Source: Vicia villosa (lineage: Eukaryota; Streptophyta; Magnoliopsida; Fabales; Fabaceae). From it: a DNA stretch of 64,000 bases. The position numbers and the translations under genes are program-made. Shown in pieces: positions 1 to 64,000 of this stretch. The stretch lies in contig NC_081183.1 in NCBI RefSeq assembly GCF_029867415.1, positions 35,360,655 through 35,424,654 on the forward strand, written 5' to 3'. The notes under the pieces are model-generated. The model saw nothing but the letters and a program-made list of their open reading frames with translations. It made no database searches and was not told the DNA's origin. Numbering within the stretch: the stretch's first letter is position 1; each line of letters begins with the position of its first letter.

Positions 1-1318
1 ATTTTGAAAATTTTGACAAGATATGGATCATAGTCACTAACAGGCTTATTTACCATGTGTGCGAATAGATAACGGGCTTAATGTGATTGCGCTAGAATGA
101 AATAGAATAAAAAGGAGGATGAGTAAGTTAGGCTTATGCATAATAATATGTTTTTGATTGGTTTGTATAGGAGGGAGGCTTATGACTGCATAATTGCGGA
201 TTTATGTTCTTACGATATCCTTAGGGTGCAAGATTAGTACCTATCGATGCAATTTTAACCGAATAAGAGTTTATAGCCTAGAATGAGTATATAAATGCTA
301 TTGTTGTTCATGAGTCTTGATCAGTGCATTTGAATGCATATTCTCTTTTGTTTTCACTTAGGCATTTCTCTAGTTTGTTTTATTTATTTTACTATTTTAT
401 TATATTTTTAGAATTAAGTCTTTGTTTGCTTTTAATCTATTTTCGTTTGTTGTTTTCAGCTTTAGCGGTTATTTGATACCTGTCCACTATTCGAATCATA
501 ATTGGAGCTACGAGATGCCATTTTGTGTATTCTGATATGCTTTGGAAAGCTAAGAGAAAGAGCTACAACTTTTATGTTGAGACCAAAAGCTGATTCAGAG
601 TGCATGAGTCCCAAATAATGCGTTGAAGTTTCAGATGTTATAAAATATTTAGTTTTGAGCCAATTTTGGGCCGATTTCTTTTATGTTTCCGACCCAGTTT
701 GAGTTAGTAGTGAAAACCTTATTTTGTTTATAAGACTTGCGGCCTCGCTACAGTAACATTATTTACTATTCATGATAAAAAATACTTTTGCTTGTACGCT
801 TGAATGAAGAATTAATTCTAAGAGATTAATCTGCTATAATCGGTTCCCGCCGACACTTTAAGGTTCTTTTAATTTCAAATAAAAATCTATTTCCTTTCAA
901 TTCTTCTCTTTGATATTTGTTTGCTTAATTCGATTTATCTTAGGGTTGATTAATTTATTTTGATGATTGCATGTTCCTATACTTTAATCGCGTTTGCTTA
1001 ATCCGCGCATGTTTATCGTGTTTGGTTAAGTCACGATTGTTATATCTAACCCGTTTGCTTAATTCAGAAATTAGGAACATACATCATACAGTATCAATTG
1101 CGCTTGTATGATTGTTATTATAATCGAAATGGGAATAGAATCCGTTTAGAAATTGGGAATTATTTGGGTCAATGATAAGTTGAGAAACCAAAACAGTAGA
1201 TGAATCGTTTTAGCTTATTTTAATTATCGCTAATTTTCTCTGTTCTATAAATTGATCCTGAAACCACAACCCACCCTAAAACGATTTTGTTTGGTTAATT
1301 CATACAAGAATCCTTGTG
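1..1318. repeat. Retrotransposon-like flank without a gene
   Basis: I see no convincing coding region. The sequence is AT-rich and repeats the short phrase CGTTTGCTTAAT near 970-1060. Its end, read together with the sequence after 8927, resembles the 3' part of an Athila-type Gypsy LTR, where the phrase CCTTGTG-ATACG commonly occurs. Element A is inserted exactly at ATACG. The LTR assignment is an inference from motif resemblance only. Confidence 0.35.
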
Positions 1319-1323
1319 ATACG
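1319..1323. repeat. Target-site duplication (left), element A
   Basis: ATACG lies directly before the 5' LTR and is repeated exactly at 8923-8927 after the 3' LTR. A 5-bp duplication is normal for Copia integrase. Confidence 0.95.
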
Positions 1324-1448
1324 TGTGAATACAAGATCACACTCACAAAGATGTTTTTGATTCATGGCAAACTCAACAAGCATACAAGCAACAAGGCACA
1401 AGCAGAAGAACTCAAAGAAAAGCAAGCATTGATCACTTATGACAGAGC

Positions 1449-1757
1449 AGGTCGACCTACTATGCATATAGGTCGACTCAACACAAGCAAAACAAGAAGA
1501 ATGCAGAAAAGCAGCAGTTAGGTCGACCTACTGTCAACCCAGGTTGACCTAAAATGGAGAAAATTCCATACACTTCTGCTAGGTCGACCCACACATCAAC
1601 TAGGTCGACCTAAATTGAAGAAATGTCCCAAAACGCACTTGAAGAGAATTCTGGTCGACCTACTTCCCTAACAGGTCGACCTAACTGGGAGCAAATATCA
1701 TTCAAAACTAATGCACCTCTGCTAGGTCGACCTAAGCACCATAAGAGGTCGACCTAA
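1449..1757. promoter_or_regulatory. Five pairs of palindromes (core GGTCGACC) in the 5' LTR
   Basis: The motif TAGGTCGACCTA or a one- to two-base variant occurs ten times. The copies form five pairs: each pair has about 10-15 bases between motifs, and pairs start at about 1449, 1519, 1580, 1651 and 1722. The array ends about 55 bases before the TATA-like box at 1811, which is where an enhancer or upstream promoter module would sit. I recall conserved palindromes being reported in Sirevirus LTRs. The protein that binds them is unknown to me. Confidence 0.85.
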
Positions 1758-1810
1758 TTGATCAAAAATGCCAAAATTTCTGTTCTTCTCTGCTCCAACT
1801 GATAAGCTCT

Positions 1811-1820
1811 CATATATATT
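1811..1820 (+). promoter_or_regulatory. TATA-like box of the element A LTR
   Basis: CATATATATT follows the palindrome array directly. The equivalent position in element E (56194-56202) also carries a TATATATAT stretch, so the box is conserved within the family. Confidence 0.6.
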
Positions 1821-2805
1821 GTCCAAGGTTCAATTATTGAAGCAACACCAACGACTGAAAGATACACAAAGGCTTCTCATCTTCGTTCTTCGTCATCTCC
1901 AACAAAATTACACATAATCATTCTTGCGTTGAGGGTTAGTGATCGAGTTCGATAACGTCCATGGAACGGAATTGAAGATTCCTAGTGGGTGAAGATTTGT
2001 GGGGTTTTTGGTGAATAAAATCCGAGGGTTTTGTCCTCCAAGATAGGTGTTTCTTGGGGGTTTTTATCAAGAGGTTTCATCGAGGATCCATCTGAGTGTG
2101 AAGATTGAAGAACAAGGGTTCAAGGCAATTCAAGACACTGCAGAAAAGGGATCAAGTGAAGCTCTTGGATCACCTTGATCTGACTCAAGATTAAGGGGGA
2201 AGAAGATTCAAAGGATCGACAAATTCGGTTTATTGTTTATCGCTTTGTTTTCTTCTTTGTATAAACTGCTTTCAATATTAATGGAAGATTTCCCAATTTC
2301 AATTTGGAATTGGGGGCAGACGTAGTCGTAGCGAGGACGATCGACGAACTGCCTGAACAAATATCGCGTTCTTGTCGCTTTTATCTTTTCATTTACGTTC
2401 TGTTCATATTTGGTCATAATTGCAAAATTGATTAACGATTCAAGTGTTAAAATTGTGAATTAAGGTTCTGCATAAACATCACAATTCACCACATCTTGAA
2501 TCATCATCAATTTGAACATTATCACCAAGTGTTTGTCTTTTTGCTTATTCCATTATTACTGCATTGCAAACCAAAGTTTGTCAACTTAGAAGTAAATTGA
2601 TTTTCAGCTGTGAAACGTATTGATTCGATAACATATCACTTCATCGTTAATCTCAATTATCTTGTGGTTTTGTCACATATACGACCCTTGCAATAACGGT
2701 CCGGAATAGACGCAAGTCGATTCAGAACCGCTTTCGCTTTATTTCGAAATAATTCCGAAAAAATCTGTGAGATCTATTCACCCCCCCTCTAGAGCGTTTA
2801 ACAAG

Positions 2806-2817
2806 TGGCATCAAGAG
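2806..2817 (+). other. Primer binding site (initiator tRNA-Met type), degenerate
   Basis: TGGCATCAAGAGC lies two bases after the LTR. It matches the usual TGGTATCAGAGC with a substitution and an inserted A. Element E keeps the canonical form at 57195-57206. Confidence 0.8.
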
Positions 2818-2858
2818 CTCTGGTTTATTCCGTGCTACGTGAAACACTTATTGGAAAG

Positions 2859-4598
2859 ATGGCTTCCGGACCTAAAGGGGCTCACAATAGAGCTCCAGTT
2901 TTCAACGGTGAAAACTATGGCTATTGGAAGGATTGTATGTGTGTCCACATCAATGCAATTGATAGAAACATCTGGACAGCTATTGTCAATGGTCCCTTTC
3001 AGATCACCATGACAAATGCAGCTGGTGCAGTTGTTCCAAAACCAGAAAATACTTGGGATGCTGAAGATGAAAAGAGATATGCATACGATTGGAAAGCGAG
3101 AAACATTCTAATCTCAGCTCTAGGAGTTGATGAATATTATCGCGTTTCCCATTGTAAATCCGCTAAAGCTATGTGGGACACATTGCAAGTTTCCCACGAG
3201 GGAACGGATGATGTCAAACTAGCTAGGATCAATACGTTAACTCAAGAGTTCGAACTCTTCCACATGGAAGATGGTGAATCCATCAAAAACATGCAGAAGA
3301 GATTCGTTCACCTGAAAAATCGGTTAAATTCTCTTGATAGACCTGTTTCCAATGTAGTTGCTACTAACAAAATCTTAAGATGCTTGAACAGGGAATGGCA
3401 ACCCAAGGTTACAGCAATAAAGGAAGCAAATGATCTAAACACTTTAGACATTACCACTCTCTTTGGTAAACTAGAGGAACATGAACAACACCTTAAATGT
3501 CTTGACATGCATGAGAAAAGGGCAAAGAAAGAAAAGAACATGGAGAAAGAGGTAGAGAAGAAGTCAATAGCTCTAAAAGCTTCAAGCTCCAAGACCTCAA
3601 GACAAGAGCTAGAGGATAGTGATACAAGTGATGACGAAGACTCCGATGATGAGGAAATGGGACTGTTTGTGCGAAGATACAACAAATATCTAAAGAAAAA
3701 TGGAGCAAAAAATTCTGACAAAGGCTTGATCAACTATAGAAAGCAATCAAACAAGTTCAAACAAGATGACGACAACAAAGGAAAAATCAAAGGCCCTTGC
3801 TTTAATTGTGGGAAAGTCGGTCACTACAAACCGGATTGTCCATACCTTAAGAAGGAAAAAGAGAAGAACCAAAGCAAAGGTCATAACAAATCTAAGAGAG
3901 CCTACATAGCATGGGAAAGTGATTCATCTAGTGAAAGCTCATCAAGCGATGAAGAAAAATCAGCAAACCTATGTTTTATGGCTCATCAACACAAGAAAAA
4001 GAAAGCTGTAAGTCATCTTAAACCTGAACTCGTAGATAAGGTATCTCATTCTCAACTAAAACTTGCTTTTGAAGAATTACATAGAGATGCAATTAAAGCT
4101 TTCAAACTTTTGGCCTCAAATAAGAAAATCTTTTCATATCTTGAATCAAAAGTTGAGAAAACCGAAAAGGATATGGAAGCTTTAAAACAATCTATGCTAG
4201 ACATTCAAAAGGATAAAGTTGAAATAGATCCTACATCATGGTTTGGTTGTGAGACATGTCACATTTGGCAAAAAGAAGTAAGAGATCTAAAAGCCAAGTT
4301 AGACAAGGCTCTACAACCAAAAGTGACCTTTGCGGTTGATCCAAATAAGTTCAAAAGATCGTATACTCCTTTATATAGTAAATACACTTTTGTACCAAAA
4401 GTATCAACTAGCAAAACAGCATATTCTCATCATATTACCTGTCATTATTGTTGCAAAAAGGGTCATACCATTGAAAAATGCAAATTTAGGAGGATTTTAG
4501 TTCCTAAAGGAGTATTTCAATGGTTGCCTAAGTGCAACAACTTCTGTACTCACCACCTAGGACCCAATGAAGATTGGGGACCTTCCATTCTAAATTAA
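2859..4598 (+). CDS. gag: Gag polyprotein of element A
   Basis: This is the structural protein of the retrotransposon particle, expected in cytoplasmic virus-like particles where it packages element RNA. I chose the ATG at 2859 because the same MASGPKGAHNRAPVF start occurs in element E and the upstream open frame lacks an ATG. The protein has about 579 residues. It has an N-terminal UBN2-type Copia gag domain (GENYGYWKD onward), an acidic Asp/Ser stretch near residues 255-275, and a CCHC zinc knuckle at 314-327 (CFNCGKVGHYKPDC). A Lys/Glu coiled-coil-like segment and a second knuckle at 528-541 (CHYCCKKGHTIEKC) follow. The frame is intact from start to stop, unlike the pol downstream. Its TAA separates it from the decayed protease. 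Confidence 0.88.
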   Translation: MASGPKGAHNRAPVFNGENYGYWKDCMCVHINAIDRNIWTAIVNGPFQITMTNAAGAVVPKPENTWDAEDEKRYAYDWKARNILISALGVDEYYRVSHCKSAKAMWDTLQVSHEGTDDVKLARINTLTQEFELFHMEDGESIKNMQKRFVHLKNRLNSLDRPVSNVVATNKILRCLNREWQPKVTAIKEANDLNTLDITTLFGKLEEHEQHLKCLDMHEKRAKKEKNMEKEVEKKSIALKASSSKTSRQELEDSDTSDDEDSDDEEMGLFVRRYNKYLKKNGAKNSDKGLINYRKQSNKFKQDDDNKGKIKGPCFNCGKVGHYKPDCPYLKKEKEKNQSKGHNKSKRAYIAWESDSSSESSSSDEEKSANLCFMAHQHKKKKAVSHLKPELVDKVSHSQLKLAFEELHRDAIKAFKLLASNKKIFSYLESKVEKTEKDMEALKQSMLDIQKDKVEIDPTSWFGCETCHIWQKEVRDLKAKLDKALQPKVTFAVDPNKFKRSYTPLYSKYTFVPKVSTSKTAYSHHITCHYCCKKGHTIEKCKFRRILVPKGVFQWLPKCNNFCTHHLGPNEDWGPSILN

Positions 4599-5060
4599 TT
4601 TTGCAGGAAAAGTGTCTTGACATCGCCGAAAGGTGGTGGTTCCTTGATAGCTGATGCTCAAGACACATAAAGGGAGACATATCACTTTTGGTATGTCATC
4701 TATGAAGAACTATACTGGGCAAAGGAAATGTAGGTGACCTGGCCACCACTAATGTATATGATACATCACAAATGCAAGTTAACCCGAAAAACACAAAGGA
4801 CGCATTACTTGATGTGCAATTGGCAAATTGCATTGCAAGGAAATTTAAACCTATTCTAAGCAGAATAATGTTTGGGACCCTGTCCCGCATCCGGGAGAAC
4901 ATCAAGTAATCGATACTAGAAGAGTTTTTCGCAAAATCAAGCAATCAAGTCATGAAACATTCTATCCAGACAATTCATCATCAAATCTAGGAGTATGGCA
5001 CACTGACAAGAGGATTCCACACAATGATGACAAAACACCTACACATTGAGAAAGCGGTAA
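4599..5060 (+). pseudogene. Decayed protease and reverse transcriptase scraps of element A
   Basis: About 4612-4700 corresponds to the start of the Copia protease. By comparison with element E the catalytic DSGCSRHM region is recognisable, but it is broken by substitutions and a stop. About 4850-4990 encodes a short piece resembling the N-terminal Copia RT (VWDPVPHPGEHQVIDTRRVF). Integrase, most of RT and RNase H are absent. The two scraps lie next to each other, so a large internal deletion has removed the middle of pol. Confidence 0.7.
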
Positions 5061-5627
5061 CATGTTTATTGTTCACTTCCAAAAATTTTATTGATACTAT
5101 AATATGCTATCAATTAACATGCTTATAGTGACTTCATGTATGTTTATCCATATATCTCAATTACATATATGTGTCTATCATCTCCATTCATAACATATCA
5201 TGTTTTGGGCATACAAGCAAGTAACTAAGCATAAATGCATCATATAGTAACATCCCTAAGGCATTTCAAACATTTGAAGCAACTTAGGTTGACCTACCTT
5301 GCATCTGAGTCGACCTACACAAGTCATTTTTCAACATACCAGCCAAAATGCCCAGTTACGTCGACCTACCCTCCTTTTAGGTGGACCTAATCTGCAATTT
5401 TTTAAAGGCTTCTCTGTTAGGTCGACCCAGCCCTAAATTAGGTCGACCTACTGCTTCAAAAATTCCCAAAATTGGGTCTGTTGGTCGACCCGACCCATCC
5501 CTATTCATTCATAATCTTTCCTCTTTTCATTCCCACTCATTCTCATATCATTGTGTACGGCCAACCCTAATTCCTCAAGTTCAAAGAGTGTCAAAGACCA
5601 TCTCTCTCACTCTACTACTCAACAACC
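5061..5627. promoter_or_regulatory. aORF leader of element A with a second palindrome array
   Basis: From 5285 to 5498 there are seven GGTCGACC-type palindromes, three clear pairs plus one more, matching the LTR array in core and pair spacing. After them come TCTCATATCATTGTG (5541-5555), similar to the LTR TATA region, and a pyrimidine-rich leader of about 70 bases ending at the aORF ATG. The layout suggests an internal promoter that reuses the LTR module. That function is an inference. Confidence 0.65.
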
Positions 5628-7049
5628 ATGCCTCCAAAATCAAGAAAGGGAAAGGAAATTGCCTCTGGTTCATCATCTCAACCGGTAAGTGCTCTTGTTC
5701 ATCCTGATTGTAGGGAAAATTTTGAGAAATGGCAGATGAAAAGAAAAATTGTTAAGCAATATACCTATGATCCAAATCTTGTCAAAAACATGCATATCCC
5801 CGATGTCGCTGCTTTGATTGAACATCAAAATATTCATCCCTTAGTGCAATGTGATACTCCGTACTGTGAAAATACCGTCAGGGCTTTCTATGCAGGATTT
5901 ACAAAAGGGGATGGTTGTAATTTCCGATTCAAAATGGGCTCTAGGTCGCATGTTGTTGACAAACGGGCTTGGATTAGTATCTTTGGTCTCAAAATTGTAG
6001 GTGATGAATTCTGTATGGAAGACGGGGATGTACCGGGAAACTATGACCATGTGGCCTACATGAAGTCTATCCTCAAAGACCCTTCCGTCTTTGACAAACC
6101 TAATGAAACAATAACAGCCGGTCACCTGAAGCGAGATCCTAGGCTCCTAAATTGGGTCATCTCAAGAATCATTCGACCAAGAGCAGGAGGGTACTCAAGA
6201 ATTGAAAGGAATGAAGTTGTGCTCATGTATCTGCTGCAAAACAGAACGCGTATACATTGGCCTTACTTCCTTGCTGCTAAGTTTCATGAGGTCCAACAGA
6301 AAACTACAGCCCTGTGTTATGGATCAATCATTCAAACAATTGTCAATCACTTCGGCATGCGGCTTGATCACTTACACTACATCAGCATACACCAATCTCA
6401 AGAATTCTCACAAACCACCTTGACTCTTATGGGATACCATTGGAATCCAGTTAGGAAAACCTACTATCTCATTCAAAAGGGAACCGGGAAGGTTATTTAC
6501 AATTATGATGATCCCACGGAGTTTGGAAACAATGCAGGAAATGAAGAAGAAGGACTTGATCAAGACAATGCAAATGATGATGATCACCACATGGAAGATG
6601 TTGCACAAGATACGGATGCAAATTGGAGATATGTTCCTCCACAACAAGAGGATATCCCTTAGGGATACACGGCTCCACCTCCGCCGGATCAAACCAACAT
6701 CATTTCCATGTTAGAGAATATGCAACTCCTACAACAACAACACTTCGACACACAACAGCTCCAATTCCAACAAATGCAACAGCTCCAACAAGATCGCTAT
6801 GACGAACAACAACGACAATATCAATCGTTGTACAACTTAGTTCAAGACCACAAAAGCGATTTTGAGACTTTTGCCTCCAACTCGACTCTAAGACAGAATC
6901 AGTTTGAGGAAACGGCATTGCATCGTCATGCCAACATAAGCCAAAGCTTCAACACTCTCAATCTATCTGTGCTTGATTTGTTGGAACAAGTTGAAGAGGA
7001 TCGTCCTCATACATTTCAAAGAGGAAGAGGAAGAAGGGGCAGGCGTTAG
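5628..7049 (+). pseudogene. aORF of element A (plant-transposon-protein-like), split by one TAG
   Basis: This ORF lies between pol and the 3' LTR, the position often called env-like in Sireviruses, but I see no signal peptide or membrane segment. It starts MPPKSRKGK and would encode 473 codons. The segment around residues 60-180 (VRAFYAGF, then VDKRAWISIFGL) resembles the 'putative plant transposon protein' domain found in retroelement-associated ORFs. The C-terminal 110 residues are Gln-rich with coiled-coil character and end in a basic RGRGRRGRR tail. A single TAG at 6660-6662 splits it. The same frame stays open on both sides (5628-6659 and 6663-7046), and the stop precedes a Gly-Tyr-Thr-Ala-Pro stretch, so it looks like a recent CAG to TAG change. 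Function is unknown. Confidence 0.7.
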
Positions 7050-7432
7050 GATGCATTCTCCATCATATCATCATATTATTGCATTTCATTTCATTATCCT
7101 TATGTTATGTTCTTACATATTGTCGTACTGTGCTTTTTCTTTTCTTGGATTATCATATATGGTAAAGTGTACCTTTAAACATGTTTGGTTCTCATGGTTT
7201 CACTATCTACATTTTATCTATTATTATGAATGCTGGTATTTTTATCTATGTTTCTCTCGTTATTCTTCTGTTTTTTTCTTGTATCTCTTTTGATGTTGTC
7301 AAAGGGGGAGATAGATGCTGAGGGTACGGGGGAGCTCAGCTGAGTGAATAGATGCTGAGTGTACGGGGGAGCTTTTACCACTTATTGCCAAAGCTTCTAC
7401 TATCGGTTTGCCATCATCAAAAAGGGGGAGTA
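7050..7432 (+). other. 3' untranslated tail of element A with repeated polypurine tracts
   Basis: The T-rich tail holds AAAGGGGGAGAT near 7303. A unit containing GATGCTGAG-GTACGGGGGAGCT follows twice (about 7313 and 7351), and the terminal AAAAAGGGGGAGTA abuts the 3' LTR. Only the last is in the standard plus-strand primer position. I recall multiple polypurine tracts being reported as a Sirevirus trait. A hydrophobic ORF across this region is a by-product of T-richness. Confidence 0.75.
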
Positions 7433-8922
7433 TGTGAATACAAGATCACACTCACAAAGATGTTTTTGATTCATGGCAAACTCAACAAGCATACAAGCAA
7501 CAAGGCACAAGCAGAAGAACTCAAAGAAAAGCAAGCATTGATCACTTATGACAGAGCAGGTCGACCTACTATGCATATAGGTCGACTCAACACAAACAAA
7601 ACAAGAAGAATGCAGAAAAGCAGCAGTTAGGTCGACCTACTGTCAACCCAGGTCGACCTAAAATGGAGAAAATTCCATACACTTCTGCTAGGTCGACCCA
7701 CACATCAACTAGGTCGACCTAAATTGAAGAAATGTCCCAAAACGCACTTGAAGAGAATTCTGGTCGACCTACTTCCCTAACAGGTCGACCTAACTGGGAG
7801 CAAATATCATTCAAAACTAATGCACCTTTGCTAGGTCGACCTAAGCACCATAAGAGGTCGACCTAATTGATCAAAAATGCCAAAATTTCTGTTCCTCTCT
7901 GCTCCAACTGATAAGCTCTCATATATATTGTCCATGGTTCAATTATTGAAGCAACACCAACGACTGAAAGATACACAAAGGCTTCTCGTCTTCGTTCTTC
8001 GTCATCTCTAACACAATTACACATAATCATTCTTGCGTTGAGGGTTAGTGATCGAGTTCGATAACGTCCATGGAACAGAATTGAAGATTCCTAGTGGGTG
8101 AAGATTTGTGGGGTTTTTGGTGAATAAAATCCGAGGGTTTTGTCCTCCAAGATAGGTGTTTCTTGGGGGTTTTATCAAGAGGTTTCATCGAGGATCCATC
8201 TGAGTGTGAAGATTGAAGAACAAGGGTTCAAGGCAATTCAAGACACTGCAGAAAAGGGATCAAGTGAAGATCTTGGATCACCTTGATCTGACTCAAGATT
8301 AAAGGGGAAGAAGATTCAAAGGATCGACAAATTCGGTTTATTGTTTATCGCTTTGTTTTCTTCTTTGTATAAACTGCTTTCAACATTAATGGAAGATTTC
8401 CCAATTTCAATTTGGAATTGGGGGCAGACGTAGTCGTAGCGAGGACGATCGACGAACTGCCTGAACAAATATCGCGTTCTTGTCGCTTTTATCTTTTCAT
8501 TTACGTTCTGTTCATATTTGGTCATAATTGCAAAATTGATTAACGATTCAAGTGTTAAAATTGTGAATTAAGGTTCTGCATAAACATCACAATTCACCAC
8601 ATCTTGAATCATCATCAATTTGAACATTATCACCAAGTGTTTGTCTTTTTGCTTATTCCATTATTACTGCATTGCAAACCAAAGTTTGTCAACTTAGAAG
8701 TAAATTGATTTTCAGCTGTGAAACGTATTGATTCGATAACATATCACTTCATCGTTAATCTCAATTATCTTGTGGTTTTGTCACATATACGACCCTTGCA
8801 ATAACGGTCCAGAATAGACGCAAGTCGATTCAGAACCGCTTTCGCTTTAGTTCGAAATAATTCCGAAAAACTCTGTGAGATCTATTCACCCCCCCTCTAG
8901 ATCCTCAGGCCAACGTCTAACA
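7433..8922 (+). repeat. 3' LTR of element A
   Basis: It starts TGTGAATAC and ends GTCTAACA. It matches 1324-2803 with about 1 percent mismatches by eye, plus 11 bp near its end that the 5' LTR has lost. The palindrome array repeats at about 7558-7866. Confidence 0.93.
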
Positions 8923-8927
8923 ATACG
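8923..8927. repeat. Target-site duplication (right), element A
   Basis: ATACG, identical to 1319-1323. Confidence 0.95.
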
Positions 8928-9472
8928 ACTCGAGCCATTGTCTCTATCTATAGTTTTTAAATTAACTGAAGACTACCTTACCCCTGGTTAAACGTGACGG
9001 TTTTTTTTTGTATAGAAAAGAAACTCCTACTTCAAGGCTCAAAGGGGTTGACAAGGATGTATCTCCCTTATATCTCTGGTGTTTGGGGATTTGAAATAAT
9101 GCCTTAAATCTTCAGCAGGGTTTTTATTCAAAAGCAATACTGTGAAACTTTTTTGATATCGTATTTTCATCATCCTCCCTCCAATCTTTGCCTAAGAAAG
9201 AGATTAGTGAAGTTGGTGTCGTAATGCAAGAAAGAAATTTTATGAGTGAATACGAATGGATTACTTTGAAACAAACATATTTATTACATTATCATTTTCA
9301 TTCAAAAAATAAACAAGTTTTACATGCAAATAGTTACTTGACAAGAAGAAATATTACAAATGAACAAGCAGTAATGAACTGAAGATTGCCATTGTTGAGA
9401 AGGTTTGACTTCGTCTGGACTTATTTCTTCTTGAGATGCTTTTTGTAATTTGGGCACTCATTTGGGTAAGGA
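8928..9472. other. Unassigned AT-rich spacer
   Basis: This is probably the remainder of the repeat into which element A inserted, followed by unrecognised sequence. I see no domain in the short ORFs here. Confidence 0.4.
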
Positions 9473-10467
9473 TGTTAGAACATAGTTTGGTTCTACATCT
9501 TTGAAAGAGCTTTGATGATAACAAACACATAATTTTCAATAAGAATAAATATGCACTCTAATCGTATAGTTTAACTTGCAGAAGTTTTGAAGCATGTTAA
9601 AGTGATTTCTCAGAAGTAGAAGGCTGCATTGAGAGAACTTTACAAGAATAAAGACAATGATTTTTCAAAAGCAGGAGGCTGCATTGAAAGAAGTTTACAA
9701 GAATAAGAAGTTCTAGACATTGAGGGAAGTATACAAGAACAAGAAGTTCTAGAGATCAAAGTAAGTTTACAAGAACAAGAAGTTCCGAAGACAAATGAGA
9801 AATTCGTAAACTGTGATACTTAAAACGCTTCAAGCACCAACAAAACAAGCTGCAAAGAATACTCTGATGATCAGAAAATCTATAACATTACAATCGTCAA
9901 TGCAAGATCAATTCGTAACGGCTGAAAATTAATTACAGCGGACAAAATCTTCATTTTTGGAAATAGCGTTAATCAACATTTCATTAACATTCCAAAACAA
10001 GAAAACATGTCTTGCAATGGATCAAAAGCTAACCCTGTATAAAGAGGACATCGTTGAAGAAAAACAGATCTAACGCACACACAAATTCAAAGAGCTCTAA
10101 ATTTTTTTATCATTCTATATTATTCATATTTGTATATTGTGCTTAAAATTGTGCACACATCACAGCTGTGATATAGCTTATTAGAAGCAATTCCTTAAAC
10201 ACACAAAAGTTGTAATCATATAATAGTTACCTTAAGAAAACTGATTATGGTTGCTCTTGAGAAGACTTAAACAATTGTTTAAGTGATTTTGTGATCATCG
10301 TTTTGATTAGTGGATTAAGACATTATATGAGAGAGGAGAAATCACCTTAACAAGGTGGACTGGAGTAGTTTGAGTTCAAATGAACCAGGATAACCAAACG
10401 TGTCATAAGTTTTTAATTTGTTTAAAAACCTAATCCAACCCCCCTTATTGTGTTTTTCGTTTCTTCA
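9473..10467 (+). repeat. 5' LTR of element B
   Basis: It starts TGTTAGAAC and ends CGTTTCTTCA. Its start (GAGCTTTGATGATAAC) and end (CCTAATCCAACCCCCC, TTTTTCG, TTCTTCA) align with the element D LTR at 53884-55015, which starts TGTTTGAAC and ends CTACCCTTCA. Fragments of the AGAAG-rich internal LTR sequence are also shared. Confidence 0.75.
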
Positions 10468-10469
10468 AT

Positions 10470-10481
10470 TGGCAATAGAGC
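10470..10481 (+). other. Degenerate primer binding site of element B
   Basis: TGGCAATAGAGC lies two bases after the LTR and corresponds to TGGTATCAGAGC (initiator tRNA-Met) with substitutions. Confidence 0.6.
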
Positions 10482-10541
10482 GTCTGGTTCTGGGTGCATA
10501 CACTTAACTGTGTCAGAAAAAGATCCTAAAATAAAAACACT

Positions 10542-11440
10542 ATGGCGGAACCAGTTAAAAACAATAACAATGATAACTATGATGATATAGATAAAATCAA
10601 TGGCAGACCACCAACGTTCGATGGATAGAACTTTCATTACTGGAAAGACTGAATTGAGAGTTTCTTTCTAGCTCATGACGTTGATCTCTGGGATATGGTA
10701 ACGGATGGTTACAAACATCCGGTAAACAAAAGTGGTCAAAAGATTGAAAGAAAAAATATGACTGATCAACAGAAGAAAGAGTTCAAAAACCATCACAAGG
10801 CCAGAACCATACTTCTAAGTGCTATTTCATACTTAGAGTATGAGAAGATCACAAACAATGATTCTGCCAAAAATATTTTTGATTCTCTAAGAATGACGCA
10901 TGAAGGCAACACTCAAGTCAAAGAGACCAAAGCCCTTGCACTCATTCAGAAGTACGAATCTTTCAAAATGGAAGAAGATGAAACAGTTGAGACGATGTTC
11001 TCAAGGTTTCAAATTCTTGTTGTTGGACAAAGGATACTCAACACCTGATCATGTAAAGAAAATCATCATAAGCTTACCAAAGAAATGGAGACCCATGGTC
11101 ACAGCTTTGAAGCTTGCCAAGAATTTGAACGCAATATCCCTTGAAGAACTTATCAATTCCTTGAGAAGTCACGAGATAGAACTCGAAGAAGATGAACCCC
11201 AAAAAAAGGTAAGTCTTTTGCTCTTAAATCTAAAAATAAGTTCAAAACTAACGCTTTTTCAGGCAAAAGAAGAAAGTTCTGGAGGCTCCTCATCAGAAGA
11301 AGATGAACTATCTCTTCTCTCCAAAAGGTCCAACAACTCTGGAAGTACAGACAAAAGATGTTCAAAAACCCCAGAAGATCATACGATCACCCTGGATCAT
11401 CTTTTAGATACAGAAAGTCTAGAAGCAAGGAAATTGTATG
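10542..11440 (+). pseudogene. gag pseudogene of element B, 5' part
   Basis: The ATG at 10542 opens a frame starting MAEPVKNNNNDN. A TAG at 10627-10629 interrupts the conserved DG-NF-YWKD motif. The frame continues to 11048, and homology continues in another frame from about 11030 (GYSTPDHVKKIIISLPKKW), so at least one indel is present. The family match is to the element D gag at 46157. The fragment ends inside the first cysteine motif, where the Harbinger element is inserted. Confidence 0.8.
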
Positions 11441-11443
11441 TTA
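11441..11443. repeat. Harbinger target-site duplication (left)
   Basis: TTA lies directly before the terminal inverted repeat and is repeated at 16158-16160. TTA/TAA is the characteristic PIF/Harbinger target. Confidence 0.85.
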
Positions 11444-11809
11444 GACCAAGTGCAATGGGGAGTTGAATTGAAGTCAACATGGGAAAATGATGTGTAATGG
11501 TGTGTGTAAAGTGGTGTTGAGTGTGTGTTGGAGGAGAGAGATGTTGAATAAACTCAACACCAATTAATCTGTCCCAGAGGCTGACGTGGCAGCGCCTCAC
11601 TGGTCCAAAGCTGGCGCGTGTGAGCCACTCTCTGGCAGTGAGAGTGGGCTTTATCCCACGCGGAGAGAGAAAGAGAAAAGAGATAATTAATGCCACTTGG
11701 CTGTTTCTGATTGGCTGGCCAGATTTTTATCCATTTAATACTTTGAACTCAATTATTTCGTTGCAAATTAATTTTTTTTTTTTTATACCAAAATTCATGA
11801 TTTTTTTTC

Positions 11810-11818
11810 TCTATAAAT
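11810..11818 (+). promoter_or_regulatory. TATA box of Harbinger ORF1
   Basis: CTATAAATAG lies about 120 bases before the ORF1 ATG, a normal plant promoter distance. Confidence 0.6.
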
Positions 11819-12936
11819 AGAGACTTGGTTCATTTGATTTGGACACAGAAAAAAACACCAAGTTTTTCACTATCTTTCTCTATTATTATCTTTCTATTAG
11901 TGTTTTTTTTTAAGTTAAGTGTCTTTTTTTAGTGAAATGGATCCCAATAATCATTTTAACACTCAAAATTCTGCTAATTTTCCATTTAACCAAAATCCCA
12001 ACAATTTTCAAAATCCCAACAATTATCAAAATCCCAACTATTATCAAAATCCAAATCAATTTTCCAACCAACATCCTCAAAACATACCTAATTTTGGTTT
12101 TCCACCAAATTTCAACCAGTCATCCTCTGTTCCAAACTTTCAACCATATTATGGATCTATGCCGAGAAATCCATCTCAAACACCCCCGTTTAATGGTTAT
12201 GTGACAATGGCGAATGCAAATTTTCCAAGTGGTGGTGTTCCTGAATTTCCCGAGTTTTCAACACAACTAACTATTGGTGGCATGATAGTTTCTAATGAAG
12301 TCGCTCCAAATTCAGAGGATTCAACTCCTAAGAGCAGGAAAACTCAGCAACCAACATGGAACACTGAACAAAATTTGGTGCTAATTAGTGGGTGGATTAA
12401 ATTTGGAACAAGCAGTGTTGTCGGGAGAAACCAGAAAGGTGAAACATATTGGGGTAAAATTGCTGAGTATTGTAATGAGCATTGCTCATTCAATCCTCCG
12501 CGTGATGGACCTGCATGCCGAAACCGTTTTAATTATATGAACAAAGTGTTGGGTAAATGGATTGGCGCTTATGATGGCGCTAAGCGTATGCAAGGAAGTG
12601 GTTGGTCGGAGAATGATGTTTTGGCAAAAGCGCAGGAATTATATGCATGTGGGAAGAATGTTAGATTCACTTTAATGGAAGAATGGCACGCTCTCCGTGA
12701 TCAACCACGTTATGATAGTCAAGTAGGAGGAAATATTGGCTCAGGAAGTAGTGGATCTAAGAGATCCCGTGAGAGTGATGCATGTGGCTCAAACACTGTA
12801 GAATCCAGTGCTCGTCCTATAGGAAGGGAGGCAGCTAAAAAAAAGGGTAAAAAGAAAAGCAAGGAATATGCCTCGGAGGTGGTGGACAAAGAATGGGCTG
12901 AATACAAAGAATTCAATACGAAAGAGCTTGAACGAT

Positions 12937-12944
12937 TGGACAAC
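12937..12944. repeat. hAT target-site duplication (left)
   Basis: TGGACAAC, repeated exactly at 13644-13651. Eight bases is the hAT signature. Confidence 0.93.
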
Positions 12945-13643
12945 CAGGGGCGGATTCACATTGGGGAGATTGGGGGCTCATGACCCCACAAAACAAAAAA
13001 AAATCTTTTAATAATTAGTATTAATTATTTGTTCAGCCCTCATATAACTCCAACAAACCCACTAACGTGTATTATGTATCTACCCAATCCTACTTTAATT
13101 CTTCAAATTCTTTTCTTAATTATTACCATTTACTATTTCTATTTTTTTTAATTGTTTTAATTTTTCAAATTCAATTACAATCTCTACTCATTCTCTCTCT
13201 TAACTTTATTCACATTCTCTCACAATTCTTACGGTTTACTCTCACATTTTGACATAACACTTTTTTTGTTTCTTCCTTTTCCATTATTTCATTCAAGAGT
13301 TCAAGTTCAACATCAATTTAGTTTTGCGAGTCTGTGACTTTGTCTAATTGAGTCATTTTGTGAAGAATGGTTTATGCAGTTGTATGGGAGATGAGTGGTT
13401 GAATGATTGTTTTGTTACATATATAGAGAGTGACATATTTGATGAAGTGGACAATAAAAAAATCATTGAACATTTTCAAAATATGAAAACTCGTAGAGGA
13501 CAATTGTAAGTTTTTTTTTTGTATTTTAACTTTTTTTGTCGTTATATTATGTATTTTGGAACAATTTGAAATATTTTTCTTTAGTCAAAATATATCCATT
13601 ATTTTTAAGCCCCCACCATAGAAAAGTTCTGGATCCGCCACTG
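12945..13643. mobile_element. Small non-autonomous hAT element inside Harbinger ORF1
   Basis: The ends CAGGGGCGGATTCA and (complement) CAGTGGCGGATCCAG form hAT-type inverted repeats with an exact 8-bp target duplication. The 699-bp body is AT-rich. About 13361-13509 still encodes the C-terminal end of a zinc-finger-MYM/TTF-type hAT transposase (MGDEWLNDCFVTYIESD, then FQNMKTRRGQL and a stop). It is therefore a deletion derivative of an autonomous element and not a MITE of unknown origin. Confidence 0.9.
13361..13509 (+). pseudogene. C-terminal remnant of a hAT transposase (TTF/ZMYM type)
   Basis: The open stretch ends in TAA at 13507-13509. It matches the usual C-terminus of plant 'zinc finger MYM-type protein 1-like' hAT proteins by the pattern GDE-LNDC, TYIE-DIF and FQNMKTRRGQL. 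The domain and catalytic core upstream are missing. Confidence 0.7.
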
Positions 13644-13651
13644 TGGACAAC
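13644..13651. repeat. hAT target-site duplication (right)
   Basis: TGGACAAC, identical to 12937-12944. Confidence 0.93.
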
Positions 13652-13820
13652 ATAGCCTTGATGCAACAACAGGCTAACAATATAGCCTTGGAAAAGACTA
13701 AAACCAAGAAAATGAAGATGTATCTAAAGCTAACTTCCGAAGAGCATCTAGATGACCGGAAGAACCAACTGTTGAAAAAGTTTGAGGCAGAACTGTTTGA
13801 TAATTAATTTCAATGAAGTA

Positions 13821-14020
13821 TTTGTCAGTGTAGTGTTTGCTTTAATTATTGTTGTTTCAATATGTCAGTGTAGTGTTTGCTTTAATTATTGTTGTTTCAA
13901 TATGTCAGCGTAGTGTTTGCTTTAATTATTGTCGAATCTATATGTCAGTGTAGTGTTTGCTTTAATTATTGTTGTTTCAATATGCCAGTGTAGTGTTTGC
14001 TTTAATTATTGTCGAATCTA
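13821..14020. repeat. Five 40-bp tandem repeats
   Basis: Units start at 13821, 13861, 13901, 13941 and 13981 and contain GTGTAGTGTTTGCTTTAATT. The last ten bases switch between GTTGTTTCAA (units 1, 2 and 4) and GTCGAATCTA (3 and 5), so the array has a higher-order alternation. It lies directly after the ORF1 stop. Confidence 0.93.
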
Positions 14021-14324
14021 TTCGAATATATTCCTTGTCTGATAATTAACTCTATACAATAAATTATTTCGAATCCGTCAGTGGTCCACCACCCAATTCG
14101 AATATATTCCTTATCTGATAATTAACTCTATACAATAAATTATTTCGAATCTGTCAGTGGTCCACCACCTATTTCGAATCTATTCCTTATCTGATAATTA
14201 ACTCTATACAATAAATTATTTCGAATCCGTCAGTGGTCCACCACCCAATTCGAATCTATTCCTTATCTGATAATTAACTCTATACAATAAATTATTTCGA
14301 ATCCGTCAGTGGTCCACCACCCAC
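14021..14324. repeat. Four 76-bp tandem repeats before the transposase
   Basis: Units start at 14021, 14097, 14173 and 14249. Each holds TTCGAAT twice and GTCAGTGGTCCACCACC, which contains the near-palindrome GGTCCACC-type block. The array ends about 5 bases before the transposase TATA box, so it may act as a promoter-proximal element. Confidence 0.93.
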
Positions 14325-14329
14325 ATCCA

Positions 14330-14339
14330 TTTATATATA
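14330..14339 (+). promoter_or_regulatory. TATA box of the Harbinger transposase
   Basis: TTTATATATAG is only about 20 bases upstream of the ATG at 14359. That first ATG would lie at or before the transcription start, which favours the next one at 14410. Confidence 0.6.
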
Positions 14340-14409
14340 GGGACTCATACATCCATTTATGTACCAATATCCCAAATCCCATCCAATCTACCTCCAATAT
14401 CACAAAAAA

Positions 14410-15702
14410 ATGGATCCATCACAATATCATTTTGATATCGCAGCCTACAATCAAAATCGTGAAATTGAAGAAAATTATATAGTCAATCGATTTAGAGAGC
14501 GTAGAAACAAAATATCGGAAGATAATGCACCTCGTAGTAGAAAATATCTCAATAGAGATCATGCAGCGGCAAACCAAAGACTAATTGACGACTACTTTGC
14601 CAATGAGCCTACATATGACGATGCAATGTTTCGTCGTCGGTACCGGATGAAAAAAAATGTTTTCCTTCGAATCGTTGGGGACCTTTCAAGTAGTGATAAC
14701 TACTTCACCCAGCGAGTTGATGCAGCCAATAAAGAAGGTATATCACCCTTAGCAAAATGTACCACAGCAATGCGAATGTTAGCATATGGTGTTGCAGCAG
14801 ATGCGGTCGATGAGTACATCAAAATAGGAGGTACTACAGCATTGGAGTGCTTACGTAGATTCTGTAAAGGAATCATACGCTTGTACGAGCAAGTGTATCT
14901 GAGAGCACCAACCCAAGATGACCTGCAAAGAATACTGCATGTTAGTGAAATGCGGGGGTTCCCAGGGATGATTGGGAGTATTGACTGCATGCACTGGGAG
15001 TGGAAAAATTGTCCTAAAGCATGGGAAGGACAATTTACTAGAGGGGATAAGGGAACCACCACAGTTATTCTTGAAGCAGTTGCATCTCATGACCTATGGA
15101 TCTGGCATGCCTTTTTTGGATGTCCGGGAACGTTGAACGATATAAACGTTCTAGACCGGTCACCAGTGTTTGATGACGTGGAACAGGGAAAGGCTCCAAG
15201 TGTGAATTTCTTTGTGAATCAACGTCCATATAATATGGCATACTATCTAGCTAATGGTATCTACCCTTCTTATCCAACTTTCGTCAAATCGATTAGACTT
15301 CCTCAAAGTGAACCCGATAAATTATTTGCAAAATTTTAGGAGGGATGTCGGAAGGACGTCGAACGTGCATTTGGAGTGCTCCAAGCTCGATTTAAAATCA
15401 TCCGTGAACCAGCTCGCTTGTGGGACATAGCTGATTTGGGTATCATCATGAGGTCATGCATCATATTACATAATATGATTGTTGAGGATGAACGAGATTC
15501 ATATTCTCAACGTTGGACCGATTTTGAGCAATCTGGGGAAAGTGGATCTAGTGCACCACAACCATACTCGACCGAGGTGTTACCCGCTTTTGCAAATCAA
15601 GTGCGTGCTAGATCAGAGTTCCGTGATCCAAATGTTCATCAAGAATTGCAAGCCGATCTAGTGAAGCACATATGGACAAAGTTTGGAATGTTCCGTGATT
15701 GA
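14410..15702 (+). pseudogene. PIF/Harbinger DDE transposase with one internal TAG
   Basis: This is a DDE_Tnp_4-type transposase that would cut and join the element ends. I start at ATG 14410 (MDPSQYHF) because of the TATA position and because ORF1 also starts MDP. Visible motifs are the N-terminal helix-turn-helix region (MFRRRYRMKKNVFLRIV), the first Asp in GSIDCMHW, the second Asp in GTLNDINVLDRS, and the Glu in CRKDVERAFGVLQARF. The TAG at 15337-15339 falls between the second Asp and the Glu, so the truncated product lacks the catalytic Glu. The frame is open again to 15702. The stop replaces a position that is usually Gln in this family, so CAG to TAG is the simplest cause. No other damage is evident. 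Confidence 0.88.
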
Positions 15703-16157
15703 ATTATTTGTGTGTTGTATTGCATTTTAAATTATTTGTATCGTACTAATTACGTTACTTGTGTGTTGTATTGCATTTTAAATTATTTGTAACGTACTAA
15801 TTACGTTAATTGTGTGTTGTATTTTAAATTAATTTAAGATGATTTGTATCGTATCCAATTATTTAAATAAATTTTTGTTTTTATTACAAAAAATTAAAAA
15901 ATAAATTATTAAGTATTTATTATTTTAATTTAATTTTAATCGATAATTGTAATTTTATGTAATCATAAAAATAAAAATAAAATTTAAATAAGAATATGAA
16001 AATAAAAAGTGGTGGGGTAGGGTGTTGAGTGAAAAACCATTGGAGAGGGTAAAAGTTGAATGGGTGTTGAGTTATTAGGTGGAAGAAAGAGAAAATGATG
16101 TGGAGTGTTGGGAGTTGAAAAAGTGGGTGTTGAGTTTTTCAACCATTGTAAATGGTC
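15703..16157. other. 3' noncoding part and right end of the Harbinger element
   Basis: After the stop, a phrase with TGTGTTGTATTGCATTTTAAATTATTTGTA recurs about every 55 bases, followed by AT-rich DNA. The last 140 bases repeat GGGTGTTGAGT-like subterminal motifs several times (also seen inverted near 11510-11560 at the left end) before the terminal repeat. Confidence 0.7.
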
Positions 16158-16160
16158 TTA

Positions 16161-16760
16161 CGAATACAAGGAACATGGTCACTACAAAAGTAACTGTCCC
16201 AAACAATAGAGGGAAAAGCCAAAGAAGAGTTTTAACAAAGAAAAGAAGAAAAGTCTTATGGCTACATGGGACGATTCAGAATCTTCTAGAGGAGAATCAG
16301 AATCAGAAGATGAACGTGCCAACATTGCCTTGATGGCTAGTATATCAAGCGATGCTAGCTCATACGAATCAGAATCAGACTCAGAAGAAGAGATATTCTC
16401 TAACTTTTCTAGATCTCAATTAGAAGATAGCTTATCAGAAATTCTTGAAAAATATCAGAAACTTCAAATCAAATACAAGAACCTGAAACATGGTCTAGTA
16501 TCTGATTCTGAAGAATCTAGAAAACTAAAAGTAGACAAATCTAAGTTAAAAGAAAATCTTTTTAAACTCGATTATTAAAAACTAGTTATAACAAACTTAG
16601 AAATATTCTAACTCAAAAGTTTCAACTAGTTCTGATAGTATCATAAAACAAAATGATCAAAGTTTTCAAAAATATCTAGCTAAAAGCATAGATCGAAGTA
16701 AGATGGCTTCAATGATATATGGAGTTAGTAGAAACAGTGGAAGTTATGTTTAGAATACTT
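16161..16760 (+). pseudogene. gag pseudogene of element B, 3' part
   Basis: It resumes in the zinc knuckle right after the TTA duplication, with HGHYKSNC visible in translation. It continues through the acidic MATWDDSES block and a coiled-coil-like segment with several stops. By comparison with element D it ends in the SMIYGVS region at about 16750. Confidence 0.75.
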
Positions 16761-16765
16761 TCAGG

Positions 16766-17721
16766 TGCTTAATTCACAAAAAGTTAATAAAATAAAGATG
16801 TGGCCCTCACCCACATGTATAGGGCGCCCATCCTGGGAAGTGTGGCCCCCACCACAAGCTATGGGGCACCCACCCCATGTATCATGGCCCCTGCCCCTTA
16901 ATGCACTCACAGGGGCGCCCATCCCAGCCTTATGGGGGCCCCGCCATAAGCTCCAACTTCATCTTCTTCCTACGTTTTCCAGCAACTCTACGCCTATCAA
17001 CTTTCTGTAATTTTTTTTTGCCGATCGATTCACAAAACCAACACAACAATGATGTAACAACACAAATCATCATAGAAACAACAACTTCAATATTTCACCA
17101 CCAATCAACAGACAACTAGAAAATCAACAGAACCAACAATTTCTCATTGAATCAAAACAATACAAAATCAACAAGCAATCCATGGCATAAAATCATATAA
17201 CCTAACCCCACATACGATTTATCATAATCCCGCTTATAGAGATCGAACCCCACCCTTACCTTGGATCGAAGGGCATTCTAACGATTTCCGGTTCGGTATA
17301 GCTAATTGCCTCTGATTGCACTCTACGTATTCTCCTCTTCCAATCCTCTTTGCTCTTCACTAGTACTGCCCCCTTTTCCAAAAAACCCTTATTCTTTCTC
17401 TTTCTCTTCTGATAACAACAACCAAAAACCCTTATATATCTCCTTATTTTCTTATACTAAACCAAATGATAGTATTTTCTCATAAACTCCTTAATGGGCC
17501 TATTATTTGCACACCTCTAATTTAATAACACCAACCAATAAAATTCATTAACTAATAATAGTACTATAATTCTCTCAATAATAATAACACCATTAAACCA
17601 CCTTTTTAAATCCAATAATGCTTCTTAGTAATAATACTGATAATTCCCAACTTATACAAATTCCAATAAATAAATTCTTAAATAATTTAATTAACTAATT
17701 AATTAAATTACGGGCGTTACA
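16766..17721 (-). repeat. Minus-strand LTR, chromovirus (Tekay-like) type
   Basis: Read on the minus strand it begins TGTAACGCCCGTAATTTAAT, the usual start of plant chromovirus LTRs, and it has a TATA-like GATATATAAGGG near 17435. Its far end (about 16800-16950) is GC-rich with repeated GGGCGCCC and GGGGCACCC blocks. I cannot see a target duplication, because the two flanks belong to different elements. Confidence 0.55.
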
Positions 17722-17724
17722 GTG

Positions 17725-18020
17725 TCCACAATTGTATATTTTTTGAATAGGTGTCCAACAAAGAATCATGAGAAGATAACTACAGAGGATTGGGAAACTT
17801 CAATGCCTAAGAAGTATTTGAGATGCTAGATACCCTCTGTATCGTCTCTTGTGATAACAATGTTATCAACATATACCACAATAAATATGTGTCGACCGAT
17901 AGAGGAATGAAGGAAGAAAATAAATGGGTCATCTTCACATCTAGTCAAACCAAAATGTAGCAAGGCAGAGATGAAGCAACCGAACCAAGCATGTGGTGTT
18001 GTTCCTTCCGATTGGCTACA
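17725..18020 (-). pseudogene. Copia reverse transcriptase fragment, C-terminal part
   Basis: The minus strand encodes the RT segment HAWFGCFISALLHFGLTRCE followed by IFIVVYVDNIVITRDDTEGI. This is the Copia YVDD active-site region with the second Asp replaced by Asn. The N-terminal continuation is at 28540-29047. The two parts were separated by later insertions. Confidence 0.75.
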
Positions 18021-19350
18021 TTAGATAAAACAACACGGGTAGTACAAAATGTATTTTGGTGAAGATACAACAGGTGGGACATCAGTCTGTAAGCCAGGTT
18101 TCGTGAGTAAATCTGAGCGTGCTTTTGTTTGATTCCAAGAAGTTTGTTAATTCAAACTAGTTTAGAAAAAGACTTTATTAAATAATAATCCATAAAGTTT
18201 GAAGAAGATTGAATTAGATATGATTTAATTGGAATATTTAGAATTGGTTTAAATAAGAAGATTTAATTTTATTGGATTTGCATTGAAGAAAATATTTATT
18301 TGAAGATGCATTGAAGGAAAATTTGTTTTAGATTTAGTTTATTCAAGATTGTGCTGAAATTGGACATGAAAAGATGTTGATTGAAGATTCATTTGATGAA
18401 GAGATTTAATTTGGAACACTTAATGAGAAAATCTCTAATCTCTATTAAAGATGATATAAAGTGTGATTTATTTTTTGCAAGAGATTCATTCTGAATCCTT
18501 TACCTAAGAAGTTGAAATTATGTTTTATATCAAGTAAATATTTTATTTGATTTGTTCAAGATTCAGAATTTTGTTACGTGAACAGATATCATATCAAATG
18601 TTTCAACGACCTGTGAGACATCTGTCTCTGACTGTTTTCTAGGAGCTTAAGATAAATTGAAGTACATTTCTTCCTATTGAGATTTGTTTCCTTTTCAGTT
18701 ATATTAGAGATATAAGAGTGCTAGCTTGAGTTTGTATTAGGAAAAAATCTTATTTTTAGCAAGGCTGCATTTAGAATGCTTAATTTGTATCAATCACGGA
18801 TCTCAATCTTCCTAATAAAGATTTGATTGATCATGTGTATTTGGGAGGATGTGATATGAATCAAATACAACAAAAATAATCAAGAGACTCAGATTTATTC
18901 AAAATGATCAATCATGATTATAAATCATCATTATCGAAGATTAATCTCATGTACTTTTTAGAAGTCCAACTAAATTTGTGATTGGAGCTGGACTTTTGTG
19001 GTTGTATAAGAAGTTCATCTCCTTTGTGAAGACTCATACCTCAAGAGAAAAATATCTACTCATTAGGAGAATTTTGTTTTAGTTGAGTCCTTTTTTTGTA
19101 GGTTGTAATACTTTGTTCTTAGATATTAATTCTATAAGCTTGAGAACAAAGTATTTGTGAGTGTTTCATTGTTCCATATTTTCAATCATATTACACTTGG
19201 GAGAATGCTTGAGAAAGTGAGAGGGGAATAGTTCTATAAGGAGTCTTGTATAAAAATTAACGGGTAGTATTAGGAAGAGAGACATTGAACAAGGTTTGTT
19301 CATCTAATACTATATGTACTTTTACTATTGAGAATGAATTTCCTTTCTTG
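18021..19350. repeat. AT-rich block, probably part of an inserted LTR
   Basis: I see no coding domain. Together with 28376-28537 it separates the two halves of the minus-strand Copia RT, so it is most likely a solo LTR or truncated element. The phrase ATGTCCAACATCTGTCCAGCGAAG near 28510 resembles LTR termini I associate with legume Copia families, but I cannot fix the borders. Confidence 0.4.
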
Positions 19351-19355
19351 GGTTG
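19351..19355. repeat. Target-site duplication (left), Athila-type element
   Basis: GGTTG, repeated at 28371-28375. Confidence 0.93.
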
Positions 19356-20786
19356 TGATCGGTCACCATTTCTAGTAAGTTTCCACACCTTTTTCCGATC
19401 AAAAGTTGTAATCTTGGTAATACAATGTGGCATTGTTTTAAGTTTTTATATAAGTTCCTTAGTTTTTCGGTTGTTTGAGCTTTTACATTATTAGTGTGTT
19501 TAAGCTTCATAAAAATGCCATTTTATGCGTTGGTTGTTAGTATGTTGTTGGCCAGGTTAATCCCGAGAAAGATGGCGCTCCGAGGCGAGAAAAAGGAGCT
19601 GAAAGAGCTAAAGAAGAGGCCAACACGGGCACCCGTGTGCACCCACACGGCCGTGTCAAAAGCTGCCTGGAAAGTGGATTCTGGAGAGCAAAACAGAGGT
19701 TTTACACGGGCACCCGTGTTCCTGCACACGGCCCGTGTGGAAAAGTGCCCAGAAAGTGAATTTTGAGGTGAGGGCCAGATGGACAACACGGGCACCCGTG
19801 TTCCTGCACACGGCCCGTGTTGTTGAGCGCGGGCAGATGTTCTAATTTTGATATTTTGGAAACCTTGGGCCTCATTAAGGGTATTTCGGTCATTCCGGAT
19901 ACTGAGTGAGTGAAGCAACACTACTAAAACCTAACAGGAATAGAAGAGAGGCATCTTGGATCATCGAGCAGAGAGAATTACAGAGAAAGAAGAGTCAAGG
20001 GTTTTGGAAGAAGATCTTCAAGAGCACTGGCGATTGGAGATCATATCAACCACTAATTTCTTGTAATGACTTCAATTACTCTTGTTGTTTTCTTTATCAT
20101 TATGAGTAGCTAAACAACACTATGCTAGGGGTGATGTCCCTGAATCTTTTTATGTGATGAATTGTCACAACCGTTGTTGATGAATTTGATGTTTAATTAT
20201 AAATTGAGTTTTTGATTCATTGTTCTTAATGCTTTATTATATTGGAAAGTATCTTATCGTTCTATGGTTAGGGTTTGGCGTGACAAACCTCCCTAATGCT
20301 TGTGAATCAAAACACTTCCGGCAAATCGCTTAGGAATAAGGATTGCACTTTAGTGATCATTCATTCTAGACTCTAATGCATAAAAGACCTAATACTAAAT
20401 TCAGTTATTGAGGAATTGAGATTGTCTAATTAGTGTTAAGGGGTTCTTCACTAAGGAATTAGGGAGAACTATTTATAGAATTGATACACAGTTATAATTA
20501 AATCATCTCATGAACACGGTGGTTTCAAGGAGTTACATAGGATTCATACATCTACCTTAGCATATCTGCTCATATTTGCACCAAGCTATCTTTTATTTAG
20601 TGTTTTATTTATTTCTAGTAATTCTAATTAATCAAACAAACCAAAACAACCCCCATGATATTTTTGTTCAATTGAATCATTGTGAAACTTGTAGTTTACA
20701 CGCAGTCCGCGAGTTCGATACTGGGTATTTACCCTTCTTTACTACTACATCGAGGAAATAGTACACTTGCTATAATTTCCCGATCA
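19356..20786 (+). repeat. 5' LTR of the Athila-type element
   Basis: It starts TGATCGGTCACC and ends TTCCCGATCA. Every base I compared equals 26940-28370. It contains three pairs of CACGGGCACCCGTG-type palindromes at 19623-19820. Confidence 0.95.
19623..19820. promoter_or_regulatory. Three pairs of palindromes (core ACACGGGCACCCGTGT) in the LTR
   Basis: Each pair is ACACGGGCACCCGTGT followed after a few bases by ACACGGCCCGTGT or ACACGGCCGTGT. Pairs start at about 19623, 19704 and 19785, so the period is 81 bp. The same array recurs in the 3' LTR (27207-27404), and a diverged version lies before the aORF. Confidence 0.9.
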
Positions 20787-20792
20787 AGTTTT

Positions 20793-20810
20793 TGGCGCCG
20801 TTGCCGGGGA
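20793..20810 (+). other. Primer binding site, tRNA-Asp type
   Basis: TGGCGCCGTTGCCGGGGA begins six bases after the LTR and is the canonical Athila primer site. Confidence 0.9.
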
Positions 20811-20938
20811 CTGCCAAACTATAAGCCGAACTCTAAGTCAATTGAAATTTTGTTGCTCTGCGACCAAAATTTTATTTTTATCTGTTATTTTAATTTCGTT
20901 GCAGTCTTGTATCTGTTCTAACTGTTGTCTAACTGTTT

Positions 20939-23572
20939 ATGCGAGGTCAGACCTCAGCTAAATTTTCCTTTGACACAGAACCAGAAAGAGCTCTGCACGA
21001 GAGACGCCGCAAGGCAAGACTTGAAAGACTGGCAGCACCAAGTGCAAGTCTTAGTGTTCCACATCAGGAAAGCGACGACGAAGTGTCTGTGCACTCGGAG
21101 CACAGCGACTCGGACTTTGACAGGGAGATAGTTAAGGAACCAGTTAACATGGCTGGAAATCAACCCCCTGCAGAAAGATTGTTAGGGGACTATGGAGGGG
21201 CAAATGCTCACCCCAACCGGATGACTATTGTTAATCAACCTGTGAATGTGGCACATTTTCAATTGCATCCATCCACCATTCGCCAGTTAGAGAGCAAGCC
21301 GTTCTCCGGAAGAATTAACGAGGATGCAAATAAGCATCTTCAGAGATTTCTCACTACGACAACTTCATTGAAGATCGAAGGTCATTCAGAGGAGGCTAAG
21401 AGACTTGTTATGTTCCCGTTTACACTTACTGATGACGCAGAGGAGTGGTTTTACTCACTTCCGGCTGCAAGTATCACGACATGGCAAGAGATGGAAACGG
21501 CATTCCTCAATGAATATTTTCCTGCGTCGGTGTTTATCCGAAAAAGATATGACATTGTCAATTTCAAACAAAAAGAGGGGGAATCATTGGGGGATGCATA
21601 CAAGAGGTTCAAAAGGTGTTTGACTGCATGTCCTACTCATAACATGGACGCTACCGAGCAAATGCAGAATTTTGTGAATGGGTTGCGACTCAAGACAAAG
21701 CAGCTTATTGATACCGCTGCTGGTGGTTCAACAAATTTTGCTACAGCCACAGTTATGAAAAGGATCATAGAGGCAATTGCTGCTAACGAGCATCTTGAGT
21801 TGTATGATCGAACCATGAACCAACCGGAGGGTAAAATTGATTTGAAATTGCCAGAGCAGGTTGTTAAGATGGAGGATCAGATTGCTGCAGAGGTAGAGAG
21901 AAGGTTAAAAAAGATGAATATTGGAACTCAGACAGTAGCACAGGTAGAACCAGTTAAAGCGGTTCTTTGTGAAATATGTGGTGGACCGCACTTTGCTATG
22001 CATTGTGTAGCAACTCAAGAACAGGTTGAGCAAATTCATATGTTGAGGCAAAACAATCCTTATGCCAACACATATAATCCGGGGTGGAAAAATCATCCGA
22101 ATTTCTCATGGAAAGACCAGCAAGGAAACGTCCAGAAGCAGGTTCAAGGACAACAACCATATCAGCCTCAGACTCAACAATACCAACCACAGGGACAACA
22201 ATATCGTCCGCAACAACAATTCCAACATCATCCTCAACAATTTCAACAACAGGTACCAAAGAAAGAAGATTGGGAGATCGCTCTTGAAAAAGTGGCAACC
22301 CAAAACTCTCAGTTTCAGGAAGAGACAAGAGCCAACCTCAGGAACACCACGGCTTCAATTAAAAATCTTGAAGTTCAAATGGGTCAAATAGCACAACATC
22401 TCACTTTACAGCCACAAGGAAACTTTCCGAGCGAAACTGTGAAAGATCAGAAAAATCTGGAGAAGATCAATGCTGTTTCAACAAGAAGTAAAAAGGTGTT
22501 AGAATCGGAAAAAGAAAAAGAAGAGATAGATGACCCTATGGTGATAGATGTAGATTTGGAAATAAGAGAGAACCCAAGAGAGCCAGAAGTGGTGATACCA
22601 CCAGTTAAACCACCTGAAGAAAAAAATAAGAAAAAGGCTGAACCGGCGATCAAACTACCTTTCCCTTCCAGAGTGACAAAGAAGGATTCAAAAGACAACG
22701 ACTTTGAGAAATTTACTGAATTGTTCAAAAAGCTAGAGGTGAATTTACCCTTCTTCGAAGCACTTGAGCACATGCCATTGTATAAGAAATTTCTGAAGGA
22801 GGTAATGACAAAGAAGAGATCAGTGGAAGGAGAACAAAAGATTGCAACTGAGAAGTGCGGTTTAGTCTCGTCAGTAAGGAAGATCCCAACCAAGAGGAAA
22901 GACCCTGGAGCTGTGGCGATACCATGCACTATCAAGAATCGAATGTTCAAAAAGGCACTCATTGATTCTGGTTCCAGTGTGAGTTTAATGCCACTATCTA
23001 TTTTCAAAAAGCTTGAATTGGGAGAGGTTAAGGAAAGTAAGAAAAAGTTAAGGTTCGCTGATCACACCACCAAGAAATCTTATGGGGTAGCTGAAGATGT
23101 ACTAGTGGAGGTTGACAAATTTGTATTCCCTGTTGACTTCCACATCATGGACATTCCGGAAGACGAAGAAACACCTATCCTTCTTGGGAGACCCTTTTTG
23201 TTGACAGGCCGCTGCAACTTTGACATTGAAAAAGGGACACTAACGCTAAAATCATTTGATGAAGAAGTAACCTTGAAGATGTTAGGAGTTAAGAAACATA
23301 GGACAGGTGTAAATGATCAAACTTTTGTGGATATGGCGGAAAGTGAAAAAAAAGACAAAAGGCCTGAACAGCTCCAAGAAAAAGTCTCAAGCATAACCTC
23401 TCGGGTGGAAACAACTCAGGGAGCTATCAAAAATCCCAAGAAGGCTAAGGAAGTCAAGAAGAATGCGGGAAGTGAGTTGAAGAGAAAAGTGGTCTATGCT
23501 TATCATCTTCATGAGTTCTTGGGTGAGAAAGTAACAAGCAACAAAGTTTGGAAAAGGAAATACCCTCCATAA
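20939..23572 (+). CDS. gag-pro: Gag-protease polyprotein of the Athila-type element
   Basis: The intact ORF has 877 residues from an ATG 129 bases after the primer site. Residues about 130-330 form the retrotransposon gag domain (DAEEWFYSLPAASITTWQEM, LNEYFP, FKQKEGESLGDAYKRFK). A zinc knuckle of unusual spacing, CX2CX3HX4C, lies at 344-356 (CEICGGPHFAMHC). Residues 400-450 are Gln-rich. A pepsin-like protease follows, with catalytic LIDSGSSVSLMPLS (Asp at about 676) and the flap partner ILLGRPFLLTGR near 748. The protein then ends after a Lys-rich tail where RT would normally begin. There are no internal stops, unlike neighbouring elements, which suits recent activity. The product would form particles and process itself but could not copy RNA. 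Confidence 0.9.
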   Translation: MRGQTSAKFSFDTEPERALHERRRKARLERLAAPSASLSVPHQESDDEVSVHSEHSDSDFDREIVKEPVNMAGNQPPAERLLGDYGGANAHPNRMTIVNQPVNVAHFQLHPSTIRQLESKPFSGRINEDANKHLQRFLTTTTSLKIEGHSEEAKRLVMFPFTLTDDAEEWFYSLPAASITTWQEMETAFLNEYFPASVFIRKRYDIVNFKQKEGESLGDAYKRFKRCLTACPTHNMDATEQMQNFVNGLRLKTKQLIDTAAGGSTNFATATVMKRIIEAIAANEHLELYDRTMNQPEGKIDLKLPEQVVKMEDQIAAEVERRLKKMNIGTQTVAQVEPVKAVLCEICGGPHFAMHCVATQEQVEQIHMLRQNNPYANTYNPGWKNHPNFSWKDQQGNVQKQVQGQQPYQPQTQQYQPQGQQYRPQQQFQHHPQQFQQQVPKKEDWEIALEKVATQNSQFQEETRANLRNTTASIKNLEVQMGQIAQHLTLQPQGNFPSETVKDQKNLEKINAVSTRSKKVLESEKEKEEIDDPMVIDVDLEIRENPREPEVVIPPVKPPEEKNKKKAEPAIKLPFPSRVTKKDSKDNDFEKFTELFKKLEVNLPFFEALEHMPLYKKFLKEVMTKKRSVEGEQKIATEKCGLVSSVRKIPTKRKDPGAVAIPCTIKNRMFKKALIDSGSSVSLMPLSIFKKLELGEVKESKKKLRFADHTTKKSYGVAEDVLVEVDKFVFPVDFHIMDIPEDEETPILLGRPFLLTGRCNFDIEKGTLTLKSFDEEVTLKMLGVKKHRTGVNDQTFVDMAESEKKDKRPEQLQEKVSSITSRVETTQGAIKNPKKAKEVKKNAGSELKRKVVYAYHLHEFLGEKVTSNKVWKRKYPP

Positions 23573-23588
23573 TAAAGGGTAATGGACC

Positions 23589-23636
23589 GTCGAGCCATGC
23601 GACGTTAAACGAAGCGCTTCGTGGGAGGCAACCCAC
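23589..23636 (+). other. Three adjacent hairpins after the gag-protease stop
   Basis: Within 48 bases there are three perfect short stems: GTCG...CGAC (23589-23603), the 12-bp palindrome CGAAGCGCTTCG (23610-23621) and GTGGG...CCCAC (23621-23636). I recall a related sequence ending GGGAGGCAACCCA being common downstream of Athila-type pol genes. Its retention here despite loss of pol suggests an RNA function such as dimerisation, packaging or translation control. That function is inferred. Confidence 0.6.
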
Positions 23637-23753
23637 GCTTGTTTTCATTAACATGTGCTTTTGTTTTCTTTATTTTGTTTTAGTGCAGGTAGTAGAGTTT
23701 GAACAGGTAGGAGCAACTCGAAGAAGGTACAAGTTGATGCTAAGAAGATCATC

Positions 23754-23990
23754 AACACGGGCGCCCGTGTGTAGCAACACGGCCCGTGTTGAGCCATACT
23801 CAGTTGAAAAATGAATTTTTTTTAGGAAAGCTTCAGCACCTGCAACACGGCCACCCGTGTGCAGGAACACGGTCCGTGTTCAGCAACACGGCCACCCGTG
23901 TGCATCCACACGGCCGTGTGGTCTATGCGGGCCAGAATTTTAAAATTTTTCCCACTCTTCCATGTGGGCCCCACCTGCGTTATATCTCTC
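23754..23990 (+). promoter_or_regulatory. aORF upstream module: three palindrome pairs plus TATA-like box
   Basis: Three pairs of ACACGGCCACCCGTGT-type motifs lie at 23754-23920 with the same within-pair spacing as the LTR array. GTTATATCTCTC at about 23979-23990 follows about 55 bases later, with a pyrimidine-rich leader after it. Layout and motif repeat the LTR promoter region. Confidence 0.65.
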
Positions 23991-24225
23991 TTCTTCCTCC
24001 ACCCATTCACTTTTCTCACTTCTCACTCACTTTCTCCATTGAAACCTAGCCTCCACCTTCACTAAAGTCACTCACCCACCATCAAACACCCACTTAATCA
24101 CCATATTGCCTTCACAAAAGTTACTCCACTCATCATCCTCTACATTCCTATCGGTTTAGATTTTGATTTCTCTGCATTTTAATTTCTGCGAATTTTTCCT
24201 TTTGTGTGTTGTTTCTTGTTTTGTA

Positions 24226-24234
24226 TTTCTGCAG
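24226..24234 (+). promoter_or_regulatory. Possible 3' splice site before the aORF
   Basis: TTTCTGCAG preceded by a long T-rich tract ends eleven bases before the aORF ATG. It looks like a good plant acceptor, so the aORF may be translated from a spliced transcript or its leader may contain a short intron. No donor is certain. Confidence 0.45.
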
Positions 24235-24244
24235 AGATTTTATC

Positions 24245-25576
24245 ATGCCTCCCCGAAAGACAACTCAGCGCCGCAACGTAAGGGATGATTTTCTTGCAGA
24301 ATCCTCCCAACCAAGACAACGTGTCCGTCGCGCTTCTAGTCGCGCAACCGGTCGTGGGAGGGACGAAGAAGAGAATGCCCATGGCATTACATTTGCCCTT
24401 CCTGAGCACAAAGCCAGGTATGATGTATTAGTGCAGCGTACTTTACTCCCGACCCGGTATATTTGTGATGAGACCCTTGTAAAGTTAGGCCTTAAGGATG
24501 AAGTGTACCGCATGTTTCACAACATCGGGATGTTACCGTTTATGTTATTTGAGGCACCGACTTATGAGGGTCTAACTCTTGAGTTTCTGAGCACGGTAGA
24601 TTTTAAGTTGAGGCACAAATGGAATGGCTCCGAAATGGAGTATTTTGGTAATCTTGAATTCTATATGTTTGGAAATAAGCACACTCTTTCTGTAGAACAG
24701 GTTGGGGAAGCCTTAAAATTACCTTCTGCAGGACCAGGAGCCCCACCTGAAACTTTCCCTGCTTGTGAATTTTGGGAAGCTATAACTGGTTCACCGGGGT
24801 ACAATCCTAGCAGGGCTAAGGCCTCAGGGATTCATAACCCATGCTTCAGGTATGCTCAGAAAGGGTTAGCCTTTACCCTTTTTGCGAGGGGAGATAGCAC
24901 AGGGGTGTGTGCTAAGAGGGAACTGTTCCTGCTAAATAATATGATTGAGGTAAGTCGTGTAAATGTGGCCGCTTTTGCTGCTAATCACCTTAAACAGGTG
25001 GGGAATGCCTCTTCGGGAGAGATCTCTGTGGGTGGGATGATCACCCAGCTAGCTGATTACCTAGAGTATAGTCAACTCTTGATAGAGGAGCCCTCTATCC
25101 CAGGTAAGAAGATTGACATGCAGACTCTTGTCAATCAAAAAATGATTGTAGTCCAGCCAGGGTACTACTCTCTCATGATGCACGGGCAGCACATTATGGC
25201 ACTACCGGCACCTGACACTATTTCTATTGCTAACCGTGCTAACTGGCTGTATGTAGCTACAGGTGGTGATATGGGTGAAAGCCCTCCACATGGTCATAAC
25301 TTTGCAGGTGATGACATGGAGGATGACATGCCTAACCAGGATCATCCGGTACCACCCCCCCAACAATTCTTCCAGCACACTGATGGGTCATCCTCCATGA
25401 CTCAAGATCAATGGGGGTGGGTACAGACGGAGATTGGAGCCCTCCGGACTGAGCAGACACGGCAAGGTGTTGAGTTGTTTCGGCAAGGGGCAGTGATAGA
25501 TGATGTCCAGGAGATGATGCGCCGCCTTATGATGCATTATCCTCAGGATCCCCCTCCTCCACCACCATTTCAGTAA
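24245..25576 (+). CDS. aORF of the Athila-type element (plant-transposon-protein-like)
   Basis: The intact ORF has 443 residues. I choose ATG 24245 (MPPRKTTQRRNV), because the longer upstream frame is leader. The N-terminal 45 residues are basic (RQRVRRASSRATGRGRDEE) and could be a nuclear localisation or nucleic-acid-binding tail. The central region (about 90-250) with LEFLSTVDFK, TLSVEQVGEALKLPSAGPG and FTLFARGDSTG has the pattern of the 'putative plant transposon protein' (Arabidopsis retrotransposon ORF-1) family. The C-terminus is Pro/Gln-rich. I see no signal peptide or membrane helix, so the old label 'env-like' is not supported. Its start MPPRK resembles MPPKSRKGK of the element A aORF, and both lie in the same post-pol position. 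Confidence 0.8.
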   Translation: MPPRKTTQRRNVRDDFLAESSQPRQRVRRASSRATGRGRDEEENAHGITFALPEHKARYDVLVQRTLLPTRYICDETLVKLGLKDEVYRMFHNIGMLPFMLFEAPTYEGLTLEFLSTVDFKLRHKWNGSEMEYFGNLEFYMFGNKHTLSVEQVGEALKLPSAGPGAPPETFPACEFWEAITGSPGYNPSRAKASGIHNPCFRYAQKGLAFTLFARGDSTGVCAKRELFLLNNMIEVSRVNVAAFAANHLKQVGNASSGEISVGGMITQLADYLEYSQLLIEEPSIPGKKIDMQTLVNQKMIVVQPGYYSLMMHGQHIMALPAPDTISIANRANWLYVATGGDMGESPPHGHNFAGDDMEDDMPNQDHPVPPPQQFFQHTDGSSSMTQDQWGWVQTEIGALRTEQTRQGVELFRQGAVIDDVQEMMRRLMMHYPQDPPPPPPFQ

Positions 25577-26939
25577 GCGGGTAGGCCCTGTCACACTGGA
25601 ATTTAAACATTGCGGACAATGTTTCGTTCAAGTGTGGGGGAGGGTCTTACTTCTTATTTTATTTTGCTTTATTGTCTTATTTTTATTTTAGTTGCTTTAT
25701 TGTTTTCTACTTTCTGTTTTTGAATTTTGACCAGTTCTTTGTCTTTCTGTTTTGTTTTTATTTCGAGTTTCAATGCTGCCATGGTGTTACCAGGTTCGAT
25801 ACAAGTCGGAAAAGGTGCAAACGAATAGAAAGTGGTTGAACAACACAACTCACACTTAATCTCTACAGGCACCACAGAAGTTGACACAACCAAGAAAAGA
25901 AGGTAGGACGCAAGGAAGCACACTGAACCAAGAAAGAGTATGGTGAACTTTTGATGAAAGGAAATGGCAAAACACTTAGAGTACGTTGAAGCATGCAAGC
26001 TTAACCGACCCGGTGAGACATCAGAGCCAAATGCATAACATCCATATGAGAGTCAAGTTCAGGTATGGCACTATTCACTTTGATTTTGCGTATTTTCTCA
26101 TAACACAAGCACACTATGAAAGCGCACACTGAGGCAAGTTTTTTTTGTTTTAACCCCGAGCCTTTTTAACCATCCCGTTTGCATGTTATCCATTGTTAAC
26201 CCCCTTTGAGCCGTAATTTTTATTTTTGTTCATCGTGTTATTTTCCCACCACTTGCCTTCTCATTGTTTGTATCATTGCTCGGCATTCATAATAGATCAC
26301 TCGAAAGACATAAAAAGATCTAAGTGTGGGGTTGTAAACCATTGAAGAGTGGAACAAGAAAAGAGTACAAGAAAAGAAAAAAATTTTGAATATAGATCTT
26401 ATGAAAACAAAAAGAAAAAAAAAAAGAGAAGAGAAAAAGAATAATGCATGTACCCTTGTCCATTTTTAGCTAAAGAAGGTTTAAACCCCATTCTTAAGAT
26501 ACAGATCAAAATGAGTGAAGAAGTGAAACCTATGTGATGCCGAGCACTTAAAACCAATCGTTATCCCATTCCTTGTTAACCCACCAAACCTAAGCCACGT
26601 TTCAACCCGAAGACCTCATAAAGTGTGTGTGATCCTTGTGTGTAGTGATTTGAGAATTTATTCAAAGTTAAAAGTAATATGCATGCCTTGATACTATGAG
26701 TGTAAACACCTTAACCCGGAGAGATTTTGTGAGAATGTGAAAAGCTTGCAGGTGATAGACGTGCTCGAAGGTGGGAATGCCATGGATAGTCGGAAGAAGG
26801 GAACCTTACACTTGATTGCTAAGTGTAGGAACCTTGCGAAAAACCTGGTTGTGTTGTGGAGAAAAGAATCTTGTCGGTGACCTTTTGTTTTGACTCGATA
26901 CATCACTTGAGGACAAGCAATGAGATAAGTGTGGGGTTG
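25577..26939 (+). other. 3' noncoding region of the Athila-type element
   Basis: No gene is seen. The polypurine-type phrase occurs three times: CAAGTGTGGGGGAGGG at 25629-25644, TAAGTGTGGGGTTGT at 26321-26335, and the same fifteen bases at 26926-26940, where they abut the 3' LTR as the functional tract. A purine-rich stretch with long A runs lies at 26340-26440. Confidence 0.8.
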
Positions 26940-28370
26940 TGATCGGTCACCATTTCTAGTAAGTTTCCACACCTTTTTCCGATCAAAAGTTGTAATCTTG
27001 GTAATACAATGTGGCATTGTTTTAAGTTTTTATATAAGTTCCTTAGTTTTTCGGTTGTTTGAGCTTTTACATTATTAGTGTGTTTAAGCTTCATAAAAAT
27101 GCCATTTTATGCGTTGGTTGTTAGTATGTTGTTGGCCAGGTTAATCCCGAGAAAGATGGCGCTCCGAGGCGAGAAAAAGGAGCTGAAAGAGCTAAAGAAG
27201 AGGCCAACACGGGCACCCGTGTGCACCCACACGGCCGTGTCAAAAGCTGCCTGGAAAGTGGATTCTGGAGAGCAAAACAGAGGTTTTACACGGGCACCCG
27301 TGTTCCTGCACACGGCCCGTGTGGAAAAGTGCCCAGAAAGTGAATTTTGAGGTGAGGGCCAGATGGACAACACGGGCACCCGTGTTCCTGCACACGGCCC
27401 GTGTTGTTGAGCGCGGGCAGATGTTCTAATTTTGATATTTTGGAAACCTTGGGCCTCATTAAGGGTATTTCGGTCATTCCGGATACTGAGTGAGTGAAGC
27501 AACACTACTAAAACCTAACAGGAATAGAAGAGAGGCATCTTGGATCATCGAGCAGAGAGAATTACAGAGAAAGAAGAGTCAAGGGTTTTGGAAGAAGATC
27601 TTCAAGAGCACTGGCGATTGGAGATCATATCAACCACTAATTTCTTGTAATGACTTCAATTACTCTTGTTGTTTTCTTTATCATTATGAGTAGCTAAACA
27701 ACACTATGCTAGGGGTGATGTCCCTGAATCTTTTTATGTGATGAATTGTCACAACCGTTGTTGATGAATTTGATGTTTAATTATAAATTGAGTTTTTGAT
27801 TCATTGTTCTTAATGCTTTATTATATTGGAAAGTATCTTATCGTTCTATGGTTAGGGTTTGGCGTGACAAACCTCCCTAATGCTTGTGAATCAAAACACT
27901 TCCGGCAAATCGCTTAGGAATAAGGATTGCACTTTAGTGATCATTCATTCTAGACTCTAATGCATAAAAGACCTAATACTAAATTCAGTTATTGAGGAAT
28001 TGAGATTGTCTAATTAGTGTTAAGGGGTTCTTCACTAAGGAATTAGGGAGAACTATTTATAGAATTGATACACAGTTATAATTAAATCATCTCATGAACA
28101 CGGTGGTTTCAAGGAGTTACATAGGATTCATACATCTACCTTAGCATATCTGCTCATATTTGCACCAAGCTATCTTTTATTTAGTGTTTTATTTATTTCT
28201 AGTAATTCTAATTAATCAAACAAACCAAAACAACCCCCATGATATTTTTGTTCAATTGAATCATTGTGAAACTTGTAGTTTACACGCAGTCCGCGAGTTC
28301 GATACTGGGTATTTACCCTTCTTTACTACTACATCGAGGAAATAGTACACTTGCTATAATTTCCCGATCA
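26940..28370 (+). repeat. 3' LTR of the Athila-type element
   Basis: The sequence is 1431 bp, offset by exactly 7584 bp from the 5' LTR with no difference found. It ends CCGATCA before the duplication GGTTG. Confidence 0.95.
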
Positions 28371-28375
28371 GGTTG
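28371..28375. repeat. Target-site duplication (right), Athila-type element
   Basis: GGTTG, identical to 19351-19355. Confidence 0.93.
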
Positions 28376-28537
28376 GAAGCCCCTTAGACGTATGTGATGT
28401 TGCATCGAACTGGGTTAATAATTCTTTGTGTTCCTTATTGTCATATGATTTATTTTCTATTATATGTTAAATCTGGTATAAGATGTTGAACACATTATCT
28501 TAGACATCATGTCCAACATCTGTCCAGCGAAGATTAA
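28376..28537. repeat. Remainder of the LTR-like block hit by the Athila-type element
   Basis: It continues the block at 18021-19350 and ends where minus-strand RT coding begins. No gene is present. Confidence 0.4.
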
Positions 28538-28539
28538 AA

Positions 28540-29047
28540 ATTCACGTTGGGACTGTTTCAACCCATAAAGAGAATGATAAAGCCGACAAACAAGTCTACA
28601 ATTACCAGGAACAATAAAACCTGGAGGTTGATCCGTATAAACTTCCTCCTCTAATTCTCCATGTAAAAGGCATTTTTAATGTCCAACTAATGAAGCGACC
28701 AATGATGAATGACAGCCATTGTAAGAAAGAGGAAGACTGAACTGAGCATAGCCACTTGAAAAAAAGTGTCACCATAATCAAGACCAAATATTGTGTGTAC
28801 CCATTGGCTTCCAAACAGGAGTCATACTGATCGATTAGACCATCTTGTCAAACTTTCACTGTATAAACCGATCGACATCCCACTGTAGTTTTTTCTAGAG
28901 GCAAAGTAAGAATGTCTCAAGTGTTATTTGAACGCAATGCAGCCATTTGAATTTCTTCCACCATCGTCTGACACCAACTGAAATCAGGAAAAGCTTTATA
29001 TGTAGACTTACAAATAGACACATAATCTAGAGCAGAAAAAATGAGAT
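28540..29047 (-). pseudogene. Copia integrase-RT junction fragment
   Basis: The minus strand reads, with several frame changes and stops, through MVEEIQMAALRSNNT, TVGCRSVYTVK, EANGYTQ and a GFIVPGN-RLVCRLYHSLYGLKQS segment. These are in order for the N-terminal half of a Copia RT. It stops at LKQS, and the matching continuation from HAWFG is at 17725-18020. Confidence 0.75.
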
Positions 29048-29048
29048 A

Positions 29049-32000
29049 TTGTTTTTTTAAATAAGCAATGGCATTAAAAGAGCAAAAGGGATGCTCTACC
29101 CAATACAAAACAGAAAATTACTTCTCCACACAAAGAAGAGGAGAAGTATTCCAAGAATAGAAATTACAACAAGCAGCTATTTTAAAGTAAGATCTAATCC
29201 AACACCAAGACAAAGCGACAATATCCGAATAGACTTCGGTGAAACTAAAGTTGTCTTCCTTGAAGATTATGGCGTTACGTCTCAACCATATACACCAAAT
29301 TGAAGCCAACCAGATAACCGCCATCATAGATCTCTTAGCCAAACAATTCACCTTATTCAAAATAAAAGGAAAACCTTCTAAATCCTTCAACGACAACTCC
29401 GGCCCGTAATTAATCCACACAAGAACCTTCTTCCAAATACCACCTACAATCTCACAATCTCCTAAAAGATGATGTAAAGACTCCTCCTTCATTTTGCAAA
29501 AGACACATAATAAATCATTAGAATCCAAAATTCCCCGTTTACACAATTGATCCTTCGTTGCTATCCGATTGTGAATGACTCGCCAACCAAAAAATTGCAA
29601 TTTTGCTGGGACTTTAAAACTCCAAATATTTGCTGCTGCCTTGGCTACAGACGAGTGTAAAGCAGGCCCAGAAAGTTTGCAGAAAAACCTATCATAAACG
29701 GATTTAACCGTGAACACACCTTCAGCATTCAATTTCCACGAGAAGCTGTCCCTCACCGAAGCTGCCGGCTGGACCTGGTTCAGAAACTCACGCATTTCTT
29801 GCAACAGCAGAACCGTGGCAACATCATTGTTGGGCGCTATTCTCTGTAAATTCCAGCTCCAAGAATTCGCGTCGTTGCTGCCAGCTTCTTGCACGGACAT
29901 GGCATCATTGACAGCACACACGTATAACTCCGGATAGGCTTCAATTAGGGACTGATCAGCTAACCAACAGCCATGCCAAAACGGAATATCCGCCCCATCG
30001 CCAACTTGACACTTAATAGCACCTGAAAAATTATCTTTGAACAACAAAATATAATTATCCGAAGTAAGTAAATCCCTCCACCATATAGAGTCATTCTTTT
30101 CTATCCTCGAAACATCACCTACTAAAACTTTTTTCTTCACCTCCCCGTATCTAGATCTCAATAAACCGTACCACACCGCCTTCTCCTCTACAAGGATCCT
30201 CCACTTCCACTTGCTAAGTAAAGCGACATTCAAAATCTCCACATTTTTCACTCCTAAACCACCTTCTTCTTTACTTTTGCAAATAGTTTCCCACGACACC
30301 CAATGAATCGATCTCTTCCCTTCATTAGCATTCCAAAGAAAGGCACTTTGAATGGCTCTAATCTCCTTTAGGACTTTTTTAGGAGCTTTGTAAAACGACA
30401 AAGTATATAACGGAATAGCATTCAACACCGAATTGATCAAACAAACCCTTCCTGCCATATTGAGCGTTATGCCTTTCCACACCGCAAGCTTCTTCTTTAA
30501 TTGAGTTAATAAATCTCTCCACATTGAAAACTTCCTAGGATTATCCCCCACCTTAACTCCGAGAAATTTAAAAGCAAGGGAATCAATCCTACACCCTAGA
30601 AACACGGATGCCGCACTAAGAAACGAGTCCCCCACATTGACACCATATATGTTACTCTTATTAAAATTGACCCTCAATCCCGCCATAACCTCAAAACCCC
30701 TCAAAATTGCTTTAATGCTCCAAATGTTCTCAAAAGTAGCCTCGGCCAAAATGATAGTATCGTCCGCGAATTGAAGCATATCCACACAATCCGTTTCATT
30801 GAACTTAAAACCTCTAAAATCTCCTATGACCGAAGCTTTCTTAATTAAAGCCGTTAACACCTCCGTTGCAAGGACAAACAAGAAAGGAGATAGAGGATCT
30901 CCTTGACGAAGCCCTTTTTCTACCTTAAAATCCTTAGTAACGCTACCATTAACTAAAACCGACAAATAGCTATTAAAGACACTACCCTCCATCCACGCCA
31001 ACCATTTATCTCCAAAACCCATCTTTCGAAGAACCAATCTCAAAAAATTCCAACTCACTCGATCGTAGGCCTTTTCGAAATCAACTTTCATAACGAAACA
31101 ACTCCTTCTCATCCTCTTGGCTAGATCCAAAACTTCACTCACCATCAACACTCCATCCGCTATGTTTCTCCCCGGAACGAAGGCGGTTTGATTCAACGAA
31201 ACCAATTTCCTTAAAACACCTTTCAACCTCCTCGCCAAAAGCTTGGAAAGAATCTTGTAAAGACTACTCACAAGGCATATAGGTCTATATTCGGACAAAG
31301 CTTGAGGATTCTTAACTTTGGGAATAAGAGCTAAAAAGGACGAGGATACACCTTTAGGAGTCCTAGCCCTATGATAAAAAACTTCCACAAACCTCATCAC
31401 ATCTTCTTTAATCGTTTCCCAAAATTGTTGGAAGAACTCCAAAGAGAAACCGTCTGGCCCCGTACTTTTATTGCCATTACAATCCCAAACCGCCTCCTTT
31501 ACTTCCTCTATGTTGAACGGTCTTTCCAACCACAAACTATCCAACTCTTCTAACACCGGTAACGACAAACCCTCCGGAGTGGCTCTCTCGAAATTTTCTT
31601 CTTTAAAAAAAGTTTCGAAGTGATTCTTGACTTCCCTTTTCACCTCATCCACACCTTCCACCCTACCATTTACACCATCCAAGACCGATAAAGCGCACCT
31701 CCGTCTCCTATCTTTGATAGAATTGTGAAAAAATCTAGTATTCCTATCCCCTTCCTTCAACCATAATTGACGAGACTTAAGAAGAAGCATACTCTCTTTT
31801 AGGTTCAAACAATTCCACACTTCATTAGATGCATGCTTCCTTTTCTCCACCAAATGCAAGATGTCTCCACCATAGTTATCGACTAGGTCATTATCAATCT
31901 CATTTAACATTTCTACTTCCTCGTTTACTTTCAAATCGATCCATCCAAAAACATCCCTATTCCATGACTTTAATTTCTCCTTCAATCTTTTGAGCTTTTC

Positions 32001-32090
32001 AATCAAAACATAATCGCCTCTTCCCGTCACCTTGAGATTCGCCCATTCATAAGACACCTTGTGATTGATTGAAAAATAATTATTGGTTGG
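29049..32090 (-). mobile_element. 5'-truncated LINE (L1-type non-LTR retrotransposon)
   Basis: On the minus strand it ends in a short A run (TTTTTTT on the plus strand near 29049-29056) and is cut off upstream of the RT, so the endonuclease and ORF1 are missing. This is usual for abortive target-primed reverse transcription. The phrases AAAAATGAGATATTG (left) and AAAAATAATTATTG (right, near 32080) may be a degraded target duplication, but I am not sure of that. Confidence 0.8.
29118..32057 (-). CDS. LINE ORF2, reverse transcriptase and zf-RVT domain (5' partial)
   Basis: An uninterrupted frame of 979 residues remains, although the coding start was lost by truncation and the first codon shown is not a true start. 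The RT spans about 210-500. It includes NKSTGPDGFS, ALIPKVKNP, RPICLVSSLYKI, the first Asp in KVDFEKAYDRVSW, GLRQGDPLSPFLF and the catalytic FADD near residues 430-433. The C-terminal zinc-binding RVT region holds WSFKVPAKLQFFGWR, then CVFCKMKEESLHHLLGDC. An open frame of this length in a truncated copy indicates a young insertion. Confidence 0.9.
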   Translation of the reverse strand: MSYEWANLKVTGRGDYVLIEKLKRLKEKLKSWNRDVFGWIDLKVNEEVEMLNEIDNDLVDNYGGDILHLVEKRKHASNEVWNCLNLKESMLLLKSRQLWLKEGDRNTRFFHNSIKDRRRRCALSVLDGVNGRVEGVDEVKREVKNHFETFFKEENFERATPEGLSLPVLEELDSLWLERPFNIEEVKEAVWDCNGNKSTGPDGFSLEFFQQFWETIKEDVMRFVEVFYHRARTPKGVSSSFLALIPKVKNPQALSEYRPICLVSSLYKILSKLLARRLKGVLRKLVSLNQTAFVPGRNIADGVLMVSEVLDLAKRMRRSCFVMKVDFEKAYDRVSWNFLRLVLRKMGFGDKWLAWMEGSVFNSYLSVLVNGSVTKDFKVEKGLRQGDPLSPFLFVLATEVLTALIKKASVIGDFRGFKFNETDCVDMLQFADDTIILAEATFENIWSIKAILRGFEVMAGLRVNFNKSNIYGVNVGDSFLSAASVFLGCRIDSLAFKFLGVKVGDNPRKFSMWRDLLTQLKKKLAVWKGITLNMAGRVCLINSVLNAIPLYTLSFYKAPKKVLKEIRAIQSAFLWNANEGKRSIHWVSWETICKSKEEGGLGVKNVEILNVALLSKWKWRILVEEKAVWYGLLRSRYGEVKKKVLVGDVSRIEKNDSIWWRDLLTSDNYILLFKDNFSGAIKCQVGDGADIPFWHGCWLADQSLIEAYPELYVCAVNDAMSVQEAGSNDANSWSWNLQRIAPNNDVATVLLLQEMREFLNQVQPAASVRDSFSWKLNAEGVFTVKSVYDRFFCKLSGPALHSSVAKAAANIWSFKVPAKLQFFGWRVIHNRIATKDQLCKRGILDSNDLLCVFCKMKEESLHHLLGDCEIVGGIWKKVLVWINYGPELSLKDLEGFPFILNKVNCLAKRSMMAVIWLASIWCIWLRRNAIIFKEDNFSFTEVYSDIVALSWCWIRSYFKIAACCNFYSWNTSPLLCVEK

Positions 32091-32528
32091 GGAGTTACAG
32101 TTGTGTTTACGGTGGAAATCAGAGACCTAATTTATATCTTGTTCGGAGTGGTTTGTTAGCCCCATAGTGAAAGGTCCAATAGCGGTATCCAGAAATAGAA
32201 TGCATGGAATAGGTAGCTACTCACTAACATTTACTGGCTACACTGCTAGCTTTCTATTCTGTTTTTATTGATACGAGATGAAGGAAGTTTCATTTTGAGT
32301 TATTATATGCAATCTTAGAAATGAGGCATATCTTATTAAAGTTTGCTTGTCTTGCACTTTCAGTTGCTGTATCTTAGCCTCTTAGGACTAAAATGAACAG
32401 AACAAGGAAGAGGACACATCCTATAATCAAATTTCAACTAAGATTCAATCCAAGGTTAAAGCATATGTTAAACAAACAAAAGAAAAGGATGTCTCATGTA
32501 ACAAAAAGAGAGAGTTTCCAAAGCATAC
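32091..32528. other. Intron-like sequence of the AAE13-like fragment
   Basis: No exon is recognised between the LINE and the second exon. The stretch about 32285-32398 has a diverged copy split by the MULE at 37790-37819 and 41054-41335, so it belongs to a duplicated segment. Confidence 0.5.
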
Positions 32529-32922
32529 CGAATTATTTATCACATACAGAAGCTCTACTTCTGGAAAGCTTAGTGCAAGTGGAACAGCAACACCTCCGCT
32601 AAACCAAGTTGCAAGTATTCCGACAACAAATTCTGCAGACGGTTTGGCTACAATTCCTACTCGAGCTCCTCCGAGATTTCCCTAGAAAATAACATAATTA
32701 TTTTTAGCACAAGCGCTTATGTATAAGTATAAGTTATTTTTAAAATAAAATGAAATCAAAGGTATAGCTCACTACCTTGACATCATTTTCACACAAGAGA
32801 TTAGATAGCTTTTGTGTTGATGAGACGAGCTAATTGTAACTATAACTCTTCTGATCAACTCTGATAGCAACACTTTCATGAGTCGCAACTTCTTGTTTCG
32901 CAATTGCTTTCAAGATGTCCAT
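32529..32922 (-). pseudogene. AAE13-like malonyl-CoA synthetase pseudogene, exons 1-2
   Basis: Acyl-activating enzyme 13 joins malonate to CoA. Exon 1 (32922-32776, ATG at 32922) encodes 49 codons beginning MDILKAIAKQEVATHESVAI, then VDQKSYSYN. Exon 2 (32681-32529) encodes 51 codons including GARVGIVAKPSAEFVVGILA and FSGGVAVPLALSFPE. Both splice junctions (AAG|GTAGTG, TTTTCTAG|GG, TCG|GTATGC) and the phase agree with one gene. Codon 31 is TAG (32832-32830) where Gln is expected before LVSS. All later exons, including the AMP-binding motifs, are missing because the LINE and Copia material replace them. This is therefore a relic 5' fragment. Confidence 0.75.
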
Positions 32923-33682
32923 AAATGTAGTAGATTGAGATACAATATAAAAGGAAGAAACAATCAAATAACCTTACCTATGAAATTATTAGATTTAAAG
33001 CAATGTCTACGTTATAAATATTGAACAAGATAGATATTTTTTGGGTATTTTTCTCAAGGGACTACAACTCAATGTCTACATTAGTTTTTTCGGTATTTGC
33101 ATGATAATCAATGTGCTGGGAATTCAAGTGAGTTTGGAACCCTGCAACTGATAAGAATAAGCCAGATAAACATAAAAATGAGAATTCTTAACCATAAATT
33201 AAGACCAAGTTGTTAGCCATGGCCCATGGGTGATTTCAATTTTCACTTCTTATAATTTAATATTTAATTGCTTCTCTAAGCCAAATTAATTGTCAAACCA
33301 AGCGAGGTGTTGAATGTCATGAGTCAATTGTGTTGAGTACGGTGGAACAAGATAAATAAGATAAAAACGTAAGAATAGAGAAAAAGTTATAACTTTTACT
33401 CCTTAGAAAACGGTTACAAAAATGAGTCAATTTGGCTTTATGACCTTTAAATCCGAGACTTAAAAATATGTATACATAATTTTCCATAATATAAAAACTA
33501 TTAATTTTTGGTTAATTTTATTTTAAAAAATTTTCATAATTTTTACAATAAAGACTAATTTTTAGAATTTTTAAGTTTTTTATACTTAAATTTTTACCTA
33601 AGAAACCACTCTATAGTGCGTTTGTTTTCTCAGTTCACTTGGCTTGTCGTAGCCGTAAGGGTTCAAACTTAGGATACACAAG
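32923..33682. other. AT-rich intergenic DNA before F-box A
   Basis: No coding feature is seen. The part about 33184-33330 matches 41340-41470, another piece of the duplicated segment shared with the F-box C copy. Confidence 0.5.
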
Positions 33683-34893
33683 ATGATTATCTCTACTGCA
33701 AAGCTACATCGTGAAAACATTGCATCGTCGCAGGTCACCTTGCCGGCCGAACTTATAGCCGAGGTTCTATCCTCACTTAAAGCGAAATCACTTGTGAGAT
33801 TCAAGTGTGTGAATAAGTCATGGAACTCGCTTATCTCCGATCCATTCTTCGTTAAAATGCATCTCATCAAATCTTCACAAAACTCGTACGTGATTCTTAC
33901 CTTCTCGAGTACTTCAAGTATTGCCCTACTCAACCCCTTCCTCATACGTAGTTTGCTGGAGAATCCCTCAATCAATATCATCAATCATGCTTCTAAATAC
34001 AAGCTGACCCAAAGGAACTCTCAAATTATTGGTTCCTGCAATGGATTAATCTGTTTGGTCCGTTCTTATTACAAGACTGAATTACATCTATGGAACCCTG
34101 CAGCTGAATTCTACCTATGGAACCCAGCAACCAGGTGGTTGTCTCAAAAACTAGCCTCTTTTCACCATTTTTCCTGCTGGGATCTAGATTCCTGCTTTAA
34201 GTTCTCATTTGGTTATGATAATTTAACCGACAAATATAAGTTGGTGGCCTTCCATCTCAATGAAGTTAGAATTCTCACTTTCGGTGATAATGTTTGGAGA
34301 AATATTCAATGTTTTCCTGCCAATCCTTATGAGTATAATCCAACCATACCAATGCTGGTGTCTATTTGAGTAATAGTCTTAACTGGTTTGCCCTTCGTGA
34401 TAACATCCGACCTAACTATTATGGTTGTAAATATCTTAGTGTTCAACAGTTTGTAATTATCTCACTTGATTTGAGAATAGAGACCTACACAGAGCTTCAG
34501 CTTCAGTTCCCCCGAGGTTTTGATCAAGTGCTAGTTGTTCCCCCAATTGTTTGGGTGCTGATGGAATGTCTTTGTTTTTCTCACTATTCTACCGGGTTTA
34601 ATTTTGTTATATGGCAGATGAAAGAATTTGGAGTAGAAGAGTCTTGGACAAAATTGCTTAAATTTGATTATCATAATATACTTCACAGTGATTCCTATGA
34701 AGTTGTTAGTTTGTTGCCATTATATGTTTTTGAGAATGAAGATATGCTGATATTCTCTCCCAATCTCAAACAACTAATTTGCTATAATTGGAGAGAAAAT
34801 AGAGTAGTAAGGCAAGCTACCGTTACAGATAGCACATTCATGCGTTTGTGTACTGCCAATCAATATGTTGAAAGTTTGGTTTCGATGTATTGA
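33683..34893 (+). pseudogene. F-box protein pseudogene A (F-box associated type), frameshifted
   Basis: F-box proteins recruit substrates to SCF ubiquitin ligases. The ATG at 33683 opens a frame with the F-box at about residues 20-60 (LPAELIAEVLSSLKAKSLVR, then FKCVNKSWNSLISDPFF). An F-box-associated beta-propeller-like region follows (IIGSCNGLICL, LWNPATRWLSQK, FKFSFGYDNLTDKYKLVAF). At about 34345 the frame shifts: 33683-34369 ends in TGA and homology continues in another frame (34366-34893). Comparison with copy C suggests a 1-bp loss. The phrase for LWNPA is duplicated in tandem near 34090-34135. Copies B and C are paralogues in the same orientation. Confidence 0.85.
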
Positions 34894-36590
34894 AAATGTA
34901 AGTTCCTGTAATGATTTACTTGTTTAAGTTCCTGTTATCATAGCTTCAGTTTAATTGATTTTATTTCTGAAAGAAGGACTATTATTTATTCTAAGCTGTA
35001 TTAGTTTCATTTGTTTTAAAACATTGTTACAGTTGGTATGTTAAATAAACTGGATGATCCTATATATTACCTTGCTTAGAACACATTTTTGCTAATTAAT
35101 ATCGTTCATTTCAGGAAATATGATTTCATTTTATTTCTATAGAATTTGATTTTAAACACAACAGCTGGGTTGTTAACTGTGATGTTATTCAAGTTGTAAG
35201 ATAAATATATATAATTTGAAGAGTATGGGTATAGAAAGTGGAAATATACTTAGTAGATTGGCTAGACTGTAAACCACCCACTTTATTCCTTAGAACTCCT
35301 TCAATTTCTTTGGTTTCTGTATACACCAAAAACAACTATCAAAATTATGGCCTATATTTGTAAAAATTTTGGCGTTTGTAAAAAATGAGACTTAATTTTT
35401 AACATTCATTCTTACTAATATCTAGCATGGTGACTAAAAAATATTCTCCTTGGCTCTCAATGACAGTGACCCTACCATGGGAGGAACACCAGGACAATTA
35501 ACCTACAATTTATGGTAGTCCCATGGTACACCTCAAGTATAAATAGCACAATGTGATGTCTTCCCTAGTACACCTAAGTATAAGTAGCAAAATGAGCGCC
35601 GACCAATCCAGAGCTTGGAGGATACACAAGAACTTACAATATGATTAGAGTAGAAAAGTCAGGAAAAGGCTATGGAGACTAATTTAGCCTCCCTTATCAT
35701 ACAGCTAGAGGAAATGGTAATTGGTCCTCCAAGAAAATGGATGACGGTCCCCAATTGGTACATCACGAATAATTCTAACTTGAAGTTATTAGTCGTGATC
35801 CCGAATGATGATTGAAGTTGAAGCTCTAGACACACTAATTAAGTCGGATGATAAAATGTAGTTGTCGACCCACTTGGCTAAATTTTCTCTTAATTCATAT
35901 GTAAAATGTAAATTAACACTATGATGTAATGATATTTCACTCGACGGTAACGACATTGACACTTTCTTGAAGCACCTATTTTTCCCTACAGAGACAATCG
36001 AGCAAGAACACTTCTTCTCATCCGGTAGCACCAAAGGCCAAGACAGCTGGTGCCCAAAGTTCATAATAAACCATATTCGATACTTTAGAGATAGAGGTCC
36101 AACACACCCTAGCTGTCCACGGATCGGAGAAAGCCAAAAGCCAATGAGGGAACTCGACAGGGGTTGATGCAGGACCAAGCCTCCATAAGTTCTGTGTTAT
36201 AGTAATTGGGGATGCTTAACGAATGAGTCTTATACCTGCGGAACTTCATGCTTAGGACTAAGAACTAGACTCCCGCAACCACCGGATTATGAGAGAGAGA
36301 ACCGTCATAACCATATCCTCGAATATTCTTTTAATCGACTAGATTATATTAGAGTTTAATTTATATGCATTCTAATATTATTTAGCTGCGTCACGTAACA
36401 TATGTTTAAAATTATATTGAATGTAATTAAAATAAAAATTAAATATTATTTAAAAATAAAAAATAGAATTCATTCGATTATATTATAGCTAATAACATTG
36501 ACATATTTGGGACTTTGATCAAAAGGGTTAAAAAATAAATAAATTTGCAATCAACTCTCACGTCACACATTAAGTTGTTGGTTTGGAGAT
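34894..36590. other. Intergenic DNA, no recognised gene
   Basis: AT-rich at both ends. The middle (about 35450-36330) has more balanced composition and looks like degraded repeat DNA, but I recognise no domain on either strand. A 35-base phrase with 'CACCTCAAGTATAA-TAGCA' recurs at about 35528 and 35570. Confidence 0.4.
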
Positions 36591-36599
36591 GGTCGTTTT

Positions 36600-36812
36600 G
36601 TGGAAAAATTACTCATCCCAATTATTCCTTTTACGAGTTTTGCAAGGATCCGTTGTACTATATCTCATAATGTAATTGGTTAGGTTTTGGTTGGTAATTG
36701 GTTTGTAATTTTTCTTGGCGGGGCATTCCCGTTTCATCTCTTGTATTCGGGTTGGAGAACCCTTAGTTCTCCCTTTTAATATTATCTTGATTTCTAAAAA
36801 AAAAAAAAAACA
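36600..36812 (+). mobile_element. Probable 3' end of a truncated LINE
   Basis: The segment ends GTTCTCCCTTTTAATATTATC followed shortly by a run of 14 A at about 36798-36811, with GGGTTGGAGAACCC forming a small hairpin just before. This is the structure of a plant LINE 3' untranslated end. No target duplication could be identified. Confidence 0.5.
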
Positions 36813-37099
36813 CATGATGCTTATCTGATAGAGTATGAAATTGAGCTTTAAGTTATTTAAAATAATTTATGTTAGTTGAGTTTGTCTTAGATATTATTTA
36901 GTTGGTCTTTTAGTTACTGGACCTTTATTTTACTACCCACTATTGTTATCACTATATATGTACTCTTATTGAGAAAGTGAAGATCAATCAATGAAATCAA
37001 AAGTTATGTTTTATCGATCTTTATTTTAATTCTCTTACTTTTTAGTGTTCTTCCCCTTTTAGTGTAGGAAACCCTAATTTCATAGCTTTGATAGGAATT

Positions 37100-37650
37100 T
37101 TCCTATCATTATCTCTCCTGAAAAAGCTGCATCGTCAAACCATTGCGTCGTGGCCAGTAACTCTCCCTGATGAACTCGTTGCAGAAGTATTGTCTTTGCT
37201 AAAACCGAAATCACTTATGCGGCTCAAGTGCGTGAGCAAGTCGTGGAATTCCCTCATCTCCAATCCATTCTTCATGAATATGCACCTCATCAAATCTTCA
37301 CGAAATCCAAACATCATTCTTTTCCCAGAAGACTTTCCCAAGACTTCCACTATTGCCCTACTCAATCCCTTGCCCGAGACTCTCTCCATCAATCACTTCC
37401 CAAAAGATTCTAATTACAAGTTGATGAAAAGATACTATCATGTTATTGGTTCCTGCAATGGATTGACCTGTTTGGTCAATTCTCCCCGCCAGGTTAATTA
37501 TCCTTGCGACGATGAGTTCTATTTATGGAACCCAGCAACCAGGTGGTTTCTCAAAAACTAGCCTCTTTTCACCATTCTTACAAGGATCATAATTCCTTGT
37601 TTAAGTTCTCATTTGGTTATCATAATTTAACCCACAAATACAAATTGTAA
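37100..37650 (+). pseudogene. F-box pseudogene B: start codon lost, frameshifted, truncated
   Basis: It is homologous to copies A and C. At the position of the copy A start (ATGATTATCTCT) this copy reads ATCATTATCTCT near 37106, so the ATG is lost. The F-box (LPDELVAEVLSLLKPKSLMR, then LKCVSKSWNSLISNPFF) and IGSCNGLTCLV are conserved. A 1-bp loss after NPATRW (TTTCTC instead of TTGTCTC) ends the frame at 37561. Homology stops near 37650, within FGYHNLTHKYK, so more than half of the protein is gone. Confidence 0.82.
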
Positions 37651-37810
37651 CTTTTATGAGTTTTGCAAAAATCCTTTGTATTACTTAAGCTAGGTTCAAT
37701 TTGATGTGTAATTTAATTATTATCCTTAAAAGTTATTGCTACTGCTGAATCTTCTTCTAAAGTTTTCATCTTTGCTGTGTTGATGCCAAATGATTTGAGT
37801 TATCATATGA

Positions 37811-37819
37811 AATTTTTTG
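37811..37819. repeat. MULE target-site duplication (left), 8 of 9 matching
   Basis: AATTTTTTG before the left end; AATTTTTTA at 41054-41062 after the right end. Nine bases is the Mutator length. Confidence 0.65.
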
Positions 37820-37881
37820 GAAAATTCTTTTCCCACCTCCCAACCTTCTAGGTCACCTCTGGTGAAAAATCCAAAATACCC

Positions 37882-38027
37882 CTTACTTCGGAAATGCATC
37901 TCCGATATGCAAGAAAAAGGTGTTTTCGGAGATGCATCTCCGAAAGCGCCTTTTTTTTTCAAAATTTGTCTTGTTTCGGAAATGCATTTCTGAAAACACC
38001 ATTTCGGAAATGAACTTCCGAAATATT
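37882..38027. promoter_or_regulatory. Left palindrome cluster of the MULE-like element
   Basis: Four copies of TTCGGARATGMAYYTCCGAA-type palindromes occur, in two pairs with about 20 bases between pair members. Individual copies carry one or two mismatches. Confidence 0.75.
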
Positions 38028-38385
38028 GCGCGTTATGCAAATTTAGCAAAACAGCCCCCCTCCCCCATTCACTTTACCCTAAATCTACTTCAAACTTCCT
38101 CTCTTCAAAAATTTCTGCAAAAGCAAGTGTGTATCAAACATTTAGACATTCCAAAAGCTTCCCTAACTCAACCTAAATCATCCCAATCTCTTCAATTGGT
38201 AAGTTTTTCAAATTTTTCAATTTTTAGATCCATTATTAAAATCTCTATTAGGGTGTTTAGAAATTGTAAAAACTGTATTAGATTAGGTTGGTACTGCTAT
38301 TTAGGTTGTTTAGATTGAATAAAACTTGATTTGAACTTTGTTTTTGGGGTCTGCCATGGAAGTTGCAGAAAACTTCCTCGCAGGG

Positions 38386-38447
38386 GTGTTTCGGAAGTTC
38401 ATTTCCGAAAACACCTCCATTCCCAGTTTCGGAAATGAACTTCCGAA
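38386..38447. promoter_or_regulatory. Palindrome pair upstream of the PMD gene
   Basis: TTTCGGAAGTTCATTTCCGAA and TTTCGGAAATGAACTTCCGAA are separated by about 18 bases and lie 75 bases before the ATG at 38523. This is the same motif as at the two transposon ends. Confidence 0.75.
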
Positions 38448-38522
38448 TTGTATCAGAAGTCCAATTTTTTTAGTTCTTTATGTTGTCTCGCATATTAATC
38501 GATTTCAATTGTTTTCAGGAAC

Positions 38523-40616
38523 ATGTCAGGCAACCAAGCACGCATCAGACAGGGTAGAGAAACCCAGACTGCGTTGGCTAGACGCGAGCGGGCGGCGGCG
38601 CAGCTGGCGTCGACACAGGGACGGGGGCAGGGCCGAGGACGACGTGTGCGAGTTCCCATGGAGATGGACGAGGGTACCTCTACATCTGGATCGAGTAGTC
38701 GTCTGCCTCGGGTATCATCTTCCCGCCAACGAGAGGAGGAGGAGGAGGAGGAGGTGGCAGTGCCATACCATGAAGCGGAGGAGGTACCAGATGTTAACCC
38801 TCCACTCGGGGAGGAAGATGAGCAGGAGGAGGGCTTCCCGGGAGGGCCCAGTGACACTTCCGTGCTGCTTACCTACCGCAATCACGTCGCTCGGTGTATT
38901 TGGGAGGGAGAGGTATTTTTTATAATTTGCCCGACTACATTATTTAACCGTTTATAATTTAGACGTTTATTCAATATTTTCTTAACGGTCTATTTAACAT
39001 ACTTTTTTATTTGTTTTTTTTGTAATAGGAGAGAGAGCCGTTGAAAATGGTGAACCACGCCCGGAAGGTTTTCAGTCTGTTTAAACCGACTGCCGAGTGG
39101 TTTAACGACACTGTGAGAGGTTCAGGGTTTAGTGGGCTCTGCATGACGGGGTATTACACCATCGGCCACGGCATGCAGGGGGCCTTTGTGGAGCGGTGGC
39201 ACAAGGAGACGTCTTCTTTCCACTTGCCGATTGGGGAAATGACGATCACCTTGCATGATGTGCTGTGTCTTCTCCACCTGCCGATCAGGGGGGCGCTGTT
39301 GACCCACTCCCGGATCCAGGGGATCGAAGCCAGTGAGTGGATGGCGCTCTATTTGGGTATGGAGCCCGAACCTGCTGACTACGAGTGCATCACGACATTT
39401 GGGCCTCATATCCGGTTCACCACACTGAGCCGCTATTTCGAGCAACACCAGGACGCGGCGGCCGATACCGAGGATGCGGGTGACGACCTATTTACACATT
39501 ATCACCGTGGCTGCGCTCTCCGGTGCTGGTACATGCATGTGGTAGGCGCTGCGATCTTTGTGGACAAGAGTGCGAGGTACGTCGACGTGACCTACCTCCG
39601 CTACTTCATGGACTTGACCACCGTTCACCAGTGGAACTGGGGGGCAGCTACTCTGGCATACCTATACCAGAAGCTGAATGAGGCCTCCAACTGGAGGACG
39701 AGGCAGTTGACCGGATCCTGCACACTACTCACGGTACGTTTCATTTTAATTGTTTCGTATTTATTTATGTTTCGTATTTGTGTTTCGTATTTACTTATGT
39801 TTCGTATTTATTTATGTTTCGTATTTACTTACGGTACGTTACATTATCGTGTTTGTGTTTCAGAGCTGGATCATCTCTTACTTCTCCCGGATCCACGGCT
39901 TTCACATTGATCCTGAGAGCGTTGACGCCATGCCCAGGGCCTCTAGATACGTTCTCCAGAGGGGGAACAATGCGGTGGGACCATATCGTGGGTACCTGGA
40001 CCGCACGATGCACGATGACGTCACCTGAAGGCCATTCAACGACTACACTCAGGTTGTCCCCTTTGACGGCATATCTTTATATTCTGGCTGGTTGGCATGC
40101 ATAACCAGCATCATGGTCTGGTATCTCCCTGAGCGGTGCATGCGGCAGTTCGGATTTGTGCAAATGATACCCAGGTCACCTTTTGAGGCTGCTCCCGACA
40201 CAGTGACCAGAGTGCAGCTCACTGCCATATTTGAGGATTGGGAACATCATGTGGTACCGGAGGAGTATCGTCGCATTCGGGTCACCCAGGACTGGCACAG
40301 TGTGGAGGGGTACGTCACATGGTTCTACCGGGTGTCACATCCTCTGCTGACACCCGACGCTCCCGACACTCCTAGGCCAGCACACGAGGAGATCCTGGAG
40401 AACTAGCAGCCCGAGGATGACCACGCCATTGATCTCCTGCCGATCTGCCAGCGGATAGAGATGTTTGGGCGGGACGCGTTGGATCGAGGTGTCGTTCATC
40501 AGGGCGGTCCAGAGGCAGTCGCCGTGATGGAGATGATCGTCACTAATGCGGGCCGTGCGGCGGCATACAGGCGGCAGAGGAGGTCCCAGGGAGAGAGGGT
40601 TAGACATACCCAGTAG
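38523..40616 (+). pseudogene. Plant mobile domain (MAIN-like) gene in the MULE, three exons, two stops
   Basis: PMD proteins are related to MAINTENANCE OF MERISTEMS and to retroelement-encoded proteins; MAIN acts in silencing and genome stability. The exons are 38523-38912, 39029-39733 and 39864-40616, joined by GAG|GTATTT, GTAATAG|GAG, ACG|GTACGT and TTTCAG|AGC, all in phase 0. Exon 1 is basic then acidic (GRGQGRGRRVR; EEEEEEE). Exon 2 has the PMD core (WHKETSSFHLPIGEMTITLH, DVLCLLHLPIRG, YLRYFMDLTTVHQWNWGAA). Exon 3 continues it (YSGWLACITSIMVWYLPERC, FGFVQ). TGA at 40026-40028 replaces a probable Trp, and TAG at 40404-40406 is a second stop. Both can arise from C to T changes. The preserved splice sites indicate that the gene was functional until recently. 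Confidence 0.8.
39756..39838. repeat. Degenerate tandem repeat in PMD intron 2
   Basis: The phrase ATGTTTCGTATTTA recurs about five times at 14-17 bp spacing. It lies in the intron and does not touch the splice sites. Confidence 0.8.
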
Positions 40617-40835
40617 TGGTCGGTTTTTTTTTTTGTTTGTTTTCGGATTGTATCTTTCGTACATTATTATTATTTGGATTTGGATCGAATCGGCTTGTAT
40701 ATATTACTATTTTTATCATATTACTATATTAGTATTTTCTGTTTATATATCGCTTATTTTATTTGCCGTCTTCCTTTAATTAAAAATACGAGGCTGTTTC
40801 CAAAAACATAAAAAAAAAACACAGTTTCTGCATAA

Positions 40836-41002
40836 TTCGGAAGTTCATTTCCGAAACCCCCCAAAATCTGAAAAAAAGATGTTTTCGAAAGTGCATATCC
40901 GAAAACACCCCCCATTTGGTGTTTTCGGAGATGCACTTCCGAAGTCTGAGAAAATTTTTAAAAAAAAATACTTCGAAAATTCATTTCCGAAGCAGGGGTA
41001 AA
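40836..41002. promoter_or_regulatory. Right palindrome cluster of the MULE-like element
   Basis: Four TTCGGAAGTTCATTTCCGAA-type palindromes (one or two mismatches each) precede the right terminal inverted repeat, mirroring the left cluster. Confidence 0.75.
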
Positions 41003-41053
41003 GTGGGGTTTTCGCTGGGGTGACCCCATAGGGATGTGGGTAAAGAAATTTTC

Positions 41054-41470
41054 AATTTTTTATATGATGCATATCTTATTCGAATTTGCTTCTAGTGTTA
41101 AGCCATGTTGCCTTACACCGAATTATACTAAAATGAGACTTATTTTTCTGATCAAAGACACAACAAGTGATTTTATCCATGATACTTTTTTTAATACTAT
41201 CACGGCTTCTTTGGTTACGAATAATTACTTGAAAATGAGAAAATTGATATTTTCAAGAAACAAGAGATGGAAATTATGTATTATTGGTTATCTTGTACTT
41301 TCGTTGTATCTTAGGACAATAATGAACAGTAATTAAGATGAAGTGGTTAGCTATGGGTTGATTTCAATTTTCACTCATAATTTGAAATTTTACTAATCCT
41401 GTAAGGCCAAATGAATTGGCAAACCAAACGAGATGATGAATGTCATGATTCAATTGGCTACAGTCAAAAG
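41054..41470. repeat. Duplicated segment (AAE13 intron and F-box upstream copy)
   Basis: About 41054-41340 matches 32300-32400 (GCATATCTTATT, CTTTC-GTTG-TGTATCTTAG, AATGAACAG) with extra sequence inside. About 41335-41470 matches 33184-33330 (GGTGATTTCAATTTTCACT, GAATGTCATGA-TCAATT). The intervening 790 bp with the AAE13 exons are missing here. Confidence 0.65.
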
Positions 41471-42638
41471 TACTTTAAACGTGTATTTGACTTTCTTTGT
41501 TCTCTTAAGCTATTGTACAACTGGGATCAAAGCTTCTAGTTTGATTCGAGGATAAGAGTTATTAGTATGCTCTATGGTTGCAACTTTGTCTGATCTTCCA
41601 AGTTTCGCTGCAGTCACAAGTTCCGTTGTGCAGTTTTGATTATAACAAATTGATGGAAGAACTTTTTTGGCTTGTAGAAAGTTCAAGTCAAAGATGCGTT
41701 TATAAATCAAGATTACACAAGGTGCAAGATTATGTCAGAGTTAAAGAGTTTCCTGCCAACAAGGAAGTTACACCATAAAGTTTCAACCTGATTTTTGGCA
41801 TGTGAAATTCTTGGAGTGGTTTAACTTCAAGTGAAATTTATTCTTCATGATAAAGTATATTATTATCATTGATGACAATGTGAAATTCTTGAAGTGGTTT
41901 ATCTTCAAGTGAAATATATTCTTCATGAAAGAGTATGATAGTTTTTAAAACTATGAATATCGGTGAAGACAATGTGAAAATTCTTGAATTGGTGTAGCTT
42001 CAAGTGACTATACTCTTTATGATGGAGTATGATTGTCGGTGAAGACAATGAAAGTTAATGTATTATTTTCAATCATGATGGAGATTGATGAGATTGGTTG
42101 AAAATATACATGTTGATACTCTTTATGGTGGAGTATGATTGTCGGTGAAGACAATGAAAACTTATGTATTATTTTCAATCAAGGTGGAGATTGTTGGGTT
42201 TGGTTGAAAATATATATGTTGAAGGAGTCCCACATCGCTTATTTTTGTGAAGGAAGAGGGATTCCAAGGCTATATATAGGATTCAAATTTTTCTTTTCAA
42301 GATGCATTAGTCAAAAGCACTTTAAGCTTGTATTTGACTTTCTTTGTTCTCTTATCCTCTTGTAATAGAGTGTTGTGATATTTCTTTGTTCTCTTATGCT
42401 CTTGTATTAGAGTGTTGTGAGATGTAGTTAAATATTTGTTTTGGAGGGTGTGAGTGTACTAGGGACCTGAGGTATTTGAGGGTATATTATGTGTTGTAAC
42501 CATTTTTATATAGTGTTATTCTCTGGTTGTTTATTGACAACAGTCGTGGTTTTTTCCGGGGTTTTGGAGTTTCCAGGTTAATCTATTGTGTTGTTATTTT
42601 ATTCCTCTTTTTTCTCTATGTTTGTAATTTTCCCAACA
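41464..42638 (+). mobile_element. Short non-autonomous LTR element (TRIM-like), decayed
   Basis: The 3' LTR (42191-42638) starts TGTTGGGTTTGG and ends TTTTCCCAACA, with inverted ends TGTTGGG/CCCAACA. It contains AGTCCCACATCGCTTATTTT and a TATA-like CTATATATAG. A partial 5' LTR at 41464-41515 matches 42313-42365 and is followed by a primer-site-like TGGGATCAAAGC at 41524. The internal part codes for nothing recognisable. A unit of about 106 bp that includes the LTR start is duplicated (42011 and 42117), and a 42-bp unit inside the LTR is duplicated (42339 and 42381). Confidence 0.55.
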
Positions 42639-43860
42639 AAAATTTGGACTATGGAGGAAGAGATCAAGACTATTGCCCAAACATCACGGAATCCGGCCAA
42701 AGATGACGAGATTTCTAAACATCAATTCACACTTACTAGCTTATCCAAATATTGAAGTTAAGTAGCCTGACTCTGGATTGAGTCACAATTAACACAAAAA
42801 TATCTCTACTTTGTATTGATGAACTCCAAATTCAATTAAATCAAGGATCATGGAAGTGGAACAGCTTTAAAATTAGCATATGCAGCTCCTATTATCGCCA
42901 AAAAAAAAAAATCCGAAACAGCTTTGCTAAATATTGAAAAGTGAACAGATAGAGGAATTAATCACCTTCTATTATTTATTTATATAAGTTGGTTTTTAAA
43001 TGAACCTTAATTTTCAAATTATTAGTTTCTATATCAATTTAAATGAATGTATTTTTAGTGAAAGGTTAATGAAACAAACAATCTACATATTATAATAAAT
43101 TATACTTCATCTACTGTCAACCTGAATAAGAATTTAAAGATCAAAATATTGGTAGGTCACAAGAACCTTATTTCTTCTGACTTAGAAATGTCTTATTCTT
43201 GTTTTGAGAACACTTGTCAACAACAACAACATATAACAACACAAGAAATATATACAACAACTTAAAAAAAATGCAATTTTAAAACAAAACACTAACAACA
43301 TACAACATCACAAGATATATTAAATTGTTTCAAGAACGCATATTTTATTAAAATTGATCGTGGAACTGAAACAATTTATGAAATTCATCTAGTTTGTGAA
43401 GCTATGAAAAAGAAATATAGGTGGATGAAGTTTCCACAATAACTTCATACTTCTTATATTTTTTCCATAGCTACGCAAATTGTATGTACGATAGTCAAGC
43501 ATGCGCTTTGTTAAGGTGATGAAGACGAATTTGAAAAAATCATGTAAATAAACATTTATCATTAACATACAACAATAACAAAGCTAATGACGATGAAGAA
43601 GAGAAAAAATCATATGAAAATCATGTAAAATATAACAACAACATACACGAAAACGAGAGAATAAGGAAGAAAAAGAATACTTTCATGTATGAACAACAAA
43701 TCTGACAGCTATTCCGTAAAGTGGGAAAACTAGAAAACTAATTATGAAGAAGAGAGAAAATGAGTGTTAGAGTTTTGATGCGAAGGATACATGGATACTA
43801 TCAAGAAGCGAGAATTTATTCGCTTATATATAGTTAAAGTTTTTTCACAACGGTTTTCAC
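42639..43860. other. AT-rich DNA without a recognised feature
   Basis: No domain or repeat border was seen, apart from short ACAACAACA-rich tracts around 43215-43310 and 43565-43650. Confidence 0.5.
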
Positions 43861-43863
43861 TTT

Positions 43864-43909
<46 letters not shown>
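43864..43909. repeat. Compound microsatellite (TA)n(TG)n
   Basis: A TA run is followed by about sixteen TG units. Length is likely to vary between accessions. Confidence 0.97.
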
Positions 43910-44184
43910 ACATCGGTTGCACAAAACAACCGTAGTGATATCCCTTTTATTTTTTTTAAAACTAAATAAAAAAGAAAATGTACGCCTTAACGTTAAAGAA
44001 ATAAAATATTATATGATTCTGAGGTTAGAATCCATGAAAGTTTGATTTTATCACTACGATTAACACAACAACCGCTATTATATTTTATTAATTTTTAATT
44101 TAAAAAAAAATAATGTTAACACCATGATGTTTGGAAGAATCGTAGTGACTTTGGCGTTGTTGTCTGTGTATTTTGTAGTAGTGT
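43905..44184. mobile_element. Possible CACTA (En/Spm) right terminus
   Basis: The complement of 44184 leftward begins CACTACTACAAAATACACA. Short subterminal motifs (AACAACCG, CACTACGAT and their complements) repeat in the next 280 bases. No left end or target duplication was found, so this may be only a fragment. Confidence 0.35.
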
Positions 44185-44869
44185 ATATATATTCTTTCTT
44201 TGATTTAATTTTAATTAATATATAATTTTAAAATTTTAATACATAAGGCAAAATTTAATTACTACACATCATTTAGAGTAAATTATCCTTAACTTTACAA
44301 TGGGTAGCAACAAAATTTACCACTGTTAAAAAAAACCGAGAGTTGAAATAAGTGTGGCACACAATATAATATAGAAGAATACTTTAGATACAATTTTTTA
44401 ATGTGATTTTTACTATTTTTCAATGAAAATATAATAAATATATAATTTTATCTTATACATATAAAAATTTCTCTTATTTTCACTCTTTAAATTATGTTAA
44501 AATACACTTATCATATTTTCATTGACAAATAGCATAAACTACAACTAAAAAATTGGAGGTAAGTATTCTTCTATAATACTACATTCTAATCAAAATTAAA
44601 GTTTGTGTTACACATTATAAATATATTTTAAGGAAAAACATTTTTTTGATATAAATAAATAATAATAAAAGGATAATATTTTGTCATCGATTTTAGGAAG
44701 TGATTGAGAAGTGAAATAAATTGAGAGAAAATATCAGTCTCTTAAATAATTTAATTCATCAATTAAGACTATTAAATTAAATCAAATTATAGAATAAGAT
44801 TTGGAAGTACTCAATAAGATTGAGAAGTAAAAACCATTATCACATCTTTTGTATTGTGTTGTCCGTTCA
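44185..44869. other. AT-rich DNA without a recognised feature
   Basis: No coding or repeat signature was seen. Confidence 0.5.
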
Positions 44870-44935
44870 CTAGGATTGCCGCCGTAAGGGGGTGATTATC
44901 TCTTCTGTAAAGCAGCATCATGAAACCATCATATA
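44870..44935 (+). pseudogene. Extra copy of an F-box gene 5' end
   Basis: GGTGATTATCTCTTCTGTAAAGC followed by AGCATCATGAAACC matches the first 40 bases of F-box A, and the upstream phrase GTTCACT-GGATTGCCG occurs again at about 44960. A short tandem duplication therefore lies just before copy C. Confidence 0.55.
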
Positions 44936-45029
44936 GCGAATTTTGTGTGTTCTCAGTTTACTTGGATTGCCGTCGCCATAAGGGTTCAAACTTTGAACTC
45001 TACGGTTCTCTTCATCCTTACGTTCGCAC

Positions 45030-46190
45030 ATGATGAATATCTCTCCTGCAACCATTGCATCCTCGCCGGTAACCTTGCCGGAAGAACTTATCGCAGAGGT
45101 ATTATCCTTGCTTAAAGTAAAATCACTTTTGCGATTCAAATGTGTGAACAAGTCATGGAACTCACTCATCTCCGATCCATTCTTCGTCAAAATGCACCTC
45201 ATTAAATCATCACGAAACCCACACATTCTTCATTCCCTCACATACTTATCGAGTACTTCCAATTCCAAAATTGGCCTACAGAATCTTTCCATACTACACA
45301 GTTTGCTCGAGAATCCCTCCATCAATCTCTTCCCAAAAGATTCTATATACTTGATGGAAAAGTGTTGTCATATTATTGGTTCCTGCAATGGATTGACTTG
45401 TTTAGTCACTTCTCCCCGATATCCTAAGTGTGAGATAGAACTCTATATATGGAATCCAGCAACCAGATGTTTGTCCCAAAAACTAGACTCTTGGTACCAT
45501 GATCTTAATTTCTTGTTTAAGTTATCATTCGGTTATGATAATTTAACTGATAAATATAAGGTGGTGGCCTTCCGTTCCAAGCAGGTCCGAGTTTTCACTA
45601 TTGGTGATAATGTTTGGAGAAATGTTCAAATATTTCCTACCTATCCCTACGAGGATCCCTACACTTGCTGCCAATTGAATGGTGTCTATTTGAATAATAG
45701 CCTTAATTGGTTTTCCCTTCGAGGTTTCCGCCCTAATGATTGTTATCGTAGTAGGAATCTTAGTGTTCAACAATTTGTGATCATCTCATTTGATTTGGGA
45801 ATAGAGACCAATACACAAATTTTGTTCCCTCATGATTTTGATCAAGTGCCAGATGTTCCACCAATTGTTTGCGTGTTGATGGAATGTCTTTGTTTTTCTC
45901 ACTATTCTAAGGGGTGTGATTTTGTTATATGGCAGATGAAGGAATTCGGAGTCCAGGAATCTTGATTATTGTAATCAATGTGGTATTTTTGAAGTTCATG
46001 ATATGTTGCCTCTGCATGTCTTTGAGAATGGAGATACGCTGATATTCGCCAGCAATCCTAAACAATTAATTCTCTATAATTGCAGTGAAAATAGAGTAGT
46101 AAAGCAAACTACCGTTACAAATAGAATACTCATAAGTTGGTTTAATATCAACAATTATGTTGAAAGTTTGCTTTCACTCATACAATGGAA
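45030..46190 (+). pseudogene. F-box pseudogene C, 20-bp deletion, 3' end fused to element D
   Basis: The ATG at 45030 opens 311 intact residues. The F-box is at 9-50 (LPEELIAEVLSLLKVKSLLR, then FKCVNKSWNSLISDPFF), followed by the associated region (IIGSCNGLTCLV, LYIWNPATRCLSQK, YDNLTDKYKVVAF, GDNVWRNVQ). Compared with copy A, about 20 bases are missing at 45965 (GAATCTTG joins ATTATTG), which shifts the frame and gives a stop. The remainder (46003-46180) is in another frame. Homology ends at about 46177, where Copia gag sequence starts. Of the three copies this one has the longest intact frame, so a truncated product is conceivable. Confidence 0.85.
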
Positions 46191-48016
46191 ATGGTAACAA
46201 TGGTTATACTAGACCACCAGTGTTTGATGGTGAAAACTTTGAATACTGGAAAGATAAACTTGAAAGTTACTTTCTTGGTCTAGATGCTGATCTATGGGAT
46301 CTTCTGTTGGATGGTTACAAACATTCAGTTAAAGCCAGTGGTGTAAAGCTCACAAGACAAGAAATGACTGATGAGCAAAAGAAGGAATTCAGAAATCATC
46401 ACAAGTGTAGGACTGTTTTGTTGAATGCTATCTCTCATGCTGAGTATGAGAAGATATCTAACAGGGAAACGACCCATGACATATATGAGTCTTTGAAAAT
46501 GACTCATGAAGGAAATGCTCAAGTCAAGGAGACCAAAGCTCTTGCACTAATCCTGAAGTATGAAGCCTTCAAGATGGATGATGATGAAAACATTGAGAAG
46601 ATGTTTTCAAGATTTCAAACTCTAACTGCTGGATTAAGAGTTCTGGACAAAGGCTACACCAAGGCTGATCATGTGAAGAAGATCATCAGAAGCTTGCCCA
46701 GAAGATGGGGCCTAATGGTGACTGCATTCAAGATAGCAAAGAATCTGAATGAAGTCTCTTTGGAAGAGCTGATCATTGCCCTGAGTAGTCATGAAATTGA
46801 GCTTGACGCAAATGAACCTCAGAAGAAAGGTAAGTCTATTGCATTAAAATCTAATTATAAAAATTGCAATAACGCTTTTCAGGCTGAAGAAGAAGATTCT
46901 GAAGAATCAGAATCAGAAGAAGAAGATGAACTGTCCATGATTTCCAGAAGGGTAAACCAACTCTGGAAAAGAAAGCAAAGGAAGTTCAAGAGCTTCAGAA
47001 GCTCAAAGAAGCCTGAAAGAGGAGAATCTTCTGGAGGCAGAAGATATGACAAGAACAAGGTTATCTGCTATGAGTGCAATGAGCTTGGACACTTCAAGAA
47101 TGAATGTCCAAAACTTCAAAAGGAGAATCCCAAGAAGAAGTTTCATAAGAAGAAAGGTCTTATGGCAACATGGGATGATTCAGAATCAGAATCAGACTCT
47201 GAAGGCGAGCAGGCAAATCTTGCACTAATGGCCACAGTGGATGATGGATCAGAATCTACATCAGAATCAAATTCTGAAGAGGTATTTTCTGAACTATCTA
47301 GAGAAGAGTTAGTTTCCAGTTTGACTGAACTTCTGGAACTCAAGGCTCATCTTGAATCTGAAACTAAGAAGCTTGAATTGGAAAATTCTGAATTAAAAGA
47401 AAAAGTTTTAAAATTATCCAACAATGTTGGATCCTCTTCTGATTCAAAAAAGTCCACTCCAAGCCTGAACCATATTCTGAAAGAATATGACTTAAGTTTC
47501 AGGAAGTTCTTATCTAGAAGTATTGGCAGAAGTCAGCTAGCTTCTATGATATATGCTGTCTCTGGAAACAAAAAAGTTGACATTGGTTATGAGGGTGAAA
47601 CCCTATACAAGCTTGATTCTGTGGATGATATGAAAATATCATACAAGCCTCTGTATAATCAATTTAAGTTTGGCCACTCACATGATATTAGGCACACATC
47701 ACATGCTAAAAGCTTTCACATAACACACACTAAGAAGCATGTGACACAACCTAAGAAATATCATGTAACTAAGGATAAAGATGATCATGTTGTTCCTCCT
47801 ATTTCTTATAATGCTAAACCCAAGTTCAATCAGAACTTGAAGAAAACTAACAAGAAAGGACCCAAGAAGATGTGGGTACCTAAGGAAAAGATTATTCCTA
47901 TTGCAGATATCCTTGGCTGCAAAGAAGACAAAGCACAACATGTCATGGTACCTGGACTCTGGGTGCTCGCGAAACATGACAGGAAGAAGGTCTATGTTCC
48001 AAGACCCGGTGCTTAA
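46157..48016 (+). CDS. gag: Gag of element D, with ATG supplied by the F-box relic
   Basis: The open frame begins at an ATG inside F-box-derived DNA, and about ten codons later enters Copia gag (NNGYTRPPVFDGENFEYWKD). The UBN2 domain covers residues about 15-230. The zinc knuckle CYECNELGHFKNEC is near 303-316, followed by an acidic MATWDDSESESDSEGE block, a coiled coil (LELENSELKEKVLKLSNN) and a His/Lys-rich tail. The frame overlaps the protease frame at 47901-48016 and ends in TAA. The native start and leader are lost, so the ORF is intact but probably lacks its own promoter. Confidence 0.82.
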   Translation: MLKVCFHSYNGNGNNGYTRPPVFDGENFEYWKDKLESYFLGLDADLWDLLLDGYKHSVKASGVKLTRQEMTDEQKKEFRNHHKCRTVLLNAISHAEYEKISNRETTHDIYESLKMTHEGNAQVKETKALALILKYEAFKMDDDENIEKMFSRFQTLTAGLRVLDKGYTKADHVKKIIRSLPRRWGLMVTAFKIAKNLNEVSLEELIIALSSHEIELDANEPQKKGKSIALKSNYKNCNNAFQAEEEDSEESESEEEDELSMISRRVNQLWKRKQRKFKSFRSSKKPERGESSGGRRYDKNKVICYECNELGHFKNECPKLQKENPKKKFHKKKGLMATWDDSESESDSEGEQANLALMATVDDGSESTSESNSEEVFSELSREELVSSLTELLELKAHLESETKKLELENSELKEKVLKLSNNVGSSSDSKKSTPSLNHILKEYDLSFRKFLSRSIGRSQLASMIYAVSGNKKVDIGYEGETLYKLDSVDDMKISYKPLYNQFKFGHSHDIRHTSHAKSFHITHTKKHVTQPKKYHVTKDKDDHVVPPISYNAKPKFNQNLKKTNKKGPKKMWVPKEKIIPIADILGCKEDKAQHVMVPGLWVLAKHDRKKVYVPRPGA

Positions 48017-49487
48017 ATCCGGTGGAGAAGTCAAGTTTGGAGGAGATCAGAAGGGCAAGAGAATTGGCTCTGGAACTATAAAGTCTGGTAACTCTCCTTC
48101 CATAACTAATGTACTTCTTGTAGAAGGATTAACACATAACTTATTATCCATAAGTCAATTAAGTGACAATGGTTATGATATAATCTTCAATCAAAAGTCT
48201 TGCAAGGCTGTAAGTCAGAAGGATGGCTCAATCCTATTTACAGGCAAGAGGAAGAACAACATTTATAAGACCGATCTTCAAGATCTTAAGAATCAGAAGG
48301 TAACCTGTCTTATGTCTGTTTCTGAAGAGCAGTGGGTCTGGCACAGAAGATTAGGACATGCTAGTTTGAGAAAGATTTCTCAGATTAACAAACTAAAACT
48401 TGTCAGAGGACTCCCTAATCTGAAATATCCATCAGATGCTCTTTGTGAAGCATGTCAGAAGGGCAAGTTTTTCAAACCTGCATTCAAGTCTAAGAATGTT
48501 GTCTCTACCTCAAGGCCATTAGAACTTCTGCACATTGATCTGTTTGGCCCAGTCAAAACAGCATCTGTCCGAGGGAAGAAATATGGATTAGTCATCGTAG
48601 ATGATTATAGCCGCTGGACATGGGTAAAGTTCTTAAAACACAAGGATGAGTCTCATTCAGTGTTCTTTGAATTCTGCACTCAGATTCAATCTGAGAAGGA
48701 GTGCAAAGTCATAAAGGTCAGAAGTGATCATGGTGGCGAATTTGAGAACAGATTCTTTGAGGAGTTCTTCAAAGAAAATGGTATTGCCCATGATTTCTCT
48801 TGCCCTAGAATTCCACAACAAAATGGAGTTGTAGAGCGAAAGAATAGGACTCTACAAGAAATGGCCAGAACCATGATAAATGAAACCAATATGGTTAAGC
48901 ATTTCTGGGTAGAAGCAATAAACACTGCATGTTATATTCATAATAGAATCTCTATAAGACCTATTCTAAATAAGACTCCTTATGAATTGTGGAAGAACAG
49001 AAAGCCCAACATTTCATATTTCCATCCTTTTGGATGTGTATGCTTTATTCTTAACACTAAAGATCATCTTGGTAAGTTTGATTCTAAGGCACCAAAGTGT
49101 TTCCTTCTTGGATATTCTGAACGCTCAAAAGGCTACAGGGTATACAATACTGAAACATTGGTTGTAGAAGAATCAATCAATATCAGGTTTGATGATAAGC
49201 TTGGTCTTGAAAAGCCAAAGCAGTTTGAGAATTTTGCATATTTTGATATTGTCATATCAGAAGCAGTAGAACCAAGAAGCAAAGCATCAGAAGCTGAGAA
49301 TCTCAGAAGTAAAGAATCAGAAGATCAAGTTGCAGCTACTTTAGAGAATCTAAGCATTTCTGAAGAACCAACTGTCAGAAGATCTTCCAGACTCACTTCT
49401 GCTCACTCAGAAGATGTCATTCTTGGAAAGAAGGATGATCCTATCAGAACTAGATCATTTATAAAGAATGGCAGTCTGAATCAGTAA
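47901..49487 (+). CDS. pol: Protease-integrase part of Copia pol, element D
   Basis: This frame overlaps the end of gag and is shifted by one base (+1, or -2). There is no ATG at its left edge, so it must be reached by frameshifting. Domains in order are: retropepsin WYLDSGCSRNMTG near 47953; GAG_pre-integrase with HRRLGHASLRKI and a CX2C (ALCEACQKGK); the integrase core with the Asp in LLHIDLFGPV, the Asp in RSDHGGEFEN and the Glu in NGVVERKNRT; then the C-terminal region PFGCVCFILN. It ends at 49487, after a spacer (RRSSRLTSAH) that normally precedes RT. RT and RNase H are missing. Confidence 0.88.
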   Translation: MQISLAAKKTKHNMSWYLDSGCSRNMTGRRSMFQDPVLKSGGEVKFGGDQKGKRIGSGTIKSGNSPSITNVLLVEGLTHNLLSISQLSDNGYDIIFNQKSCKAVSQKDGSILFTGKRKNNIYKTDLQDLKNQKVTCLMSVSEEQWVWHRRLGHASLRKISQINKLKLVRGLPNLKYPSDALCEACQKGKFFKPAFKSKNVVSTSRPLELLHIDLFGPVKTASVRGKKYGLVIVDDYSRWTWVKFLKHKDESHSVFFEFCTQIQSEKECKVIKVRSDHGGEFENRFFEEFFKENGIAHDFSCPRIPQQNGVVERKNRTLQEMARTMINETNMVKHFWVEAINTACYIHNRISIRPILNKTPYELWKNRKPNISYFHPFGCVCFILNTKDHLGKFDSKAPKCFLLGYSERSKGYRVYNTETLVVEESINIRFDDKLGLEKPKQFENFAYFDIVISEAVEPRSKASEAENLRSKESEDQVAATLENLSISEEPTVRRSSRLTSAHSEDVILGKKDDPIRTRSFIKNGSLNQ

Positions 49488-49911
49488 TCAGAATCATCAG
49501 ATGAAAAGTTTACCTCGCATCAGAAGTTACTTCTTTGTCTAAACAGCTGTCATCAAGTACTTTCTGATGGTGAACACGTGTTTGGACGGTTGGTAAAAGC
49601 GTGAGTGAATCTGATGGGACGCCGCCCTAGGTAACTGTGTTAAATAATTTCAATTACCACGTTCTCTCACCTAACGTCACTCATCATTTAATGCTTGATT
49701 TTAATTGATTCTGTAACTGTTCATTCTCATAAATGCATTACATATTCTTTTCAAATCCGTCTCTATATATTCCATTCAAATTCATCAGGGTTCTTTTTCG
49801 CTCTCTTTTCATCTCCTTTGTTCTTGCATGCACTTTTGCAACCTGTTTGCTATTTTTTCTAACCCTAAGCGAAAACCCAAAAAGTGTTCTAAGAATCTCA
49901 GAGCTTCTCAA
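49488..49911 (+). promoter_or_regulatory. aORF leader of element D with TATA box
   Basis: CTCTATATATTCC at 49761-49773 lies about 140 bases before the aORF ATG. The leader is pyrimidine-rich. I do not see GGTCGACC or CACGGG palindromes here, unlike the leaders in element A and the Athila-type element. Confidence 0.55.
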
Positions 49912-52890
49912 ATGGCTGCTTCATCATCTCAAAATCCTGGCTCTTCTGCTCCTCAAAGCACTCAGATAGAAGAAAAACCTATAGTTCCTATTATCACATG
50001 CTCTATTCCCAAAAATGAGTTAGAAGTTATCTGTGAACTCATGGTGGATTTTGATAATATCAAACTACATGAGTAACATCTTAAAGATGATATGATCTTC
50101 CAAGGTTGGACATCGTTATTCGCTGAGTTCTGTGGACCTGTTTATCCAGAACTAGTAAAGGAATTCTGGGAGCATGCTGTTGTTGGCCCTAAATCGATTT
50201 TATCTTTTGTCCATGGGAAGTTCGTGGTGGTTACTGAAGACATTCTGAGAGTAATGTTTGATCTCAAAACCGCTGAAGGATTTTACGAACTTGATAAAAG
50301 AGAAAACTGGGATAATGTTCTGTCTACTCTGTATACAAATGGGAAGTACAACAAGCCTGTCAAATATTTGAAGGAGCTTTATCAAATCTGGACCAAAATT
50401 CTTCCAGGCTGTTTCTACCACAGAAAAGCCACTCATTCTGCAGACTTCATCAACAAAGAACAACAATACATTCTATATTGCATTGCCACTCAGAAGAAGG
50501 TTGATATCATCTATATCATCTTCAAACACATGTGCAAAGCTGTGAAGGAATCCAGGAATGCCTTCAGAACAAAGAAGAGTAATATTATTCCTTTCGGAAG
50601 AATCATTACAAATCTTCTCGTCCACTCCAAGATTGTTGAGGAATTGGAAGCTGAAGGAACCATCAAAGATCTTGATGTTAGTACAGGAAACTGTTTGGAT
50701 GCTTTCACCTTGAGAAAGATGAATGTCATTAAAACTATCAGTCATGCTCCAACACCTCCTTCCGGAACTACAGACAGAAGAGATCCTGTTCTTGCTGAAT
50801 TTGAAGAATTCTTCAGAAGTGAGATTTCAGAAGTTAAGACTCAATATCTTAACTCTCTCAACAATGATGAGTCTAAAGAAGTTCCTGTGAAAGTCCAAAG
50901 AAAAAGGGCATCTACTTCTAGCACTGCTGTGTCAGAAGAAGCCTCTGAACGTGCTCAAGCTGCTGCTATCAACAAAGAAAGGAGAACAAAAAGAAAGCTT
51001 GATCCTTCTTCTGATAATCAGGAAATGGTAAAAGCTGCTACAATTGCTGCTGATAATGCTACTGAGCAAGAAGCTGTTGTTGAAGAAGATGCTGTCCCTG
51101 AGCAAGCAGAAGAAGAAGAAGAAGTGGAGGTGAAGAAGAAGAAAAAGAAGTCAAAGACTGTTGTTGTTGAGAAGAAGACAACCAAGAAAAGAAGAAAACT
51201 GATCTTAAGAGATTCTGAAGAAGAAGAAGAAGAAACTCAGAATCAGCCAAAAGGCACTGTTCAAAGACCAACAACTCAAAATGTTGAAGGTCAGAAGGCT
51301 GCTGATAGTGAGAAGGAGAATCCGGAATCTTCTAGAAGAAGAGAAATCTCTCTTGGGAAGGCAAATATTGTTGAAGTGCCAAAGAGCAAGAAGCAGAGGA
51401 AACTGGAGGCTGTGGCTGTGGCTATTCAGAAGGTGTCCAAAGGTATACATCTTTCTGAACCAGATTCTGTTCCTGCTTTACATTCAGAAGTTGCACCAAT
51501 TAATATTGCTCAAACCCCTGAACCAGTAAATCAACCACAAAAAGCCCCATCAGAATCACCCATCAATGTTCGTGTTCTCACACCTCCCTCTTCCCCTGTA
51601 ACCAATAATCTTACCCCTTCACTTTCACCTGCTAACAATGATCCAATCCCTCATTCTCCATCCAAAACAAACCCTGCTTCTAACCAAACTTCTGAAAACC
51701 CTGTCCTTGAGATTGAACCTCTTCAAACTCTCTTTCCACCTCACACAAATATATCCACTTCTCAACCCCCACCTCATGCTAACTATGAACCCATCTCTTC
51801 CCAATCTCAAAACAATTCTCCCTCATCTGACCTACCAGACTCTGCATCACATGAGCAATTGCTCCGTGACTGTAACTACACTCCTAGGCCTCGACCTGAG
51901 CCTGCCCTTGTAGTGTTAGATTCTGATAATGAGGCAGAATCATCTTTCTGTCTTGATAGAGAACCTCAACCTTATTCTATACCAACAGCTCTTTTTGCCC
52001 GAACACAAATAAGATCCCGCCGAGCATACCCTATTGGTGTAATTTTTGAAATGGTAAAGAGGAATGTCAGAAGAGTCTTTGACACTCTCAAAATAGCTCA
52101 TCAAGGAGGACTCAATGATGTTGCTATGAGAAGATTTTGGAGATTCTTGAGAAGACAAGCAGATGCTTATTTTCAAGAACTTCAGGAAATTTGCGTAGAA
52201 CTTGCTCCTCGACCAAATGGTTTTCTGAGGCAGTCAGAAGATTTCTGGTATACTCATCTTGGTGGAAGATTCTGTCTTGAGGAGAGGATGTTTGTTAACG
52301 AGCTGCTGGATAACCCTTGCAGAGATATTGTGGTATTGAGACCTCAGTATCCAGTGCTGCTTGGAGATTTCAGATGGTTGTTTGACTTCTTGAGAGCAAA
52401 TCCTTCTGAGCAGGATCCTGATATGGTAATCCCAGAAGTTGCTGCTCCTCCAGAAGTTGAAAGTCCTTCTGCCCCAAGGAATCTAGCTGCCATTCTGCAT
52501 GCTCTTGAGAATGGAGATTCTGATCTTCCTGCTCCTGTGTACGGAGAAGATGTTCAAATGGAAGATGCTGATGCTGAAGCTGAAGATCATTCTGCTGAAG
52601 AAATTCCTGTTGAGGAAAATCCTTCTGATGATCTCTCTCAGAAGAATGCCATGGAAGCTATGGTGGTCAATGCTGACCCTCTAAACAGAAGTTGTGAGGC
52701 TTCTTCTGGTGAACCCTCTATTCTGGCAAGAACTCTAGAGGTCATTCAGAAGAACCAGGCTGAGATAGCTTCTTGGATGAACATACAAGAGGAAACAAAT
52801 GCTGAGTTCCGCTCTTTCATCCAGAGGCAGAATGAGAGTAATGCTGGGATTCAAGACATGCTAGCCAAGATTATGTCCAAGCTAGGGTAG
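49912..52890 (+). pseudogene. aORF of element D (large), split by one TAA
   Basis: It starts MAASSSQNPGSSAP and would span 992 codons. The TAA at 50074-50076 lies at codon 55; the same frame is open from 50077 to 52890. The N-terminal 250 residues contain FAEFCGPVYPELVKEFWEHA, then FVHGKFVVVTEDILRVMFDL, a pattern like the 'putative plant transposon protein' domain. Residues about 330-460 are Lys/Glu-rich with strong nuclear-localisation-like clusters (KKKKKKSK, KKTTKKRRK). A Pro/Ser-rich linker, a second folded-looking region (IGVIFEMVKRNVRRVFDTLK, RRFWRFLRRQADAYFQ) and an acidic tail with a short coiled coil follow. No membrane segment is seen. Function is unknown. Confidence 0.75.
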
Positions 52891-53883
52891 TCTTAGTGTC
52901 TTAGTTGTCTCGTTGTTTCTTGCATCTGTCTTTTTTCATGCATCCTCCATGTACTTCTTTTGGCAAATCAATGAAATCTATCTTCTTCTCTTCCTTTTTT
53001 AATTTGTTTTTCATCTGAATCTTTGTTCTTTTTGATGTTATGACATAAAGGGGGAGAAAATGTGATAAATGATCTGATTTATTTTATCAGTTGCTGGGAG
53101 AAAGTCTCCACATTTCTAACAAGAACTTGTAAGTTCTGTGTTGTTTAAGTGTTTTGCAGGATTGAAGAAAATCTTAAAAGCTCAACATAAGAAGCAAAAC
53201 AATAGGGAAAAGCAATTCTGTAAAGAATATGCTCTGAAGATCTGAAGCAAGCTGAGTGTTGTGAAGCTTCAAGATCAGAAGCAAGAAGGAAGAATGCTGT
53301 GATATTATGATGATTGAATATACTCTAACTCCTTCTTATTCCTTAAATGTTCTGATGCATGTTTTTATATGCTCTAAAACATTAGGTTTTATGCTCTGAT
53401 TCATATTATATGTTCTGATGCATATTTTATGTTCTGTTCATTCATGCTCTGACTTTTGTCGTATAGTTTGTTCTGTAACATTTCAGAATGTAGAGATGCT
53501 CAGGTGATGCTCTGGTACATTCAACAATGTTCTGATACAATCTAGCATGAAATGATCCAAGAAGAAATTCAAGCTCTGAAGCTGTCCTATGGAAGCAAGA
53601 AGCAGAAGCTATGAATGTTCTGAAGATCCAAGCATATGTGATCGTCTCGACTGAAATGGAAAATACTCAGGGAAGTCCTTTATTATAAGTTTCTTCCAGT
53701 ATTTATTTCAGGGGGAGATTATTTATCTCAGGGGGAGATTGTTAATCTCAGGGGGAGACATATTCACACACTATGTTTATATGCTTATGCAATAACTGTG
53801 TAATTGTCTTTAGCCGTCTGACATTCTGATTGCAAATTCATATCATTTATATATGTTTTTGTCATCATCAAAAAGGGGGAGAT
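52891..53883 (+). other. 3' noncoding tail of element D with repeated polypurine tracts
   Basis: AAAGGGGGAGA occurs at about 53047 and directly before the LTR (53871-53882). CTCAGGGGGAGA-type units occur three times at about 53707-53759. Between them TGTTCTGATGCAT-like phrases repeat (53345-53560). No gene is seen. Confidence 0.8.
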
Positions 53884-55015
53884 TGTTTGAACAAGATTTG
53901 TTCTGATCAATATTCTTAGTTTTGATGATAACAATGTATATGAATTTTGTATGAGATAATGTGGTACTCTAATACTATGCAATTTCCATTTCAGGAATAA
54001 TATAAAGAGTATGCAAAAAATCAGCGCAAGAAGCACTGACTCAGAAGGTTCAAAATGCAACATCAGAACATGGTCTGGCAAGACATCAGAAGATGGTCAA
54101 GCAGAAGCAGAACATGGTCTATGGAAGCATCAGAAGAACTTGAGATCAGAAGCAGATGCGCTGAAGTTCTCATGGTATCACGCTCAGAAGCACTTCAAGG
54201 TCAGAAGACAAGAAGATGCTCTGCACCAAGCTGTATTGACTATGATGATATTCAAACCTTGTATCTACAAAAGATCAATCAGAATCAAGTACAAGATGGC
54301 AGGCTACGCTGACTGACAAAAGGAACGTTAGAAGCTATTAACGGCAACGTCAGTAGACACAGTGAAAGCAAGGCTCGAGGTAGTTGACAAAAGAGTGAAA
54401 CATTAAATGCAATGCTGTACGGAATACGCAAAGCATTAAATGCTCCCAACGGTCATCTTCTCATACGCCTATAAATTGAAGTTCTGATGAGAAGCTGAAT
54501 ACAAGACTTTATGCAAAAACGCTGAAACGTTGTTCAACTCAAAAGCTCTCATAACTTCATCTTCAACCTCACTTATTGCTGTTGTAATATCTTAGTGAGA
54601 TTAAGCTTAAACTTTAAGAGAAATATCACAGTTGTGATTACAGCTTTTCAGAAGCATTGTAATAACTCTTAGAATTTGTTTACATTAACTTGTAAAGGAC
54701 TAGAGTGATCAGGTAGATCAGAATACTCTAGAAAAGTCTTAGAGGGTATCTAAGCAGATTGTTCCTAGAGTGATCAGGTTGTGATCAGAAGACTCTAGAA
54801 GACTTAGAAGTTGTCTAAGTGGAAAACCATTGTAATCTTGTGTGATTAGTGGATTAAATCCTCAGTTGAGGTAAATCACCTTGTCAAGGGTGGACTGGAG
54901 TAGTTTTGTTAACAACGAACCAGGATAAAAATAATTGTGCAAGTTGTTTTTATCTTATATGTTTTGAAACTACACTTAATCAAACCCCCCTTTCTAAGTG
55001 TTTTTCTACCCTTCA
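53884..55015 (+). repeat. 3' LTR of element D
   Basis: It starts TGTTTGAACAAG and ends CTACCCTTCA. It is rich in CAGAAG and TCAGAA. A unit of about 65 bp starting TAGAGTGATCAGGT is duplicated (54701 and 54766). Element B carries a diverged version (9473-10467). Confidence 0.85.
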
Positions 55016-55685
55016 GAGTCCAGGTACCATGACATGTTGTGCTTTGTCTTCTTTGCATCCAAGGATATTTGCAATAGGAATAATCTTTTCCTTAGGTACC
55101 CACATTTTCTTGGGTCCTTTCTTGTTAGTTTTCCTCAAGTTCTGATTGAACTTGGGTTTAGCATTATTAGAAATAGGAGGAACAACATGATAATCTTTAA
55201 TCTGAGTTTCATGATATTTCCTAGGTTGTGTCACTTGCTTCTTAGTGTGTGTTATGTGAAAGCTCTTGGCATGTGATGTGTGCCTAATATCATGGGAGTG
55301 GCCATATTTGAACTGATCATACAATGGCTTGTATGTGATTTTCAAATCATCAACAGGTTCAAATTTTTGTGGGATATCACCCTCATAGCCAACGCCAATC
55401 CTTTTGTTTCCAAAAACACCATATATCCTAGAAGCAAGAAGACTTATGCCAATACTTCTAGATATGAACTTTCTGAAGCTCGAGTCATATTCTTTCAGAA
55501 TATGATTCAGACTTGGAATGGACTTTTCTGAATCAGAAGAAGATCCAACATTATTGGATAATTTTAAAACTTTTTCTTTTAATTCAGAATTTTCCAATTC
55601 CAGCTTCTTAGTTTCAAATTCAAATTGCTTTTTCAGCTTTTTGTATTTGATACTAAGATGAGCCTTGAGTTCCAGAAGTTCATTT
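55016..55685 (-). pseudogene. Inverted gag fragment of the element D family
   Basis: The minus-strand frame is open through LELENSELKEKVLKLSNNVG, SFRKFISRSIG and KKMWVPKEKIIPIANILGCK. It matches the C-terminal gag of element D closely and runs up to the same gag/protease overlap. It is cut at left by the element D LTR end and at right by the element E LTR, so only about 220 codons remain. Confidence 0.85.
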
Positions 55686-57192
55686 TGTAAGAACAAGCTT
55701 ACACTCACAAATGAGTTTTTGATTCATGGCAAACATCACAAGCAACCAAATACAAAAGCATAAATGAATGACTCAAGACAATGGAAGAGTATGAAGCTCA
55801 AATCACTCAGAAAATGGTATTGCATCTGTTAGGTCGACCAAGCAAAGCCCTAGGTCGACTCAAAACCAGAGCAAACTCAGCAAAACTGACAAGGTCACTG
55901 TTAGCTCGACCTACCCACACTCCCAGGTCGACCTAAACTGAAGAGTTTTTCTCATATCACTGTTAGGTCGACCCACTCACATCTACATGTCGACCTAATC
56001 TGAAGAAATCTCCAAAAAGCTGAATCAACTAATTCTAGGTCGACCTAACCTACCAATAGGTCGACCCAACTGGCAACAAATTGAATTTGGCTCATTTTAC
56101 TTCTGTTAGGTCGACCTAAGACCTAAGGTAGGTCGACCTATCTGCTGAAAACTTCCCAAATCATGTGCTCACTCTGCTCCAACATACCAGCAACTATATA
56201 TATCATTCCATGTTAATTATTCATCAACACCAACAACTGAAAGATACACAAAGGCTTCTCATCTTCGTTCTTCATCATCTCCAACACAATTACACATAAT
56301 CATTCTTGCGTTGAGGGTTAGTGATCGAGTTCGATAACGTCCATGGAACGGAATTGAAGATTCCTAGTGGGTGAAGATTTGTGGGGTTTTTGGTGAATAA
56401 AATCCGCGGGTTTTGTCCTCCAAGATAGGTATTTCTTGGGGGTTTTTATCAAGAGGTTTCATCGAGGATCAAGCTGAGTGTGAAGAGTGAGGAACTAGGG
56501 TTCAAGCAATTCAAGACACTGTAGAAAGGATCAAAGTGAAGCTCTTGGATCACCTTGATCTGGCTCAAGATTAAGGGGAAAGAAGATTCAAAGGATCGAC
56601 ATAATTGGTTTATCGTTTATCGCTTTGTTAATCTTCTTTGTATAAACTGTTTTCATAGTAATGGAAAACTTCCCAATTCCCGTTTGGAATTGGGGGCAGA
56701 TGTAGTCGTAGCGAGGACGATCGACGAACTGCCTCATCAAATATCGTGTTCCTATCGCCTTTATATTTCCGTTTATGTTTTGTTCATACCTGGTTATAAT
56801 TACAATTTGATAAACGATTCAGGTGTTAAAATTGTGCATTAAGAGTTTGTCTAAACATCACAATTCATCACACATTAAATCACCATCAATTGAGATTATC
56901 ACCAAGTGTTTGTCGTTTTGCTTTAACCGTTATCAAAGCATTGCAAACAACGTATATCAAATTAAGAAGTTAATCGATTCTCACTAGAGCGACGTATTGA
57001 TTCTATAGGGTATCCTTTTATCGCTAATCTCAAACTGTTTTGTGGTTTTCAACACATATACAATCGTTTCAATAGCGGTCCGGAATAGACGCGAGTGGAT
57101 TCAGAACCGCTTTCGCTTAAAGTTCAAATAATTCCGAAAAACTCTGAGAGATCTATTCACCCCCTCTAGATCCTTAAGCCTAGCGTCTAACA
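55686..57192 (+). repeat. 5' LTR of element E
   Basis: It starts TGTAAGAACAAG and ends AGCGTCTAACA. It aligns along its length with the element A LTRs, but the palindrome array is clearly more diverged than the surrounding sequence. Confidence 0.9.
55829..56141. promoter_or_regulatory. Five palindrome pairs (core GGTCGACC) in the element E LTR
   Basis: Ten GGTCGACC-type motifs in five pairs match element A in number and spacing although the linker sequences differ. The TATA-like stretch is at 56194-56202. Confidence 0.85.
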
Positions 57193-57194
57193 AG

Positions 57195-57206
57195 TGGTAT
57201 CAGAGC
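57195..57206 (+). other. Primer binding site of element E (initiator tRNA-Met)
   Basis: TGGTATCAGAGC is an exact canonical site two bases after the LTR. Confidence 0.92.
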
Positions 57207-57246
57207 TCTGGTTTATTCCGTGCTACGTGAAACACTTATTGGAAAG

Positions 57247-58812
57247 ATGGCTTCCGGACCTAAAGGGGCTCACAATAGAGCTCCAGTTTTCAACGGTGAA
57301 AACTATGGCTATTGGAAGGACTGTATGTGCGTTCATATCAACGCCATTGATAGGAACATCTGGACAACAATTGTCAATGGTCCTTTTCAGATCACCATGA
57401 CAAATGTAGCTGGTGCCGTTGTTCCAAAACCAGAAAATACTTGGGATGCTGAAGATGAAAAGAGATACGGATACGATTGGAAAGCGAGAAATATTCTAAT
57501 CTCAGCTCTAGGAGTTGATGAATACTATCGTGTTTCTCATTGTAGATCCGCTAAAGCTATGTGGGACAAATTGCAAGTTGCCCATGAGGGAACGGATGAT
57601 GTCAAACTAGCTAAAATCAATACGCTAACTCAAGAGTTCGAACTCTTTCACATGGAAGATGGTGAATCCATCGAAAACATGCAAACGAGATTCGTACATT
57701 TGAAAAATCGTTTAAATTATCTTGATAGACCTGTTTCCATTGCTGTTGCTACTAACAAAATATTGAGATGTTTAAACAGGGAATGGCAACCTAAGGTTAC
57801 GACAATAAAGGAAGCAAATGATCTAAAAACCTTAGACATCACCACTCTCTTCGGTAAACTGGAAGAGCATGAACAACACCTTAAATGCCTTGACATGCAT
57901 GAGAAAAGAACAAAGAAAGATAAGAACATGGAGAAAGAGGTAAAGAGGAAGTCAATTGCTCTAAAGGCTTCAAGCTCCAAGACCTCAAAGCAAGAGCAAA
58001 AGGATAGTGATACGAGCGAAAATGAAGACTCCGATGATGAGGAAATGGGACTGTTTGTGCGAAGATACAACAAATACCTAAAGAAAAATGGGGCAAAACA
58101 TTCCAACAAAGTCTTGATCAACTATAGAAAGCAATCAAACAAGTACAATCAAGATGAAGATGACAAAGGAAAAATCAAAGGTCCTTGTTTCAATTGCGGC
58201 AAAGTTGGTCATTACAAACCGGATTGCCCATACCTTAAAAAGGAAAAGGATAAGAATCAAAGAAAAAGTCATAATAAGTCTAGAAGAGCCTACATAGCAT
58301 GGGAAAGCGATTCATCTAGTGAAGACTCATCAAGCGATGAAGAAGAATTGGCTAATCTATGTCTCATGGCTCATCAATACAAGAAAAAGAAACATGAAAA
58401 GTGTCTTGACATTGCCGAAAGGTTGTGGTTCCTTGATAGCGGATGTTCAAGACACATGACGGGTGACATATCGCTTTTTGTTGAGTTTCATGCGAAGAAA
58501 AAGGGATACGTTACTTATGGAGACAACAATCGGGGAGCTATACTTGGTAAAGGAAGTGTAGGTAACCCTTCTACCACAACTATAACTGATGTACTACTAG
58601 TAGAAGGACTTAAACATAATCTTTTAAGTATTAGTCAATTGTGCGACAAAGACTTCAAAGTAACCTTTACAAATTCTGATTGCACAATTGAACACTTAAA
58701 GAAAAGAGACATTATGTTTAATGGCATAAGAGTAAATAACATCTATATGTTAAATTTGGACGAAGTATCCAAGACAAGTGCTAAGTGTCTCATCGCTCTA
58801 GGCAAGTGCTAA
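57247..58812 (+). CDS. gag: Gag-protease of element E, in-frame internal deletion, truncated
   Basis: The start is ATG 57247 (MASGPKGAHNR), as in element A. There are 521 residues: UBN2 gag, an acidic block, one CCHC knuckle (CFNCGKVGHYKPDC), then a direct in-frame join to the retropepsin (WFLDSGCSRHMTGD, Asp near residue 397). It ends with LLVEGLKHNLLSISQLCDKD and the start of the GAG_pre-integrase region. Compared with element A, the second zinc knuckle and the Lys/Glu segment between MAHQ-KKKK and the protease are missing. The stop at 58812 lies in foreign sequence after the truncation. Confidence 0.82.
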   Translation: MASGPKGAHNRAPVFNGENYGYWKDCMCVHINAIDRNIWTTIVNGPFQITMTNVAGAVVPKPENTWDAEDEKRYGYDWKARNILISALGVDEYYRVSHCRSAKAMWDKLQVAHEGTDDVKLAKINTLTQEFELFHMEDGESIENMQTRFVHLKNRLNYLDRPVSIAVATNKILRCLNREWQPKVTTIKEANDLKTLDITTLFGKLEEHEQHLKCLDMHEKRTKKDKNMEKEVKRKSIALKASSSKTSKQEQKDSDTSENEDSDDEEMGLFVRRYNKYLKKNGAKHSNKVLINYRKQSNKYNQDEDDKGKIKGPCFNCGKVGHYKPDCPYLKKEKDKNQRKSHNKSRRAYIAWESDSSSEDSSSDEEELANLCLMAHQYKKKKHEKCLDIAERLWFLDSGCSRHMTGDISLFVEFHAKKKGYVTYGDNNRGAILGKGSVGNPSTTTITDVLLVEGLKHNLLSISQLCDKDFKVTFTNSDCTIEHLKKRDIMFNGIRVNNIYMLNLDEVSKTSAKCLIALGKC

Positions 58813-60290
58813 GTGCCCCAAATTTGTCCTACTCTTTCAATTTTATCTGGCTTAGGCTTATGCATTTCATAGTCTCATGTACATACCTCCCATTAGGTCA
58901 TTAACATAACATGCACTATTAATCAATAATTTGGCTTTGGGATCAAGGATTTTGAAAGCTTAGGGTATCTCTATAGCTTTGAGGTTTCTACTTCAGATAA
59001 GCTTGTCTCGTCTGGTTTCTCTGTATGCACTAAAACGCATATTATGGTTGATTCACATACTTCTTCAAGCTACAAGTCCATCAACAATGATCAATTCGTA
59101 TCTACAAAGGATTCCTTCAAATGCATTGTTGTTGAGGTGGGTTGGAATACAAGGGCATGGCAAGTATGGGATATCAGGGGACTATTTGATTATGTTCGGA
59201 ACTTATTCGAAGATGCAGGCATAAATCAATACAAAGAGTTTAATTCAAGATTCATTACATGATTTCATTTTTTATCTAAGAGTGAATCATCCAATTTGCA
59301 AAAAGGATCGAAAGTTCGGTTGAAACATGGAAAAGGAGTTCAATTGGAAAAGAGACATTCAAAATTATTCAATTATTCAAGACTTTCAGTTTAATCATGT
59401 TCCAAGTGTCCAAGGCCAGATTTCATTCACACGAGTAAGTTGGAAACATATGCCATGATTGATTCAATTTTACAAAAATCTATAAGGATGTCTCAAGTAA
59501 GCACATTGAAATGGACATGGAGCCACACAAGATTCATTCATCCAAATCCAATCCATTACAAAGTTCATATACTACATGAAAGAAAATACCAAAGAAAACA
59601 CTTAAAACATTAATAATCAAAGTGAAAATCTTAAAAAGGGAATGGAAGCTTGAACATCCCTTGCTTTAGGGAATGTTCGAGTGCTTGGATCTCCCTTGCT
59701 TTAGGGAACCATTCGAGCGTAAGTTCCCAAATTCTAAAAAACACAAACCATAGAGTAACTCGAGTTTCCCTTGCTTTAGGGATTTCCTCGAAACGCTCAA
59801 ACTCTCTCTCTTCTCTCTCCTTTCTTAAGGGCATTGTTATCTCCGCTCTATTGCATCCTAGGTCGATCCCTTATGCAAGAGCGCGAGCGTTAACTCCGCC
59901 CAACTAAAAAACACAAAAACAAACGAAACTATGGAGCCGAACTACGGCGCTCTGATTCCTGAAAAGGATACGTAGGCATCAAGTCGCGGGGCTTGAACGA
60001 GCACACTTGTAAATATTCCTTCTTTTCCCCGTATTTCTTTTTGCATTCATTCGCATGTAGACATAGACATAGTACACACCCTTTAGATAGAAACAAACAT
60101 AGGTGGATACCATCGAGTACGATGGGCGCGAGGGGTGCTAATACCTTCCCCTTGCGTAACCGACTCCCGTACCTAGATTCTCTGGTCGCAAGACCCTGTT
60201 CCTTCCTTTGTTAGGTTTTCTGATATTCCTTTCCCTTATGGGATAAATATATTGGTGGCGACTCTGTTCATTTTTCGCGAGCGTGCGACA
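58813..60290 (+). repeat. Ogre-type LTR, right part
   Basis: The end GAGCGTGCGACA plus the following primer site and the preceding phrases (GGATACGTAGGCATCAAGTC, GGTGGCGACTCTGTTCA) are typical of Ogre LTRs. The left border is a truncation near 58813. It contains three TCCCTTGCTTTAGGGA hairpins. No coding region is convincing. Confidence 0.7.
59657..59782. repeat. Three TCCCTTGCTTTAGGGA hairpin repeats
   Basis: Exact copies lie at 59657-59672, 59692-59707 and 59767-59782, each a 5-bp stem TCCCT/AGGGA with a 6-base loop. Each has a TTCGAG or CTCGAA phrase nearby. Confidence 0.9.
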
Positions 60291-60292
60291 AC

Positions 60293-60310
60293 TGGCGACT
60301 CTGCTGGGGA
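60293..60310 (+). other. Primer binding site of the Ogre-type element
   Basis: TGGCGACTCTGCTGGGGA lies two bases after the LTR. It is the site I associate with Ogre (tRNA-Arg). Confidence 0.75.
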
Positions 60311-60475
60311 TGTTGCTAGACCTATTGCGGGTCCATTCTTAGCGAGTCGATCCTAGCCTGCGTTTGTTTGTTTATTTACTGGGTGTTTACTTGTTTTATG
60401 TCTATACCTTGTATATATGTTTGCATGCTTATTCTTTGCCTGCATATCATGTTTATTTCTGTTTGCACATCATGC
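60311..60475 (+). other. Ogre-type leader, cut by element F
   Basis: This is T-rich untranslated leader sequence with ATATCATG/ACATCATG repeats. It stops at 60475 where the element F LTR begins, so F inserted into the Ogre leader. Confidence 0.65.
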
Positions 60476-61108
60476 TGTCATACCCCAAAATTTGCCCGAT
60501 CCAGTCTGCGTCTATTAATTTATTAGAAGGTGTTCTGGACTGGGCCAAGGCTAGGCCCAACACCGCTTTCGGCCCAATAAGCCTCAGAGGCCCATGAATA
60601 GTCCATTGCCTTCCCGACACGCCTTGCTCGGCACTAACACCCTACCCGGAGCGGACGGCCTTGCTCGGCGTTAACTCTCCCCCGGACGTCATCCTTGCCG
60701 AGGACCCTGCTCCGCGCAGGGCTCTTTCATATCCAATCCTCCGATTAACTCGGATCCCACGTGGCTCCTAAAAGACCGCGTCTTCCCTTGGACTTCGGAG
60801 CGGTTAACCAGGACAGAGGGCGTACACGCACCTCCGATATTTCCGCTCAGGAAACCTGGCAGTCTCCTAGTTGGGCTTGGGAACCCAACCCAATAGCGAG
60901 ATCATGGCCCAGCGCTGGGGGCTATATATACCCTCTTTAACTAGAGGGTCAGGTATTCAATTCTCTTCTAACCTTAGCTAGTACTTGCTCTCCTTTGCTC
61001 ATCTACTCACTTTGGCATCGGAGTACCTTGCAGGTACACCCCCCCTCTCACTTTACGAAGACCAGCATCCGAGCAGGCCTTGACGATTCTTCTGATCAGG
61101 TACGATCA
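60476..61108 (+). repeat. 5' LTR of element F
   Basis: It starts TGTCATACCCCAAAATTTGC and ends GGTACGATCA, 633 bp. A TATA box CTATATATA is at 60922-60930. Confidence 0.85.
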
Positions 61109-61109
61109 G

Positions 61110-61127
61110 TGGCGCCGTCTGTGGGAA
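61110..61127 (+). other. Primer binding site of element F
   Basis: TGGCGCCGTCTGTGGGAA directly follows the LTR (one base between). I do not assign the tRNA. Confidence 0.75.
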
Positions 61128-61185
61128 TCAAGCTTCCCCATCTTTAAAGAAACGAAGATCAAAGCTAATCCATCCTTCGATCGTC

Positions 61186-63069
61186 ATGGCCGGTAACAAC
61201 AACAACACTGTCCTCGTCCCGACCCCCGATCCTTTCCATCTTGCGGATATGATCGAGGAATCCAGCCAGGCTCTACATCGACGGGGAGGTCGACGACACT
61301 CTGCTGAAAGGAATGGGAGGACAGGTCATGAGACCCCCCAATCCGTCAGAAGACCACCACCTCAACACGTCGAGCAGGCTCAGAATGATGATGCCGAGCA
61401 GCTCCAGCCTCAGAACAACGGAGAGGACACAGCTCGGAACGATCGGAACGCCGAGTTGATCCAAACCCAGCCTGAACAACCGCTGACTCGCGTCCAACAC
61501 GAGACCAACCACAGGGACGGGCAGACTGCCTCCTCCTCCACCCGTTCCCGTGAGAGACCGAGAACTCACCATCGGCAAACTCGGGATGCTACAGATGCCC
61601 GTGGGGAAACCGACCCCTCAGCCCTCGTCATCCTCAAAGAGCTGCAGCGGACCAACCGCCTCATCCGACTCCAGGGCGAACGGATTGAGAAACTGGAGAA
61701 GAGACATCGTCACCGCTCTCCCCCGCGGAGGCACCGTCGGTCACCTTCCTCCTCTTCGCGCTCCCCGCCTAGGAGGACTCGCCGACGCTCACCGTCCTCC
61801 TCTCGATCTCCACCGAAAAGATCCCGCCGCCAGAGGTCCTACTCGCGCTCCCCTCTGCGAAAGAGCAGGAAAAATCGGAGGCCTGAGCCCGCAGACGAGG
61901 AAAGCCCTTCTCCCGACAGAGAGGAAAGAAGGCTCGCCAGGAAAGGGAGGAAACCTCGCAAGGAGGAACCCGCCCGGCGCAACACACGCTCGATCTCTCC
62001 GAGTGCCAGCGACGAGGAAGAATTCCGCAGCCCCTTGTCCGAAAGCATTAGAAGAGCCCGCCTTCCCCGAGGAATGGAAAAACCCCCGATTTTGGATGCG
62101 TACGACGGGACTACAGATCTCGACGATCACATCAGAAACCTGGAGGCCGTCATGGAGTATCACGTCGTCCACGGCTCCATCAAATGCCGGATCTTCCCGA
62201 CCACGCTCCGGAAGGGGGCAATGACCTGGTACAGGAATCTCCCTCCTAACTCCATCACGTCTTGGGCCGAGCTCAAGGAACTCTTTCTGAGTCACTTCAC
62301 TGCTTCCCGCCGTCAACCGAAATCAGAGGCTAACCTCGAAGCTGTGGTCCAAGGGACCAACGAACCTCTCCGAGACTACCTCGACAGATTCAACAAGGAA
62401 GCCGTCCAAGTGGAGACTACCGACTACATGAAAAGGTATCTCCTCGAACGGGGACTCCTCCCCGGCAGTGAATTCAGGAAAGCAATAAAGATCGAAAAAA
62501 TGCGATCTATGAACGCCATCTTGAAAAGGGCCCAGGCCTTCATCTCCTTCGAGGAAGGTGAAGCGGCCGCAGTCAAAGCGTCAAGGGGAAACCCTGCTGC
62601 TCGGAGCTCGAACCAAGACCTGTCTATCGCGCCCCGAGCAGACGAAAGAAAGCGGGACGACAGATCCCGCGACATGAAGGACCGCAGAGGGCCGGCGGGA
62701 CGCTTCAACGACTACACCCCCTTGAAAGTTTCTCGGGAGAAGATCCTGGCCGAGTGCATAAATGCCGAGTTCAGAAACTCCAACATCAGACCACCAAAGC
62801 CGAATCCCACCCGGCCGGGGACCGACAAGTCCAAATACTGCAAGTATCACAAGAGCCAGGGGCACTTGACGGACGAGTGCATTCACTTGAAGGACGCCAT
62901 CGAGACACTAATCAAAGAGGGTCACCTTTCTAAATACACAAGTAAAGGGGACCCCCCAAAAAAAAGGATCGACGGAGCTCTGACGAGGGCGATTCACCGA
63001 ACGCCAGACCGCTGCAGGTGGCGCTGTCCATCACTCGACCCGAGGACTTCATACCCTCGGTCGGAGTGA
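61186..63069 (+). CDS. gag: Gag of element F with an RS domain
   Basis: There are 627 residues from ATG 61186 (MAGNNNNTVLV). The N-terminal 130 residues are polar and disordered-looking. About 172-232 is an arginine/serine repeat region with many RSPPRR, RSPSSS and RSRSP-like units, as in SR splicing factors. The gag domain spans about 305-465 (DHIRNLEAVMEYH, FPTTLRKGAMTWYRNLPPNS, ELFLSHFTASRR, EPLRDYLDRFNKEAVQV). A CX3HX4HX4C motif (CKYHKSQGHLTDEC) lies near 551-564. The real C-terminus is uncertain: after 62957 the -1 frame carries the conserved continuation, and the last 37 codons in this frame look like out-of-frame readthrough. Confidence 0.85.
   Translation: MAGNNNNTVLVPTPDPFHLADMIEESSQALHRRGGRRHSAERNGRTGHETPQSVRRPPPQHVEQAQNDDAEQLQPQNNGEDTARNDRNAELIQTQPEQPLTRVQHETNHRDGQTASSSTRSRERPRTHHRQTRDATDARGETDPSALVILKELQRTNRLIRLQGERIEKLEKRHRHRSPPRRHRRSPSSSSRSPPRRTRRRSPSSSRSPPKRSRRQRSYSRSPLRKSRKNRRPEPADEESPSPDREERRLARKGRKPRKEEPARRNTRSISPSASDEEEFRSPLSESIRRARLPRGMEKPPILDAYDGTTDLDDHIRNLEAVMEYHVVHGSIKCRIFPTTLRKGAMTWYRNLPPNSITSWAELKELFLSHFTASRRQPKSEANLEAVVQGTNEPLRDYLDRFNKEAVQVETTDYMKRYLLERGLLPGSEFRKAIKIEKMRSMNAILKRAQAFISFEEGEAAAVKASRGNPAARSSNQDLSIAPRADERKRDDRSRDMKDRRGPAGRFNDYTPLKVSREKILAECINAEFRNSNIRPPKPNPTRPGTDKSKYCKYHKSQGHLTDECIHLKDAIETLIKEGHLSKYTSKGDPPKKRIDGALTRAIHRTPDRCRWRCPSLDPRTSYPRSE
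62950..62967 (+). promoter_or_regulatory. Candidate -1 frameshift site between gag and protease
   Basis: CCCCCCAAAAAAAAGG contains the heptamer A AAA AAA in the gag frame, a recognised -1 slippery type. Downstream the -1 frame reads into PLQVALSITRPEDF and the protease. A homopolymer length error or indel would look the same. Confidence 0.5.
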
Positions 63070-63728
63070 CCTCTGCTCTCAGCGTCTGGGAAGGCTTCCC
63101 GACAGCAATGCTAATAACGAACGGCGGGGACTCTGGCTCCCTCACAATCGGCTCAGTGAAAAGGAAGTTCGACGAGTTGATCAGCGCCACCTCGGATATG
63201 ACCCCAACCCTGAGGAGGTTTAAAGAAAGGTCAGAGCCGATCACCTTCTATCTGGAGGAGCTACCCGGCGGAGCCCCAAACGCCACAATCCCACTGCTCG
63301 TGCGAGCAAGGATGGCGAATTTCGACGTCCGTCGGATCCTGGTCGACGAGGGAAGCTCGGTCGACATCATGTACTCCCACCTCTTCCAAACCCTACAGCT
63401 GGACGACTCACATCTCACTCCTTACGTGGGATCCGACCTCCAAGGATTCAATGGGTCAACCACGAAGCCGTGGGGTTACGTCGAACTGCTCGTCTTCTTC
63501 GGGGAGGGGGAAGCTTCCAGGCAAGTGAAGACACGGTTCTTGGTGATAGACTGCAAGACCCTCTACAACTGCATCATCGGGCGCCCCACTTTGGCCGAAC
63601 TCACTGCCGTCCCCTCAACCGTTCACTTGAAGATGAAGTTCTATACGAAGAGGGGACGAGTAGTCACAGTCAATGCCGACATCGAAGCTGCTAGGAGGAT
63701 ATTCGACGCATCAGTAAAGGGACTGTAG
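62958..63728 (+). CDS. pro: Protease region of element F polyprotein, ends at TAG
   Basis: In the -1 frame the segment reads through LTIGSVKRKFDELISATSD and ITFYLEELPGGAPNATIPL to the aspartic protease (RRILVDEGSSVDIMY, catalytic Asp at 63345) and TRFLVIDCKTLYNCIIGRPT. The Asp-Glu-Gly-Ser-Ser motif fits the Tat lineage pattern DxGSS. The frame ends with TAG at 63726-63728. An ATG at 63018 is internal and not a likely start. Confidence 0.8.
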   Translation, partial: KKKDRRSSDEGDSPNARPLQVALSITRPEDFIPSVGVTSALSVWEGFPTAMLITNGGDSGSLTIGSVKRKFDELISATSDMTPTLRRFKERSEPITFYLEELPGGAPNATIPLLVRARMANFDVRRILVDEGSSVDIMYSHLFQTLQLDDSHLTPYVGSDLQGFNGSTTKPWGYVELLVFFGEGEASRQVKTRFLVIDCKTLYNCIIGRPTLAELTAVPSTVHLKMKFYTKRGRVVTVNADIEAARRIFDASVKGL

Positions 63729-64000
63729 CTGATCTCCCCACCCTCCAGCTCCAACAAAAAACCAAGGGCTGAGGACAAATCCCCTCCTGAAGATCGGCAG
63801 ACGACAACAGACGTCAGCTCAGTCGACCTCGACGCTCGTTTCACAGAAGAGGAGCTGAAGAATGGCGAAGAACCGCAGCCGAAGACAGCTCACCCTATCT
63901 GGCCCATTCCGGACGGGGACTTCGAGCTCGTTCCTCTGGGTGACAACCCCGACAAGACTGTGAAGATCGGCAAGAACATCCCGGATACACCGAGGAAGCA
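63729..64000 (+). pseudogene. pol: Start of pol (pre-RT) of element F beyond a TAG
   Basis: The same frame is open from 63729 to the window end. It includes FTEEELKNGEEPQPKTAHPI and LGDNPDKTVKIGKNIPDTPR, the usual lead-in to Tat-clade RT (KTVKIG). The TAG before it therefore interrupts a single polyprotein. It may be a nonsense mutation or a readthrough codon. Confidence 0.75.

Follow-up and report, generated by a model that had tools for sequence, protein, structure and literature searches.

What are arrays of short palindromes doing both at the ends of transposable elements and, a second time, beside their accessory genes? The question is raised by a window of Vicia villosa DNA (the whole stretch of 64,000 nucleotides analysed here), in which a preliminary description had noted such arrays in a Sirevirus-type, an Athila-type and a MULE-like element. 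Its coordinates, counts and palindrome cores proved right when the window was re-scanned. The Sirevirus-type arrays belong to element A and to a further element, B:

1324-8922, plus strand: element A, Sirevirus-type Ty1/copia, with gag and an accessory ORF (aORF), TG..CA ends and TSD ATACG
1449-1757, plus strand: 5' LTR array of element A, 10 GGTCGACC-type sites forming five pairs
5285-5498, plus strand: internal array of element A, before the aORF, seven sites (three pairs plus one)
5628-6659, plus strand: aORF of element A, 344 aa up to a stop, weak Transposase_32 (PF20167) match
7558-7866, plus strand: 3' LTR array of element A, 10 sites, same as the 5' LTR array
55832-56138, plus strand: 5' LTR array of element B, same 10 sites and spacing as in element A, linkers diverged

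The gag of element A matches Retrotran_gag_2 (E 1e-24), as required of a copia gag, and its PPT AGGGGGAG stands at 7423, 10 bp ahead of the 3' LTR (start 7433), with a second copy upstream at 7303, which is the Sirevirus arrangement. It likewise has the Sirevirus repeated motifs (RM), defined as at least eight palindromic copies in the upper LTR and before the env-like gene, near a TATA. Neither pol nor RT was found in the frames scanned. Sites of the 5' LTR array lie 21-22 bp apart within pairs, with 40-51 bp between pairs, and TATATA follows 59 bp downstream. The internal array aligns with LTR pairs 1-3 and is followed by CATATC at 54 bp and by the aORF ATG at 5628; internal palindrome copies persist in two relatives of element A. 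A stop interrupts the aORF frame, after which another 128-aa stretch is open in the same frame. Element B (55693 onward), which the preliminary description missed, carries the same 10-site array as element A.

The Athila-type element repeats this layout with a different core:

19356-28370, plus strand: Athila-type Ty3 element, gag-protease and ATHILA ORF-1, TSD GGTTG
19623-19820, plus strand: 5' LTR array, three pairs, centres 20-20.5 bp apart
23755-23921, plus strand: internal array, three pairs, before the aORF
24245-25573, plus strand: aORF, ATHILA ORF-1 family (PF03078)
27207-27404, plus strand: 3' LTR array, three pairs, as in the 5' LTR

All nine pairs place a long palindrome (ACACGG-N4-CCGTGT) first and a short one (N0-1) after it. 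The internal array has TATATC 60 bp downstream, ahead of the aORF ATG at 24245. The two LTRs are 99.93% identical. Gag and protease domains (PF03732, E 1.4e-18; PF13650, E 2.6e-6) are followed downstream by ATHILA ORF-1 (E 1.2e-27, scored on the 24167-25573 frame), as in Athila elements. Because no pol domain was present in the two frames scanned, the copy is classed by gag-protease and ORF1 only, and it looks non-autonomous.

The third element belongs to another class:

37820-41053, plus strand: MULE-like element with a PMD gene, imperfect terminal inverted repeats, ends approximate
37887-38022, plus strand: left-end array, four TTCGGAA-N6-TTCCGAA-type palindromes
38390-38447, plus strand: internal pair beside the PMD gene, two palindromes 38 bp apart
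39029-39907, plus strand: PMD frame (PF10536, E 4.5e-29)
40836-40991, plus strand: right-end array, four palindromes

We call it only MULE-like because no MURA-type transposase was found in the four ORFs scanned (38335-40403). Its terminal inverted repeats are detected outside the palindromes (37783-37883 against 41085-40994, score 31, where 500 shuffles reached at most 23) as well as with them, the whole-end alignment scoring 74.5 versus 29.5 (200 shuffles). Among 900 end pairs there was no perfect 9-bp TSD, and five candidates had one mismatch, in AT-rich flanks (e.g. AATTTTTTG/AATTTTTTA). The PMD gene may have a 5' intron that contains the internal pair; the candidate intron borders, placed by eye, are GTAAG at 38199 and TTTTCAG ending at 38518. 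An eleventh palindrome (40642-40661) with three mismatches was discarded as chance.

Are the arrays more than chance? CG-containing palindromes with arms of at least 6 number 71 in the window versus 14-30 (mean 19) in 20 dinucleotide shuffles. Clusters of at least three same-arm palindromes within 400 bp start at 22 positions versus 0-6 in 50 shuffles, all 22 inside the LTR arrays of elements A and B or the Athila arrays; this filter picked up neither the internal array of element A nor the arrays of the MULE-like element. The preliminary description had claimed that pairing and spacing agree across all three elements. This stands for the LTR elements, where centres within pairs are 20-22 bp apart and site centres are helically phased in A, B and Athila, but fails for the MULE palindromes, whose successive distances are 28-50 bp (38/50/28 and 48/40/48), whose pairs are not evident and for which helical phasing was not seen (p 0.40-0.53). 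The same description had suggested checking whether cores are conserved more than linkers, and between the A and B arrays the cores are kept while the linkers have changed, despite mutable CpGs. CpG retention itself was dropped as a sign of selection because the rest of the A LTR has a higher observed/expected ratio (0.99) than its arrays (0.66-0.74). A TATA-like sequence follows at a similar distance in five of the eight arrays tested (57-61 bp for the A and B LTR arrays); beyond the array in the Athila 5' LTR and the left-end and internal arrays of the MULE-like element, the next 200 bp hold none of the searched TATA forms. The comparisons support a reading of the sites in the LTR elements as protein sites, conserved, with dyad symmetry and in phase with the DNA helix; binding there is predicted.

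Which protein might bind them? The accessory proteins of element A and Athila look related: the aORF profile of element A is related to Athila ORF1, and PF20167 and PF03078 are stated to be related in PMC11728184. For the PMD protein, the standout structural match of the predicted model is VANC21 bound to its target DNA (9lnj), in a model that is mostly helical, a kind of fold for which a moderate Z can be incidental; 9lnj was not among the 18 Foldseek hits for the model, and the PMD profile gave no relevant match to the PDB by sequence. DUF1985, a domain of VANC proteins, is weakly matched in 14 of 40 aligned PMD proteins, and the window's own PMD protein matches the PMD family only, not DUF1985. 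The VANC precedent invoked in the preliminary description thus appears to gain support, because the PMD model has VANC21-DNA as its standout match and weak DUF1985 matches recur in this family. The Athila aORF model is poor (pLDDT 48), with structural matches only to its coiled coil, and the link between the PMD/DUF1985 and Transposase_32/ATHILA groups was not significant in profile comparisons. It is conceivable, but we think unlikely, that PMD, DUF1985/VANC, Transposase_32 and ATHILA ORF1 form one superfamily of transposon self-recognition proteins, in which the 'env-like' genes of Sireviruses and Athila would encode VANC-like DNA-binding regulators rather than envelopes, with helix-phased arrays at their own promoters as ligands, and MAIN/MAIL1 would have kept the DNA-recognition fold.

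The window also holds an accessory gene of this group in element C (about 46.2-55.0 kb), likewise missed before:

50077-52887, plus strand: aORF of element C, 937-codon open frame, Transposase_32 (E 1.7e-16)

Element C has no palindrome array upstream of the aORF or in the 3' LTR (its 5' LTR was not identified).

We tentatively propose, at somewhat less than an even chance, that the arrays serve at promoters as docking modules for a protein that binds as a dimer and in a sequence-specific way, most probably the element's own accessory protein, acting against silencing as VANC does. Hypothetically, each palindrome would seat a dimer, and in the A/B and Athila families, where whole helical turns separate the sites, the bound proteins would all sit on the same side of the DNA. 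The driving end (LTR or TIR) has one array and the accessory gene has another copy beside it, so that the same switch could serve both. Bound to the arrays of its own element, the accessory protein would keep the promoters active or unmethylated, as VANC does for VANDALs. Several observations count against this own-protein model: the VANC21 motif is non-palindromic, the MULE sites are unphased, three of the arrays have none of the searched TATA forms nearby, the aORF of element A is interrupted, element C has the gene without the palindromes, and published Sireviruses carry arrays only or the gene only. The preliminary description had regarded its idea as refuted if related elements kept arrays but lacked both an accessory gene and a partner family with one; the gene-less part of this situation exists, because OPIE-2, PREM-2, Osr8 and Tnd-1 lack an ENV gene yet keep arrays in their LTRs (Table 3, PMC2829016). 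Conversely, six ENV-containing Sireviruses are without the repeats (PMC2829016).

Such ENV-less elements suit a different reading, that the arrays are enhancers for host dimeric transcription factors (e.g. stress factors) and that the accessory protein merely shares the promoter module and has another job. This was considered for the Sirevirus repeats, recovering mainly stress-factor site matches but no single common host factor (PMC2829016), and the position of the A and B LTR arrays just upstream of TATA agrees with it. However, cores that differ by family fit family-specific recognition better, and internal copies are tied to ENV, being present in 9/9 RM-bearing elements with ENV versus 0/4 without (Table 3, PMC2829016). 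We consider host-factor enhancers a serious possibility, though one that we would rather expect to be wrong.

The palindromes might instead work through secondary structure of RNA or DNA, with transcript hairpins feeding small-RNA silencing or serving packaging. Array RNA does fold better than its shuffles for the A 3' LTR (z -9.6, 0/100 as good), the Athila 5' LTR (z -3.8, 1/200) and the MULE left end (z -10.3, 0/200), and excess small RNAs are reported to map to palindrome clusters of maize Sireviruses (PMC10760457). Any palindrome array folds well by nature, however, while a zero-loop GGTCGACC alone should by reasoning make a poor hairpin, and helical phasing with fixed 20-22-bp pairs is what proteins on duplex DNA would be expected to produce; we find hairpins improbable. 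Placement in LTRs and TIRs could also mean that the arrays serve the ends, through integrase, transposase or packaging recognition, with the internal copy incidental. Yet the 5' LTR arrays sit, by their coordinates, about 130-460 bp inside their element (ahead of TATA in the case of A and B), not at the attachment site, and internal copies kept in two relatives of element A would be roleless, which makes this very improbable. Neutral tandem duplication of a short repeat, already disfavoured, is scarcely credible: the units do have the look of duplicates (77.7% between those of the Athila LTR) and the A LTR and internal arrays align, but cores resist change where linkers do not, and spacing is kept.

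How much of this was known? Such placement was already known in Ty1/copia Sireviruses, for which Bousios et al. 2010 (PMC2829016) described repeated motifs (RM boxes) that, as here, are palindromes repeated in the LTR before TATA and again before the env-like gene, with CGG-CCG type cores (Vitis CGGTCGACCG, Osr9 TTTTCGGACWTRTCCGAAAA), and reported them absent from classic Ty1/copia elements. The available text of that article makes no mention of arrays in Ty3/Athila elements or MULEs, nor of pairing at two helical turns as in A, B and Athila. The VANDAL/VANC system is similar in having motif arrays in the element's non-coding DNA, including introns of its own genes, and an element-encoded protein, which the PMD model appears to resemble; its motif, however, is 9-base and in one orientation, whereas here palindromes occur, also in LTR elements (PMC5735166, PMC10398659). 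PMD genes borne by MULEs and Gypsy elements were already known, an anti-silencing role of captured PMD had been speculated, and genes whose promoter has a 'DOWN' motif require the host PMD proteins MAIN and MAIL1; DNA binding and element-borne palindrome arrays are not described in the portions available of this literature (PMC5418596, PMC7156037, PMC9899485). A predicted nuclear signal has been reported for the ATHILA ORF1/Transposase_32 accessory ORF in an Athila element (PMC11728184), whereas here a Sirevirus-type element and an Athila element carry apparently related genes, both with arrays.

The resemblance of the PMD model to VANC21-DNA, together with defined sites, makes the reading of arrays by accessory proteins testable. 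If accessory proteins do read them, Class I and Class II transposable element families would share one anti-silencing strategy of self-recognition, and the plant mobile domain would gain a biochemical role.

The palindrome arrays are real, and they are conserved in the one family with comparable copies, that of element A (a Sirevirus-type Ty1/copia element) and element B (55693 onward). Every one of the 27 exact GGTCGACC copies in the window falls inside an array of A or B. The 18 matches to ACACGG-N0-4-CCGTGT all fall inside those of the Athila element (Athila-type Ty3), where a long palindrome precedes a short one in 9/9 pairs. These elements and the Sirevirus-like contrast element C are laid out as follows:

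Element A, 1324-8922: Sirevirus-type copy with copia gag, a 5-bp TSD and, 10 bp ahead of the 3' LTR, AGGGGGAG
Athila element, 19356-28370: gag-protease, ATHILA ORF-1 (its accessory ORF, aORF) and TSD GGTTG
Element C, 46136-55010: gag, integrase and a 937-codon frame with Transposase_32

The window is plant DNA, and named protein relatives among the matches listed are legume, chiefly from the pea-vetch group (Vicia villosa, Lathyrus). Element A and the Athila element are probably non-autonomous, because no pol was found in the frames scanned, but recently mobile; LTR-LTR identity is 98.9% and 99.93%, respectively. The third element, which we call MULE-like, shows imperfect TIRs that still align once the palindromes are removed (score 31, against at most 23 in 500 shuffles), near-matches only to a 9-bp TSD, and a PMD (plant mobile domain) gene but, in the four ORFs scanned, no transposase.

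The LTR of element B has the same ten sites as that of element A. Between the two, 78/80 core bases are identical, against 119/224 in the linkers, where 105 differ and 4 gap columns were left out of the count (Fisher p 2.6e-15, with bases taken as independent). The 5' and 3' LTRs of A have five differences in the aligned stretch, 1/5 of them in a core. When six Athila pairs are placed in pair register, most core columns are identical in 6/6 and flanks mostly in 2-4 of 6. In one MULE palindrome (37925-37944) the two arms depart from the TTCGGAAATGCATTTCCGAA form by changes that mirror each other, so that symmetry is kept.

Successive centre-to-centre distances are 21, 50, 21, 40, 21, 50, 21, 51 and 22 bp in the A LTR, 21, 51, 22, 40, 22, 50, 21, 50 and 22 bp in the B LTR, 21, 51, 21, 40, 21 and 42 bp in the A internal array, 20, 61, 20.5, 61.5 and 20.5 bp in the Athila LTR, and 20.5, 69.5, 20.5, 20.5 and 20 bp in the Athila internal array. 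Best periods for these arrays are 10.05-10.30 bp (R 0.91-0.99), with p <= 0.0003 when all gaps are randomised (4000 draws). With within-pair gaps fixed, p is 0.017 for A, 0.026 for B, 0.035 for A internal, 0.025 for the Athila LTR and 0.059 for Athila internal, values that are not independent, A, B and A internal being mutually alignable. Because R is low at 10.5 bp (0.09-0.64), we claim phasing at a period near 10.2 bp. The phasing test was negative for the MULE arrays (p 0.40-0.53), and the agreement in spacing that the preliminary description saw across all three classes does not hold.

In the two A LTRs, the B LTR and the Athila internal region, the array is followed after 57-61 bp by TATATA or TATATC, and CATATC, a form added to the list after being seen, lies 54 bp downstream of the A internal array. 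None of the listed TATA forms occurs within 200 bp after the Athila 5' LTR, MULE left or MULE internal arrays. The 150 bp preceding both aORF ATGs are 66-68% pyrimidine, and plant leaders are pyrimidine-rich. The TATA-like placement and the leader fit a second promoter driving the accessory gene, and PMC2829016 supports such a promoter in Sireviruses. Two of four relatives of the A aORF protein, P0003 and P0004, reach upstream through the array, where GGTCGACC translates to Gly-Arg-Pro at residues 6, 13 and 27; this spacing equals 21 and 42 bp, matching the last three internal sites of A, and an array site lies 147 bp before the ATG vs 145 in A. The other 2/4 have no upstream extension.

Several other features lie nearby. 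Element C has very low CpG o/e (0.21) and several AGGGGGAG copies (53049, 53710-53874); its gag side adjoins an F-box gene copy (44997-45962) resembling a stretch at 33.6-34.9 kb, and a 610-bp piece of its gag region (47352-47961) recurs inverted at 55014-55623, beside its 3' end, at 89.8%. Two overlapping inverted repeats at 23609-23637 (ACGAAGCGCTTCGT, CGTGGGAGGCAACCCACG), soon after the Athila gag-protease frame, are unlike the array palindromes. A 76-bp tandem repeat (14020-14323; four copies, 96% matches) directly precedes a Plant_tran transposase frame. The minus-strand reverse transcriptase frame at 29118-32126 (RVT_1, zf-RVT), which we take to be LINE-type, yielded no palindrome cluster.

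No palindrome array was found in the element C 3' LTR or before its aORF. Of the 13 elements with repeats in Table 3 of PMC2829016, 4/13 are without ENV, and internal copies occur in 9/9 that have ENV but in 0/4 of the rest. According to the same paper, the repeats are missing from another six Sireviruses that do contain ENV. The internal copy thus tracks the gene, while the LTR copy can do without it and the gene can do without the repeats. Elements with arrays but no accessory gene, which the preliminary description held to tell against recognition by the elements' own proteins if no partner family carries the gene either, are among those in Table 3, with the repeats in the LTR and not as internal copies. 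A small-RNA role for the arrays is also possible, because array RNAs are predicted to fold strongly.

The arrays are mostly well described in the preliminary account and known in one of the three element classes: the LTR-plus-env layout is already known for Sireviruses. Judged from titles and the starts of abstracts, a search of open-access literature turned up no account of Athila arrays other than the Sirevirus papers. The possible likeness of PMD to VANC/DUF1985 is likewise unmentioned in the open-access text searched, including passages of two papers naming both. Recognition of the arrays, as candidate ligands, by the elements' own accessory proteins is a plausible hypothesis, better founded than it was from sequence alone.
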